64,000 nucleotides of DNA, taken from assembly GCF_026262505.1 (NCBI RefSeq), contig NC_067208.1, forward strand, positions 7,449,962 to 7,513,961. The letters are read 5' to 3'. Below, in pieces: positions 1 to 64,000 of this stretch. A program made the position numbers and the translations under genes. This DNA comes from Trichomonas vaginalis G3. Taxonomy: Eukaryota; Parabasalia; Trichomonadida; Trichomonadidae. The notes under the pieces were generated by a model that did not search any database, was not told the origin of the DNA, and saw only the letters and a list, made by a program, of their open reading frames with translations. Positions within the stretch are counted from its first letter, which is position 1, and each line of letters begins with the position of its first letter.

Positions 1-1
1 T

Positions 2-448
2 GTTGCAAACTTCATTATGGTTTCAAACAATGCTGTTCCGATGAAGTTAGAAAGTTCTGACAGAAGATATGTAGTTGTCAGAACGTCAGAAGCTCATATG
101 CAAGATACAGAATATTTTGACGCTTTGTCAGAATGTTTGACATCTGACTTTTACAACCACTTGTTCTCATACTTTATGACATTAGATATTTCTAAGTTCA
201 ATCCAAGACAAATTCCACATACCGAAGAGAGACAAACATTGTTAGAAGCAAACAAGAGTGTATATGAACTGTTCATAGATGAAACTGACTTTGTGTCATT
301 AGATGAAAGGTCATTGTACGATTCGTATAAACAATATTGTCAAGAATATGGTTATATGACAGCGTCTAAACGAACATTCTTGGCAAATGTCAAAAGTCTT
401 TTAGATGTTCAGAATGGTATATATACAAAGAAAAATTTTTCTGAGTAA
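2..448 (+). CDS. D5-like primase-helicase, C-terminal part (cut by window edge)
   Basis: The frame is open to the left edge, so the ATG at 17 is probably an internal methionine. The visible start reads FIMVSNN, which fits motif C of superfamily 3 helicases (hydrophobic strand ending in asparagine), followed by a conserved SSDRRYVV segment typical of the D5/DUF5906 region of viral and plasmid primase-helicases. The remaining 100 residues are a charged helical tail as in that family. Family members unwind or prime DNA during replication of viruses and virus-like transposons, which suits a Maverick. Walker A and B motifs would lie upstream of the window. No frameshift is visible in this part. 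Family assignment rests on these short motifs. Confidence 0.7.
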   Translation, partial: VANFIMVSNNAVPMKLESSDRRYVVVRTSEAHMQDTEYFDALSECLTSDFYNHLFSYFMTLDISKFNPRQIPHTEERQTLLEANKSVYELFIDETDFVSLDERSLYDSYKQYCQEYGYMTASKRTFLANVKSLLDVQNGIYTKKNFSE

Positions 449-484
449 ATTTAAAAAAATATATTTTTTTATCCGATAGAAAAG

Positions 485-2302
485 ATGACAAAATTCATCT
501 CAGTAAACAAGTACATGTCAGGACTTAAAGAAGAACTAGACCCATTCACATATTTGAATGTTTATTTCTACCATTTTGAAAAGTCTTCATTCAGTAAAGT
601 TTGGAACATCGAACCAGTTAAGTTTAGGGCTGTACAAGATTTAAAAAAACATTGCCGGGTTACCGTAGAGGCCTAAAAAAATCGCGCCTCGGCGGCAAGC
701 CGCCTCGGCATTAAGAATGCGCATCTAAATTTTTATATGTCCTTCTTTCTTTTATTTTTCCCTTCCCTTTCTTTTCTTTTTCTTTTTTTTCCCTCCTCTT
801 GCTCTCATTTACCTTTTTTTTCCTTTTCTCATCATTTTTCAAAATTTTAAATTTTTATCAAAAATCTTGCCTATAAAAGCAGACTATGGAACCTTTTAAT
901 GCCTCTTAATCAATATTATACAGCATAAAGCATATTAAATGAAAGTAATTACGTATAAATTTATTTTATTATCTTATTTATTAATTCTTTAGCATGTATT
1001 GTTTAATATTAACTTTTCTGTACATTAAATATGATATCTCCAAAGTATGAATGCCTTGTAACGAAACGAAAACTTAATTTTATGTTGAATATTTGTCACA
1101 AACATTAGATTATTAAAATATATGTTGGATATCCCTTAGTATGAGACTTCATGACTCTTGTAGTCTAACGTGAGCTTTGGATTGCAAGCTCTGTGGTTAA
1201 CGAACATAAATTAATTGTAAAGTTTTCAAAATTTTTCATCGTTTCTATCAGCATCTATTTTTCCTTTAAAATAATATATTTGTATGAATACAATATTTAG
1301 TAATTTTTTTATTTCCCATAATTTCATTCAAAATTTCAGAAAAAATTAATTTCTATTCAATATTATTTCAGCTTCAAAACACTTCATTCTTATAGATGTT
1401 GATTCACTAAAGTGTGATACTCAATGTCTTATTTCAATGAAAATTGTTCTGCAAATTTATTTCACTTTTGACCTCACTTTTTCCGTAATTCAATTTTTTA
1501 CTTTTAATATTTTAGATCTTCATAATATCATTTGAAAAATTAACCATATAAAAAAATCAAGTTAACAATTCACTTTTTCCGTAATTCAAAAATCAAAAAT
1601 ATAAATAATATATCTTTTTATCAAATATTATTATTATATTCTATGAAAAATGAGGTCCGGAAATTTTGCGGATTCCCGTAACTCAATTTTACGGAAAAAG
1701 TGCAGTAAACTATTCAAAATACGGGAAAATTGGTGTAAACTAATGATTTTACGGTAAAATCACGGAAAGTCCCGGAAGAATATATGTGCCTATATGAAAT
1801 TATACAAAAATGAATCAAACGCATTTTAAAAGATTGTTCTTGTATTATAAATGCTATTCGCAGATTTATTAGTTGAAGAAAATTACCAAATTTTTGCCGA
1901 TTTACAAAAAATGATTTACAAAGCATATTTTTATAAGGCTTTAAAAATCTTTAAAATGTGACCGGTGACGGAAATCCATGGTAACCAACCGCGGTTCCCG
2001 TTTGGAATGCCATAGTTAAGTTTGCTATTGTGACTAAAAACGGTGCGAAATTTGAAGACTTAGACATAGAAGGTTTGTTAGCAGTCAAAGAAAGTTTTGA
2101 CAGAAGGTTTTCAAACCTTAAAGAAGGCAAAGCATACAAACTTGTTATACCTTATGAACCAAAGAAAGCAGACGACTATGAATATTATGAGTCTAAAGTT
2201 GTAGAAGTTCAAGGTAAATTGGGTAAAAGGATTTTAGAGTCTAAGCCAGTGTTTGCTCCTAAAGAGGAAGAGAACATTGACATTGACCCAGAAATGTTCT
2301 AA
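485..2302 (+). pseudogene. Small Maverick protein gene split by a hAT-derived element
   Basis: An ORF starts at ATG 485 and runs into the mobile element at 625. After the second target-site copy (2015-2022) the same frame resumes and stays open to the stop at 2300-2302, so with one target copy and the element ignored the two halves are in register. The original protein would be about 140 residues, with an acidic C-terminus ending DIDPEMF. I do not recognise its family. It lies 36 bp downstream of the primase-helicase gene on the same strand. As it stands the gene is disrupted; apart from the insertion I see no other lesion, which suggests the insertion is recent relative to the decay seen elsewhere. 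Confidence 0.8.
625..2014. mobile_element. Non-autonomous hAT element (internal deletion derivative)
   Basis: The 1390-bp element is flanked by a perfect 8-bp target duplication GTTAAGTT (617-624 and 2015-2022). Its ends are TAGGGCTGTAC at the left and, read inward, TATGGCATTCC at the right, a short imperfect inverted repeat typical of hAT elements. Bases 625-1418 match 20013-20804 and bases 1428-2014 match 23433-24018 of the longer element, with few differences. The 2.6-kb transposase-containing middle is replaced by about nine unrelated bases. It holds no credible gene; open frames in it are chance readings. Confidence 0.93.
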
Positions 2303-2318
2303 AAATAAAATTTTATTT

Positions 2319-2762
2319 TTACATGTCAAATTTCTTTTTCTCTGGAACTGGTTCAGGTTCTTTCTTCTCTTCTTCTACTTTCTTTTCTTTCTTCTTCTTT
2401 TCTGGTGGAGTTATGTCAAATTTCTCCGAACCATATTTATGTAAAAGTTCTTTGTCCTTTAATAGCTCTTCTATTCTGTTTTCTATTTCATCTTCAAGAA
2501 CAGCGCATGTGTCTTCTTTGCATTCTAAGAACTTTTGTTGGACTTCATCTTTCCAATCGGCGTCATCTCTGTCAACAAGTCTGTCATTGACAAATTTTAA
2601 GACTGCTCTGCTTAATGTTTTATGGTTCTTGTCATATTCCCAGAAACAGAACTTTAGAACAAATTCACCTTTCTTGTTTACACTATGTAAGATTTTATGG
2701 TCGACAGATGTTTTGCTGTCAAAAAGTTTGTCTCGAATATAGATAGCGAAATCGCTAGACAT
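2319..2762 (-). CDS. Hypothetical Maverick protein, lysine/glutamate-rich tail
   Basis: A 147-codon ORF starting MSSDFAIYIRDK. Residues 1-75 look globular; residues 75-147 are highly charged with a helical stretch and a low-complexity tail of K, E and P (KKKKEKKVEEEKKEPEP). I do not recognise the family. It is divergent from the packaging ATPase gene with a 36-bp gap and convergent with the interrupted gene ending at 2302. An overlapping plus-strand reading (2323-2742) is serine/phenylalanine low complexity and is its antisense shadow. The gene is intact. Confidence 0.7.
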   Translation of the reverse strand: MSSDFAIYIRDKLFDSKTSVDHKILHSVNKKGEFVLKFCFWEYDKNHKTLSRAVLKFVNDRLVDRDDADWKDEVQQKFLECKEDTCAVLEDEIENRIEELLKDKELLHKYGSEKFDITPPEKKKKEKKVEEEKKEPEPVPEKKKFDM

Positions 2763-2798
2763 TTTCTAAAAGATAAAAATTTTAATTTTTCTAAAAAT
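2763..2798. promoter_or_regulatory. Candidate bidirectional promoter gap with AGATAAAA motif
   Basis: This 36-bp AT-only gap separates the start codons of the 2319-2762 gene and the ATPase gene. It contains TAAAAGATAAAAAT; similar TAGATAAAA/GGATAAAA words lie just upstream of other Maverick starts (11831, 14179, 15667). Function is inferred only. Confidence 0.35.
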
Positions 2799-3671
2799 AT
2801 GTTAGAAAAAAAGTTTGCTGACATTGACAAGAAATTTGAGAATGTTTTAAACAAGAACAAGAGGAAGTTAGAAAATGCTCAGATAAAACCTATACATGAC
2901 AAGTTCTTATTTGCTCAGAATGGTATAACAGGTCTAATTGCACTACCTGGGTCGGGTAAGACTTTCACTTATCTTAAAATGGCTGCACAACAACAAGAAC
3001 TAGCTGAGAAGAACCCATTCTATGAGTTAGTTGTCATTTGTAGTACTTCGGGTCAATTTGACCAAACCGTCAATTCGTTCAAAGATATTATAAAGAAGTC
3101 TAAGTTAGTATGTATAAAGGATACTGAGTTGTTAGATTGGATAAAGAAATACCAAAGAAGAGTTTTGAAGTATAATGCTATAAATGAGTATATAAATTCT
3201 AAGTTTAAAGACCCAAATGAGGAAATGCAGAGAATATTAGAGAAGAAACACTTCAGAAACAAACAGAAAGAGATAGAATACATTTCGAAGAAATTGCAAT
3301 CGTACGATTGGAAAACGTACCCTCATAGATGTCTTCTTATCTTAGATGATTTCGCCTCTCATCCTTTGTTAAAGAACAGAGAACAAGATATGTGTCGAAT
3401 TCTTAAGAAGCTCAGACACTTTAACATTTCAGTCGTAATATGTGTACAGACAGCCAAGAGTTTAAGTAAGGATGTTAAAAGAATACTTACTGACATTATA
3501 CTTTTCCCCGGATTGTCCGAAGACGATTTCATGGAACTTATGAAAGAGTCCATGGCAGGTAAGTTTGACAGACATGAACTATGGGAGAAGTACAAAGTCA
3601 TACAAGACCCTCATACTTCTTTCAGAATTCATATCTACGCAAACAAAGTTCAAATTGTAAAAAGTCAATAA
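2799..3671 (+). CDS. Maverick A32-like genome-packaging ATPase
   Basis: Read from ATG 2799 the protein has 290 residues. A Walker A motif ALPGSGKT is at residues 48-55, a Walker B motif LLILDDF at 179-185, and the following strand VICVQT at 213-218 fits the sensor/arginine-finger region of FtsK/HerA-type packaging ATPases of the A32 group. In Mavericks and related viruses this ATPase is thought to pump DNA into capsids. An in-frame ATG at 2697 would overlap the divergent gene; 2799 is preferred because it sits just after the AT-rich gap. The gene is intact and ends 15 bp before the convergent KilA-type gene. It is one of the clearest signs that the region is a Maverick/Polinton. Confidence 0.88.
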   Translation: MLEKKFADIDKKFENVLNKNKRKLENAQIKPIHDKFLFAQNGITGLIALPGSGKTFTYLKMAAQQQELAEKNPFYELVVICSTSGQFDQTVNSFKDIIKKSKLVCIKDTELLDWIKKYQRRVLKYNAINEYINSKFKDPNEEMQRILEKKHFRNKQKEIEYISKKLQSYDWKTYPHRCLLILDDFASHPLLKNREQDMCRILKKLRHFNISVVICVQTAKSLSKDVKRILTDIILFPGLSEDDFMELMKESMAGKFDRHELWEKYKVIQDPHTSFRIHIYANKVQIVKSQ

Positions 3672-3686
3672 AAATAAAGAGTTCAT

Positions 3687-4463
3687 TTACTCTGCTTGTT
3701 TGAAGTTGTCAAAATACTCTGTTATTTTTTCCTTCAGTAGCGGCAAATCTTCTTTGAAGGTAAGTATTGTACAACCTTTCATATCATAGTGTGTTTGAGG
3801 TAACGTATCTTGAACTATTTGTTTCACATCTTCATTCGGTGTCATTGAAATCGGTAAGTTTTCGCGATAGAACCAATTTCTGTCAGATTTGTAAATCTTA
3901 GCAAGGTCGTAAAAGCTTTTGTTGTTTCTTCTGACTAAATGCAACATAACCATATCTCTGTCTTCTTCATTTTCCATCTCTTCAGTATATATCATATACT
4001 TATAGTTCTTTTCCTTTCCTTTTGGTACCGAACGTGGTATTCTTTTCTGAATGACTTCATCTTTTGCTTCAAGCTTGTTTTCCATCTCTTCACGTTCTTG
4101 TCTATGAATTTCGTCAAGAAGTCTGTAAATATACCAAGCATAACGAGGCGAAGCCCACATTGCAACAGCATTTACGAGAAGTCTATGTACATAATATCCT
4201 CTCAAACCGTTTGGCAATTTTTCACGATTTTCATAGAGTTTTGGCGACTGGGGTTTTTTACTTACTCGCTGTTCTTCACTGTTTTCATAGAGTTTTGGCG
4301 ACTGGGGTTTTTTACTTACTCGCTGTTCTTCACTGTTTTCATAGAGTTTTGGCGACTGCGGTTTTTTACTTACTCGCTGTTCTTCACGATTTTCATACGG
4401 AATCTCTTCTCTCGGTTTTCCGAGGGAAGCAAGCATATGAGGAAATTCATGAAATTTGGTCAT
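3687..4463 (-). CDS. KilA-N/MSV199-type protein with 18-residue repeats at the N-terminus
   Basis: The protein has 258 residues. Residues of the form YYVHRLLVNAVAMWASPRYA match the second half of the KilA-N fold (compare YIHPDLVHFVAEWCS in the neighbour at 5150-5833). After a helical linker, the C-terminus (KYMIYTEE, LHLVRRNNKSF) resembles the DUF3627-type domain that follows KilA-N in large-virus proteins. The expected first half of KilA-N (INATKM) is missing; in its place are three tandem copies of an 18-residue unit (QRVSKKPQSPKLYENSEE). KilA-N proteins are DNA-binding factors of phages and large DNA viruses. The frame is intact despite the repeat, because the 54-bp unit is a multiple of three. 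Confidence 0.75.
   Translation of the reverse strand: MTKFHEFPHMLASLGKPREEIPYENREEQRVSKKPQSPKLYENSEEQRVSKKPQSPKLYENSEEQRVSKKPQSPKLYENREKLPNGLRGYYVHRLLVNAVAMWASPRYAWYIYRLLDEIHRQEREEMENKLEAKDEVIQKRIPRSVPKGKEKNYKYMIYTEEMENEEDRDMVMLHLVRRNNKSFYDLAKIYKSDRNWFYRENLPISMTPNEDVKQIVQDTLPQTHYDMKGCTILTFKEDLPLLKEKITEYFDNFKQAE
4231..4400 (-). repeat. 54-bp coding tandem repeat, three units plus a partial
   Basis: TCATAG words recur at 4231, 4285 and 4339, with a diverged one at 4393, exactly 54 bp apart. The repeat encodes the 18-residue N-terminal unit of the KilA-type protein. Confidence 0.92.
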
Positions 4464-4744
4464 TTTTCAGCAAAAATAATGTTTAGGTGAAGAGGTGAGA
4501 TCTCACCCGTTTTCTCACCTAATTTTTCACCCAAGTTATTTTATAAACGTTTCACATGGTAAACGTTATTTTTTAAATTTTGTGAAAACTCAACGGTTTG
4601 ACACAAGCCATATGCCATTTTACTCAGAATTTTGTTGCTGAATTCAATAAAAATATATTTTAGGTGAAGAGGTGAGATCTAACCATCTACCCGACATTCT
4701 CGTCAAATACAAAAAAATGACACTTTTTCATTATATAACTGTTA

Positions 4745-4782
4745 TTTTTTGACGAAGTGAAGGTTTGCACTTCGTCAAAAAA
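4745..4782. terminator. Perfect 15-bp hairpin, candidate terminator or structural site
   Basis: Arms TTTTTTGACGAAGTG (4745-4759) and CACTTCGTCAAAAAA (4768-4782) are perfectly complementary around an 8-base loop. A second copy is at 6033-6070. Role unknown; it resembles a terminator, but that class is bacterial, so an origin or RNA-processing role is equally open. Confidence 0.55.
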
Positions 4783-4955
4783 TCCCTGAAATCATGTCTT
4801 TTATACAAAATAAAAAAAATAAATAAAATAAAACTAACTTTATTTTTTCTATCTTAAGGAAATTCATGAAAATTCAAGAGGTTAGAAAACGTGTTAGAAA
4901 ACGTGTTAGATCTAACCTCTTCACCTAAAATATATTTTTGGGTCCTTTACACTCA

Positions 4956-5055
4956 TTACGAAGAAGTCTTGACAAAACATTTACGAAGAAGTCTTGACAA
5001 AACATTTACGAAGAAGTCATGACAAAACATTTACGAAGAAGTCATGACAAATTCA
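4956..5055. repeat. 25-bp tandem repeat, four units
   Basis: TTACGAAGAAGTC(T/A)TGACAA recurs at 4956, 4981, 5006 and 5031 with a 25-bp period. It lies between the two KilA-type genes. Confidence 0.92.
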
Positions 5056-5149
5056 TGAGGGTGAGAAAACAGGTGAGAAAACGGGTGAGATCTCACCTCT
5101 TCACCTAAAATATATTTTGTGCTGAATTCAGCAAAAATAAATGGTTCAT

Positions 5150-5833
5150 TTACTCACAATATTTTTGTACAAAACGACCCCAAACTTTTAACTTCTTTTC
5201 TGCAGCTTCAAATGCTATCTTAGCGAGTTCATATTCTCTAAATTCTCTCTTTAAATCTTCTTGTTCCCATTGGTCTAGTTCGTATGGAGAATCTCTATAA
5301 CCATAACATATCTCACGTTCATGTTCTAATTGTTTTTCATGCATTTTCCTAACTTCTTGTTCGAACAAAGGTTTAGCATTCTCTACTGTATCTTCGAGTT
5401 CTTCTTCATCTAATTTCTCATGAACTTTCTTGTCTATGGAGTCCATAATATCTTTGACATAAAATGCATACTTTACAGAGCACCATTCAGCAACAAAATG
5501 AACGAGGTCAGGATGTATGTAAATACCTTTGAATTCATTTATAACGCCCTTAGTAAGCTCATAAAATGCTTGTTTTGAGGTTGAGCCACTTTTGGCTCGA
5601 CCGTATTCTTTCATCCAAAACTCAAGAATTTCCTGCATTTTAGCACTATTGAGAAATCTGTTTAAATGGTTTAACCTTCCCGCTTCTCTTGCCATCTTTG
5701 TTGCATTTATATAACCATCCTTGTCTCTACGTAAGACTTCAATATCATTATAAGTGCCTTTCGTGAATGTTTCGCCATTAGATTTGTTCGTGAATGTTTT
5801 TGCTTCGACTGACATTTCTGTTCTTACATACAA
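5150..5833 (-). CDS. KilA-N domain DNA-binding protein
   Basis: The protein has 227 residues. The KilA-N fold is complete: GYINATKMAREAG near residues 40-52, a helical NHLNRFLNSAKM segment at 55-66, and YIHPDLVHFVAEWCS at 105-119. The last 90 residues are a charged helical region, probably a coiled coil. KilA-N proteins bind DNA in phages, poxviruses and other large DNA viruses and also occur in Mavericks. A second methionine (MSVEAK) six residues in could be the true start. The gene is intact and sits between two repeat-rich spacers carrying similar palindromes, which are candidate binding sites (inference). Confidence 0.83.
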   Translation of the reverse strand: MYVRTEMSVEAKTFTNKSNGETFTKGTYNDIEVLRRDKDGYINATKMAREAGRLNHLNRFLNSAKMQEILEFWMKEYGRAKSGSTSKQAFYELTKGVINEFKGIYIHPDLVHFVAEWCSVKYAFYVKDIMDSIDKKVHEKLDEEELEDTVENAKPLFEQEVRKMHEKQLEHEREICYGYRDSPYELDQWEQEDLKREFREYELAKIAFEAAEKKLKVWGRFVQKYCE

Positions 5834-6302
5834 AATAAAAAAAATAAAAAAAAATAAAACTAACTTTATTTTTTCTATCTTAAGGAAATGTCAAAAATTT
5901 ATGATTTTCGAGAGTTTTAGACCATGTTAGAAAAGTGGTTAGAAATGAGGTTAGATCTAACCATCTACCTGACATTCTCGTCAAATACAAAAAAATGAAA
6001 AAAAATGACACTTTTTCATTATATAACTGTTATTTTTTGACGAAGTGAAGGTTGACACTTCGTCAAAAAAATCCCTGAAATCATATCTTTTATACAAAAT
6101 AAAAAAAAATAAATAAAATAAAACTAACTTTATTTTTTCTATCTTAAGGAAATTCATGAAAATTCACGAGGTGAAAAAAGAGGTGAAAAAACAGGTGAGA
6201 TCTCACCTCTTCACCTAAACATTATTTTTGGTGTAAATTTCATTGACTGACTGACTGACTGACGGCACAAAGTGGCTTAACGAAAACATTAATATATAAA
6301 AT
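5834..6302. repeat. Second intergenic repeat block
   Basis: No gene is visible. It repeats the 4720-4865 sequence, including a 15-bp hairpin at 6033-6070, and carries palindromes GGTTAGATCTAACC (5949-5962) and GGTGAGATCTCACC (6194-6207). About 70 bp at 6151-6222 recur at 6307-6378 with another palindrome at 6353-6366. A (TGAC)n run lies near 6245-6263. Confidence 0.85.
6033..6070. terminator. Second copy of the perfect 15-bp hairpin
   Basis: The arms (6033-6047 and 6056-6070) are identical to those of 4745-4782; only the loop differs (AAGGTTGA instead of AAGGTTTG). Confidence 0.55.
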
Positions 6303-6716
6303 TCATGAAAATTCATGAAAATTCACGAGGTGAAAAAAGAGGTGAAAAAACAGGTGAGATCTCACCTCTTCACCTAAATTATATTTTTGGTCCGGGAACA
6401 ACTTTCTCTCAATAGGGGCTGTAGCGTACTCTTTGCGTAAACGGTTCAGACCTTCTTCGAAGTCTTGGTCTCTCTTCGATTTGGACTGAGATTGAGATTG
6501 CTGGGGTGGAGCTTGCTGGAACATCCAAGGGTTGGGGAAGTAAGGCATAGGCTGAGGAGGGTAGTTCGGGAAGCCTTGTGGTGGGTAGTAACCTTGAGGT
6601 GGAAATTGGTAGAAATTCGGAGGTACTTGCTGGAACTGAGGTTGCTGAGGAGACTGTTGTGGTTCTTTAGGTTCCTCTGGTTTGGGAATGGACTCGGTTG
6701 GTGGGACGTCAGTCAT
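6303..6716 (-). CDS. Proline/glutamine-rich Maverick protein
   Basis: The ORF has 137 codons. Residues 1-75 are dominated by P, Q, F and Y (QQPQFQQVPPNFYQFPPQGY), an extended, probably disordered tract; residues 80-110 are charged and helical (QDFEEGLNRLRKEYA). The last 25 residues read into the 70-bp palindromic repeat, so the natural C-terminus may have been lost. Family not recognised. GC content is visibly higher than in the neighbouring genes. Confidence 0.5.
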   Translation of the reverse strand: MTDVPPTESIPKPEEPKEPQQSPQQPQFQQVPPNFYQFPPQGYYPPQGFPNYPPQPMPYFPNPWMFQQAPPQQSQSQSKSKRDQDFEEGLNRLRKEYATAPIERKLFPDQKYNLGEEVRSHLFFHLFFHLVNFHEFS

Positions 6717-6726
6717 CCGTTTGTGT

Positions 6727-7030
6727 CCTGTCGGATGGAAGAACTTTTCCTGTCGGATGGAAAAACTTTTCCTGTCGGATGGAAGAACTTTTCCTGTCGG
6801 AAGGAAATTTTTTTCCCTTTGTCCGGAAAATTTTTTCCTGTCGGAAGGAAAAACTTTTTCTGAAGTTCGACCAAAAAGTTCTCAATTTTCGAAAATTTGA
6901 ATGGTTTACGGACGGACAACTGGAAGAGTTCTTCCTGTCGTCGGGAAAAATTTTTCCCTTTGTCCGGAAAATTTTTTCCAGTTGTCGGGGAAAATATTTT
7001 CCTGTCGGATGGAAGGACTCGGAATGCAGA
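6727..7030. repeat. 22-bp minisatellite, degenerating outward
   Basis: CCTGTCGGATGGAAGAACTTTT starts at 6727, 6749, 6771 and 6793, exactly 22 bp apart; degenerate units continue to about 6860 and reappear at 6926-7025, partly inverted (CCGGAAAATTTTTTCC). Several open frames across it are products of the repeat, not genes. Confidence 0.9.
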
Positions 7031-7095
7031 AGGATTTGACGAGGGCAATTACTAATTGAAATTAACAACTGCGTAAAAGACTATTGCGCAAGGTC

Positions 7096-7413
7096 ATGAA
7101 GCCCAAGGTCAAGTTCACCGCTATTTCTGGAAGGGCTGCCTTGAATCTCGAGACTTCGACTGGAATTCCAATTCAAATACCAGAAAACACTCCTTTCGAC
7201 GACATAAAGGACGCCAAAGAGAAGCTCTTGTTAAGTTCTAAACAAACGTCCTTGGATAAAATACCAAACAAGGAGAACCCCTACCCATATGAAATTGGCA
7301 ATTCAGTCTCTCTTCGCTTCTCGGGTCAGCCATTCTACATAACTGTGAAGGCGACATCCAACCAGTTCAGTAAACATCTCATTTTAACTTCACTTTTTTA
7401 TGTTTTTTTGTGA
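7096..7413 (+). CDS. Hypothetical protein, possibly truncated
   Basis: Read from ATG 7096 the protein has 105 residues (MKPKVKFTAISGRAALNLET). Its first 90 residues have a balanced composition and more GC-rich codons than its neighbours; the end (LILTSLFYVFL) looks like read-through into AT-rich DNA after a lost C-terminus. Family not recognised. A Maverick virion protein fragment is possible but unsupported. Confidence 0.4.
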   Translation: MKPKVKFTAISGRAALNLETSTGIPIQIPENTPFDDIKDAKEKLLLSSKQTSLDKIPNKENPYPYEIGNSVSLRFSGQPFYITVKATSNQFSKHLILTSLFYVFL

Positions 7414-7486
7414 AAGTTTTAAAATAAATTGTTTTCATGAGTTTTCTACGATGTTAGAAAAAATGTTATTTTCTAATATCTCACAT

Positions 7487-8336
7487 TCAATACTTTTTCA
7501 GCACTTTTCCGTAGTTATATATGAAAGACAATTCGAGATAAAAGTCATAGTACAATGGAATAATATGTTGCACCATTTGTTGTGAACCAAACTTGAAAGT
7601 CAGAGAAACTGTTACTAGGTGGTTCGTAGAATTTAGAAGCAAAGTCATAAAAGTCCTTACCAATACATAGAAACTATTGTTGCTTGAACTGAAACTTGCA
7701 TGACACATAACATTTTGAGGGTCAAACACGTTTCTATAAACTGTCAAATCTGCTGGTGAAGTATAAATTTAAATGGACCATCTGGTGGTAATGGTTCGTT
7801 CTGGTTTAGTAACCGAAGAAATTGTGCCAAGAACGTTTGTCTACTTTCCAAATAAAAACCTGTATCTCTTGGAGGGTTAATTTCAATCTTTTGAAATGAA
7901 ACGGTGGAGTTCATCTTGTCATATTCTAGTTTCAGATAGTATGTTCCATTTAGTAAGAGTCGTATTTTCTCTGAATTCCAATAATATTTGTTCATTTGAG
8001 TTTGAAAGTCATTTAGAGTTTTCTCAAGACTTTCGTCTGAACGAACTGTAAAGATTCTCATTTCGTCAAATTTGTCTATTAGACCATCAGAACCTTTATA
8101 CTGCCCATGAAATATACTGCGAACATAAATGCGTTAGTTCTATTTGAAAACAAACTCTTCTAAATCCTATTGCCTTTGCATCTGAAGGACTTTGAAGCCA
8201 ACGAATTGGATAGTCAAACCTGTATGCTCGGGATGAAATTTCTTCATCTGAAATAGTCCTACCAGCATTTGTAAAGATATAGTCTAACGGTTTTTGTATC
8301 TGCTACTTTTGTTCTTTGTTTTTCAACCTGAAGCAT
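7487..8336 (-). pseudogene. Probable Maverick minor capsid (penton-like) gene, copy 1, frameshifted
   Basis: The start ATG is at 8336-8334, directly next to the polymerase stop at 8337-8339. Reading frames change several times: a RFDYPIRWLQSPSD segment near 8190, an ORF at 8061-7744 (LNGTYYLKLEYDKMNSTV) and another at 7747-7487 (FDPQNVMCHASFSSSNNSF, ending LELSFIYNYG). Each segment has a counterpart in the same order in the plus-strand gene at 14189-15033, so both descend from one gene of about 280 codons. Size and setting fit the Maverick minor capsid protein, but no diagnostic motif proves it. It is broken by at least three frameshifts. Confidence 0.6.
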
Positions 8337-10621
8337 TTAATATATGTAAAAATATATTGTTTTAAAATGGTATGCCATTTCATATTTCTCATCTAACAAA
8401 CAAGTTTCCCAACGGTCTTCTCCAACAACTCAGCGTACATTTCAAATAAAATAAAAAATGTCACTTTTTTGAAAACGTTTTTACTTCATGCAATGTTTTA
8501 TTTCTGTGCCGTCTTCAAGTATGCCCAATATTTCCTTTTCGATATTACATGAACTTCGGAAATACCTTTCTAGCTTAAAACAGCCCATCTTTTCACCGAC
8601 CATTCCCATTTCAATGAGTTTGTTGTATCCTTCTTCGTTCGTCATGAGTGGTCAATGTTTCATAGTAAACCTTCACTTTGGATTTGACTTCGGAGAAGAA
8701 TTTGTTGTAGTTGTCAAGGACTGCCTTTGCGAACTGAGGGTAAGACCAATGTTCGACAATAGGTTTTAATGTGGTTTACTAAGCCACTTTGACCTTGAGT
8801 GAATTCGTACTTCAAAACAAAAGGAGAAAACCTTTCAACAAAGTTGTCGACCTTCTCATAATGTTTACTCTTCATCTCTTTGAGGTTTTCTTAATGGAAT
8901 ATCCCCATGTCGAATTCATAAGCAATTTGAGTGTCATTGCAAGTTTGGTGTTTGAAGCTTTCCTAATATATACAGTGTTGTATGACTTTTCCAACTGTAT
9001 AGTTCCTTCCGGGAACTCACCATCTTCGTTTGGAATTCAGTCGAATATATTGGACAACCTCATGTACGCAGCGTTAAGGTCGACATAGTATATCTTTTTC
9101 GTTTGAGTCGAACTTGTCACAACCAATTGGTCCAGTTTGTGGAAATTCAAGTGAGTCTCTTATCTTCTGAGAAACTTCTCCTGTTATCTCATAAACATCG
9201 TCGAAGCAATCTGTTTCATATAAAACCTTCTGACCTAACTCAGATGCTCTCCAATACAATTTGACGTCAATTGGATGTCTCAATGGAAGTTTGTTTATAG
9301 CATCTTGAAGTTCTTGCAACCTCATTGAAGTTCTTCTGGTTCAGGTTGGTATCGAACAATCCAACTCCTTGTGGAATTGTGTACTTCTTTTGTACTAGAA
9401 CTTTGTCTGGAACAACTTTTGGTCTTGCTAACAATGAAAAGTTTGTTTCGTCTTTTGGTACAAAAAGTTTCTGTCAGCTTGTCATCTGGAATTGTTCAAC
9501 AAACCTTTCTCGAAAAGAATGTTTACAGCTCTGACAATGTTGCACTTGCCTTTTCCGAACAATGGGTTTGTAAGACTTTCGTTCAACATGAAGTGGTTTG
9601 TGGACAATTTACAATCTTCAACCATGGTAAATTGAACTCAACAACATAGTCGTCATGTGAAGAACCTTTAGCTGTAGGTATGTTGACTCGGATATTGACA
9701 TTTGCCAACGGTGCAATTTTTGCCAATTGACCTCTGAGAATGTACCTTGTCTTCACACATGACTCAAGATACTTCATCTTCTCTTCTGTAACAAGACCAG
9801 AGTTCCTGAGACATGTAAGAATGCAGGTTCGTTGACAATTGTTTCAGTTGAATTGTAAATTCCATACCTTGTCAAGTCAATGTCAGACTTATTTATGAAC
9901 GGGAAGTATCCAGCATGTTGTCTGACTGCTTGAGGGTTAGGTTGGTACATTCGAACTTGAACACTTGCAATTCCTTCAATTGCATTCAAAATGTCTGAGT
10001 CGGAGTCAACCATTTGTTCTCTCTTTGTAGTCTTGAAAGCGTCAAGAAGTTTTGCGGCTGTTTGTTCATTGCATTTGCATAGTAAATGTGACCATCCAAA
10101 TCTGTTATGGTCAATCTGAGATTGTGTCCTTTCTTATTTCCGTCTTGATTGCAGCAAGTACTCCATGAAGCCTTCTTTGTTCTTTCCTTCGTCAAAGTTT
10201 ACTGTAAAGGTTCGACCAGATGTAATTTGACTTCTAACTTCACGGTACTTCTCATATGCATATCTTGTTCTTTCATGGGAGCATGTGCGTCTTCACCTTT
10301 TTTCCTTTTTCCTTCTCAAAGGATGCATTGTTCGTCATGTTTCCAGTAGAATCTGGCAAAGCCGTCGTGTCCTTCAACTTGAGGTTCACTAACATCGAAA
10401 GGCATGTTCATAAGACGTTCTTCTTCTAACCTCTCTAGTCTGTTTGGATAATTTGCACGTGCTGTTTCCAAATCCATTTCGTAGCGAAGACCAGACAATT
10501 TGTCATAGACTTTTATGGGTCTTCCCTTCCTATATTTAAACTTCTTCGAAACTCTCCAACCATATCTTTGTAACTCTGCTTTTATTCTAGCAGACTTTCT
10601 GTCCATTCTATATGGGGGCAT
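8337..10621 (-). pseudogene. Maverick protein-primed family B DNA polymerase, heavily frameshifted
   Basis: A reading of about 760 codons starts at ATG 10621 and is split among all three frames. Polymerase signatures remain: YVDLNAAYM near 9080 fits motif A (DxxSLYP-like), KLLMNSTWGYS near 8910 fits motif B (KxxxNSxYG), and the end KYEMAYHFK near 8370 fits the thumb. Upstream pieces at 10013-9774 (PQAVRQHAGYFPF, ending NEPAFLH) and 9777-9583 (KMKYLESCVKTRYI) resemble the N-terminal part of protein-primed viral polymerases. Motif C is not recognisable as DTDS. Such polymerases copy Mavericks. It cannot make a full protein as written. Plus-strand frames over it are shadows. Confidence 0.72.
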
Positions 10622-10651
10622 TTTTATAAAAATAAAAAATATTTTTTTTCT

Positions 10652-11233
10652 TTACTTTACATAACCGCCTGCTGCCATAAGTCTTTGACGCCAACCCATA
10701 CCAGCTAATGAAGGTTGACTTGGTTTAGTTTGGAAACTAAACTTTGGTTTTGGTTTATCTTCAGTTTTTGGTTTTCTTCTTCTATCGGTTTTTCGTCACT
10801 TTTCGGTTCCTGACTTTACTTCACTTGCAGGAACAGTTGTGTCGTCACATCTTCATAATATCATATGCCATTTGTTTTTTGTTTTCCTTTCAATTTTTGT
10901 GTTTGTTGTAAAGTTTTAGAATATTTCGACTCTAAGTCAATGAGATGTTCTATAATGAACTGTTGGTCAGTGAAGTAAACTTTTCCATCTGTTGTCTCGA
11001 AAGCTCCTTCAGACTTCAATATTTTATTTGTGAGAGTCTGTTTCTTTTTTGAGATACTAGCCGTTCCATTTTTATGAAAAGTGACTTTATAGTTAGGGTT
11101 TGTATTTTCCAGACCTGGCACTTTCTATTATTGAATTTTTCTCTTCATCTGTAAGTTCTTTGACAGGTTTTGACAATGGTTCTGAACTTTTTGTTTGTGG
11201 TGTCAAATCGACCGTTTCAACTTCTTCGGTCAT
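10652..11233 (-). pseudogene. Frameshifted hypothetical Maverick gene(s)
   Basis: ATG at 11233 opens a segment (EEVETVDLTPQTKSSEP) that shifts near 11100 into the 10861-11121 frame (NYKVTFHKNGTASISKKK, then a helical QQFIIEHLIDLESKYSKTL). After a stop at 10861 another frame resumes, with a lysine/proline stretch (KPKPKFSFQTKPSQPSL) and the ending GMGWRQRLMAAGGYVK. It may be one gene of about 190 codons or two adjacent genes. Family not recognised. Confidence 0.45.
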
Positions 11234-11250
11234 TTCATCTCAGTAAAAAT

Positions 11251-11402
11251 TTAGTTTGGTTTGTTTTCAACTGGTTTTTGTTGTTTTTTAAGTCGGTCTA
11301 AAACTTCCTGAGGTATAGGAAGAATTGACAAACACGTGGTGTAACTGCTGGAAGTCGACAAATCCATCTTGAACCCATTTGTTTCAATGCTGTATTGTTC
11401 AT
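11251..11402 (-). pseudogene. Very small hypothetical gene with one frameshift
   Basis: ATG at 11402 opens MNNTALKQMGSRWICR; after one frame change near 11325 the reading continues LPIPQEVLDRLKKQQK to a stop at 11251. About 50 codons in total. It lies between two similarly oriented small Maverick genes with typical AT-rich gaps. Family not recognised. Confidence 0.4.
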
Positions 11403-11422
11403 TTTCATCTCAATAAAAAACT

Positions 11423-11820
11423 TTACATTCCCCACGTTTGAGGCGGTTGAGGTTGGTTATTGTTTACCCACTGTTGTGCATGGTTATATCCTCTGTTAAA
11501 GAATCTTTCACCTTGGTCCATATAGTGTCCTGCTTGGTTATAGTAGTCATTTGCTTTGTTATAATAGTTTCCTGCTTGTCTTCCTACATTGTCATCCATC
11601 TTGAATTTTCCTCTTGTTTCAGGATTTGGAATAAGATTTGTTGCATCTCGTGCTACATCCAACCTTTCTGTACAGTTTGTATAATAGGTTGTGCTTTCTC
11701 TTTAAGTATACCTAATGTACTCAAAATCTTCCTTCCAACCCCAAATACACCTCTGGCTATTGTTCCCACTGCGGGCAAAAATCTGGATGCAACTCCTGCC
11801 AATGCGCCAAATAAACCCAT
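11423..11820 (-). pseudogene. Small virion-type protein with glycine/phenylalanine-rich start, frameshifted
   Basis: ATG at 11820 gives MGLFGALAGVASRFLPAVG, a hydrophobic or amphipathic N-terminus, then basic residues; a frame change near 11665 leads into an asparagine/tyrosine/glutamine-rich tail (NKANDYYNQAGHYMDQG) ending at 11423. A short membrane-active start followed by a polar tail recalls adenovirus protein VI-like internal capsid proteins, but this is analogy only. It is divergent from the integrase with a 16-bp gap containing GGATAAAA. Confidence 0.45.
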
Positions 11821-11836
11821 TTCTTATAGGATAAAA

Positions 11837-12793
11837 ATGACGAATCCAAACAAGGACCCCTATGTTTCTAAAGCGACAAAGAAAGCACTCATGATAAAAA
11901 TCTTTAGTTCAACACAAATGCTTGGTTTATGGATATCTTGGAAAACATTCCGAGAGTTAGAACAGATGGACCTCCATACTGGTTAATATTTGTCGGTCAA
12001 AACACAAGATACTGTGAAGCCATACCATTATGGTCCAAAAATATTTTAGATGTGAAAACTGCTTTGACAATATTCGTTGACAAATACCATCCAACAAAAC
12101 TAACATCTGACTGTGAAAGTTCTTTCAAATCAGATGATGTAAAAAACTATCTGCGTTCAAAAAATGTAAACCAATATTTCATTGTCGACCAAAACCATTC
12201 TGCCCTTGGTGTCATTGACGGTTGTATAAAAATGTTAAGAGACTTAAACCAACCACAAGGTGGTGAAGCAAATGAAATGTCATATGACGACAAGTATAGA
12301 CACTTCTCCATGGCAAAGATGAGACAAGTTTTAAATATTTACAATAGCCGTAAACAAAAAGGTTTGGGAAACCACTCCCCGAAGAAATGAAAAACAACCC
12401 TGACTTAGAGAAAGACTATATATTTAATAATTTAGTCAAAAGAGACAAACAAGAAAGAATGCCGGGCTTCAAACTTCAGAAAGGTGACAAAGTAAAAATA
12501 GAAATACCTAAACGCGACCCTATGAAAATACTATTGACTATGACAACAATGGAAACCCGACAGGTACTCACATTCGTGTTCGTAAAAATAGAAGAAAGTA
12601 TACAAGAGAATATTATGAAGTTTTAGGCAAACATGGCAAAATGTACACACTGCAAGCAGAAGATAAAACTACTATTGTCAGACCTCGTTTCAAACTTGTC
12701 AAAGTTCAAGGTGGTATACTTTCAAAGACAGTTCCTAACAAATATAAGACAACTCCTGACCAATATGCTAAAGAAGTTGAAAATGACGACTAA
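11837..12793 (+). pseudogene. Maverick retrovirus-like (c-type) integrase, frameshifted
   Basis: ATG at 11837 opens a segment that shifts before the core at 11929-12390. The core has MDILENIPRV (first catalytic aspartate), KLTSDCESSFKSDD (second) and HSALGVIDGCIKMLRDL, which aligns with the VERFNRTL-type third motif; the residue at the usual glutamate is aspartate. Further pieces in other frames give a basic GDKVKIEIPKRD segment and a C-terminal reading to the stop at 12791-12793, as expected for a small barrel or chromo-like C-terminal domain. The enzyme would insert the Maverick into the genome. At least three frameshifts disable it. It overlaps the convergent fibre gene by four bases. Confidence 0.78.
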
Positions 12794-14170
12794 GCATTTC
12801 TATACCATGCGTAAACTGTCATGTAAGGTGGCATGTATTCTTTACTTTGTCCCGTTGTATGTGTATATCCTGTAACGAAATGTGTATGGATTCCTTCTCC
12901 CTGAGTGTCACTCCAGTAACAATTTATAGCAAACTTAACGTCGTCTTTAACATCATATCCTTTACCTTTTGTCATTCCTGACCAATCCCAATATCTATGC
13001 TTATGACAACCCGATTCAGATGTAGTTAATCTTATGTAATGACTGTGTGCAGGTAAATTTTCACCTGAAATCGTTTTACTTCCACCTGTTTCCTTTGAAG
13101 AGTTTGCACAATACAAAAACCTGTCGACTATTTGAGTCCAAGTTCCAAAACCTAAAACTGTTGCTGGATTTGTTGAATTCATTGACGTATAAATAGAGCC
13201 TGCAGGATATAATGTTTGAAGTATTTCAGTCTTTAATGTTTGAAGCTCTGTTTTGTCAGCCTTCTTATCTAACATTGCTGGTAGTTCATATGCTTCAAAG
13301 TTTCTGGCATGACTTTCAATGTTCCTGCAACTGTTATCTAAATTGTTTAGTGTATCTTTTACGCTTGTACTTGGATTCTCTAAAGGTGCACTTGAACCAA
13401 GGTCAAAGTTCAATATTATGTCGTCTGCTGTAAAAGTTGTAAAACTTGTATGTGTATGAGTCTTATTTGCTTTCTTCTCTAACTCATCGTTAACATAAGT
13501 TTTATCTGCTTTAAGGTCTAAACATCCTGAAACCCATCTGTATCGGCTTTACTTTTTAAAATCTTCGATGTCCATTCATGATACCATTCAACCCTTTCTT
13601 AATTTCATTATCTTTTTCATCCACATATTCCTTATCCTTTCTTCTCTAACTTACTAGCCACATATTCCTTATCCGCTTTCTTTTCAAGGCTAACGTTTAA
13701 GTCTGTTATTTCAGATATAGAATGTGTATGAGTCTTTTTAGAATATTCGTTTTCAGCTCTTGTCACTTCACTTGACATTTTATTGTCAACATATGTTTTG
13801 TCTGCTAGTTCAGGATGAGTATGTTCTTTTGTTGCATAAGCATTGTTAGCTCTTTCTTCTTCTTTTGCTATTGCATCGTCTACATATTCTTTGTCAGCTT
13901 TGTTGTCAACATCTGCTTTCAAAAGAAGTTCATTTATAGGTTTCTCGTTTAAAGTTCCTTTTGTTGGATTTATACAGACAGTATTGTTCTTCTTGTCTTG
14001 AAACAGAAACTCATCTGTCATTGGGTTTAATGTCAGTTTTAAGTTTCCTTCTTCAATGACTCAGATATCTTAGAATAGTTTGAAAAGTTTGTTGTGTTCT
14101 TATTTAGAGCTTGCATAATGAGTTGTCGGTTGTGTTGTATTTCTCTTATGGAAGCAATATCTTTCGACAT
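12790..14170 (-). pseudogene. Fibre-like protein with C-terminal phage-tail collar-type domain, frameshifted
   Basis: ATG at 14170 starts MSKDIASIREIQHNRQLI. After a frame change near 14050 the 13632-14021 segment has repeated NKADKEYVDD and THTH words, a pattern common in trimeric fibre shafts. After further shifts near 13630 and 13530, the last 200 residues contain YPAGSIYTS, GTWTQIVDRFLYC, GGSKTISGENLPAHSH, GIHTH and YMPPYMTVYAWYR. This is the signature of the collar or gp10-like C-terminal domain of phage tail fibres, with paired histidines. It probably forms a receptor-binding spike on a Maverick particle (inference). The gene is divergent from penton-like copy 2 with an 18-bp gap containing TAGATAAAA. 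Confidence 0.72.
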
Positions 14171-14188
14171 TTTTATTCTAGATAAAAT

Positions 14189-15033
14189 ATGCTTTCAATA
14201 GAAAAAGAAAATTCAAGAGTTGCTACAACTAAACCATTAGATGAACTTTTTACTAATGTCGGTCAAAAGTTTGAGACAGAGACCGTAAAGCATGAAGGCT
14301 ATCGTTTTGACTACCCATTAAGATGGTTAAGAGACCCATCTGTCACAAAGCTATTGGCTTTCGTAGAATGAAGTTCATTTCAGAAGCCATACATGGTTTC
14401 CCATTTACGGTCGTTTTGAAGTTCGATACTATAACAAAGAAAAACGTATGTATGAGAAATTTGAACAGGGAAAACTTTACAAGTTAGTTTGCTTGTAAAC
14501 TTAGAAACAACTCTTCAAGCTTTTCAAAGAAAAAATAAACGATATCTATATCGAATATGCAAAACAGTATAAACATTGACGAAGGAGAATACCATCTCGA
14601 TATTATTTATGACAGGAAAAATGCAACTGTTAAAATCAATAAAATAGAAGACCTTGGAGAAACGTTTATATTCTACAAAATATAACAACTTGGCATGGTA
14701 TAGATTTATGAGGATGTTAAATCAGCCTGCAGCATATCCAGTACACCCAGACTTTTATGAAGTCGAAAACCCTAATGGAACATATGAAAATGTTTTCGAC
14801 CCAGCTGCTATTATTGTTCATGCTTCATTTTCTGGCGCCCAAAACTCTTTCTTATGCTTGGCAAATGACTTTTACGAAAAACCTACAAAGTTATACGAAC
14901 CACCAAGTGGAAGTATTTCAGACTTTCAAGTATGGTTTACTACAGATGGAAGAAAAGAATAATTCCATTATACCATGCGTTTTACTTAGAACTTAGTTTC
15001 ATATACAACTACTATCGAACGGTAAAAATATAA
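14189..15033 (+). pseudogene. Probable Maverick minor capsid (penton-like) gene, copy 2, frameshifted
   Basis: ATG at 14189 opens 60 codons including RFDYPLRWLRDPSVTK, then frames change near 14370, 14480 and 14690. A segment INIDEGEYHLDIIYDRKN lies near 14570, and 14654-14962 contains FDPAAIIVHASFSGAQNSF and FQVWFTTDG; the end reads LSFIYNYYRTVKI to a stop at 15031-15033. All segments match, in order, the minus-strand copy at 7487-8336, at the level of distant paralogues rather than a recent duplicate. Confidence 0.6.
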
Positions 15034-15037
15034 TTTT

Positions 15038-15279
15038 TTAATACGGTTGAGTGTGTTGGATTTGGTTGCCAACTAGACTGTGGTGCAGGTTCAGGCTGTT
15101 GTATAACAGGAGCTTGTTCTTCTGGTTCAGGGTCTTTAGTATAATACCAACGAACTGACCTACCCTTTTACCAATATTTTTGACACCGTTCCAAATTCCT
15201 CTTCGACAGATTTTATTCCATTCCATATACCTCTTCCAACTCTTCTGAAGAAGTTTCCAATACTACTGAAGAAACCCAT
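15038..15279 (-). pseudogene. Small basic/amphipathic virion-type protein, frameshifted
   Basis: ATG at 15279 gives MGFFSSIGNFFRRVGRGIW, which fits an N-myristoylation pattern (G2, S6) and an amphipathic helix; a similar GIWNGVKNIGKRVGQF follows in another frame, then a proline/glutamine-rich tail (EPEEQAPVIQQPEPAPQ). At least two frame changes occur. Its layout resembles the 11423-11820 protein. A membrane-interacting capsid protein is possible; the evidence is compositional only. Confidence 0.42.
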
Positions 15280-15297
15280 TTTACTATATGTAAAAAT

Positions 15298-15659
15298 CTA
15301 ATGTCCGCCTAGTCTCTTACGTTTCCTGTTGAGTTCCATAGCATTCTTTAACTGGAGCTCATACATTCTGTTTCTCCTCTGGTAGAAAACATATTCTGGG
15401 TCAACTCCTGTGTTCGCGTCATCTGCATAAAGTTGTTATATCCCACTTCAGGGTTTGTATAAAACTCTTTCCATCTCATATTTGCATACCATGGTGGCAA
15501 ACCTAACGCAGCGTCATTTGACATGGCAGTTTGCATTTGTACATCTGTTGGCACTTGACCATAGTTTGCCATTGCAGTTTGTATTCTAACTTCATTTGGA
15601 ATATTCTCTGGGTTTGGTTGTCCAGGTTGCTGTGCATTCGCTAAGTTCTGTGCGTCCAT
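15298..15659 (-). pseudogene. Hypothetical Maverick protein, one frameshift
   Basis: ATG at 15659 opens MDAQNLANAQQPGQPNPEN; the reading includes two similar stretches (VRIQTAMANYGQVP and VQMQTAMSNDAALG) and LPPWYANMRWKEFY. Near 15385 the frame changes, after which YVFYQRRNRMYELQLKNAM and a basic end RKRKRLGGH run to the stop at 15298. About 120 codons. Family not recognised. Confidence 0.5.
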
Positions 15660-15682
15660 TTAATATTAGATAAAAATATCTC

Positions 15683-15814
15683 TTACGAGTACATATACTG
15701 AACATTTGCAGGCATTGGTTCATCTTCATATTCTCTGTACTTTTCTGCCACGTCAAATAAATAAATGACACAATGGAAAAAACCTAAAACAAGTAGTCCT
15801 ATTTCAAACCACAT
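15683..15814 (-). CDS. 43-residue single-span membrane protein
   Basis: ATG at 15814 gives a short intact ORF with a hydrophobic segment IGLLVLGFFHCVIYLF at residues 5-20 followed by a charged tail (AEKYREYEDEPMPAN). It sits 7 bp from the methyltransferase stop and 23 bp from the next gene, in the same orientation and with the same spacing as annotated neighbours. Small membrane proteins occur in Mavericks and their viral relatives. The function is unknown. Confidence 0.5.
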   Translation of the reverse strand: MWFEIGLLVLGFFHCVIYLFDVAEKYREYEDEPMPANVQYMYS

Positions 15815-15821
15815 TTACTTA

Positions 15822-16616
15822 CTAATAAATTTCTTTGTTATGACACTTTCTCCGGTTTATAGGACCTCTCTCATATTCTATCTTGTCATATATAAACTCA
15901 TAGTCATGTATGTCCTCTAACCATCTCATAACGGTTTCCAAACCACTTTTATCGGATGTAAAGTAAAAGCATGGATGGTTATGTATAACGTCTAAAGTTT
16001 CTAAAGAGTCTCTCAAAGTCCAGTCTACTTGGTATTGAAAATCCCATGTGTTATAGAACGGCGGGTCCACTATAAAGAAAACATTTTCCTTGTCTTTATA
16101 TTTTTCATACAAATCTGTCCAATGACATCTCACAAATTCTATACCCTCAATATATTTTTCTATGTTCTCTTTGAAAACATTTGTATAGTTAAGATATAAA
16201 ACTTTTGACATAAGTGTTTCAATGTCATGAACTCTTATAGCACCACTATATAATAGTCTAGCAGATATACTATCCCAGTCTATATATTCTGCTTTTTTCA
16301 AAACCTCTCTCACAATATTTTTGTTATCTAATGGTATACGTTCCATCTTACCTATCTGAATCTTTTCTTTTAACTCTTTCAATATATTGTTTGTGTCTGG
16401 AATATGTTTGAGACGGTTCATATAGTTGTCGAAGTCATTGCATATAATCTTTGAGTCTGGGAATATTGTATGACATAAATGGGATATATAGAAACTTCCA
16501 CCGAACAAATCTACAAATGTTAGACCATTCGGTAGTTTCTTAAGTTCTCTCAATATAATATCTTTACATCTACTCTTATTTCCAAAGAACGGTAACGGTG
16601 GTTTTGTAAAATTCAT
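15822..16616 (-). CDS. D12-class (Dam-like) N6-adenine DNA methyltransferase
   Basis: The protein has 264 residues and is intact. PFFGNKSRCKDII at residues 9-21 fits the FxGxK start of Dam/D12 enzymes, FVDLFGGSF (34-42) is the S-adenosylmethionine-binding motif I, and VDPPFY (183-188) is the catalytic DPPY-type motif IV. The order (SAM motif before catalytic motif) is alpha-type, as in Dam. It would methylate adenine in a short DNA site, perhaps marking the Maverick DNA. No restriction enzyme gene is visible nearby. Its open frame contrasts with the frameshifted polymerase, integrase and fibre genes. Confidence 0.87.
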   Translation of the reverse strand: MNFTKPPLPFFGNKSRCKDIILRELKKLPNGLTFVDLFGGSFYISHLCHTIFPDSKIICNDFDNYMNRLKHIPDTNNILKELKEKIQIGKMERIPLDNKNIVREVLKKAEYIDWDSISARLLYSGAIRVHDIETLMSKVLYLNYTNVFKENIEKYIEGIEFVRCHWTDLYEKYKDKENVFFIVDPPFYNTWDFQYQVDWTLRDSLETLDVIHNHPCFYFTSDKSGLETVMRWLEDIHDYEFIYDKIEYERGPINRRKCHNKEIY

Positions 16617-16837
16617 TTATATATAATAATAAAAATGTTTTTTCCTGAAAAGTGACAGAAAAGTGACAAAACATGAAAACATATATAATTTGTGAAAAGT
16701 GAAACATTATATAATGTTTTCGACCCAGAAGAAGGCTTCTTCCCAGAAGCAATGGAGGAAGAAGAAGAGTCCTCCGAATTCACACCAGAAGACTAACAAT
16801 TTTCCGAATAAAAACTTCATTTATACTAAACATCTTC
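16617..16837. other. Maverick-side remnant, no firm gene
   Basis: A 46-codon basic reading starts at 16713, while another frame over the same DNA gives an acidic end (EEGFFPEAMEEEEESSEF) with a stop at about 16796. The latter looks like a lost gene's C-terminus, but neither is strong. No inverted repeat marking the Maverick end was found. Confidence 0.3.
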
Positions 16838-17157
16838 GGGGCTAGAGGGCACGAAGTGCCTGGAAGCCCCACTACCTTTTTTTTTGAATTGTAATTGAAA
16901 ATTACGATTTTTCGTGTGACTTTTTCCCTCAATTTTTGAAAAAGTCAGCGTGAAAAACTTACCACCTTTTTTACATTTTTGAATTGAAAATTCAAAAATG
17001 TAAAAAGGATCGTCATTCTTTACGCACTTTTTCAATAAAATTTTTCATTTTTATTTTGAATACTTCACAAATTGAAAAAGTGAAAAAGAACTGATTCTTT
17101 TGATCTTCAAAATTTTTGGAATCGAATTTTACATAATTCGATTCCAAAAATTTTGAA
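16838..17157. repeat. Cluster of five hairpins
   Basis: Consecutive inverted repeats are: GGGGCT/AGCCCC enclosing GGCAC/GTGCC (about 16838-16870); TGACTTTTTC 16917-16926 with GAAAAAGTCA 16938-16947; a 20-bp near-perfect pair 16966-16985 with 16989-17008; CACTTTTTCAAT 17025-17036 with ATTGAAAAAGTG 17071-17082; and a perfect 23-bp pair 17106-17128 with 17135-17157. No gene is visible. The cluster separates Maverick-type genes from the gene A/ANK array. Confidence 0.9.
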
Positions 17158-17216
17158 TTGAAAAAAGAATTTTTATTTTCATAAACTCTAATCAAATTAA
17201 TTGACACTTTTTTACA

Positions 17217-18287
17217 ATGTGGTGTTTTATGATATTATTGTTGAAAACAATGAAATTAAATAGCAATTTTCAAAATATAGTCCAAAAACACATATCAACT
17301 ATGAATAATTTACACTTTGATCAATCACCTGCTGATGTTTGGGAACTCTTTTACAATACTCCACCTAATTCAGAACCAATTCAAGGTACAAACGTGGAAG
17401 CGACATCAACAAATGATGAATGTTTCTTATATAAATGTTTGTTCATTGATATTACAACTAAGAGTGCCATTTATTTTAATTCTTGGGAGAAAAAGTTTCT
17501 TAACTCAGATTGTTCATTTACTAACTGCAGTAGTATTGCAAATGGTGGATCTATCTACTTTAATTGTGATAGTTCTATTGTCCAATACCGAACATGTGGC
17601 TACAAATCAAAAACAAACTCTGATAGAGGACATCATTCATATGTTTACATAATTAGAAATTCAAATAATAATAAAAATTATCTTTATGAAAGTTCTTTTA
17701 ATGAATGCGGAAATTTTAAAAAATCTTATACAAATTTTCTTGATAAAGGAAATATTGAAGTTAAATCAATCAACACAAGTTTCTGTGAAGCAATTTCTCA
17801 ACCAGGAATATATCTTACAGAAGCGGGAAATCAATGCAACGTAACATACTCATCATTTTATAAGACAATATCAAAAGAAGGCGCTTTAATGACAGAATTT
17901 TGTGATATTAATTTTAATATGAATTTTAAATTTTGTAATGTTTTGAATAATGAGCACGCAAAAACTTATATAGGAACTTTCTCTGCGCGTGAATCAACTA
18001 ATCTTATTGAAAACTGTTCTTTTCTTGGAAATACAGGACCCGGAAAAGAATTTTATCATCAATATTCTGGTTCAATAACAGTTAAAGATTCTTTCTGTGA
18101 CAGGCCATATAATTCGTTCGGAACAGTTTATTGGAATAATATTCAAAATACATGTTTTATTCAAAATCTCACTCACTTTTCAACACATCTCTGTGAAGCA
18201 GGATTTATTACTAAATGTAAAGGACCTGAGAAATCTGCTTCCAATGCGATTCATCAATTATCATTTTCCATGAGACGAGTGCGTTAA
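17217..18287 (+). CDS. Gene A copy 1: cysteine-rich probable beta-helix protein (diverged)
   Basis: The protein has 356 residues and is intact. It contains short repeated strands of the type CSFTNCSS, GGSIYFNCDSS and ENCSFLGNTGPG, spaced 20-30 residues apart with many C, N, S and T. This recalls parallel beta-helix proteins and the GGxI/FxxN repeats of chlamydial polymorphic membrane proteins; the resemblance is visual. No clear signal peptide or membrane span is present. The end is basic (MRRVR). It differs from copies 2-8 over most of its length, and its 5' leader differs: the nearest hairpin ends 59 bp upstream. Its stop overlaps the ANK copy 1 stop. An internal ATG at 17250 (MKLNSNF) aligns with the start region of the other copies. 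Confidence 0.7.
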   Translation: MWCFMILLLKTMKLNSNFQNIVQKHISTMNNLHFDQSPADVWELFYNTPPNSEPIQGTNVEATSTNDECFLYKCLFIDITTKSAIYFNSWEKKFLNSDCSFTNCSSIANGGSIYFNCDSSIVQYRTCGYKSKTNSDRGHHSYVYIIRNSNNNKNYLYESSFNECGNFKKSYTNFLDKGNIEVKSINTSFCEAISQPGIYLTEAGNQCNVTYSSFYKTISKEGALMTEFCDINFNMNFKFCNVLNNEHAKTYIGTFSARESTNLIENCSFLGNTGPGKEFYHQYSGSITVKDSFCDRPYNSFGTVYWNNIQNTCFIQNLTHFSTHLCEAGFITKCKGPEKSASNAIHQLSFSMRRVR

Positions 18288-19012
18288 TTTTTCAAGAATT
18301 TATTATTATCATTTTTTATTAAAAAATAAAAATAATAAAAAAAACATTTATTTAAAAGAAGATTAATGATATCTTCGTTCTTTGTCTGGAGTGCGACGTC
18401 TTTAGCTGTGTGTCCTTCGCTGTCAACAACACTCAAATCGAGATCTTCACGAGAAAGGAGAACTTTGACAACTTCGATTTTTTCGTTTTCAATAGCGTTG
18501 AAAATAGGAGTTCGCTTCATCAAGTTCTGACGGTTGACATCGACATTTTCGTGTTGAAGCAACTCTTCGACGAAACTAGTTGAGCCGCATTTAGCGGCAA
18601 CATGGAGAGGTGTCCACTGGATTGAGTCGACGCAGTTCAAGTCAACGTCATCTCGATCGGCGAAAAGACGGATTAAGTCTGAGAAATCATTAGATGCAGC
18701 GATGTGAAGAGGTGTGAAACTAGAATCATCAGGAAGTTGTGGATTGACATCTTTGTCGTTCAGAAGACACTCAACGCACTGTTTGTGGTGGAGAAGAACT
18801 GCGTAATGAAGAGCACTGCGATTCTTCTTGTCGACGATGTTCTTCTCGATGCCTGGAAAACTCAAGAGAAGTTCTAAAGCTTCGAAATGTCCGTCACGAG
18901 CTGCCCGGATCAATGCTGTACGTGATGAGTTGTTAGTGGCATTGACATCAATGGATGGATCAGAAAGAAGAAGTCGCAGAACACGTGTGTGACCATTAAT
19001 TGCTCTCAACAT
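18284..19012 (-). CDS. ANK copy 1: ankyrin-repeat protein
   Basis: The ORF has 242 codons from ATG 19012. It has about six ankyrin repeats of 33-34 residues, seen by TALIRAARDGHFEALELLLS, SALHYAVLLHHKQCVECLL, TPLHIAASNDFSDLIRLF, TPLHVAAKCGSTSFVEELL and TPIFNAIENEKIEVVKVLL. Ankyrin repeats mediate protein binding; trichomonads have very large families of them. The reading begins inside a repeat, so the N-terminal domain is missing or lies in the 68-codon ORF upstream (19096-19302). Compared with copies 3 and 7 the stop is lost and about 20 extra residues (FFYYFYFLIKNDNN) follow. It is tail-to-tail with gene A copy 1, sharing the TTAA of both stop codons. Confidence 0.85.
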   Translation of the reverse strand: MLRAINGHTRVLRLLLSDPSIDVNATNNSSRTALIRAARDGHFEALELLLSFPGIEKNIVDKKNRSALHYAVLLHHKQCVECLLNDKDVNPQLPDDSSFTPLHIAASNDFSDLIRLFADRDDVDLNCVDSIQWTPLHVAAKCGSTSFVEELLQHENVDVNRQNLMKRTPIFNAIENEKIEVVKVLLSREDLDLSVVDSEGHTAKDVALQTKNEDIINLLLNKCFFYYFYFLIKNDNNKFLKN

Positions 19013-19095
19013 AACACTTTAATTGTCAACATCTTCTTACAATTAAAGAATTCTGTAACAAATTCAATTTATTTGATTTATCAGATACTAATGTT

Positions 19096-19302
19096 TTAAA
19101 AAAGCATATTGTTTTGATCAATTTCATCTAATTCAATATTGCATTCTATTACTGCTACTAAACAATTCATTGTTTCGGCATATTCCATACAATTCGTATT
19201 TGTCAAAAAATTAAACATCAAATCCCAAATAGGATATAAATGATTTTTGTAGATACTAATTCTCGAAATTAATGTAGAGATGTTGGATATAAGACTAGTC
19301 AT
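19096..19302 (-). pseudogene. 68-codon segment, probable N-terminal part of the ankyrin gene (unit 1)
   Basis: The reading LYPIWDLMFNFLTNTNCMEY and CLVAVIECNIELDEIDQNN is helical and has the look of the pre-repeat region of trichomonad ankyrin proteins (inference). It lies 83 bp upstream of ANK copy 1 on the same strand. Its ATG is seven bases from the left end of the TTAA-bounded element, so that insertion probably separated it from the more distal part of the gene. Confidence 0.5.
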
Positions 19303-20867
19303 ATATTAAGGGTGCACACGAGAGGATCATGTAAACTTCAGAATTTAGAACCTTATTTTTAGGCATTATCTTGGCTACCTATTTAGGCTCGAAAAGCAAA
19401 AAAATATCAAAAAATACAACTTGACTCCATTATGACCCTTTCATGGAGGTAGTTTTTATCCGCTAGTATTTTCCCTTTGAATCTCTTTACAATTCGAAAT
19501 CAAATTCAAATCTCAGTAGAAGAAAGGAAGAATCGACTTACTACGGTTGTAATACGAATAAATACATATATTTAATTATTTTTATTTACATAATAATTGT
19601 TTGAAGCTCATATTCCATCAAATTTTTAAATAAAAACATTAAAATGTTGAAAATGTTCATATATTTTAATAGGGTTTTGGCACTTTATTGAGGAATTACT
19701 ACATACATAGTCGAACTGAACTTGATGTTTTGAAATTTAAATTATTTATCAAAATTAAAATTTAACTTGAAATTTATAATTATTTAGTCATATTTTGCAT
19801 AATTCTAAGTAGATTTTGTAAAAAATCAAGAAAGAAAAATTTTAACGTGCTTTATTTTTTCTTTTTTATAATAATACATATTATTATATAATTAACATAT
19901 TCATAATGTTTCACCCTTTCAAAAATATAATCCTCCTCCTCTCAAATAAACGTACATACGGGTGGCCTCTTTTTTCAAAAAATTAAAATTTGAAATTTTG
20001 GGCTCAAATATTTAGGGCTGTACAAGATTTAAAAAAACATTGCCGGGTTACCGTAGAGGCCTAAAAAAATCGCGCCTCGGCGGCAAGCCGCCTCGGCATT
20101 AAGAATGCGCATCTAAATTTTTATATGTCCTTCTTTCTTTTATTTTTCCCTTCCCTTTCTTTTCTTTTTCTTTTTTTCCCTCCTCTTGCTCTCATTTACC
20201 TTTTTTTCCTTTTCTCATCATTTTTCAAAATTTAAAATTTTTATCAAAAATCTTGCCTATAAAAGCAGACTATGGAACCTTTTAATGCCTCTTAATCAAT
20301 ATTATACAGCATAAAGCATATTAAATGAAAGTAATTACGTATAAATTTATTTTATTATCTTATTTATTAATTCTTTAGCATGTATTGTTTAATATTAACT
20401 TTTCTGTACATTAAATATGATATCTCCAAAGTATGAATGCCTTGTAACGAAACGAAAACTTAATTTTATGTTGAATATTTGTCACAAACATTAGATTATT
20501 AAAATATATGTTGGATATCCCTTAGTATGAGACTTCATGACTCTTGTTGTCTAACGTGAGCTTTGGATTGCAAGCTCTGTGGTTAACGAACATAAATTAA
20601 TTGTAAAGTTTTCAAAAATTTTCATCGTTTCTATCAGCATCTATTTTTCCTTTAAAATAATATATTTGTATGAATACAATATTTAGTAATTTTTTTATTT
20701 CCCATAATTTCATTCAAAATTTCAGAAAAAATTAATTTCTATTCAATATTATTTCAGCTTCAAAACACTTCATTCTTATAGATGTTGATTCACTAAAGTG
20801 TGATTCTATTTATATGAGGTAGGGGCATGAGGCTCGGCAAGTCTTATTGCTTTTTACCTCAATTTAG

Positions 20868-20955
20868 GTATTAAATAATTATAATGATTCATAGTGGCCG
20901 CTGCTGACTGGCCATCAGCAGTCCCCTGGCCAAGATTAATATAATTATTTAATAC
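20868..20955. repeat. Nested inverted repeat downstream of the hAT transposase
   Basis: Arms GTATTAAATAATTATA (20868-20883) and TATAATTATTTAATAC (20940-20955) are perfectly complementary and enclose GCTGCTGA/TCAGCAG. It lies just inside the region missing from the short element. It might be a separate small insertion or a transcription-end structure. Confidence 0.75.
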
Positions 20956-21138
20956 TTATCCAGTTTTACATCAATAACAACAAAGCTAATAATCAATCAT
21001 CATTCAGAAATGCGGGAAATTACTACTAATATTAAAGATTGATAGACATTAGGCTGGCCACCTTCTGTCTAATATCTTTACGAATAAAAATAATACTTTT
21101 TAAAACAAATTATTTAATAAATTTTATTAAAAAAAAAA

Positions 21139-23271
21139 TCAAATATCAAATTGATCATCATTCAACTTGATGAAGAAGCGGCATGCTACATATTCTTCTT
21201 TGCATGATTCGTTCATTGAATTTCTTGTCTTTCGCAATTCAGATATTACACGTTCTACATCTGCTTCACTGCACGAAAGTGACATCATCCTTTTTCCAAT
21301 TGGTCTTATTGCTTTTAGTTGCTTTATGCCATTCATGTACCAAAACTTGCCATCATTTTGAGCAAGATGATGACCATTTATAAGATGGGAATCATCTTGC
21401 TCTATGAAGAAATCGTAAGCATCACTCAATTCCTTGGCTCTATCGTCTTTATTGATCGTTGGATCAACTGTTGATTCGGCAATTGCTCTTTGTCTGAGGA
21501 TTGTTATCATGAATGTGTATAGATCTTTTATCTCTTCATCTACAACATCCCAGACCAAGGAATTCCTCGAACCATCGGCATTTGTTTCGGCTGCATGATC
21601 GTCGTTAAGCATTTGTTCCTCTTCTGCTTGCTGGATCTCTTCATCATGCTCGGCTACCTCGTCAACACGTTCTGTTCGTTCTTCTTCAAGGATTTCGCCG
21701 AGTTTCTCAAATGTGATCTCGCGATTGATGATCCTCAGGGAAGGAATCGTTGGGACTTGCACATCTTTCAACTGCATTATAGGTGGATAGCTTTCTTTCC
21801 TCCAAAACCCTTCTTGTCTCTGATGATCTTCCTTGCTAACGGTGTAAAGCCGAAAGCAAACCGAAGCAAATCAATTCTACCATATTCTTTCATATCATTT
21901 TTGAATATTGTAGTGATTGATCGGAGAATCTCTTCACCATCTGGCGTTAATCTTCCTGCCATTTCATCCAACATCCCTTGGCACTGTTGTATCATCAGGA
22001 ATGCATAAGCACCCATGGACTTGTTGGATTCCAGCCATAATTGAAGTTGCTTTAATGGCTTGAATATCATTAAAGCATCTTTAAAGAGTGGAGGAATTCC
22101 ATCACGTGTCCATTGTAACTGTTCACGTGTAGCTCTGGAAAGGGATAGTGGAAGATCTCCACTTCTTAAAGCAGTATTAATTGTTTCCAGATTATCAAAG
22201 ATGAAAAACAGAGTATCATATATGTAGAGCCAGCGAGTTTCCGGGATTGATGGAACCCTGATCTTGTATCTCGCTCTCATATCGTGATTCTTAAAGATAA
22301 TGATAATCTGGTGAACTCTATTCATCAGTTCATTCAACAATGGACATTGCTTACGTGCGTGGACAATAGCATTGTTCAAGACGTGGTTAAGGCAACGAAT
22401 GTACACGGTTTGTAAGCCAGGGAAAAGGGCTCCTTCTGGCCTCCAGTGGCAGAGTCCTTTAACCTGGGCTGGCAAACCATCTCCGACTACTCCAGCTACG
22501 TGTTTTTATTAACCTTAAGAGAATCAAACCACGTATGGTAGTCCTCGTATGTCCAATTAGTCGAAATTGTTGTGTCGAAGAATTGGTGGCGATCTGTTTT
22601 GCCTGGATTGCACACACAAGAGAATAGACCATGACGGCTGCCGTGTGTTCCGCAGTCCAGGGAAATTGAGAAGATGCGGAATTCCTCGCAGAACTTTAGG
22701 CCCCGAGAGGAGTCTGTTTTGCCTAAAGTAATCAATGCCTCTCTGACACCGCGCCGTGTGAACTCAATGTCTGGGATTGTAAAGTTGATGCCCTGTTCGC
22801 GATTGACTTTATTTTTAAGCCATTTGGCGAAGCTCTCTAGGAAGCTTTTAAATGCTGGCTTCATTGTGGCATAAAGGCTTATATCTAGGCTCGCAATAAG
22901 CCTGGCAATGATCTCTTCTAACGAAGGATCATTACCAGAGCCAACTGCTTGCTGAGTATTCTCAACTTGGTGCTCAGCAGGAACGTAGTTGGGCATTGGG
23001 AGTAAAAATTTGCACTTATGATCTTTAAAATCATTTTTCCTGCTTTTTTTAATGCATCGCACGAACTGCCCTTGAACTAATGTTTCACTACATTCGGCAC
23101 AGTATGTAAAGAGCCTTCCTTTGTCTGATTGATTAGGCTCATTCTCATAATAGCCGATCGTAGTGAAACATTTTTTCCACACTTTGTTTCCAATGTTTCA
23201 GGAGTTGGTGGATATTTCGTCTTCTTAAATGGAATCCACTCATCATATACATGAGGATCCCATGCAGTCAT
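21139..23271 (-). pseudogene. hAT-family transposase, frameshifted
   Basis: ATG at 23271 opens about 30 codons, then the frame changes near 23170 (by an A/T homopolymer) into 23182-22496, again near 22500 (after an A5 run) into the frame ending 21777, and again at the TAATG overlap at 21775-21779 into 21777-21139. Features are a cysteine-rich N-terminal zone (YCAECSE, CIKKSRKNDFKDHKC), SLDCGTHGSRHGLFSCV, a VVGDGL-type acidic motif, CLNHVLNNA, and a C-terminal SEADVERVISELRKTRNS block that fits the hAT dimerisation domain. An acidic insert (EEEQ) precedes that block. The total length, about 700 codons, is typical of hAT. Three frameshifts would disable it unless they are sequence errors. Confidence 0.83.
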
Positions 23272-24368
23272 AATAAAAATAAAGCTTTTTGAATATATTC
23301 AATTTTTAAATGATATTTTCACGGTTAAATATAAAATAAAGAATAAGATGTAAATTATTAAAATATTTAATTTTAAATTTTGAACCCGTGATAAATATTT
23401 TTTTGCATTGTTATTAATAATGAAAAATAAAGCTTATTTCAATGAAAATTGTTCTGCAAATTTATTTCACTTTTGACCTCACTTTTTCCGTAATTCAATT
23501 TTTTACTTTTAATATTTTAGATCTTCATAATATCATTTGAAAAATTAACCATATAAAAAAATCAAGTTATCAATTCACTTTTTCCGTAATTCAAAAATCA
23601 AAAATATAAATAATATATCTTTTTATCAAATATATTATTATATTCTATGAAAAATGAGGTCCGGAAATTTTGCGGATTCCCGTAACTCAATTTTACGGAA
23701 AAAGTGCAGTAAACTATTCAAAATACGGGAAAATTGGTGTAAACTAATGATTTTACGGTAAAATCACGGAAAGTCCCGGAAGAATATATGTGCCTATATG
23801 AAATTATACAAAAATGAATCAAACGCATTTTAAAAGATTGTTCTTGTATTATAAATGCTATTCGCAGATTTATTAGTTGAAGAAAATTACCAAATTTTTG
23901 CCGATTTACAAAAAATGATTTACAAAGCATATTTTTATAAGGCTTAAAAAATCTTTAAAATGTCACCGGTGACGGAAATCCATGGTAACCAACCGCGGTT
24001 CCCGTTTGGAATGCCATACAAATATTAGAGATTTTTTCAACCTTCAACGATATATGTTGTCTATATCAGACCTCCTTTCTTTTTGATACTTAACATTGTT
24101 CCTAAATCTTAGCCGTTAAGGCTGTTCTGAAAATATTTTTTTTCGAAAAAATTCGAAAAAAATTCTTAAAATTCAAAAATCCCTTAATTCCTGAGGATTT
24201 TGGAAAAAAGTTTTTACATGAACATGTGTATATTATATGAAGTATATTGATAAGGTAAAAATCAAATTTTATTGCATATTCATCGAGAAAATAAACTAAC
24301 GAATCCCTCAAAATTGAGAGGGTAATCCTCCTCCTCTCAAATAAACGTACATACGGGTGCACCCTTAA

Positions 24369-24910
24369 GTATATCAATAATATTTTCTTAGTTTACATAT
24401 TATTGATATTTGTATCATGCTGAAATGTGAGATCAATTCGATTGTATCATCGCTTATCTTGATGTGGTAAATTTTTGTCATTTCAACTATAAATGGAATA
24501 ATTATAGGTTCAAAACGAACAGTGTAAATGTCGTCGAACATTTCAATGCATACGAATTTGAAATCAATATGTATATCTTCTACAAGGTACTGATCAATGT
24601 ATGATTTAAATTTTTAGAAAATTATCTCTGTTTTAGTTTAATAAAATAATATTGCGCGGTGAATTTGTATCTCAAAATTATGTAACTGTATCGGTAACAA
24701 CTTCAAATGTCTTATTGACAAGATTTGTAAAAAAAAATCAAAAATATACTTGAGATCATATAAATGTGCTCTTCTCTTTATAACGTAAGAATTGATCAAA
24801 GATAACATGTGTACTACTGATTGATTTTGGAGGATTGCTATGATTAGAGACGATTTGATTAAATAATTCAATGAAAAATGGACTATTTGATTCATCAATT
24901 AGGAGATTCG
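24369..24910 (-). pseudogene. Decayed N-terminal ankyrin-gene segment (unit 1)
   Basis: Minus-strand frames broken by stops carry coding-like pieces: SNSPFFIELFNQIVSNH, VIFDQFLRYKEKSTF, FEVVTDTVT, then in another frame YIDQYLVEDTHIDFKFVC and MTKIYHIKISDDTIELI. These resemble the pre-repeat domain of trichomonad ankyrin proteins. It lies directly beyond the TTAA element from the 68-codon segment, so the two were probably one gene. A continuous 86-codon frame at 24638-24898 is out of register with this reading and is not thought to be real. Confidence 0.45.
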
Positions 24911-25932
24911 ATTGTTTGTATTCGATTGCACTTCTGCATTTGGTGAATTAGTTGTATCGTAAATCAAGGAAAGTTAATCATCTGCTGTGATACTCTTAAA
25001 AAATTAAAAGAACGAATTTTTTTTCTAAATACAATTAATGGCATCAGATGATTAGATTACTTTTTTAGAAATCATCAATCAAATTTGGCATATTTTTGAA
25101 AGAATATCTAAAGACAAGACACCCAATAAGAGTTTTTGTGCATACGGTTCTCGGGCGCCTATGTCACATTCACAAAGGACTCCGTCTTTATTAGCAAACT
25201 CAGAAGAAATGTTTAACCAAAAGAAAAATTATTTCATCAAGACTAATAAATGTTTTAAAAAAGCAAATCACATCATTAACATATCAGTTTTAATTACAAA
25301 ACTCAACGATACATAACAAATTTCTTCGAAATTTAAATTCTCATTAAAAAATTCTTTTGATACAAATTAAATAGCTACATATTCGATTTTCCCATTGATA
25401 CGAACTTATTGTTTTCATTCAAGATTTACAAGAAATCAAATACTTATTTCACAACAACAAATATCTATTTTTACTCAAACACGAGCATGTATTTACTAAT
25501 AAATTCATGTTTTTACATCATTACATTTGACAATACTATCAAAACAACCCCAAAATCAAACTAATTTTCGATATTCTTTATTCAGACCAGAGAATTCATA
25601 TAAATCATCGATTACTCAAATTTAAGTATTCATTTAATGTAATAATTGTTAGATATTAGGCGTTTTATATAAAAATTCTCCCTATTTCAAATTTTCAAGC
25701 GAATTAAGTCGATATTTCATACATTTTATAATATACAAATCATGTGTAAGTACAATAGCTTTAATTATTTACAATATTGATCATTTTATTACGAAATCCA
25801 AAAATTTAATCAGCAAAATCGATGTTTTTATATAAGATTAGAATGATTTACATCATTGTTTCCATGCACTAGCTGTTAAAATGCTGATGACAGCTAAAAG
25901 AATCGCAATTTCATAACTTGAATATAAGATTC
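24911..25932. other. AT-rich spacer upstream of gene A copy 2
   Basis: No gene is visible. A small GC-richer island (CGGTTCTCGGGCGCC, about 25146-25160) stands out. The spacer recurs almost unchanged in every unit. Confidence 0.6.
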
Positions 25933-25993
25933 AAATGAATCGGCATTATTTGACATTTACATCATTGAAATGTCAAATAATGCCGATTCATTT
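25933..25993. promoter_or_regulatory. Perfect 26-bp hairpin at the gene A start (unit 2)
   Basis: Arms 25933-25958 and 25968-25993 are perfectly complementary, with loop ACATCATTG. The right arm contains an upstream ATG (25970) that opens a nine-codon uORF whose TGA overlaps the gene A ATG as TGATG. It could regulate translation or act as a recombination site (inference). Confidence 0.75.
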
Positions 25994-25998
25994 TTTTG

Positions 25999-27013
25999 AT
26001 GAAAACAATGAAATTCAATCACGATTTTCAGATAACAGTATCAAAACACACATCAACTATAAATAATTTACACTTTGATCAATTACCTAATAATGTTTGG
26101 GAACTATTTTACAATACATCACCTAATTCAAAACCAATTCAAGGTACAAATGTTACAGCAAGATCAACAAATAATGAATGCTTCTTATATAACTGTATAT
26201 TCATCACCATTACGACCAATAGTGCCATTTATTTTACGAATACAAGAAATAAATTTCTTAACTCATATTGTTCATTTACTAACTGCAGCAGTAATACAAA
26301 TGGTGGATCTATATACTTTTCCTGTGATAGTTCCATTGTCCAATACCGAACATGTGGCTATAAATCAAAAACAAACTCATATGGGCATCATTCATATGTA
26401 GAATTAGTTTCTAAATCAAATAATAAAAATTATCTTTATGAAAGTTCTTTTTATTTATGCGGAAATTTAGAAAAATATTGTACAAATCTTCTTTGGTATG
26501 GAAATATTGAAGTTAAATCAATCAACACAAGTTTCTGTGAAGCAGCTGACTCAGGAATATATTTATCCAACAAGTCTAAGTAATGTAACATATTCATCAT
26601 TTTGTAACACAACATCAAATTATAGAATTTTAGAATTAGATTATGGTAACTATAATTTTAATTTTTGTAATGTTTTGAATAATGAACTCAAAATCTAATA
26701 TGGAACATTCTATGCAGATGAATCAACTGTTCTTATTGAAAACTGTTCATTTCTTGGAAACACAGGACCAGGAGTAGAATTTTGTCAAGATTATTCTGGT
26801 TCAATTACAGTTAAAGATTCTTTCTGTGACAGAATAATAGGTAAAACATATCAATCAGTTATAACAAATAATGTTAAAAATATATATTCTATTCATAATC
26901 TTTCTCACTTTTCATCATATCTGTGTGAAGCTGAGTTTCCTATTATAGATAAAAAGCCTATGAGATCTGCTTTTGATTTATATCATCAATTTTCCTTTAG
27001 ACGAAGGCGTTAA
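25999..27013 (+). pseudogene. Gene A copy 2, frameshifted
   Basis: It is open from ATG 25999 to 26583, then out of frame at the CEAADSG region where sister copies read CEADYDSG; a further in-frame TAA lies near 26697 (CTCAAAATCTAA). The original 3' end, including the basic RRR tail, remains to 27013. Its first half matches copy 3 closely (HHSYVELVSKS). Confidence 0.85.
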
Positions 27014-27093
27014 TATTCATGATTTATGAATTTATATAATCAAAAAATTGTAATTAAAGACCATTATTAACGAAAGCATTCATCAATTGTTTA

Positions 27094-28612
27094 AGGCTCC
27101 GGTCCCACCCTCTCAATTTTAAAAGTTTTAATATCTCCACCAATATGAGTTTTTGATACTTTTATTTTAGTACATAATATCATTATGTAATACACTATAG
27201 TATAGTATATTTAAACTGAGTATTACTATTATAGTTCATCTTATCTGAGAATTCGGTATTTTGACAAATTTCAACTTTGACCGGTAAAACTATTTATAAT
27301 CAAAAAAGCCCACGACATTTTATAGCATATTAGTGATACATTATATTGTTATTAGTAAACTTGATTTACAATCTCTTCTAGATGAGTAATTTGTTTTTTT
27401 GAAAAAATCTGACAAATCACTTTTTGACAGAATCTAGATATTTTTGATTTGTGAAAGTTTTAATAATATGATAAGGTTTATATATGCTATCATAATATAA
27501 TAAAATCATATAATGTTACATTATCGCTATATATGTCGAATATTAAAAAATTGTATATTAACATTTTTTGTCATATCTTGATAATAAAGAAAAAACTCTC
27601 AGTTCCCCTTCGACAAATTGTTAGAATGCAACTAAAGTTTATTTTGATATAGTGAGTTTGCTTCTAAAAAAATATATGAAAGAAGAATTAGATTTGCAAG
27701 ACCCCTATAAAAAACGATTTTTGCGTCGAGAATAACTTCATGCACGATTAATTGATATGATAATAAAAATCATATATGATAATTACTTAATATAGGCAAC
27801 AATATTGTATTAATCACTTTTTGTCAAAACGGTTTTTCGATAATTGAGTATTCAATTTTCCAAAAATCCATTCAATAATTTGATTTATAATTCAACGTAT
27901 AAGAAAAAACTCTCAGTTCCCCTTCGACAATTTGTAAAGAAAATTATATAGTTTCTGTCGACACTATTTGTATATTCTACCTTCTTCGGTATTTCGAAGA
28001 ATTAGGTTTGCAAATTTGATATTTTTGATGTATTTTTTCAAATTGAGAGTATTTTTGACGATAGAAGTAGGTGTTTTTTGAATTACAATTTTATATTGAT
28101 GTGCATGATAAAAATTTGAACTTATATTATGGTGACATAGTATAAGTCATAATGTATTAATATACAAAAGATATTATCAAAAAATTCCTTTCCAATATGT
28201 ATAAACAAATCGATTTTTTAAATTAAATTTAAACCTTAAACTCAATATATTAAAAAGTGACATTATTTTAATTAGAAGTACAAAAATCCATAGTCATAGA
28301 ATTATCAAATGATTGAAAATTGTTATAATTGGGCACATTATACTCATTTATGAATTTACTATACTATATACTTTGCAAATTTAAAAATCCAAATTTTCAA
28401 TTTTTAAAATATCATTATTTATCATATATCAAATAGTAAAGTTAGTATATATCATGTTTAAAACGATAATATAGTCAAATTCGAAAATTTTAAAAATAGA
28501 TAATATTTAATTTTTACAAAATATTGGTATATGTGCAATCTATTGGTATATTTTTACTCCTTATTAGACACTCGTCCTAACTATATGCAGTAATCATGCA
28601 GGACCGGAGCCT
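27094..28612. mobile_element. 1.5-kb element with AAGGCTCCGGTCC inverted ends and TA flanks
   Basis: Inverted ends AGGCTCCGGTCC and GGACCGGAGCCT are flanked by TA (27092-27093, 28613-28614), as for Tc1/mariner-like elements. No transposase ORF is present. An internal direct repeat GAAAAAACTCTCAGTTCCCC begins near 27590 and 27903. Its flanks are a duplication of about 600 bp (26497-27093 and 28617-29223) rather than a simple empty site. Confidence 0.75.
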
Positions 28613-28616
28613 TAAA

Positions 28617-29144
28617 TATGGAAATATTGAAGTTAAATCAATCAACACAAGTTTCTGTGAAGCAGACTATGACTCAGGAATACTTCTAAATCAACCAACA
28701 AGTCTAAGTAACGTAACATATTCATCATTTTGTAACACAACATCATATTATAGAATTTTAGAATTAGATTATGGTAACTATAATTTTAATTTTTGTAATG
28801 TTTTGAATAATGAACACAAAAAATCTGATTATGGAACATTCTGTGCAGATGGATCAAATGTTCTTATTGAAAACTGTTCATTTCTTGGAAACACAGGACC
28901 AGGAGTAGAATTTTATCAAGATTATTCTGGTTCAATTACAGTTAAAGATTCTTTCTGTGACAGAATAATAGGTAAAACATATCAATCAGTTATAACAAAT
29001 AATGTTAAAAATATATATTCTATTCATAATCTTTCTCACTTTTCATCATATCTGTGTGAAGCTGAGTTTCCTATTATAGATAAAAAGCCTATGAGATCTG
29101 CTTTTGATTTATATCATCAATTTTCCTTTAGACGAAGGCGTTAA
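28617..29144 (+). pseudogene. Gene A 3' half, orphan fragment
   Basis: It begins at GGAAATATTGAAGTTAAATC and is open to the normal stop; its sequence matches the last half of copy 3, including CEADYDSGILLNQ and the basic end. It lacks a 5' half and hairpin, so it is a partial duplicate joined to the TA element. Confidence 0.88.
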
Positions 29145-30089
29145 TATTCATGATTTATGAATTTATATAATCAAAAAATTGTAATTAAAGACCATTATTA
29201 ACGAAAGCATTCATCAATTGTTTAATATCAATTGAAATATGAAAAACTTTATATTCAAAAGATGATGCGGCTTGATTTCTCAATTTAATTTTCAAAGAGT
29301 TCGTATTTGTTACAGTGAATTTAAATAATTAGTACTGATATAGTAATGCAATAATATCGGGAACATGGCTCTTAATTTCGAAATAGGTTTTCTTTGTAAG
29401 GCATCTAAGTATTAACAAACTGATATTTCAATAAAGAGTTCAATATTATAATAGAAATTTGCTATGACAGAAAGAATAAAACTATAGCAAAAAGAATTAT
29501 TGTTATTTCGATGATATTTTGTAATATTCTTCGTTTACAAATGATTGGACATTGTATCTTGGGGAGATGTTGGATAATAAATTTAACGATTTCTTATTCA
29601 ATTCTATTATATCATTGCTATCTTGAAGTGGAAAATTTTTCTTAAGAGTGCACTTACACCTGTATTACATGTCCTTCGATTCAGATGTTTAAGGTTAATT
29701 TTCAATGACACTTCACGCCATTTGTCAGAAATTTGAATTAAAGTCAGATACGCGTAAGTGCACCCTTAAGAACATTTGTCATTACAAGTATAAGTAAAGA
29801 CACTCAAGATGCATTTTTGTCATTCAATAATCTATTCTCTCGCTATTGCAAACAATTTCAAATGTCGCATTCAATTTCTGTGTAATACAATATCATTCAC
29901 TAGGATCAGTTTATTCATAACTTTACTCACTTTTCAACATATTTCTGTAAAGCAGGATAAATATGCTTCCAATACGTAACATCATTTATCATTTTCCTTT
30001 AGACAAGTGCGTTAATTTTTCAAGGATTTATTATTATCGTTTTTTATTATTAAAAATAATTTTTTTACAAACAAAAAAAATAAAAAAAC
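29145..30089. other. Gene A-ANK spacer with two relics (unit 2)
   Basis: Minus-strand pieces near 29555-29635 (DIIELNKKSLNLLSNISP) resemble the ankyrin N-terminal relic at 24430-24480. The 3' end of a copy-1-type gene A remains at about 29905-30015 (matching 18170-18287, with deletions). The 120-bp MITE lies between them. No intact gene is present. Confidence 0.5.
29646..29765. mobile_element. 120-bp TTAA-flanked MITE (unit 2)
   Basis: TTAA at 29642-29645 and 29766-29769 flanks inverted ends GAGTGCACTTAC and GTAAGTGCACCC. The GTGCAC end and TTAA target are shared with the 1.04-kb element, so the two are probably related. Confidence 0.82.
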
Positions 30090-30757
30090 TCATTTATTTA
30101 AAAGAAGATTAATGATATCTTCGTTCTTTGTCTGGAGTGCGACGTCTTTAGCTGTGTGTCCTTCGCTGTCAACAACACTCAAATCGAGGTCTTCACGAGA
30201 AAGAGAACTTTGACAACTTCGATTTTTTCGTTTTCAATAGCGTTGAAAATAGGAGTTCGCTTCATCAAGTTCTGACGGTTGACATCGACATTTTCGTGTT
30301 GAAGCAACTCTTCGACGAAACTAGTTGAGCCGCATTTAGCGGCAACATGGAGAGGTGTCCACTGGATTGAGTCGACGCAGTTCAAGTCAACGTCATCTCG
30401 ATCGGCGAAAAGACGGATTAAGTCTGAGAAATCATTAGATGCAGCGATGTGAAGAGGTGTGAAACTAGAATCATCAGGAAGTTGTGGATTGACATCTTTG
30501 TCGTTCAGAAGACACTCAACGCACTGTTTGTGGTGGAGAAGAACTGCGTAATGAAGAGCACTGCGATTCTTCTTGTCGACGATGTTCTTCTCGATGCCTG
30601 GAAAACTCAAGAGAAGTTCTAAAGCTTCGAAATGTCCGTCACGAGCTGCCCGGATCAATGCTGTACGTGATGAGTTGTTAGTGGCATTGACATCAATGGA
30701 TGGATCAGAAAGAAGAAGTCGCAGAACACGTGTGTGACCATTAATTGCTCTCAACAT
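30090..30757 (-). pseudogene. ANK copy 2, one-base deletion near the 3' end
   Basis: It matches copy 3 except that AAAAGAG is AAAGAG at about 30202-30207, which shifts the frame in the sixth repeat and ends the protein at 192 residues instead of 222. Confidence 0.85.
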
Positions 30758-30840
30758 AACACTTTAATTGTCAACATCTTCTTACAGTTAAAGAATTCTG
30801 TAACAAATTCAATTTATTTGATTTATCAGATACTAATGTT

Positions 30841-31047
30841 TTAAAAAAGCATATTGTTTTGATCAATTTCATCTAATTCAATATTGCATTCTATTACTGC
30901 TACTAAACAATTCATTGTTTCGGCATATTCCATACAATTCGTATTTGTCAAAAAATTAAACATCAAATCCCAAATAGGATATAAATGATTTTTGTAGATA
31001 CTAATTCTCGAAATTAATGTAGAGATGTTGGATATAAGACTAGTCAT
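30841..31047 (-). pseudogene. 68-codon ankyrin-gene segment (unit 2)
   Basis: The encoded protein is identical to that of the unit 1 segment, directly next to the TTAA element as there. Confidence 0.5.
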
Positions 31048-31054
31048 ATATTAA

Positions 31055-32095
31055 GGGTGCACACGAGAGGATCATGTAAACTTCAGAATTTAGAACCTTA
31101 TTTTTAGGCATTATCTTGGCTACCTATTTAGGCTCGAAAAGCAAAAAAATATCAAAAAATACAACTTGACTCCATTATGACCCTTTCATGGAGGTAGTTT
31201 TTATCCGCTAGTATTTTCCCTTTGAATCTCTTTACAATTCGAAATCAAATTCAAATCTCAGTAGAAGAAAGGAAGAATCGACTTACTACGGTTGTAATAC
31301 GAATAAATACATATATTTAATTATTTTTATTTACATAATAATTGTTTGAAGCTCATATTCCAACAAATTTTTAAATAAAAACATTAAAATGTTGAAAATG
31401 TTCATATATTTTAATAGGGTTTTGGCACTTTATTGAGGAATTACTACATACATAGTCGAACTGAACTTATATTTTGAAATTTAAATTATTTATCAAAATT
31501 AAAATTTAACTTGAAATTTATAATTATTTAGTCATATTTTGCATAATTCTAAGTAGATTTTGTAAAAAATCAAGAAAGAAAAATTTTAACGTGCTTTATT
31601 TTTTCTTTTTTATAATAATACATATTATTATATAATTAACATATTCATAATGTTTCACCCTTTCAAAAATATCCTCCTCCTCCTCTCAAATAAACGTACA
31701 TACGGGTGGCCTCTTTTTTCAAAAAATTAAAATTTGAAATTTTGGGCTCAAATATTAGAGATTTTTTCAACCTTCAACGATATATGTTGTCTATATCAGA
31801 CCTCCTTTCTTTTTGATACTTAACATTGTTCCTAAATCTTAGCCGTTAAGGCTGTTCTGAAAATATTTTTTTTTCGAAAAAATTCGAAAAAAATTCTTAA
31901 AATTCAAAAATCCCTTAATTCCTGAGGATTTTGGAAAAAAGTTTTTACATGAACATGTGTATATTATATGAAGTATATTGATAAGGTAAAAATCAAATTT
32001 TATTGCATATTCATCGAGAAAATAAACTAACGAATCCCTCAAAATTGAGAGGGTAATCCTCCTCCTCTCAAATAAACGTACATACGGGTGCACCC
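31055..32095. mobile_element. TTAA-bounded 1041-bp element (unit 2), empty for hAT
   Basis: TTAA at 31051-31054 and 32096-32099. The hAT target CAAATATT is present once near 31748. The right-end sequence is duplicated internally near 31687. Confidence 0.85.
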
Positions 32096-32099
32096 TTAA

Positions 32100-32641
32100 G
32101 TATATCAATAATGTTTTCTTAGTTTACATATTATTGATATTTGTATCATGCTGAAATGTGAGATCAATTCGATTGTATCATCGCTTATCTTGATGTGGTA
32201 AATTTTTGTCATTTCAACTATAAATGGAATAATTATAGGTTCAAAACGAACAGTGTAAATGTCGTCGAACATTTCAATGCATACGAATTTGAAATCAATA
32301 TGTGTATCTTCTACAAGGTACTGATCAATGTATGATTTAAATTTTTAGAAAATTATCTCTGTTTTAGTTTAATAAAATAATATTGCGCGGTGAATTTGTA
32401 TCTCAAAATTATGTAACTGTATCGGTAACAACTTCAAATGTCTTATTGACAAGATTTGTAAAAAAAAATCAAAAATATACTTGAGATCATATAAATGTGC
32501 TCTTCTCTTTATAACGTAAGAATTGATCAAAGATAACATGTGTACTACTGATTGATTTTGGAGGATTGCTATGATTAGAGACGATTTGATTAAATAATTC
32601 AATGAAAAATGGACTATTTGATTCATCAATTAGGAGATTCG
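32100..32641 (-). pseudogene. Decayed N-terminal ankyrin-gene segment (unit 2)
   Basis: Counterpart of 24369-24910 with the same stops. Confidence 0.45.
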
Positions 32642-33663
32642 ATTGTTTGTATTCGATTGCACTTCTGCATTTGGTGAATTAGTTGTATCGTAAATCAAGG
32701 AAAGTTAATCATCTGCTGTGATACTCTTAAAAAATTAAAAGAACGAATTTTTTTTCTAAATACAATTAATGGCATCAGATGATTAGATTACTTTTTTAGA
32801 AATCATCAATCAAATTTGGCATATTTTTGAAAGAATATCTAAAGACAAGACACCCAATAAGAGTTTTTGTGCATACGGTTCTCGGGCGCCTATGTCACAT
32901 TCACAAAGGACTCCGTCTTTATTAGCAAACTCAGAAGAAATGTTTAACCAAAAGAAAAATTATTTCATCAAGACTAATAAATGTTTTAAAAAAGCAAATC
33001 ACATCATTAACATATCAGTTTTAATTACAAAACTCAACGATACATAACAAATTTCTTCGAAATTTAAATTCTCATTAAAAAATTCTTTTGATACAAATTA
33101 AATAGCTACATATTCGATTTTCCCATTGATACGAACTTATTGTTTTCATTCAAGATTTACAAGAAATCAAATACTTATTTCACAACAACAAATATCTATT
33201 TTTACTCAAACACGAGCATGTATTTACTAATAAATTCATGTTTTTACATCATTACATTTGACAATACTATCAAAACAACCCCAAAATCAAACTAATTTTC
33301 GATATTCTTTATTCAGACCAGAGAATTCATATAAATCATCGATTACTCAAATTTAAGTATTCATTTAATGTAATAATTGTTAGATATTAGGCGTTTTATA
33401 TAAAAATTCTCCCTATTTCAAATTTTCAAGCGAATTAAGTCGATATTTCATACATTTTATAATATACAAATCATGTGTAAGTACAATAGCTTTAATTATT
33501 TACAATATTGATCATTTTATTACGAAATCCAAAAATTTAATCAGCAAAATCGATGTTTTTATATAAGATTAGAATGATTTACATCATTGTTTCCATGCAC
33601 TAGCTGTTAAAATGCTGATGACAGCTAAAAGAATCGCAATTTCATAACTTGAATATAAGATTC
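32642..33663. other. AT-rich spacer (unit 2/3)
   Basis: Near-identical to 24911-25932; nothing coding seen. Confidence 0.6.
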
Positions 33664-33724
33664 AAATGAATCGGCATTATTTGACATTTACATCATTGAA
33701 ATGTCAAATAATGCCGATTCATTT
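33664..33724. promoter_or_regulatory. Perfect 26-bp hairpin (gene A copy 3)
   Basis: Same arms and loop as 25933-25993, with the same uORF and TGATG overlap at 33728-33732. Confidence 0.75.
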
Positions 33725-33729
33725 TTTTG

Positions 33730-34755
33730 ATGAAAACAATGAAATTCAATCACGATTTTCAGATAACAGTATCAAAACACACATCAACTATGAATAATTT
33801 ACACTTTGATCAATCATCTGCTGATGTTTGGAAGTTATTTTACAATACATCACCTAATTCAAAACCAATTCAAGGTACAAATGTTACAGCAAGATCAACA
33901 AATAATGAATGCTTCTTATATAACTGTATATTCATCACCATTACGACCAATAGTGCCATTTATTTTACGAATACAAGAAATAAATTTCTTAACTCATATT
34001 GTTCATTTACTAACTGCAGCAGTAATACAAATGGTGGATCTATATACTTTTCCTGTGATAGTTCCATTGTCCAATACCGAACATGTGGCTATAAATCAAA
34101 AACAAACTCATATGGGCATCATTCATATGTAGAATTAGTTTCTAAATCAAATAATAAAAATTATCTTTATGAAAGTTCTTTTTATTTATGCGGAAATTTA
34201 GAAAAATATTGTACAAATCTTCTTTGGTATGGAAATATTGAAGTTAAATCAATCAACACAAGTTTCTGTGAAGCAGACTATGACTCAGGAATACTTCTAA
34301 ATCAACCAACAAGTCTAAGTAACGTAACATATTCATCATTTTGTAACACAACATCATATTATAGAATTTTAGAATTAGATTATGGTAACTATAATTTTAA
34401 TTTTTGTAATGTTTTGAATAATGAACACAAAAAATCTGATTATGGAACATTCTGTGCAGATGGATCAAATGTTCTTATTGAAAACTGTTCATTTCTTGGA
34501 AACACAGGACCAGGAGTAGAATTTTATCAAGATTATTCTGGTTCAATTACAGTTAAAGATTCTTTCTGTGACAGAATAATAGGTAAAACATATCAATCAG
34601 TTATAACAAATAATGTTAAAAATATATATTCTATTCATAATCTTTCTCACTTTTCATCATATCTGTGTGAAGCTGAGTTTCCTATTATAGATAAAAAGCC
34701 TATGAGATCTGCTTTTGATTTATATCATCAATTTTCCTTTAGACGAAGGCGTTAA
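33730..34755 (+). CDS. Gene A copy 3: intact cysteine-rich probable beta-helix protein
   Basis: Read from ATG 33730 the protein has 341 residues. TTG just upstream is not used, as eukaryotic starts are ATG. Strand-like repeats lie at CSFTNCSS (91-98), GGSIYF (102-107), CNTTSY (205-210), ENCSFLGNTGPG (251-262) and ITVKDSFC (273-280), with about a dozen cysteines and many N-x-S/T sites. No signal peptide or membrane span is evident, and the end is basic (SFRRRR). The pattern suggests a parallel beta-helix surface-type domain, but I know no named family. Residues 28-46 (DQSSADVWKLF) and 126-140 (the loop before NNKNYLYE) differ most between copies. Confidence 0.72.
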   Translation: MKTMKFNHDFQITVSKHTSTMNNLHFDQSSADVWKLFYNTSPNSKPIQGTNVTARSTNNECFLYNCIFITITTNSAIYFTNTRNKFLNSYCSFTNCSSNTNGGSIYFSCDSSIVQYRTCGYKSKTNSYGHHSYVELVSKSNNKNYLYESSFYLCGNLEKYCTNLLWYGNIEVKSINTSFCEADYDSGILLNQPTSLSNVTYSSFCNTTSYYRILELDYGNYNFNFCNVLNNEHKKSDYGTFCADGSNVLIENCSFLGNTGPGVEFYQDYSGSITVKDSFCDRIIGKTYQSVITNNVKNIYSIHNLSHFSSYLCEAEFPIIDKKPMRSAFDLYHQFSFRRRR

Positions 34756-35700
34756 TATTCATGATTTATGAATTTATATAATCAAAAAATTGTAATTAAA
34801 GACCATTATTAACGAAAGCATTCATCAATTGTTTAATATCAATTGAAATATGAAAAACTTTATATTCAAAAGATGATGCGGCTTGATTTCTCAATTTAAT
34901 TTTCAAAGAGTTCGTATTTGTTACAGTGAATTTAAATAATTAGTACTGATATAGTAATGCAATAATATCGGGAACATGGCTCTTAATTTCGAAATAGGTT
35001 TTCTTTGTAAGGCATCTAAGTATTAACAAACTGATATTTCAATAAAGAGTTCAATATTATAATAGAAATTTGCTATGACAGAAAGAATAAAACTATAGCA
35101 AAAAGAATTATTGTTATTTCGATGATATTTTGTAATATTCTTCGTTTACAAATGATTGGACATTGTATCTTGGGGAGATGTTGGATAATAAATTTAACGA
35201 TTTCTTATTCAATTCTATTATATCATTGCTATCTTGAAGTGGAAAATTTTTCTTAAGAGTGCACTTACACCTGTATTACATGTCCTTCGATTCAGATGTT
35301 TAAGGTTAATTTTCAATGACACTTCACGCCATTTGTCAGAAATTTGAATTAAAGTCAGATACGCGTAAGTGCACCCTTAAGAACATTTGTCATTACAAGT
35401 ATAAGTAAAGACACTCAAGATGCATTTTTGTCATTCAATAATCTATTCTCTCGCTATTGCAAACAATTTCAAATGTCGCATTCAATTTCTGTGTAATACA
35501 ATATCATTCACTAGGATCAGTTTATTCATAACTTTACTCACTTTTCAACATATTTCTGTAAAGCAGGATAAATATGCTTCCAATACGTAACATCATTTAT
35601 CATTTTCCTTTAGACAAGTGCGTTAATTTTTCAAGGATTTATTATTATCGTTTTTTATTATTAAAAATAATTTTTTTACAAACAAAAAAAATAAAAAAAC
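34756..35700. other. Gene A-ANK spacer with relics (unit 3)
   Basis: Near-identical counterpart of 29145-30089; relic of a copy-1-type gene A end at about 35516-35626. Confidence 0.5.
35257..35376. mobile_element. 120-bp TTAA-flanked MITE (unit 3)
   Basis: Same insertion and ends as 29646-29765, so it predates the amplification. Confidence 0.82.
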
Positions 35701-36369
35701 TCATTTATTTAAAAGAAGATTAATGATATCTTCGTTCTTTGTCTGGAGTGCGACGTCTTTAGCTGTGTGTCCTTCGCTGTCAACAACACTCAAATCGAGG
35801 TCTTCACGAGAAAAGAGAACTTTGACAACTTCGATTTTTTCGTTTTCAATAGCGTTGAAAATAGGAGTTCGCTTCATCAAGTTCTGACGGTTGACATCGA
35901 CATTTTCGTGTTGAAGCAACTCTTCGACGAAACTAGTTGAGCCGCATTTAGCGGCAACATGGAGAGGTGTCCACTGGATTGAGTCGACGCAGTTCAAGTC
36001 AACGTCATCTCGATCGGCGAAAAGACGGATTAAGTCTGAGAAATCATTAGATGCAGCGATGTGAAGAGGTGTGAAACTAGAATCATCAGGAAGTTGTGGA
36101 TTGACATCTTTGTCGTTCAGAAGACACTCAACGCACTGTTTGTGGTGGAGAAGAACTGCGTAATGAAGAGCACTGCGATTCTTCTTGTCGACGATGTTCT
36201 TCTCGATGCCTGGAAAACTCAAGAGAAGTTCTAAAGCTTCGAAATGTCCGTCACGAGCTGCCCGGATCAATGCTGTACGTGATGAGTTGTTAGTGGCATT
36301 GACATCAATGGATGGATCAGAAAGAAGAAGTCGCAGAACACGTGTGTGACCATTAATTGCTCTCAACAT
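35701..36369 (-). CDS. ANK copy 3: ankyrin-repeat protein, intact
   Basis: 222 residues ending DIINLLLNK. The bases AAAAGAG at 35812-35818 keep the frame and change one leucine to phenylalanine (VLFSRED) relative to copies 1 and 7. The repeat layout is as in copy 1, with the usual stop retained. Confidence 0.83.
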   Translation of the reverse strand: MLRAINGHTRVLRLLLSDPSIDVNATNNSSRTALIRAARDGHFEALELLLSFPGIEKNIVDKKNRSALHYAVLLHHKQCVECLLNDKDVNPQLPDDSSFTPLHIAASNDFSDLIRLFADRDDVDLNCVDSIQWTPLHVAAKCGSTSFVEELLQHENVDVNRQNLMKRTPIFNAIENEKIEVVKVLFSREDLDLSVVDSEGHTAKDVALQTKNEDIINLLLNK

Positions 36370-36452
36370 AACACTTTAATTGTCAACATCTTCTTACAGT
36401 TAAAGAATTCTGTAACAAATTCAATTTATTTGATTTATCAGATACTAATGTT

Positions 36453-36659
36453 TTAAAAAAGCATATTGTTTTGATCAATTTCATCTAATTCAATATTGCA
36501 TTCTATTACTGCTACTAAACAATTCATTGTTTCGGCATATTCCATACAATTCGTATTTGTCAAAAAATTAAACATCAAATCCCAAATAGGATATAAATGA
36601 TTTTTGTAGATACTAATTCTCGAAATTAATGTAGAGATGTTGGATATAAGACTAGTCAT
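36453..36659 (-). pseudogene. 68-codon ankyrin-gene segment (unit 3)
   Basis: Same 68 residues as in the other units. Confidence 0.5.
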
Positions 36660-36666
36660 ATATTAA

Positions 36667-37704
36667 GGTGCACACGAGAGGATCATGTAAACTTCAGAAT
36701 TTAGAACCTTATTTTTAGGCATTATCTTGGCTACCTATTTAGGCTCGAAAAGCAAAAAAATATCAAAAAATACAACTTGACTCCATTATGACCCTTTCAT
36801 GGAGGTAGTTTTTATCCGCTAGTATTTTCCCTTTGAATCTCTTTACAATTCGAAATCAAATTCAAATCTCAGTAGAAGAAAGGAAGAATCGACTTACTAC
36901 GGTTGTAATACGAATAAATACATATATTTAATTATTTTTATTTACATAATAATTGTTTGAAGCTCATATTCCAACAAATTTTTAAATAAAAACATTAAAA
37001 TGTTGAAAATGTTCATATATTTTAATAGGGTTTTGGCACTTTATTGAGGAATTACTACATACATAGTCGAACTGAACTTGAATATTTTGAAATTTAAATT
37101 ATTTATCAAAATTAAAATTTAACTTGAAATTTATAATTATTTAGTCATATTTTGCATAATTCTAAGTAGATTTTGTAAAAAATCAAGAAAGAAAAATTTA
37201 ACGTGCTTTATTTTTTCTTTTTTATAATAATACATATTATTATATAATTAACATATTCATAATGTTTCACCCTTTCAAAAATATCCTCCTCCTCTCTCAA
37301 ATAAACGTACATACGGGTGGCCTCTTTTTTCAAAAAATTAAAATTTGAAATTTTGGGCTCAAATATTAGAGATTTTTTCAACCTTCAACGATATATGTTG
37401 TCTATATCAGACCTCCTTTCTTTTTGATACTTAACATTGTTCCTAAATCTTAGCCGTTAAGGCTGTTCTGAAAATATTTTTTTTTCGAAAAAATTCGAAA
37501 AAAATTTTAAAATTCAAAAATCCCTTAATTCCTGAGGATTTTGGAAAAAGTTTTTACATGAACATGTGTATATTATATGAAGTATATTGATAAGGTAAAA
37601 ATCAAATTTTATTGCATATTCATCGAGAAAATAAACTAACGAATCCCTCAAAATTGAGAGGGTAATCCTCCTCCTCTCAAATAAACGTACATACGGGTGC
37701 ACCC
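36667..37704. mobile_element. TTAA-bounded element (unit 3)
   Basis: TTAA at 36663-36666 and 37705-37708. The left end has lost one G (GGTGCAC). The hAT site is empty near 37360. Confidence 0.85.
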
Positions 37705-37708
37705 TTAA

Positions 37709-38250
37709 GTATATCAATAATGTTTTCTTAGTTTACATATTATTGATATTTGTATCATGCTGAAATGTGAGATCAATTCGATTGTATCATCGCTTATCTT
37801 GATGTGGTAAATTTTTGTCATTTCAACTATAAATGGAATAATTATAGGTTCAAAACGAACAGTGTAAATGTCGTCGAACATTTCAATGCATACGAATTTG
37901 AAATCAATATGTGTATCTTCTACAAGGTACTGATCAATGTATGATTTAAATTTTTAGAAAATTATCTCTGTTTTAGTTTAATAAAATAATATTGCGCGGT
38001 GAATTTGTATCTCAAAATTATGTAACTGTATCGGTAACAACTTCAAATGTCTTATTGACAAGATTTGTAAAAAAAAATCAAAAATATACTTGAGATCATA
38101 TAAATGTGCTCTTCTCTTTATAACGTAAGAATTGATCAAAGATAACATGTGTACTACTGATTGATTTTGGAGGATTGCTATGATTAGAGACGATTTGATT
38201 AAATAATTCAATGAAAAATGGACTATTTGATTCATCAATTAGGAGATTCG
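37709..38250 (-). pseudogene. Decayed N-terminal ankyrin-gene segment (unit 3)
   Basis: Counterpart of 24369-24910. Confidence 0.45.
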
Positions 38251-39272
38251 ATTGTTTGTATTCGATTGCACTTCTGCATTTGGTGAATTAGTTGTATCGT
38301 AAATCAAGGAAAGTTAATCATCTGCTGTGATACTCTTAAAAAATTAAAAGAACGAATTTTTTTTCTAAATACAATTAATGGCATCAGATGATTAGATTAC
38401 TTTTTTAGAAATCATCAATCAAATTTGGCATATTTTTGAAAGAATATCTAAAGACAAGACACCCAATAAGAGTTTTTGTGCATACGGTTCTCGGGCGCCT
38501 ATGTCACATTCACAAAGGACTCCGTCTTTATTAGCAAACTCAGAAGAAATGTTTAACTAAAAGAAAAATTATTTCATCAAGACTAATAAATGTTTTAAAA
38601 AAGCAAATCACATCATTAACATATCAGTTTTAATTACAAAACTCAACGATACATAACAAATTTCTTCGAAATTTAAATTCTCATTAAAAAATTCTTTTGA
38701 TACAAATTAAATAGCTACATATTCGATTTTCCCATTGATACGAACTTATTGTTTTCATTCAAGATTTACAAGAAATCAAATACTTATTTCACAACAACAA
38801 ATATCTATTTTTACTCAAACACGAGCATGTATTTACTAATAAATTCATGTTTTTACATCATTACATTTGACAATACTATCAAAACAACCCCAAAATCAAA
38901 CTAATTTTCGATATTCTTTATTCAGACCAGAGAATTCATATAAATCATCGATTACTCAAATTTAAGTATTCATTTAATGTAATAATTGTTAGATATTAGG
39001 CGTTTTATATAAAAATTCTCCCTATTTCAAATTTTCAAGCGAATTAAGTCGATATTTCATACATTTTATAATATACAAATCATGTGTAAGTACAATAGCT
39101 TTAATTATTTACAATATTGATCATTTTATTACGAAATCCAAAAATTTAATCAGCAAAATCGATGTTTTTATATAAGATTAGAATGATTTACATCATTGTT
39201 TCCATGCACTAGCTGTTAAAATGCTGATGACAGCTAAAAGAATCGCAATTTCATAACTTGAATATAAGATTC
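38251..39272. other. AT-rich spacer (unit 3/4)
   Basis: Near-identical to 24911-25932; nothing coding seen. Confidence 0.6.
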
Positions 39273-39333
39273 AAATGAATCGGCATTATTTGACATTTAC
39301 ATCATTGAAATGTCAAATAATGCCGATTCATTT
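39273..39333. promoter_or_regulatory. Perfect 26-bp hairpin (gene A copy 4)
   Basis: Same arms, loop and uORF as in unit 2. Confidence 0.75.
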
Positions 39334-39338
39334 TTTTG

Positions 39339-40346
39339 ATGAAAACAATGAAATTCAATCACGATCTTCAGATAACAGTATCAAAACACACATCAACTAT
39401 GAATAATTTACACTTTGATCAATTACCTGATGATGTTTGGAACTATTTTACAATACATCACCTAATCAAACCAATTCAAGGTACAAATGTTACAGCAAGA
39501 TCAACAAATAATGAATGCTTCTTATATAACTGTATATTCATCACCATTACGACCAATAGTGCCATTTATTTTACGAATACAAGAAATAAATTTCTTAACT
39601 CATATTGTTCATTTACTAACTGCAGCAGTAATACAGATGGTGGATCTATCTACTTTAACTGTGATAGTTCCATTGTCCAATACCGAACATGTGGCTACAA
39701 ATCAAAAACAAACTCTCAAGAAGGACATCATTCATATGTTAAATTAGTTTATAATTCAAATAATAAAAATTATCTTTATGAAAGTTCTTTTTATTTATGC
39801 GGAAATTTAGAAAAATTTTACAAATCTTCTTTTATGGAAATATTGAAGTTAAATCAATCAACACAAGTTTCTGTGAAGCAGACTGACTCAGGAATATTTA
39901 TCAACCAACAAGTCTAGTAATGTAACATATTCATCATTTTGTAACACAACATCATATTATACAATTTTAAATTAGAATGGTAACTATAATTTTAATTTTT
40001 GTAATGTTTTGAATAATGAAACAAAAAATCTGATTATAGAACATTCTATGCATTTGGATCAACTGTTCTTATTGAAAACTGTTCATTTCTTGGAAACACA
40101 GGACCAGGAAAAGAATTTTATCAAGATTATTCTGGTTCAATTACAGTTAAAGATTCTTTCTGTGACAGAATAATAGAAAACATATCAATCAGTTATAACA
40201 AATAATGTTAAAATATATATTCTATTCATAATCTTTCTCACTTTTCATCATATCTGTGTGAAGCTGAGTTTCCTATTATAGATAAAAAGCCTATGAGATC
40301 TGCTTTTGATTTATATCATCAATTTTCCTTTAGACGAAGGCGTTAA
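39339..40346 (+). pseudogene. Gene A copy 4, many small deletions
   Basis: Deletions after DDVW first shift the frame and then restore it before IQGTNVTAR. Further one- to three-base losses follow from about 39818 (FYKSSFMEI reading, then stop at 39917) and continue to 40215. Most losses fall at positions where sister copies differ from each other. The intact 3' end with the basic tail is kept. Confidence 0.85.
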
Positions 40347-41291
40347 TATTCATGATTTATGAATTTATATAATCAAAAAATTGTAATTAAAGACCATTAT
40401 TAACGAAAGCATTCATCAATTGTTTAATATCAATTGAAATATGAAAAACTTTATATTCAAAAGATGATGCGGCTTGATTTCTCAATTTAATTTTCAAAGA
40501 GTTCGTATTTGTTACAGTGAATTTAAATAATTAGTACTGATATAGTAATGCAATAATATCGGGAACATGGCTCTTAATTTCGAAATAGGTTTTCTTTGTA
40601 AGGCATCTAAGTATTAACAAACTGATATTTCAATAAAGAGTTCAATATTATAATAGAAATTTGCTATGACAGAAAGAATAAAACTATAGCAAAAAGAATT
40701 ATTGTTATTTCGATGATATTTTGTAATATTCTTCGTTTACAAATGATTGGACATTGTATCTTGGGGAGATGTTGGATAATAAATTTAACGATTTCTTATT
40801 CAATTCTATTATATCATTGCTATCTTGAAGTGGAAAATTTTTCTTAAGAGTGCACTTACACCTGTATTACATGTCCTTCGATTCAGATGTTTAAGGTTAA
40901 TTTTCAATGACACTTCACGCCATTTGTCAGAAATTTGAATTAAAGTCAGATACGCGTAAGTGCACCCTTAAGAACATTTGTCATTACAAGTATAAGTAAA
41001 GACACTCAAGATGCATTTTTGTCATTCAATAATCTATTCTCTCGCTATTGCAAACAATTTCAAATGTCGCATTCAATTTCTGTGTAATACAATATCATTC
41101 ACTAGGATCAGTTTATTCATAACTTTACTCACTTTTCAACATATTTCTGTAAAGCAGGATAAATATGCTTCCAATACGTAACATCATTTATCATTTTCCT
41201 TTAGACAAGTGCGTTAATTTTTCAAGGATTTATTATTATCGTTTTTTATTATTAAAAATAATTTTTTTACAAACAAAAAAAATAAAAAAAC
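40347..41291. other. Gene A-ANK spacer with relics (unit 4)
   Basis: Near-identical counterpart of 29145-30089. Confidence 0.5.
40848..40967. mobile_element. 120-bp TTAA-flanked MITE (unit 4)
   Basis: Same insertion as in unit 2. Confidence 0.82.
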
Positions 41292-41959
41292 TCATTTATT
41301 TAAAAGAAGATTAATGATATCTTCGTTCTTTGTCTGGAGTGCGACGTCTTTAGCTGTGTGTCCTTCGCTGTCAACAACACTCAAATCGAGGTCTTCACGA
41401 GAAAGAGAACTTTGACAACTTCGATTTTTTCGTTTTCAATAGCGTTGAAAATAGGAGTTCGCTTCATCAAGTTCTGACGGTTGACATCGACATTTTCGTG
41501 TTGAAGCAACTCTTCGACGAAACTAGTTGAGCCGCATTTAGCGGCAACATGGAGAGGTGTCCACTGGATTGAGTCGACGCAGTTCAAGTCAACGTCATCT
41601 CGATCGGCGAAAAGACGGATTAAGTCTGAGAAATCATTAGATGCAGCGATGTGAAGAGGTGTGAAACTAGAATCATCAGGAAGTTGTGGATTGACATCTT
41701 TGTCGTTCAGAAGACACTCAACGCACTGTTTGTGGTGGAGAAGAACTGCGTAATGAAGAGCACTGCGATTCTTCTTGTCGACGATGTTCTTCTCGATGCC
41801 TGGAAAACTCAAGAGAAGTTCTAAAGCTTCGAAATGTCCGTCACGAGCTGCCCGGATCAATGCTGTACGTGATGAGTTGTTAGTGGCATTGACATCAATG
41901 GATGGATCAGAAAGAAGAAGTCGCAGAACACGTGTGTGACCATTAATTGCTCTCAACAT
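41292..41959 (-). pseudogene. ANK copy 4, one-base deletion
   Basis: Same AAAGAG deletion as copy 2, protein ends at 192 residues (41381). Confidence 0.85.
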
Positions 41960-42042
41960 AACACTTTAATTGTCAACATCTTCTTACAGTTAAAGAATTC
42001 TGTAACAAATTCAATTTATTTGATTTATCAGATACTAATGTT

Positions 42043-42249
42043 TTAAAAAAGCATATTGTTTTGATCAATTTCATCTAATTCAATATTGCATTCTATTACT
42101 GCTACTAAACAATTCATTGTTTCGGCATATTCCATACAATTCGTATTTGTCAAAAAATTAAACATCAAATCCCAAATAGGATATAAATGATTTTTGTAGA
42201 TACTAATTCTCGAAATTAATGTAGAGATGTTGGATATAAGACTAGTCAT
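42043..42249 (-). pseudogene. 68-codon ankyrin-gene segment (unit 4)
   Basis: Same 68 residues as in the other units. Confidence 0.5.
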
Positions 42250-42256
42250 ATATTAA

Positions 42257-43298
42257 GGGTGCACACGAGAGGATCATGTAAACTTCAGAATTTAGAACCT
42301 TATTTTTAGGCATTATCTTGGCTACCTATTTAGGCTCGAAAAGCAAAAAAATATCAAAAAATACAACTTGACTCCATTATGACCCTTTCATGGAGGTAGT
42401 TTTTATCCGCTAGTATTTTCCCTTTGAATCTCTTTACAATTCGAAATCAAATTCAAATCTCAGTAGAAGAAAGGAAGAATCGACTTACTACGGTTGTAAT
42501 ACGAATAAATACATATATTTAATTATTTTTATTTACATAATAATTGTTTGAAGCTCATATTCCAACAAATTTTTAAATAAAAACATTAAAATGTTGAAAA
42601 TGTTCATATATTTTAATAGGGTTTTGGCACTTTATTGAGGAATTACTACATACATAGTCGAACTGAACTTAATATTTTGAAATTTAAATTATTTATCAAA
42701 ATTAAAATTTAACTTGAAATTTATAATTATTTAGTCATATTTTGCATAATTCTAAGTAGATTTTGTAAAAAATCAAGAAAGAAAAAATTTAACGTGCTTT
42801 ATTTTTTCTTTTTTATAATAATACATATTATTATATAATTAACATATTCATAATGTTTCACCCTTTCAAAAATATCCTCCTCCTCCTCTCAAATAAACGT
42901 ACATACGGGTGGCCTCTTTTTTCAAAAAATTAAAATTTGAAATTTTGGGCTCAAATATTAGAGATTTTTTCAACCTTCAACGATATATGTTGTCTATATC
43001 AGACCTCCTTTCTTTTTGATACTTAACATTGTTCCTAAATCTTAGCCGTTAAGGCTGTTCTGAAAGTATTTTTTTTTCGAAAAAATTCGAAAAAAATTTT
43101 TAAAATTCAAAAATCCCTTAATTCCTGAGGATTTTGGGAAAAAGTTTTTACATGAACATGTGTATATTATATGAAGTATATTGATAAGGTAAAAATCAAA
43201 TTTTATTGCATATTCATCGAGAAAATAAACTAACGAATCCCTCAAAATTGAGAGGGTAATCCTCCTCCTCTCAAATAAACGTACATACGGGTGCACCC
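42257..43298. mobile_element. TTAA-bounded element (unit 4)
   Basis: TTAA at 42253-42256 and 43299-43302; empty hAT site near 42951. Confidence 0.85.
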
Positions 43299-43302
43299 TT
43301 AA

Positions 43303-43844
43303 GTATATCAATAATGTTTTCTTAGTTTACATATTATTGATATTTGTATCATGCTGAAATGTGAGATCAATTCGATTGTATCATCGCTTATCTTGATGTG
43401 GTAAATTTTTGTCATTTCAACTATAAATGGAATAATTATAGGTTCAAAACGAACAGTGTAAATGTCGTCGAACATTTCAATGCATACGAATTTGAAATCA
43501 ATATGTGTATCTTCTACAAGGTACTGATCAATGTATGATTTAAATTTTTAGAAAATTATCTCTGTTTTAGTTTAATAAAATAATATTGCGCGGTGAATTT
43601 GTATCTCAAAATTATGTAACTGTATCGGTAACAACTTCAAATGTCTTATTGACAAGATTTGTAAAAAAAAATCAAAAATATACTTGAGATCATATAAATG
43701 TGCTCTTCTCTTTATAACGTAAGAATTGATCAAAGATAACATGTGTACTACTGATTGATTTTGGAGGATTGCTATGATTAGAGACGATTTGATTAAATAA
43801 TTCAATGAAAAATGGACTATTTGATTCATCAATTAGGAGATTCG
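43303..43844 (-). pseudogene. Decayed N-terminal ankyrin-gene segment (unit 4)
   Basis: Counterpart of 24369-24910. Confidence 0.45.
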
Positions 43845-44865
43845 ATTGTTTGTATTCGATTGCACTTCTGCATTTGGTGAATTAGTTGTATCGTAAATCA
43901 AGGAAAGTTAATCATCTGCTGTGATACTCTTAAAAAATTAAAAGAACGAATTTTTTTTCTAAATACAATTAATGGCATCAGATGATTAGATTACTTTTTT
44001 AGAAATCATCAATCAAATTTGGCATATTTTTGAAAGAATATCTAAAGACAAGACACCCAATAAGAGTTTTTGTGCATACGGTTCTCGGGCGCCTATGTCA
44101 CATTCACAAAGGACTCCGTCTTTATTAGCAAACTCAGAAGAAATGTTTAACAAAAGAAAAATTATTTCATCAAGACTAATAAATGTTTTAAAAAAGCAAA
44201 TCACATCATTAACATATCAGTTTTAATTACAAAACTCAACGATACATAACAAATTTCTTCGAAATTTAAATTCTCATTAAAAAATTCTTTTGATACAAAT
44301 TAAATAGCTACATATTCGATTTTCCCATTGATACGAACTTATTGTTTTCATTCAAGATTTACAAGAAATCAAATACTTATTTCACAACAACAAATATCTA
44401 TTTTTACTCAAACACGAGCATGTATTTACTAATAAATTCATGTTTTTACATCATTACATTTGACAATACTATCAAAACAACCCCAAAATCAAACTAATTT
44501 TCGATATTCTTTATTCAGACCAGAGAATTCATATAAATCATCGATTACTCAAATTTAAGTATTCATTTAATGTAATAATTGTTAGATATTAGGCGTTTTA
44601 TATAAAAATTCTCCCTATTTCAAATTTTCAAGCGAATTAAGTCGATATTTCATACATTTTATAATATACAAATCATGTGTAAGTACAATAGCTTTAATTA
44701 TTTACAATATTGATCATTTTATTACGAAATCCAAAAATTTAATCAGCAAAATCGATGTTTTTATATAAGATTAGAATGATTTACATCATTGTTTCCATGC
44801 ACTAGCTGTTAAAATGCTGATGACAGCTAAAAGAATCGCAATTTCATAACTTGAATATAAGATTC
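43845..44865. other. AT-rich spacer (unit 4/5)
   Basis: Near-identical to 24911-25932 except for a base loss near 44151, which opens a 63-codon minus-strand frame (44013-44204) absent from the other units and therefore doubtful. Confidence 0.6.
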
Positions 44866-44926
44866 AAATGAATCGGCATTATTTGACATTTACATCATTG
44901 AAATGTCAAATAATGCCGATTCATTT
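44866..44926. promoter_or_regulatory. Perfect 26-bp hairpin (gene A copy 5)
   Basis: Same arms and loop, but the T run after the right arm is one base shorter, which fuses the uORF to gene A. Confidence 0.75.
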
Positions 44927-45937
44927 TTTGATGAAAACAATGAATTCAATCACGATTTTCAGATAACAGTATCAAAACACACATCAACTATGAATAATTT
45001 ACATTTTGATCAATTACCTGCTGATGTTTGGAAGTTATTTTACAATACATCACCTAATTCAGAACCAATTCAAGGTACAAATGTTACAGCAAGATCAACA
45101 AATAATGAATGCTTCTTATATAACTGTATATTCATCACCATTACAACTAATAGTGCCATTTATTTTACGAATACAAACAATAAATTTCTTAACTCATATT
45201 GTTCATTTACTAACTGCAGCAGTAATACAAATGGTGGATCTATATACTTTAACTGTGATAGTTCCATTGTCCAATACCGAACATGTGGCTACAAATCAAA
45301 AACAAACTCTCAGAAGGACATTTCATATGTTTGTTAGTTAATTCAAATAATAAAAATTATCTTTATGAAAGTTCTTTTTATGAATGCGGAAATTTAGAAA
45401 AAGATTATACAAATCTTCTTTATTATGGAAATATTGAAGTTAAATCAATCAACACAAGTTTCTGTGAAGCAGCTGACTCAGGAATATTTTAATCAACCAA
45501 CAAGTCTAAGTAACGTAACATATTCATCATTTTGTAACACAACATCAAATTATAGAATTTTAGAATTAGATTATGGTAACTATAGTTTTAATTTTTGTAA
45601 TGTTTTGAATAATGAACACAAAAATCTGATTATGAACATTCTATGCATTTGGATCAAATGTTCTTATTGAAAACTGTTCATTTCTTGGAAACACAGGACC
45701 AGGAGAAATTTTATCAATTATTCTGGTTCAATTACAGTTAAAGATTCTTTCTGTGACAGAATAATAGATAAACATATCATCAGTTATAACAAATAATGTT
45801 AAAATATATATTCTATTCATAATCTTTCTCACTTTTCATCATATCTGTGTGAAGCTGAGTTTCCTATTATAGATAAAAAGCCTATGAGATCTGCTTTTGA
45901 TTTATATCATCAATTTTCCTTTAGACGAAGGCGTTAA
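44903..45937 (+). pseudogene. Gene A copy 5, frameshifted; alternative longer N-terminus
   Basis: Here the ATG inside the hairpin (44903) is in frame and gives MSNNADSFFDENNEF before the shared FNHDFQITVSK. This needs both the lost T near 44930 and a lost A near 44944. The frame is open to 45337, then broken in the variable loop (SQKDISYVC), again near 45490 and 45630, and near 45770-45810. The 3' end to 45937 is conserved. Confidence 0.83.
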
Positions 45938-46882
45938 TATTCATGATTTATGAATTTATATAATCAAAAAATTGTAATTAAAGACCATTATTAACGAAAG
46001 CATTCATCAATTGTTTAATATCAATTGAAATATGAAAAACTTTATATTCAAAAGATGATGCGGCTTGATTTCTCAATTTAATTTTCAAAGAGTTCGTATT
46101 TGTTACAGTGAATTTAAATAATTAGTACTGATATAGTAATGCAATAATATCGGGAACATGGCTCTTAATTTCGAAATAGGTTTTCTTTGTAAGGCATCTA
46201 AGTATTAACAAACTGATATTTCAATAAAGAGTTCAATATTATAATAGAAATTTGCTATGACAGAAAGAATAAAACTATAGCAAAAAGAATTATTGTTATT
46301 TCGATGATATTTTGTAATATTCTTCGTTTACAAATGATTGGACATTGTATCTTGGGGAGATGTTGGATAATAAATTTAACGATTTCTTATTCAATTCTAT
46401 TATATCATTGCTATCTTGAAGTGGAAAATTTTTCTTAAGAGTGCACTTACACCTGTATTACATGTCCTTCGATTCAGATGTTTAAGGTTAATTTTCAATG
46501 ACACTTCACGCCATTTGTCAGAAATTTGAATTAAAGTCAGATACGCGTAAGTGCACCCTTAAGAACATTTGTCATTACAAGTATAAGTAAAGACACTCAA
46601 GATGCATTTTTGTCATTCAATAATCTATTCTCTCGCTATTGCAAACAATTTCAAATGTCGCATTCAATTTCTGTGTAATACAATATCATTCACTAGGATC
46701 AGTTTATTCATAACTTTACTCACTTTTCAACATATTTCTGTAAAGCAGGATAAATATGCTTCCAATACGTAACATCATTTATCATTTTCCTTTAGACAAG
46801 TGCGTTAATTTTTCAAGGATTTATTATTATCGTTTTTTATTATTAAAAATAATTTTTTTACAAACAAAAAAAATAAAAAAAC
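45938..46882. other. Gene A-ANK spacer with relics (unit 5)
   Basis: Near-identical counterpart of 29145-30089. Confidence 0.5.
46439..46558. mobile_element. 120-bp TTAA-flanked MITE (unit 5)
   Basis: Same insertion as in unit 2. Confidence 0.82.
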
Positions 46883-47550
46883 TCATTTATTTAAAAGAAG
46901 ATTAATGATATCTTCGTTCTTTGTCTGGAGTGCGACGTCTTTAGCTGTGTGTCCTTCGCTGTCAACAACACTCAAATCGAGGTCTTCACGAGAAAGAGAA
47001 CTTTGACAACTTCGATTTTTTCGTTTTCAATAGCGTTGAAAATAGGAGTTCGCTTCATCAAGTTCTGACGGTTGACATCGACATTTTCGTGTTGAAGCAA
47101 CTCTTCGACGAAACTAGTTGAGCCGCATTTAGCGGCAACATGGAGAGGTGTCCACTGGATTGAGTCGACGCAGTTCAAGTCAACGTCATCTCGATCGGCG
47201 AAAAGACGGATTAAGTCTGAGAAATCATTAGATGCAGCGATGTGAAGAGGTGTGAAACTAGAATCATCAGGAAGTTGTGGATTGACATCTTTGTCGTTCA
47301 GAAGACACTCAACGCACTGTTTGTGGTGGAGAAGAACTGCGTAATGAAGAGCACTGCGATTCTTCTTGTCGACGATGTTCTTCTCGATGCCTGGAAAACT
47401 CAAGAGAAGTTCTAAAGCTTCGAAATGTCCGTCACGAGCTGCCCGGATCAATGCTGTACGTGATGAGTTGTTAGTGGCATTGACATCAATGGATGGATCA
47501 GAAAGAAGAAGTCGCAGAACACGTGTGTGACCATTAATTGCTCTCAACAT
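46883..47550 (-). pseudogene. ANK copy 5, one-base deletion
   Basis: Same deletion as copy 2; 192-residue reading ends at 46972. Confidence 0.85.
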
Positions 47551-47633
47551 AACACTTTAATTGTCAACATCTTCTTACAGTTAAAGAATTCTGTAACAAA
47601 TTCAATTTATTTGATTTATCAGATACTAATGTT

Positions 47634-47840
47634 TTAAAAAAGCATATTGTTTTGATCAATTTCATCTAATTCAATATTGCATTCTATTACTGCTACTAAA
47701 CAATTCATTGTTTCGGCATATTCCATACAATTCGTATTTGTCAAAAAATTAAACATCAAATCCCAAATAGGATATAAATGATTTTTGTAGATACTAATTC
47801 TCGAAATTAATGTAGAGATGTTGGATATAAGACTAGTCAT
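47634..47840 (-). pseudogene. 68-codon ankyrin-gene segment (unit 5)
   Basis: Same 68 residues as in the other units. Confidence 0.5.
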
Positions 47841-47847
47841 ATATTAA

Positions 47848-48884
47848 GGGTGCACACGAGAGGATCATGTAAACTTCAGAATTTAGAACCTTATTTTTAG
47901 GCATTATCTTGGCTACCTATTTAGGCTCGAAAAGCAAAAAAATATCAAAAAATACAACTTGACTCCATTATGACCCTTTCATGGAGGTAGTTTTTATCCG
48001 CTAGTATTTTCCCTTTGAATCTCTTTACAATTCGAAATCAAATTCAAATCTCAGTAGAAGAAAGGAAGAATCGACTTACTACGGTTGTAATACGAATAAA
48101 TACATATATTTAATTATTTTTATTTACATAATAATTGTTTGAAGCTCATATTCCAACAAATTTTTAAATAAAAACATTAAAATGTTGAAAATGTTCATAT
48201 ATTTTAATAGGGTTTTGGCACTTTATTGAGGAATTACTACATACATAGTCGAACTGAACTTGATATTTTGAAATTTAAATTATTTATCAAAATTAAAATT
48301 TAACTTGAAATTTATAATTATTTAGTCATATTTTGCATAATTCTAAGTAGATTTTGTAAAAAATCAAGAAAGAAAAATTTAACGTGCTTTATTTTTTCTT
48401 TTTTATAATAATACATATTATTATATAATTAACATATTCATAATGTTTCACCCTTTCAAAATATCCTCCTCCTCCTCAAATAAACGTACATACGGGTGGC
48501 CTCTTTTTTCAAAAAATTAAAATTTGAAATTTTGGGCTCAAATATTAGAGATTTTTTCAACCTTCAACGATATATGTTGTCTCATATCAGACCTCCTTTC
48601 TTTTTGATACTTAACATTGTTCCTAAATCTTAGCCGTTAAGGCTGTTCTGAAAATATTTTTTTTTCGAAAAAATTCGAAAAAAATTTTAAAATTCAAAAA
48701 TCCCTTAATTCCTGAGGATTTTGGAAAAAGTTTTTACATGAACATGTGTATATTATATGAAGTATATTGATAAGGTAAAAATCAAATTTTATTGCATATT
48801 CATCGAGAAAATAAACTAACGAATCCCTCAAAATTGAGAGGGTAATCCTCCTCCTCTCAAATAAACGTACATACGGGTGCACCC
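47848..48884. mobile_element. TTAA-bounded element (unit 5)
   Basis: TTAA at 47844-47847 and 48885-48888; empty hAT site near 48538. The (TCC)n run before the internal right-end copy is altered (CCTCCTCCTCCTCAAA). Confidence 0.85.
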
Positions 48885-48888
48885 TTAA

Positions 48889-49430
48889 GTATATCAATAA
48901 TGTTTTCTTAGTTTACATATTATTGATATTTGTATCATGCTGAAATGTGAGATCAATTCGATTGTATCATCGCTTATCTTGATGTGGTAAATTTTTGTCA
49001 TTTCAACTATAAATGGAATAATTATAGGTTCAAAACGAACAGTGTAAATGTCGTCGAACATTTCAATGCATACGAATTTGAAATCAATATGTGTATCTTC
49101 TACAAGGTACTGATCAATGTATGATTTAAATTTTTAGAAAATTATCTCTGTTTTAGTTTAATAAAATAATATTGCGCGGTGAATTTGTATCTCAAAATTA
49201 TGTAACTGTATCGGTAACAACTTCAAATGTCTTATTGACAAGATTTGTAAAAAAAAATCAAAAATATACTTGAGATCATATAAATGTGCTCTTCTCTTTA
49301 TAACGTAAGAATTGATCAAAGATAACATGTGTACTACTGATTGATTTTGGAGGATTGCTATGATTAGAGACGATTTGATTAAATAATTCAATGAAAAATG
49401 GACTATTTGATTCATCAATTAGGAGATTCG
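48889..49430 (-). pseudogene. Decayed N-terminal ankyrin-gene segment (unit 5)
   Basis: Counterpart of 24369-24910. Confidence 0.45.
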
Positions 49431-50453
49431 ATTGTTTGTATTCGATTGCACTTCTGCATTTGGTGAATTAGTTGTATCGTAAATCAAGGAAAGTTAATCA
49501 TCTGCTGTGATACTCTTAAAAAATTAAAAGAACGAATTTTTTTTCTAAATACAATTAATGGCATCAGATGATTAGATTACTTTTTTTAGAAATCATCAAT
49601 CAAATTTGGCATATTTTTGAAAGAATATCTAAAGACAAGACACCCAATAAGAGTTTTTGTGCATACGGTTCTCGGGCGCCTATGTCACATTCACAAAGGA
49701 CTCCGTCTTTATTAGCAAACTCAGAAGAAATGTTTAACTAAAAGAAAAATTATTTCATCAAGACTAATAAATGTTTTAAAAAAGCAAATCACATCATTAA
49801 CATATCAGTTTTAATTACAAAACTCAACGATACATAACAAATTTCTTCGAAATTTAAATTCTCATTAAAAAATTCTTTTGATACAAATTAAATAGCTACA
49901 TATTCGATTTTCCCATTGATACGAACTTATTGTTTTCATTCAAGATTTACAAGAAATCAAATACTTATTTCACAACAACAAATATCTATTTTTACTCAAA
50001 CACGAGCATGTATTTACTAATAAATTCATGTTTTTACATCATTACATTTGACAATACTATCAAAACAACCCCAAAATCAAACTAATTTTCGATATTCTTT
50101 ATTCAGACCAGAGAATTCATATAAATCATCGATTACTCAAATTTAAGTATTCATTTAATGTAATAATTGTTAGATATTAGGCGTTTTATATAAAAATTCT
50201 CCCTATTTCAAATTTTCAAGCGAATTAAGTCGATATTTCATACATTTTATAATATACAAATCATGTGTAAGTACAATAGCTTTAATTATTTACAATATTG
50301 ATCATTTTATTACGAAATCCAAAAATTTAATCAGCAAAATCGATGTTTTTATATAAGATTAGAATGATTTACATCATTGTTTCCATGCACTAGCTGTTAA
50401 AATGCTGATGACAGCTAAAAGAATCGCAATTTCATAACTTGAATATAAGATTC
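49431..50453. other. AT-rich spacer (unit 5/6)
   Basis: Near-identical to 24911-25932; nothing coding seen. Confidence 0.6.
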
Positions 50454-50514
50454 AAATGAATCGGCATTATTTGACATTTACATCATTGAAATGTCAAATA
50501 ATGCCGATTCATTT
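50454..50514. promoter_or_regulatory. Perfect 26-bp hairpin (gene A copy 6)
   Basis: Same arms, loop and uORF as in unit 2. Confidence 0.75.
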
Positions 50515-50519
50515 TTTTG

Positions 50520-51525
50520 ATGAAAACAATGAAATTCAATCACGATCTTCAGATAACAGTATCAAAACACACATCAACTATGAATAATTTACACTTTGAT
50601 CAATTACCTGATGATGTTTGGAAGTTATTTTACAATACATCACCTAAATCAGAACCAATTCAAGGTACAAATGTTACAGCAAGATCAACAAATAATGAAT
50701 GCTTCTTATATAACTGTATATTCATCACCATTACGACCAATAGTGCCATTTATTTTACGAATACAAAAATAAATTTCTTAACTCATATTGTTCATTTACT
50801 AACTGCAGCAGTAATACAGATGGTGGATCTATCTACTTTAACTGTGATAGTTCCATTGTCCAATACCGAACATGTGGCTACAAATCAAAAACAAACTCTC
50901 AAGAAGGACATTTCATATGTTTTAGTTTAAATTCAAATAATAAAAATTATCTTTATGAAAGTTCTTTTTATTGCGGAAATTTAGAAAAATCTTTACAAAT
51001 TTCTTTTATGGAAATATTGAAGTTAAATCAATCAACACAAGTTTCTGTGAAGCAGCTGACTCAGGAATACTTTAAATCAACCAACAAGTCTAGTAACGTA
51101 ACATATTCATCATTTTGTAACACAACATCAAATTATAGAATTTTAGAATTAGATTATGGTAACTATAATTTTAATTTTTGTAATGTTTTGAATAATGAAC
51201 ATAAAAATCTGATTATGAACATTCTATGCATTTGGATCAAATGTTCTTATTGAAAACTGTTCATTTCTTGGAAACACAGGACCAGGTAGAATTTTATCAA
51301 GATTATTCTGGTTCAATTACAGTTAAAGATTCTTTCTGTGACAGAATAACAGATAAAACATATATACCAGTTACAACAAATAGTGTTAAAAATATATATT
51401 CTATTCATAATCTTTCTCACTTTTCATCATATTTGTGTGAAGCAGAGTTTCCTATTTTAGATAAAAAGCCTATGAGATCTGCTTTTGATTTATATCATCA
51501 ATTTTCCTTTAGACGAAGGCGTTAA
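50520..51525 (+). pseudogene. Gene A copy 6, frameshifted
   Basis: It is open from ATG 50520 to a loss of two bases near 50766 (FTNTKINFL), after which the frame is wrong to 50930; more losses occur near 50921-51005, 51094 and 51220-51290. The last 100 codons (51226-51525) are open and differ from other copies by a few codons (DKTYIPVTTNSVKN, FPILDKK). Confidence 0.85.
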
Positions 51526-52470
51526 TATTCATGATTTATGAATTTATATAATCAAAAAATTGTAATTAAAGACCATTATTAACGAAAGCATTCATCAATT
51601 GTTTAATATCAATTGAAATATGAAAAACTTTATATTCAAAAGATGATGCGGCTTGATTTCTCAATTTAATTTTCAAAGAGTTCGTATTTGTTACAGTGAA
51701 TTTAAATAATTAGTACTGATATAGTAATGCAATAATATCGGGAACATGGCTCTTAATTTCGAAATAGGTTTTCTTTGTAAGGCATCTAAGTATTAACAAA
51801 CTGATATTTCAATAAAGAGTTCAATATTATAATAGAAATTTGCTATGACAGAAAGAATAAAACTATAGCAAAAAGAATTATTGTTATTTCGATGATATTT
51901 TGTAATATTCTTCGTTTACAAATGATTGGACATTGTATCTTGGGGAGATGTTGGATAATAAATTTAACGATTTCTTATTCAATTCTATTATATCATTGCT
52001 ATCTTGAAGTGGAAAATTTTTCTTAAGAGTGCACTTACACCTGTATTACATGTCCTTCGATTCAGATGTTTAAGGTTAATTTTCAATGACACTTCACGCC
52101 ATTTGTCAGAAATTTGAATTAAAGTCAGATACGCGTAAGTGCACCCTTAAGAACATTTGTCATTACAAGTATAAGTAAAGACACTCAAGATGCATTTTTG
52201 TCATTCAATAATCTATTCTCTCGCTATTGCAAACAATTTCAAATGTCGCATTCAATTTCTGTGTAATACAATATCATTCACTAGGATCAGTTTATTCATA
52301 ACTTTACTCACTTTTCAACATATTTCTGTAAAGCAGGATAAATATGCTTCCAATACGTAACATCATTTATCATTTTCCTTTAGACAAGTGCGTTAATTTT
52401 TCAAGGATTTATTATTATCGTTTTTTATTATTAAAAATAATTTTTTTACAAACAAAAAAAATAAAAAAAC
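51526..52470. other. Gene A-ANK spacer with relics (unit 6)
   Basis: Near-identical counterpart of 29145-30089. Confidence 0.5.
52027..52146. mobile_element. 120-bp TTAA-flanked MITE (unit 6)
   Basis: Same insertion as in unit 2. Confidence 0.82.
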
Positions 52471-53138
52471 TCATTTATTTAAAAGAAGATTAATGATATC
52501 TTCGTTCTTTGTCTGGAGTGCGACGTCTTTAGCTGTGTGTCCTTCGCTGTCAACAACACTCAAATCGAGGTCTTCACGAGAAAGAGAACTTTGACAACTT
52601 CGATTTTTTCGTTTTCAATAGCGTTGAAAATAGGAGTTCGCTTCATCAAGTTCTGACGGTTGACATCGACATTTTCGTGTTGAAGCAACTCTTCGACGAA
52701 ACTAGTTGAGCCGCATTTAGCGGCAACATGGAGAGGTGTCCACTGGATTGAGTCGACGCAGTTCAAGTCAACGTCATCTCGATCGGCGAAAAGACGGATT
52801 AAGTCTGAGAAATCATTAGATGCAGCGATGTGAAGAGGTGTGAAACTAGAATCATCAGGAAGTTGTGGATTGACATCTTTGTCGTTCAGAAGACACTCAA
52901 CGCACTGTTTGTGGTGGAGAAGAACTGCGTAATGAAGAGCACTGCGATTCTTCTTGTCGACGATGTTCTTCTCGATGCCTGGAAAACTCAAGAGAAGTTC
53001 TAAAGCTTCGAAATGTCCGTCACGAGCTGCCCGGATCAATGCTGTACGTGATGAGTTGTTAGTGGCATTGACATCAATGGATGGATCAGAAAGAAGAAGT
53101 CGCAGAACACGTGTGTGACCATTAATTGCTCTCAACAT
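52471..53138 (-). pseudogene. ANK copy 6, one-base deletion
   Basis: Same deletion as copy 2; 192-residue reading ends at 52560. Confidence 0.85.
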
Positions 53139-53221
53139 AACACTTTAATTGTCAACATCTTCTTACAGTTAAAGAATTCTGTAACAAATTCAATTTATTT
53201 GATTTATCAGATACTAATGTT

Positions 53222-53428
53222 TTAAAAAAGCATATTGTTTTGATCAATTTCATCTAATTCAATATTGCATTCTATTACTGCTACTAAACAATTCATTGTT
53301 TCGGCATATTCCATACAATTCGTATTTGTCAAAAAATTAAACATCAAATCCCAAATAGGATATAAATGATTTTTGTAGATACTAATTCTCGAAATTAATG
53401 TAGAGATGTTGGATATAAGACTAGTCAT
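53222..53428 (-). pseudogene. 68-codon ankyrin-gene segment (unit 6)
   Basis: Same 68 residues as in the other units. Confidence 0.5.
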
Positions 53429-53435
53429 ATATTAA

Positions 53436-54474
53436 GGGTGCACACGAGAGGATCATGTAAACTTCAGAATTTAGAACCTTATTTTTAGGCATTATCTTGG
53501 CTACCTATTTAGGCTCGAAAAGCAAAAAAATATCAAAAAATACAACTTGACTCCATTATGACCCTTTCATGGAGGTAGTTTTTATCCGCTAGTATTTTCC
53601 CTTTGAATCTCTTTACAATTCGAAATCAAATTCAAATCTCAGTAGAAGAAAGGAAGAATCGACTTACTACGGTTGTAATACGAATAAATACATATATTTA
53701 ATTATTTTTATTTACATAATAATTGTTTGAAGCTCATATTCCAACAAATTTTTAAATAAAAACATTAAAATGTTGAAAATGTTCATATATTTTAATAGGG
53801 TTTTGGCACTTTATTGAGGAATTACTACATACATAGTCGAACTGAACTTGATGTTTTGAAATTTAAATTATTTATCAAAATTAAAATTTAACTTGAAATT
53901 TATAATTATTTAGTCATATTTTGCATAATTCTAAGTAGATTTTGTAAAAAATCAAGAAAGAAAAATTTAACGTGCTTTATTTTTTCTTTTTTATAATAAT
54001 ACATATTATTATATAATTAACATATTCATAATGTTTCACCCTTTCAAAAATATCCTCCTCCTCCTTCAAATAAACGTACATACGGGTGGCCTCTTTTTTC
54101 AAAAAATTAAAATTTGAAATTTTGGGCTCAAATATTAGAGATTTTTTCAACCTTCAACGATATATGTTGTCTATATCAGACCTCCTTTCTTTTTGATACT
54201 TAACATTGTTCCTAAATCTTAGCCGTTAAGGCTGTTCTGAAAATATTTTTTTTTCGAAAAAATTCGAAAAAAATTTTTAAAATTCAAAAATCCCTTAATT
54301 CCTGAGGATTTTGGAAAAAGTTTTTACATGAACATGTGTATATTATATGAAGTATATTGATAAGGTAAAAATCAAATTTTATTGCATATTCATCGAGAAA
54401 ATAAACTAACGAATCCCTCAAAATTGAGAGGGTAATCCTCCTCCTCTCAAATAAACGTACATACGGGTGCACCC
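53436..54474. mobile_element. TTAA-bounded element (unit 6)
   Basis: TTAA at 53432-53435 and 54475-54478; empty hAT site near 54127; another (TCC)n variant (CTCCTCCTTCAAA). Confidence 0.85.
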
Positions 54475-54478
54475 TTAA

Positions 54479-55020
54479 GTATATCAATAATGTTTTCTTA
54501 GTTTACATATTATTGATATTTGTATCATGCTGAAATGTGAGATCAATTCGATTGTATCATCGCTTATCTTGATGTGGTAAATTTTTGTCATTTCAACTAT
54601 AAATGGAATAATTATAGGTTCAAAACGAACAGTGTAAATGTCGTCGAACATTTCAATGCATACGAATTTGAAATCAATATGTGTATCTTCTACAAGGTAC
54701 TGATCAATGTATGATTTAAATTTTTAGAAAATTATCTCTGTTTTAGTTTAATAAAATAATATTGCGCGGTGAATTTGTATCTCAAAATTATGTAACTGTA
54801 TCGGTAACAACTTCAAATGTCTTATTGACAAGATTTGTAAAAAAAAATCAAAAATATACTTGAGATCATATAAATGTGCTCTTCTCTTTATAACGTAAGA
54901 ATTGATCAAAGATAACATGTGTACTACTGATTGATTTTGGAGGATTGCTATGATTAGAGACGATTTGATTAAATAATTCAATGAAAAATGGACTATTTGA
55001 TTCATCAATTAGGAGATTCG
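54479..55020 (-). pseudogene. Decayed N-terminal ankyrin-gene segment (unit 6)
   Basis: Counterpart of 24369-24910. Confidence 0.45.
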
Positions 55021-56042
55021 ATTGTTTGTATTCGATTGCACTTCTGCATTTGGTGAATTAGTTGTATCGTAAATCAAGGAAAGTTAATCATCTGCTGTGA
55101 TACTCTTAAAAAATTAAAAGAACGAATTTTTTTTCTAAATACAATTAATGGCATCAGATGATTAGATTACTTTTTTAGAAATCATCAATCAAATTTGGCA
55201 TATTTTTGAAAGAATATCTAAAGACAAGACACCCAATAAGAGTTTTTGTGCATACGGTTCTCGGGCGCCTATGTCACATTCACAAAGGACTCCGTCTTTA
55301 TTAGCAAACTCAGAAGAAATGTTTAACTAAAAGAAAAATTATTTCATCAAGACTAATAAATGTTTTAAAAAAGCAAATCACATCATTAACATATCAGTTT
55401 TAATTACAAAACTCAACGATACATAACAAATTTCTTCGAAATTTAAATTCTCATTAAAAAATTCTTTTGATACAAATTAAATAGCTACATATTCGATTTT
55501 CCCATTGATACGAACTTATTGTTTTCATTCAAGATTTACAAGAAATCAAATACTTATTTCACAACAACAAATATCTATTTTTACTCAAACACGAGCATGT
55601 ATTTACTAATAAATTCATGTTTTTACATCATTACATTTGACAATACTATCAAAACAACCCCAAAATCAAACTAATTTTCGATATTCTTTATTCAGACCAG
55701 AGAATTCATATAAATCATCGATTACTCAAATTTAAGTATTCATTTAATGTAATAATTGTTAGATATTAGGCGTTTTATATAAAAATTCTCCCTATTTCAA
55801 ATTTTCAAGCGAATTAAGTCGATATTTCATACATTTTATAATATACAAATCATGTGTAAGTACAATAGCTTTAATTATTTACAATATTGATCATTTTATT
55901 ACGAAATCCAAAAATTTAATCAGCAAAATCGATGTTTTTATATAAGATTAGAATGATTTACATCATTGTTTCCATGCACTAGCTGTTAAAATGCTGATGA
56001 CAGCTAAAAGAATCGCAATTTCATAACTTGAATATAAGATTC
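55021..56042. other. AT-rich spacer (unit 6/7)
   Basis: Near-identical to 24911-25932; nothing coding seen. Confidence 0.6.
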
Positions 56043-56103
56043 AAATGAATCGGCATTATTTGACATTTACATCATTGAAATGTCAAATAATGCCGATTCA
56101 TTT
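56043..56103. promoter_or_regulatory. Perfect 26-bp hairpin (gene A copy 7)
   Basis: Same arms, loop and uORF as in unit 2. Confidence 0.75.
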
Positions 56104-56108
56104 TTTTG

Positions 56109-57135
56109 ATGAAAACAATGAAATTCAATCACGATCTTCAGATAACAGTATCAAAACACACATCAACTATGAATAATTTACACTTTGATCAATCACCTAA
56201 TAATGTTTGGGAACTATTTTACAATACATCACCTAATTCAAAACCAATTCAAGGTACAAATGTTACAGCAAGATCAACAAATAATGAATGCTTCTTATAT
56301 AACTGTATATTCATCACCATTACGACCAATAGTGCCATTTATTTTACGAATACAAGAAATAAATTTCTTAACTCATATTGTTCATTTACTAACTGCAGTA
56401 GTAATACAGAAGGTGGATCTCTCTACTTTAACTGTAATAGTTCCATTGTCCAATACCGAACATGTGGCTACAAATCAAAAACAAACTCACGAGAAGGACA
56501 TTTTTCATATGTTTGGTTAGTTCGAGATTCAAATAATAAAAATTATCTTTATGAAAGTTCTTTTTATTTATGCGGAAATTTAGAAAAATATTGTACAAAT
56601 CTTCTTTGGTATGGAAATATTGAAGTTAAATCAATCAACACAAGTTTCTGTGAAGCAGACTATGACTCAGGAATACTTCTAAATCAACCAACAAGTCTAA
56701 GTAACGTAACATATTCATCATTTTGTAACACAACATCATATTATAGAATTTTAGAATTAGATTATGGTAACTATAATTTTAATTTTTGTAATGTTTTGAA
56801 TAATGAACACAAAAAATCTGATTATGGAACATTCTCTGCATTTGGATCAAATGTTCTTATTGAAAACTGTTCATTTCTTGGAAACACAGGACCAGGAGTA
56901 GAATTTTATCAAGATTATTCTGGTTCAATTACAGTTAAAGATTCTTTCTGTGACAGAATAATAGATAAACATATCAATCAGTTATAACAAATAATGTTAA
57001 AATATATATTCTATTCATAATCTTTCTCACTTTTCATCATATCTGTGTGAAGCTGAGTTTCCTATTATAGATAAAAAGCCTATGAGATCTGCTTTTGATT
57101 TATATCATCAATTTTCCTTTAGACGAAGGCGTTAA
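56109..57135 (+). pseudogene. Gene A copy 7, truncated near the C-terminus by small deletions
   Basis: It is open for 292 residues from ATG 56109 and stops at 56987, because GATAAACATATC replaces GGTAAAACATATC; a second base is lost near 57000. About 50 C-terminal residues, including the basic tail, are out of frame. The N-terminal variable block matches copy 2 (NNVWELFYN), the middle matches copy 8 (NTEGGSLYFNCNSS) and the later part matches copy 3, giving a mosaic. Confidence 0.83.
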
Positions 57136-58080
57136 TATTCATGATTTATGAATTTATATAATCAAAAAATTGTAATTAAAGACCATTATTAACGAAAGCA
57201 TTCATCAATTGTTTAATATCAATTGAAATATGAAAAACTTTATATTCAAAAGATGATGCGGCTTGATTTCTCAATTTAATTTTCAAAGAGTTCGTATTTG
57301 TTACAGTGAATTTAAATAATTAGTACTGATATAGTAATGCAATAATATCGGGAACATGGCTCTTAATTTCGAAATAGGTTTTCTTTGTAAGGCATCTAAG
57401 TATTAACAAACTGATATTTCAATAAAGAGTTCAATATTATAATAGAAATTTGCTATGACAGAAAGAATAAAACTATAGCAAAAAGAATTATTGTTATTTC
57501 GATGATATTTTGTAATATTCTTCGTTTACAAATGATTGGACATTGTATCTTGGGGAGATGTTGGATAATAAATTTAACGATTTCTTATTCAATTCTATTA
57601 TATCATTGCTATCTTGAAGTGGAAAATTTTTCTTAAGAGTGCACTTACACCTGTATTACATGTCCTTCGATTCAGATGTTTAAGGTTAATTTTCAATGAC
57701 ACTTCACGCCATTTGTCAGAAATTTGAATTAAAGTCAGATACGCGTAAGTGCACCCTTAAGAACATTTGTCATTACAAGTATAAGTAAAGACACTCAAGA
57801 TGCATTTTTGTCATTCAATAATCTATTCTCTCGCTATTGCAAACAATTTCAAATGTCGCATTCAATTTCTGTGTAATACAATATCATTCACTAGGATCAG
57901 TTTATTCATAACTTTACTCACTTTTCAACATATTTCTGTAAAGCAGGATAAATATGCTTCCAATACGTAACATCATTTATCATTTTCCTTTAGACAAGTG
58001 CGTTAATTTTTCAAGGATTTATTATTATCGTTTTTTATTATTAAAAATAATTTTTTTACAAACAAAAAAAATAAAAAAAC
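57136..58080. other. Gene A-ANK spacer with relics (unit 7)
   Basis: Near-identical counterpart of 29145-30089. Confidence 0.5.
57637..57756. mobile_element. 120-bp TTAA-flanked MITE (unit 7)
   Basis: Same insertion as in unit 2. Confidence 0.82.
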
Positions 58081-58749
58081 TCATTTATTTAAAAGAAGAT
58101 TAATGATATCTTCGTTCTTTGTCTGGAGTGCGACGTCTTTAGCTGTGTGTCCTTCGCTGTCAACAACACTCAAATCGAGGTCTTCACGAGAAAGGAGAAC
58201 TTTGACAACTTCGATTTTTTCGTTTTCAATAGCGTTGAAAATAGGAGTTCGCTTCATCAAGTTCTGACGGTTGACATCGACATTTTCGTGTTGAAGCAAC
58301 TCTTCGACGAAACTAGTTGAGCCGCATTTAGCGGCAACATGGAGAGGTGTCCACTGGATTGAGTCGACGCAGTTCAAGTCAACGTCATCTCGATCGGCGA
58401 AAAGACGGATTAAGTCTGAGAAATCATTAGATGCAGCGATGTGAAGAGGTGTGAAACTAGAATCATCAGGAAGTTGTGGATTGACATCTTTGTCGTTCAG
58501 AAGACACTCAACGCACTGTTTGTGGTGGAGAAGAACTGCGTAATGAAGAGCACTGCGATTCTTCTTGTCGACGATGTTCTTCTCGATGCCTGGAAAACTC
58601 AAGAGAAGTTCTAAAGCTTCGAAATGTCCGTCACGAGCTGCCCGGATCAATGCTGTACGTGATGAGTTGTTAGTGGCATTGACATCAATGGATGGATCAG
58701 AAAGAAGAAGTCGCAGAACACGTGTGTGACCATTAATTGCTCTCAACAT
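58081..58749 (-). CDS. ANK copy 7: ankyrin-repeat protein, intact
   Basis: 222 residues with the AAAGGAG version of the variable site, as in copy 1 (VLLSRED), and the normal stop as in copy 3. It is the most canonical ANK copy in the window. Confidence 0.84.
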   Translation of the reverse strand: MLRAINGHTRVLRLLLSDPSIDVNATNNSSRTALIRAARDGHFEALELLLSFPGIEKNIVDKKNRSALHYAVLLHHKQCVECLLNDKDVNPQLPDDSSFTPLHIAASNDFSDLIRLFADRDDVDLNCVDSIQWTPLHVAAKCGSTSFVEELLQHENVDVNRQNLMKRTPIFNAIENEKIEVVKVLLSREDLDLSVVDSEGHTAKDVALQTKNEDIINLLLNK

Positions 58750-58832
58750 AACACTTTAATTGTCAACATCTTCTTACAGTTAAAGAATTCTGTAACAAAT
58801 TCAATTTATTTGATTTATCAGATACTAATGTT

Positions 58833-59039
58833 TTAAAAAAGCATATTGTTTTGATCAATTTCATCTAATTCAATATTGCATTCTATTACTGCTACTAAAC
58901 AATTCATTGTTTCGGCATATTCCATACAATTCGTATTTGTCAAAAAATTAAACATCAAATCCCAAATAGGATATAAATGATTTTTGTAGATACTAATTCT
59001 CGAAATTAATGTAGAGATGTTGGATATAAGACTAGTCAT
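58833..59039 (-). pseudogene. 68-codon ankyrin-gene segment (unit 7)
   Basis: Same 68 residues as in the other units. Confidence 0.5.
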
Positions 59040-59046
59040 ATATTAA

Positions 59047-60088
59047 GGGTGCACACGAGAGGATCATGTAAACTTCAGAATTTAGAACCTTATTTTTAGG
59101 CATTATCTTGGCTACCTATTTAGGCTCGAAAAGCAAAAAAATATCAAAAAATACAACTTGACTCCATTATGACCCTTTCATGGAGGTAGTTTTTATCCGC
59201 TAGTATTTTCCCTTTGAATCTCTTTACAATTCGAAATCAAATTCAAATCTCAGTAGAAGAAAGGAAGAATCGACTTACTACGGTTGTAATACGAATAAAT
59301 ACATATATTTAATTATTTTTATTTACATAATAATTGTTTGAAGCTCATATTCCAACAAATTTTTAAATAAAAACATTAAAATGTTGAAAATGTTCATATA
59401 TTTTAATAGGGTTTTGGCACTTTATTGAGGAATTACTACATACATAGTCGAACTGAACTTGATATTTTGAAATTTAAATTATTTATCAAAATTAAAATTT
59501 AACTTGAAATTTATAATTATTTAGTCATATTTTGCATAATTCTAAGTAGATTTTGTAAAAAATCAAGAAAGAAAAATTTTAACGTGCTTTATTTTTTCTT
59601 TTTTATAATAATACATATTATTATATAATTAACATATTCATAATGTTTCACCCTTTCAAAAATATCCTCCTCCTCCTCTCAAATAAACGTACATACGGGT
59701 GGCCTCTTTTTTCAAAAAATTAAAATTTGAAATTTTGGGCTCAAATATTAGAGATTTTTTCAACCTTCAACGATATATGTTGTCTATATCAGACCTCCTT
59801 TCTTTTTGATACTTAACATTGTTCCTAAATCTTAGCCGTTAAGGCTGTTCTGAAAATATTTTTTTTTCGAAAAAATTCGAAAAAAATTCTTAAAATTCAA
59901 AAATCCCTTAATTCCTGAGGATTTTGGAAAAAAGTTTTTACATGAACATGTGTATATTATATGAAGTATATTGATAAGGTAAAAATCAAATTTTATTGCA
60001 TATTCATCGAGAAAATAAACTAACGAATCCCTCAAAATTGAGAGGGTAATCCTCCTCCTCTCAAATAAACGTACATACGGGTGCACCC
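59047..60088. mobile_element. TTAA-bounded element (unit 7)
   Basis: TTAA at 59043-59046 and 60089-60092; empty hAT site near 59742. Confidence 0.85.
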
Positions 60089-60092
60089 TTAA

Positions 60093-60634
60093 GTATATCA
60101 ATAATGTTTTCTTAGTTTACATATTATTGATATTTGTATCATGCTGAAATGTGAGATCAATTCGATTGTATCATCGCTTATCTTGATGTGGTAAATTTTT
60201 GTCATTTCAACTATAAATGGAATAATTATAGGTTCAAAACGAACAGTGTAAATGTCGTCGAACATTTCAATGCATACGAATTTGAAATCAATATGTGTAT
60301 CTTCTACAAGGTACTGATCAATGTATGATTTAAATTTTTAGAAAATTATCTCTGTTTTAGTTTAATAAAATAATATTGCGCGGTGAATTTGTATCTCAAA
60401 ATTATGTAACTGTATCGGTAACAACTTCAAATGTCTTATTGACAAGATTTGTAAAAAAAAATCAAAAATATACTTGAGATCATATAAATGTGCTCTTCTC
60501 TTTATAACGTAAGAATTGATCAAAGATAACATGTGTACTACTGATTGATTTTGGAGGATTGCTATGATTAGAGACGATTTGATTAAATAATTCAATGAAA
60601 AATGGACTATTTGATTCATCAATTAGGAGATTCG
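60093..60634 (-). pseudogene. Decayed N-terminal ankyrin-gene segment (unit 7)
   Basis: Counterpart of 24369-24910. Confidence 0.45.
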
Positions 60635-61656
60635 ATTGTTTGTATTCGATTGCACTTCTGCATTTGGTGAATTAGTTGTATCGTAAATCAAGGAAAGTTA
60701 ATCATCTGCTGTGATACTCTTAAAAAATTAAAAGAACGAATTTTTTTCTAAATACAATTAATGGCATCAGATGATTAGATTACTTTTTTTAGAAATCATC
60801 AATCAAATTTGGCATATTTTTGAAAGAATATCTAAAGACAAGACACCCAATAAGAGTTTTTGTGCATACGGTTCTCGGGCGCCTATGTCACATTCACAAA
60901 GGACTCCGTCTTTATTAGCAAACTCAGAAGAAATGTTTAACTAAAAGAAAAATTATTTCATCAAGACTAATAAATGTTTTAAAAAAGCAAATCACATCAT
61001 TAACATATCAGTTTTAATTACAAAACTCAACGATACATAACAAATTTCTTCGAAATTTAAATTCTCATTAAAAAATTCTTTTGATACAAATTAAATAGCT
61101 ACATATTCGATTTTCCCATTGATACGAACTTATTGTTTTCATTCAAGATTTACAAGAAATCAAATACTTATTTCACAACAACAAATATCTATTTTTACTC
61201 AAACACGAGCATGTATTTACTAATAAATTCATGTTTTTACATCATTACATTTGACAATACTATCAAAACAACCCCAAAATCAAACTAATTTTCGATATTC
61301 TTTATTCAGACCAGAGAATTCATATAAATCATCGATTACTCAAATTTAAGTATTCATTTAATGTAATAATTGTTAGATATTAGGCGTTTTATATAAAAAT
61401 TCTCCCTATTTCAAATTTTCAAGCGAATTAAGTCGATATTTCATACATTTTATAATATACAAATCATGTGTAAGTACAATAGCTTTAATTATTTACAATA
61501 TTGATCATTTTATTACGAAATCCAAAAATTTAATCAGCAAAATCGATGTTTTTATATAAGATTAGAATGATTTACATCATTGTTTCCATGCACTAGCTGT
61601 TAAAATGCTGATGACAGCTAAAAGAATCGCAATTTCATAACTTGAATATAAGATTC
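60635..61656. other. AT-rich spacer (unit 7/8)
   Basis: Near-identical to 24911-25932; nothing coding seen. Confidence 0.6.
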
Positions 61657-61717
61657 AAATGAATCGGCATTATTTGACATTTACATCATTGAAATGTCAA
61701 ATAATGCCGATTCATTT
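61657..61717. promoter_or_regulatory. Perfect 26-bp hairpin (gene A copy 8)
   Basis: Same arms, loop and uORF as in unit 2. Confidence 0.75.
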
Positions 61718-61722
61718 TTTTG

Positions 61723-62751
61723 ATGAAAACAATGAAATTCAATCACGATCTTCAGATAACAGTATCAAAACACACATCAACTATGAATAATTTACACTTT
61801 GATCAATCACCTGATGATGTTTGGGAACTCTTTTACAATACACAACCTAATTCAGAACCAATTCGTGGCACAAACGTTACAGCTAAATCGACAAATAATG
61901 AGTGTTTCATATTTGAAAGCATATTTATCGCTATTACGACCAATAGTGCCATTTATTTTACGAATACAAGCAATAAATTTCTTAATTCCGATTGTTCATT
62001 TACTAACTGCAGTAGTAATACAGAAGGTGGATCTCTCTACTTTAACTGTAATAGTTCCATTGTCCAATACCGAACATGTGGCTACAAATCAAAAACAAAC
62101 TCACGAGAAGGACATTTTTCATATGTTTGGTTAGTTCGAGATTCAAATAATAAAAATTATCTTTATGAAAGTTCTTTTTATTTATGCGGAAATTTAGAAA
62201 AATATTGTACAAATCTTCTTTGGTATGGAAATATTGAAGTTAAATCAATCAACACAAGTTTCTGTGAAGCAGACTATGACTCAGGAATACTTCTAAATCA
62301 ACCAACAAGTCTAAGTAACGTAACATATTCATCATTTTGTAACACAACATCATATTATAGAATTTTAGAATTAGATTATGGTAACTATAATTTTAATTTT
62401 TGTAATGTTTTGAATAATGAACACAAAAAATCTGATTATGGAACATTCTGTGCAGATGGATCAAATGTTCTTATTGAAAACTGTTCATTTCTTGGAAACA
62501 CAGGACCAGGAGTAGAATTTTATCAAGATTATTCTGGTTCAATTACAGTTAAAGATTCTTTCTGTGACAGAATAATAGGTAAAACATATCAATCAGTTAT
62601 AACAAATAATGTTAAAAATATATATTCTATTCATAATCTTTCTCACTTTTCATCATATCTGTGTGAAGCTGAGTTTCCTATTATAGATAAAAAGCCTATG
62701 AGATCTGCTTTTGATTTATATCATCAATTTTCCTTTAGACGAAGGCGTTAA
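61723..62751 (+). CDS. Gene A copy 8: intact, distinctive N-terminal third
   Basis: 342 residues from ATG 61723. The segment at 61820-61990 is clearly different from copies 2-7 (PNSEPIRGTNVTAKS, CFIFESIFIAITTNS, NKFLNSDCSF) with many synonymous and non-synonymous changes, partly recalling copy 1 (LNSDCSF). From about 62010 it matches copy 7, and its 3' half matches copy 3, including the full C-terminus and SFRRRR tail. The sharp switches suggest recombination between gene A variants. Confidence 0.73.
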   Translation: MKTMKFNHDLQITVSKHTSTMNNLHFDQSPDDVWELFYNTQPNSEPIRGTNVTAKSTNNECFIFESIFIAITTNSAIYFTNTSNKFLNSDCSFTNCSSNTEGGSLYFNCNSSIVQYRTCGYKSKTNSREGHFSYVWLVRDSNNKNYLYESSFYLCGNLEKYCTNLLWYGNIEVKSINTSFCEADYDSGILLNQPTSLSNVTYSSFCNTTSYYRILELDYGNYNFNFCNVLNNEHKKSDYGTFCADGSNVLIENCSFLGNTGPGVEFYQDYSGSITVKDSFCDRIIGKTYQSVITNNVKNIYSIHNLSHFSSYLCEAEFPIIDKKPMRSAFDLYHQFSFRRRR

Positions 62752-63696
62752 TATTCATGATTTATGAATTTATATAATCAAAAAATTGTAATTAAAGACC
62801 ATTATTAACGAAAGCATTCATCAATTGTTTAATATCAATTGAAATATGAAAAACTTTATATTCAAAAGATGATGCGGCTTGATTTCTCAATTTAATTTTC
62901 AAAGAGTTCGTATTTGTTACAGTGAATTTAAATAATTAGTACTGATATAGTAATGCAATAATATCGGGAACATGGCTCTTAATTTCGAAATAGGTTTTCT
63001 TTGTAAGGCATCTAAGTATTAACAAACTGATATTTCAATAAAGAGTTCAATATTATAATAGAAATTTGCTATGACAGAAAGAATAAAACTATAGCAAAAA
63101 GAATTATTGTTATTTCGATGATATTTTGTAATATTCTTCGTTTACAAATGATTGGACATTGTATCTTGGGGAGATGTTGGATAATAAATTTAACGATTTC
63201 TTATTCAATTCTATTATATCATTGCTATCTTGAAGTGGAAAATTTTTCTTAAGAGTGCACTTACACCTGTATTACATGTCCTTCGATTCAGATGTTTAAG
63301 GTTAATTTTCAATGACACTTCACGCCATTTGTCAGAAATTTGAATTAAAGTCAGATACGCGTAAGTGCACCCTTAAGAACATTTGTCATTACAAGTATAA
63401 GTAAAGACACTCAAGATGCATTTTTGTCATTCAATAATCTATTCTCTCGCTATTGCAAACAATTTCAAATGTCGCATTCAATTTCTGTGTAATACAATAT
63501 CATTCACTAGGATCAGTTTATTCATAACTTTACTCACTTTTCAACATATTTCTGTAAAGCAGGATAAATATGCTTCCAATACGTAACATCATTTATCATT
63601 TTCCTTTAGACAAGTGCGTTAATTTTTCAAGGATTTATTATTATCGTTTTTTATTATTAAAAATAATTTTTTTACAAACAAAAAAAATAAAAAAAC
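62752..63696. other. Gene A-ANK spacer with relics (unit 8)
   Basis: Near-identical counterpart of 29145-30089. Confidence 0.5.
63253..63372. mobile_element. 120-bp TTAA-flanked MITE (unit 8)
   Basis: Same insertion as in unit 2. Confidence 0.82.
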
Positions 63697-64000
63697 TCAT
63701 TTATTTAAAAGAAGATTAATGATATCTTCGTTCTTTGTCTGGAGTGCGACGTCTTTAGCTGTGTGTCCTTCGCTGTCAACAACACTCAAATCGAGGTCTT
63801 CACGAGAAAGAGAACTTTGACAACTTCGATTTTTTCGTTTTCAATAGCGTTGAAAATAGGAGTTCGCTTCATCAAGTTCTGACGGTTGACATCGACATTT
63901 TCGTGTTGAAGCAACTCTTCGACGAAACTAGTTGAGCCGCATTTAGCGGCAACATGGAGAGGTGTCCACTGGATTGAGTCGACGCAGTTCAAGTCAACGT
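63697..64000 (-). pseudogene. ANK copy 8, one-base deletion, cut by the window edge
   Basis: Only the last three repeats are in the window. The AAAGAG deletion of copy 2 is present near 63809, so the sixth repeat is out of frame. Confidence 0.8.

Follow-up and report, generated by a model that had tools for sequence, protein, structure and literature searches.

Why Trichomonas vaginalis has huge gene families is an open question, and it is raised in a concrete form by a 64,000-nt stretch of contig C6 of T. vaginalis G3 (the window), in which a gene called gene A here recurs in a tandem array with a period of ~5.6 kb (unit starts at 24019, 31749, 37360, 42952, 48539, 54129 and 59742). What could make a single gene vary within units that are otherwise nearly the same? 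The parts of the array that matter for this question are:

24019..31748 (+): unit 2, with a ~2.1-kb internal partial duplication that holds a second gene A fragment at 28596-29144
31049..32099 (strand not given): interspersed repeat of ~1.05 kb, part of the unit's 5' flank and found on C1-C6 (40 of 1207 candidates scored)
31749..33720 (+): 5' flank of unit 3 (U1 frame)
33664..33724 (+): perfect inverted repeat, with arms of 26 bp around a loop of 9 bp; it covers an Inr-like TCATT as well as the first ATG in the U1 frame
35701..36369 (-): ankyrin-repeat gene (ANK) of unit 3, near-invariant across units

Ankyrin profile matches were obtained on the ANK gene of unit 7, and neither Rfam nor a tRNA scan gave a match in the window. 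Positions 32250-33700 of the U1 flank are matched over their full length 36 times in the genome, with 98-100% identity and with the copies inside the window counted. The gene A copies themselves are:

17217..18287 (+): copy 1, open frame, divergent and with another upstream flank; its cassette is ~79% identical to that of copy 3
26080..26960 (+): copy 2 cassette, frame partly closed, end approximate
33727..34755 (+): copy 3, open frame of 342 aa
33811..34690 (+): variable cassette of copy 3, the reference in all cassette comparisons
39420..40271 (+): copy 4 cassette, frame broken in the assembly, end approximate
45011..45862 (+): copy 5 cassette, frame broken in the assembly, end approximate
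50601..51450 (+): copy 6 cassette, frame broken in the assembly, end approximate
56190..57070 (+): copy 7 cassette, a copy-2-like and copy-8-like mosaic, frame broken near the end, end approximate
61720..62751 (+): copy 8, open frame of 343 aa; its protein was used for the structure model
61865..61969 (+): tract of 105 nt in copy 8, identical in five startless (U2) copies elsewhere

That the units are uniform around a variable gene A, as a preliminary description of this DNA had stated, was confirmed by the alignment of units 3-8. Substitution columns made up 12.7% of the gene A cassette (112/880) and 0-0.4% of flanks and ANK (5' flank 4/1972, C-tail and 3' flank 0/1010, ANK 1/669, after ANK 4/990), with 2.2% in the leader (2/90). 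For instance, a comparison of copy 3 with copy 8, both open, shows 54 substitutions in the cassette and a single one over 1974 columns of 5' flank. The same contrast was found in dispersed copies, with a median distance of 0.31% in the 5' flank and of 9.2% in the cassette. The cassette also occurs in non-homologous flanks, whose upstream and downstream types are combined independently. In copies 4-6, the residue blocks in which gene A had been said to differ are partly due to frame-shifted reading rather than to substitution.

The broken copies had been taken for silent donors, and here the deletion pattern points elsewhere: the deletions sit where alleles differ, so that silent pseudogene donors in the array were set aside as unproven. 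It is quite probable that a consensus of reads from multiple alleles made the frame breaks in copies 2 and 4-7; some of their mosaic pattern may have arisen in this way too. The five array copies hold 40 frame-shifting indels, of which 37 are deletions and 35 lie at most one codon from a hypervariable codon (background 44%). In two-parent fits, all gap columns fell near allele differences (copy 2, 11/11; copy 4, 21/21; copy 5, 18/18; copy 6, 23/23; copy 7, 2/2), a placement that is partly built in because the fit penalises gaps elsewhere. Deletion columns are concentrated in the cassette (50/880, versus 8 in ~4640 columns of flanks and ANK), and this excess of deletions, together with the scarcity of indels in the array flanks, suggests consensus error as well. 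Against such an origin stands that dispersed broken copies look alike, with 65/88 frame-shifting indels near hypervariable codons (many from aligning divergent copies), so that the enrichment alone is not specific to an artefact, and that copy 2268 of L031 has gap columns of both kinds, 3 close to allele differences and 4 away from them. Read mixing, moreover, cannot yield variation that is missing from the reads, and the same variation is present in dispersed open copies, five of which are equal to TVAG proteins. Broken tandem-array copies in the G3 assembly may be consensus errors, and probably are in this array, which is no competitor to a conversion model for the dispersed copies. Because the indel load of the array looks like a mixed-read consensus, recombination and selection were tested on dispersed copies with open frames, in which the pattern was still present.

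Gene A is one of a T. vaginalis gene family with 124 matches. Cassette matches below 600 nt were dropped, as were 9 of 76 as duplicates (at least one of these is a separate locus of identical sequence), so that the analysis covered 67 cassettes of the family; codon analyses used the 47 open ones, and the other 20, whose frame was not open over 99%, were excluded. Pfam gave no family for gene A, with only four weak single-member matches from 28 proteins, and a protein search from a distant family member listed no protein beyond the 33 already known.

Segmental recombination among gene A copies is supported by several tests, in line with the patchwork that had been proposed. The PHI test on dispersed open U1 copies, the window's copies excluded, gave 0/500, and a PHI-like test on 12 TVAG proteins alone was marginal (p 0.049). 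The longest run in a first tract test, neighbouring copies included, was 213, versus at most 129 in 200 permutations; once neighbouring copies and those of the window were left out, the longest run was less extreme (4/500). Identical block haplotypes, 3-7 per block, are found in more than one flank class, and identical tracts cross from one flank class to another, as does the 105-nt tract of copy 8. On the opposing side, the blocks retain some linkage above baseline. In 80-column bins, copy 7 indeed has the copy-2-like start that had been described (bin at 33801: 1 difference to copy 2, 7-9 to the others; a tie among copies 2, 3, 4 and 6 in the next bin) and the copy-8-like middle (bins at 34041 and 34118: no difference to copy 8, 4-17 to the others). 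Its end turned out not to be specifically copy-3-like: copies 2, 3 and 8 are equally near between 34198 and ~34437, and from 34518 the nearest is copy 4 or copies 4 and 5.

Another result that bears on the origin of the variation was the pattern of amino acid change. As had been anticipated, we found diversifying selection: pN/pS was 2.80 (bootstrap 2.00-4.01) in the C-terminal two thirds of the cassette among 17 dispersed U1 copies and 0.47 in the preceding part. Over all 47 open copies the value for codons 100-300 was 1.64, below that within U1. In these codons, 135 conserved codons have a pS of 0.064 and a pN of 0.022, and 36 hypervariable codons a pN of 0.449. The variability of the cassette peaks every 26 residues. 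Targeted hypermutation of the variable codons, of the type known from diversity-generating retroelements, would agree with variation that is limited to patches whose surroundings show little synonymous change. We regard it as highly improbable: flank classes share block haplotypes, long stretches of identity connect cassettes in different flanks and thus indicate copying rather than mutation, and the range of residues, judged by eye, includes W, K and E and exceeds what the adenine-only change of such elements could make of one codon.

A further alternative is birth-and-death with concerted evolution, in which recent segmental duplications spread the flanks and conversion is occasional, with neither donor and expression-site roles nor programmed switching. 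Several dispersed U1 copies carry the same interspersed repeat at the identical place in the 5' flank, as expected from segmental duplication, and the transmembrane adenylyl cyclases of T. vaginalis, akin to gene A in this respect, are a recent family of ~123 genes with some gene conversion (PMC2914791). Nevertheless, this alternative seems unlikely, since the synonymous difference in the cassette is 0.16 in codons 0-100 and 0.04 in codons 100-300 (~53x and 13x the median flank distance) and since the raised pN/pS and the 26-residue period indicate strong diversifying selection. In the cyclases, examples of conversion and duplicated flanks are reported to be rare and synonymous changes to predominate, whereas in gene A recombination is pervasive and pN/pS exceeds 1 in the variable blocks; for the cyclases, pseudogenes were proposed as a source of alternative sequence.

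The gene A cassette is predicted to form a right-handed parallel beta-helix, and the model agreed with solved beta-helix proteins in a fold test; Foldseek gave no match at E <=0.001. Judged from strand alternation, the variable residues would point outward, and the face that they form may bind ligands or be exposed to immunity. A common beta-helix fold shows no function: the carbohydrate-active right-handed beta-helices (PL6 lyases, GH136, phage tailspikes) have only 5-11% sequence identity with gene A. By eye, the leaders of unit-type copies, read from the shared ATG, mostly lack a hydrophobic segment, and no clear signal peptide was seen; a short hydrophobic start occurs in a few copies (copy 1, L044, L015, L022). 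Among C-terminal tails, the 10 that were scored show weak hydrophobicity at most, and no clear transmembrane segment was found in the two D1-type copies scored.

Taken at a probability of about 0.7, our reading is that segmental gene conversion and diversifying selection act together on one face of a beta-helix. A central cassette of ~880 bp would encode the helix and sit in several non-homologous flanks, of which the widespread U1 flank (Inr-like motif, ATG and a leader of 24-37 codons) would yield translatable genes and the others would carry open cassettes without a start codon. Conversion of segments of ~100-200 bp between cassettes, whatever their flanks, would move short variable blocks, if the tracts reflect the size of single events, and selection would retain amino acid differences at about one patch per coil, giving a hypervariable face on a fixed scaffold. 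The sharp edges of variation at codon ~25 and near the stop would follow because conversion tracts that cross flank classes must stop where homology ends. The many gene A copies, with near-constant surroundings and exchanged short hypervariable pieces, look like a machine for protein variants.

An in-frame ATG is present in 25 and absent in 22 of the 47 open cassettes. Introns seem an unlikely explanation for the startless copies: no intron-end-like motif was found within 400 nt in 21 of the 22, and in the remaining one the 3' intron motif (<=3 mismatches) lies 227 nt away. The N-terminal pN/pS of the startless U2 and U3 copies is low (0.34), so that these may have a hidden route to expression, or the loss of their start may be recent. 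For the role of donor, the dispersed copies that lack a start are more plausible candidates than the broken array copies. That startless cassettes act as donors, with conversion directed from them, giving short blocks to many start-bearing frames and so producing combinatorial hypervariable faces, is a tentative extension of the conversion model, and the large number of start-bearing copies speaks against it. If true, such an archive-fed beta-helix system would be a germline repertoire with a logic comparable to that of variable lymphocyte receptors or VSG mosaics.

In the literature surveyed, no established mechanism of antigenic or adhesive variation in T. vaginalis was found, and antigenic variation takes up a single clause in a review from 2025 (PMC12733157). 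Searches outside subscription papers and supplements gave no joint report of T. vaginalis and a right-handed beta-helix and no mention of six family gene names, and no title on the gene A family was among the matches listed; Trichomonas, parallel beta-helix and surface proteins were co-mentioned in one paper, on Chlamydia. Chlamydial Pmps are beta-helical (PMC11166332 and PMC10715098), and the trichomonad Pmp-like proteins form, like gene A, a large T. vaginalis family with repeat motifs (PMC6701047). Gene A resembles the latter in having GGS[ILV] at 1.0 and FxxN at 2.4 per cassette in 47 cassettes, and it differs from them in the repeated GGA[ILV], at 0 per cassette, and in the C-terminal ATPITK motif, which was found in 0/47 cassettes and, by eye, in none of the last 30 residues of the longest frame in 67 copies.

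A variable cassette between conserved edges, startless copies, segmental recombination and patchy diversifying change are common to gene A and to the trypanosome VSG archive, Borrelia vlsE, Anaplasma msp2 and Neisseria pilE/pilS. Classic antigenic-variation systems have a single expression site, whereas gene A has dozens of start-bearing copies and would encode a beta-helix protein in a parabasalid. Because gene A joins a constant scaffold to roughly one hypervariable patch in each coil, and because its cassettes recombine and some copies lack a start, it opens the gene-family question to direct tests. Lamprey variable lymphocyte receptors similarly combine a solenoid scaffold, hypervariable residues once per coil and shuffled modules, but they consist of leucine-rich repeats assembled somatically in an immune cell, whereas gene A consists of genomic beta-helix copies.

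Gene A, a Trichomonas vaginalis family with a predicted right-handed beta-helix product and a variable cassette of ~880 bp at its centre, is a real, genome-wide mosaic family. A search of the genome (180.85 Mb in 86 contigs, the window being C6:7449962-7513961) with copy 8 gave at least 124 matches, of which, by eye, at least 103 are on C6 and at least 21 on C1-C5; these counts are lower bounds because 118 of 1236 candidates were scored, and some copies were broken up into two or more matches. As protein query, the same copy found 33 proteins, the source-named ones being T. vaginalis G3 hypothetical proteins (TVAG_ or TVAGG3_), and most of these relatives were called right-handed beta helix in UniRef among the matches listed. 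Among the matches listed in the literature searched, no publication on this family was found.

The preliminary description of variable gene A copies in near-constant surroundings was borne out. Within units 3-8 of the tandem array (units 2-8, period ~5.6 kb), substitutions occupied 112 of 880 columns in the cassette, 4 of 1972 in the 5' flank, 2 of 90 in the leader, none of 1010 in the C-terminal tail and 3' flank, 1 of 669 in the ankyrin-repeat gene (ANK) and 4 of 990 in the rest. The contrast extends to copies dispersed elsewhere in the genome. Flank bins of U1 copies (an upstream class) and D1 copies (a downstream class) were mostly 97-100% identical to unit 3 (lower bins, 68-95%, occurred in L008, L012, L013, L015, L022, L024, L029, L031, L032, L044 and L054), and cassette bins mostly 83-98%, with a minimum of 63% in copies with other flanks. 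For the 17 dispersed U1 copies with an open reading frame (C3, C4 and C6), pairwise distances had a median of 9.2% in the cassette versus 0.31% over the 1300 nt of 5' flank compared; the mean for the U1 5' flank was 3.1% including L014, the one copy with a deviating upstream end, and 0.30% (maximum 1.0%) without it.

The window and 55 loci supplied 67 distinct cassettes, which were clustered by the 700 nt flanking them upstream and downstream, counting matches that reached 250 nt and 80%. Upstream this gave U1 (29 copies), U2 (11), U3 (5), one class of 2 and 20 singles, and downstream D1 (20), D2 (15), D3 (5), D4 (4), two classes of 2 and 19 singles. U1 was paired with D1, D2, D3 and D4, and U2 with D1 and D2; D1 and D4 also stood behind singleton upstream flanks. 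Homology between upstream classes began abruptly at, or just before, the first cassette codon. A U1 flank piece of 1451 nt had at least 36 full-length matches genome-wide at 98-100% identity, the window's own included (40 of 44 candidates scored). A ~1.05-kb repeat (31049-32099), also lying within the unit's 5' flank, was found on C1-C6 at 97-99% identity (40 of 1207 candidates scored). The C-terminal tails (L016, L020, L023 and others) are of two kinds, basic (D1) or conserved and weakly hydrophobic (D2/D4), and both occur downstream of one and the same upstream class.

Recombination between gene A copies, as proposed earlier, was supported: PHI was lower than in all 500 permutations for the 17 dispersed open U1 copies, likewise for codons 100-300 alone, and lower than in all 200 for 47 copies, with 62-64% of informative site pairs incompatible. 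Exact tracts of 130-179 nt were common to copies at different loci with different flanks, and reached 325 nt between neighbours. Between different loci, window copies excluded, the longest shared run averaged 42.8 polymorphic sites, and none of 500 permutations gave more than 28.3; the single longest run (131 sites) was reached in 4 of the 500. Ten variable blocks were weakly linked, identity in one accompanying identity in another in 1-51% of pairs, mostly above the baselines (0.6-9%) and often strongest for adjacent blocks. Copy 8 differed from its nearest U1 copy by 6 nt in codons 15-30 and 10 in codons 30-45, whereas the closest among five U2 copies that are open but lack an in-frame ATG was 2 and 0 nt away in these intervals; a 105-nt tract of copy 8 was identical in all five, a sharing neutral as to direction. 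Segmental gene conversion and diversifying selection on one face of the predicted helix are the likely causes, and gene A may, hypothetically, serve antigenic variation.

The genomic copies could be compared with annotated proteins. Five dispersed copies (L006, L014, L015, L024 and L029) are identical to TVAG proteins, presumably from the 2007 draft, across cassette residues 6-290, and L007 and L022 to TVAGG3 proteins; the other seven TVAG proteins had no exact match among the 47 open cassettes. Per-position variability in the 12 TVAG proteins and the genomic copies correlated (Spearman 0.76, 285 positions), a comparison only partly independent because five copies are common to both. A PHI-like test on the 12 proteins was marginal (p 0.049).

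The broken array copies had been regarded as silent donors, a reading that was not supported. The frame is not open in five of the seven array cassettes (copies 2, 4, 5, 6 and 7). Together these have 40 frame-shifting indels (37 deletions, 3 insertions), and 35 of the 40 lie no more than one codon away from a hypervariable one (background 44%). In the best two-parent fits (best pair of 1081, gaps elsewhere being penalised by the fit) all gap columns lay near allele differences (11, 21, 18, 23 and 2, respectively), as do 38% of columns in copies 4 and 6; outside the cassette, deletion columns were rare. The simplest cause, a consensus built from reads of several alleles, is likely, short of proven because 65 of 88 indels in dispersed broken copies are similarly placed. 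The cassette of one L033 gene A copy and that of its partner in L049 (C6, 7.53 and 7.59 Mb) differ by four small deletions and no substitutions, which again hints at consensus errors where the DNA is duplicated.

An in-frame ATG lies upstream in 25 of the 47 open cassettes; in the other 22 a stop closes the frame 3-15 codons upstream (21) or immediately (1). In all 19 open U1 copies TCATT stands 8 or 11 nt upstream of a candidate ATG; for comparison, the actin and tubulin genes of T. vaginalis have been described as having TCACT-type initiators at -9 to -20 (PMC9222396). The initiator-like TCATT motif and the first ATG are spanned in unit 3 by:
33664-33724, perfect inverted repeat.
Its right arm is missing in L013, L015 and L022 among six U1 copies compared, which suggests a template-switch origin.

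A paper on the about 123 T. vaginalis cyclase genes describes gene conversion as rare and about 46% as pseudogenes, which, its authors suggested, may supply alternative sequence (PMC2914791). Pmps have FxxN and GGA[ILV] repeats as hallmark, and the trichomonad members presented also carry ATPITK (PMC6701047); gene A instead has about one GGS[ILV] per cassette, and GGA[ILV] was absent from all 47 cassettes.

The ANK frame ends prematurely in four of seven copies, in nearly identical surrounding sequence:
18284-19012, 35701-36369 and 58081-58749, ANK copies of 222-242 aa.
30179-30757, 41381-41959, 46972-47550 and 52560-53138, ANK copies of 192 aa.
The genes in 2319-16616 we take to be of the Maverick/Polinton-like class; upstream of gene A copy 1 lie:
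2697-3671, protein with a Pox_A32 ATPase match.
3687-4463 and 5150-5833, two KilA-N proteins.
The stretch 623-2014 is matched at 99% by the two extremities of 20011-24018, an arrangement resembling a single repeat split by a ~2.6-kb insert.
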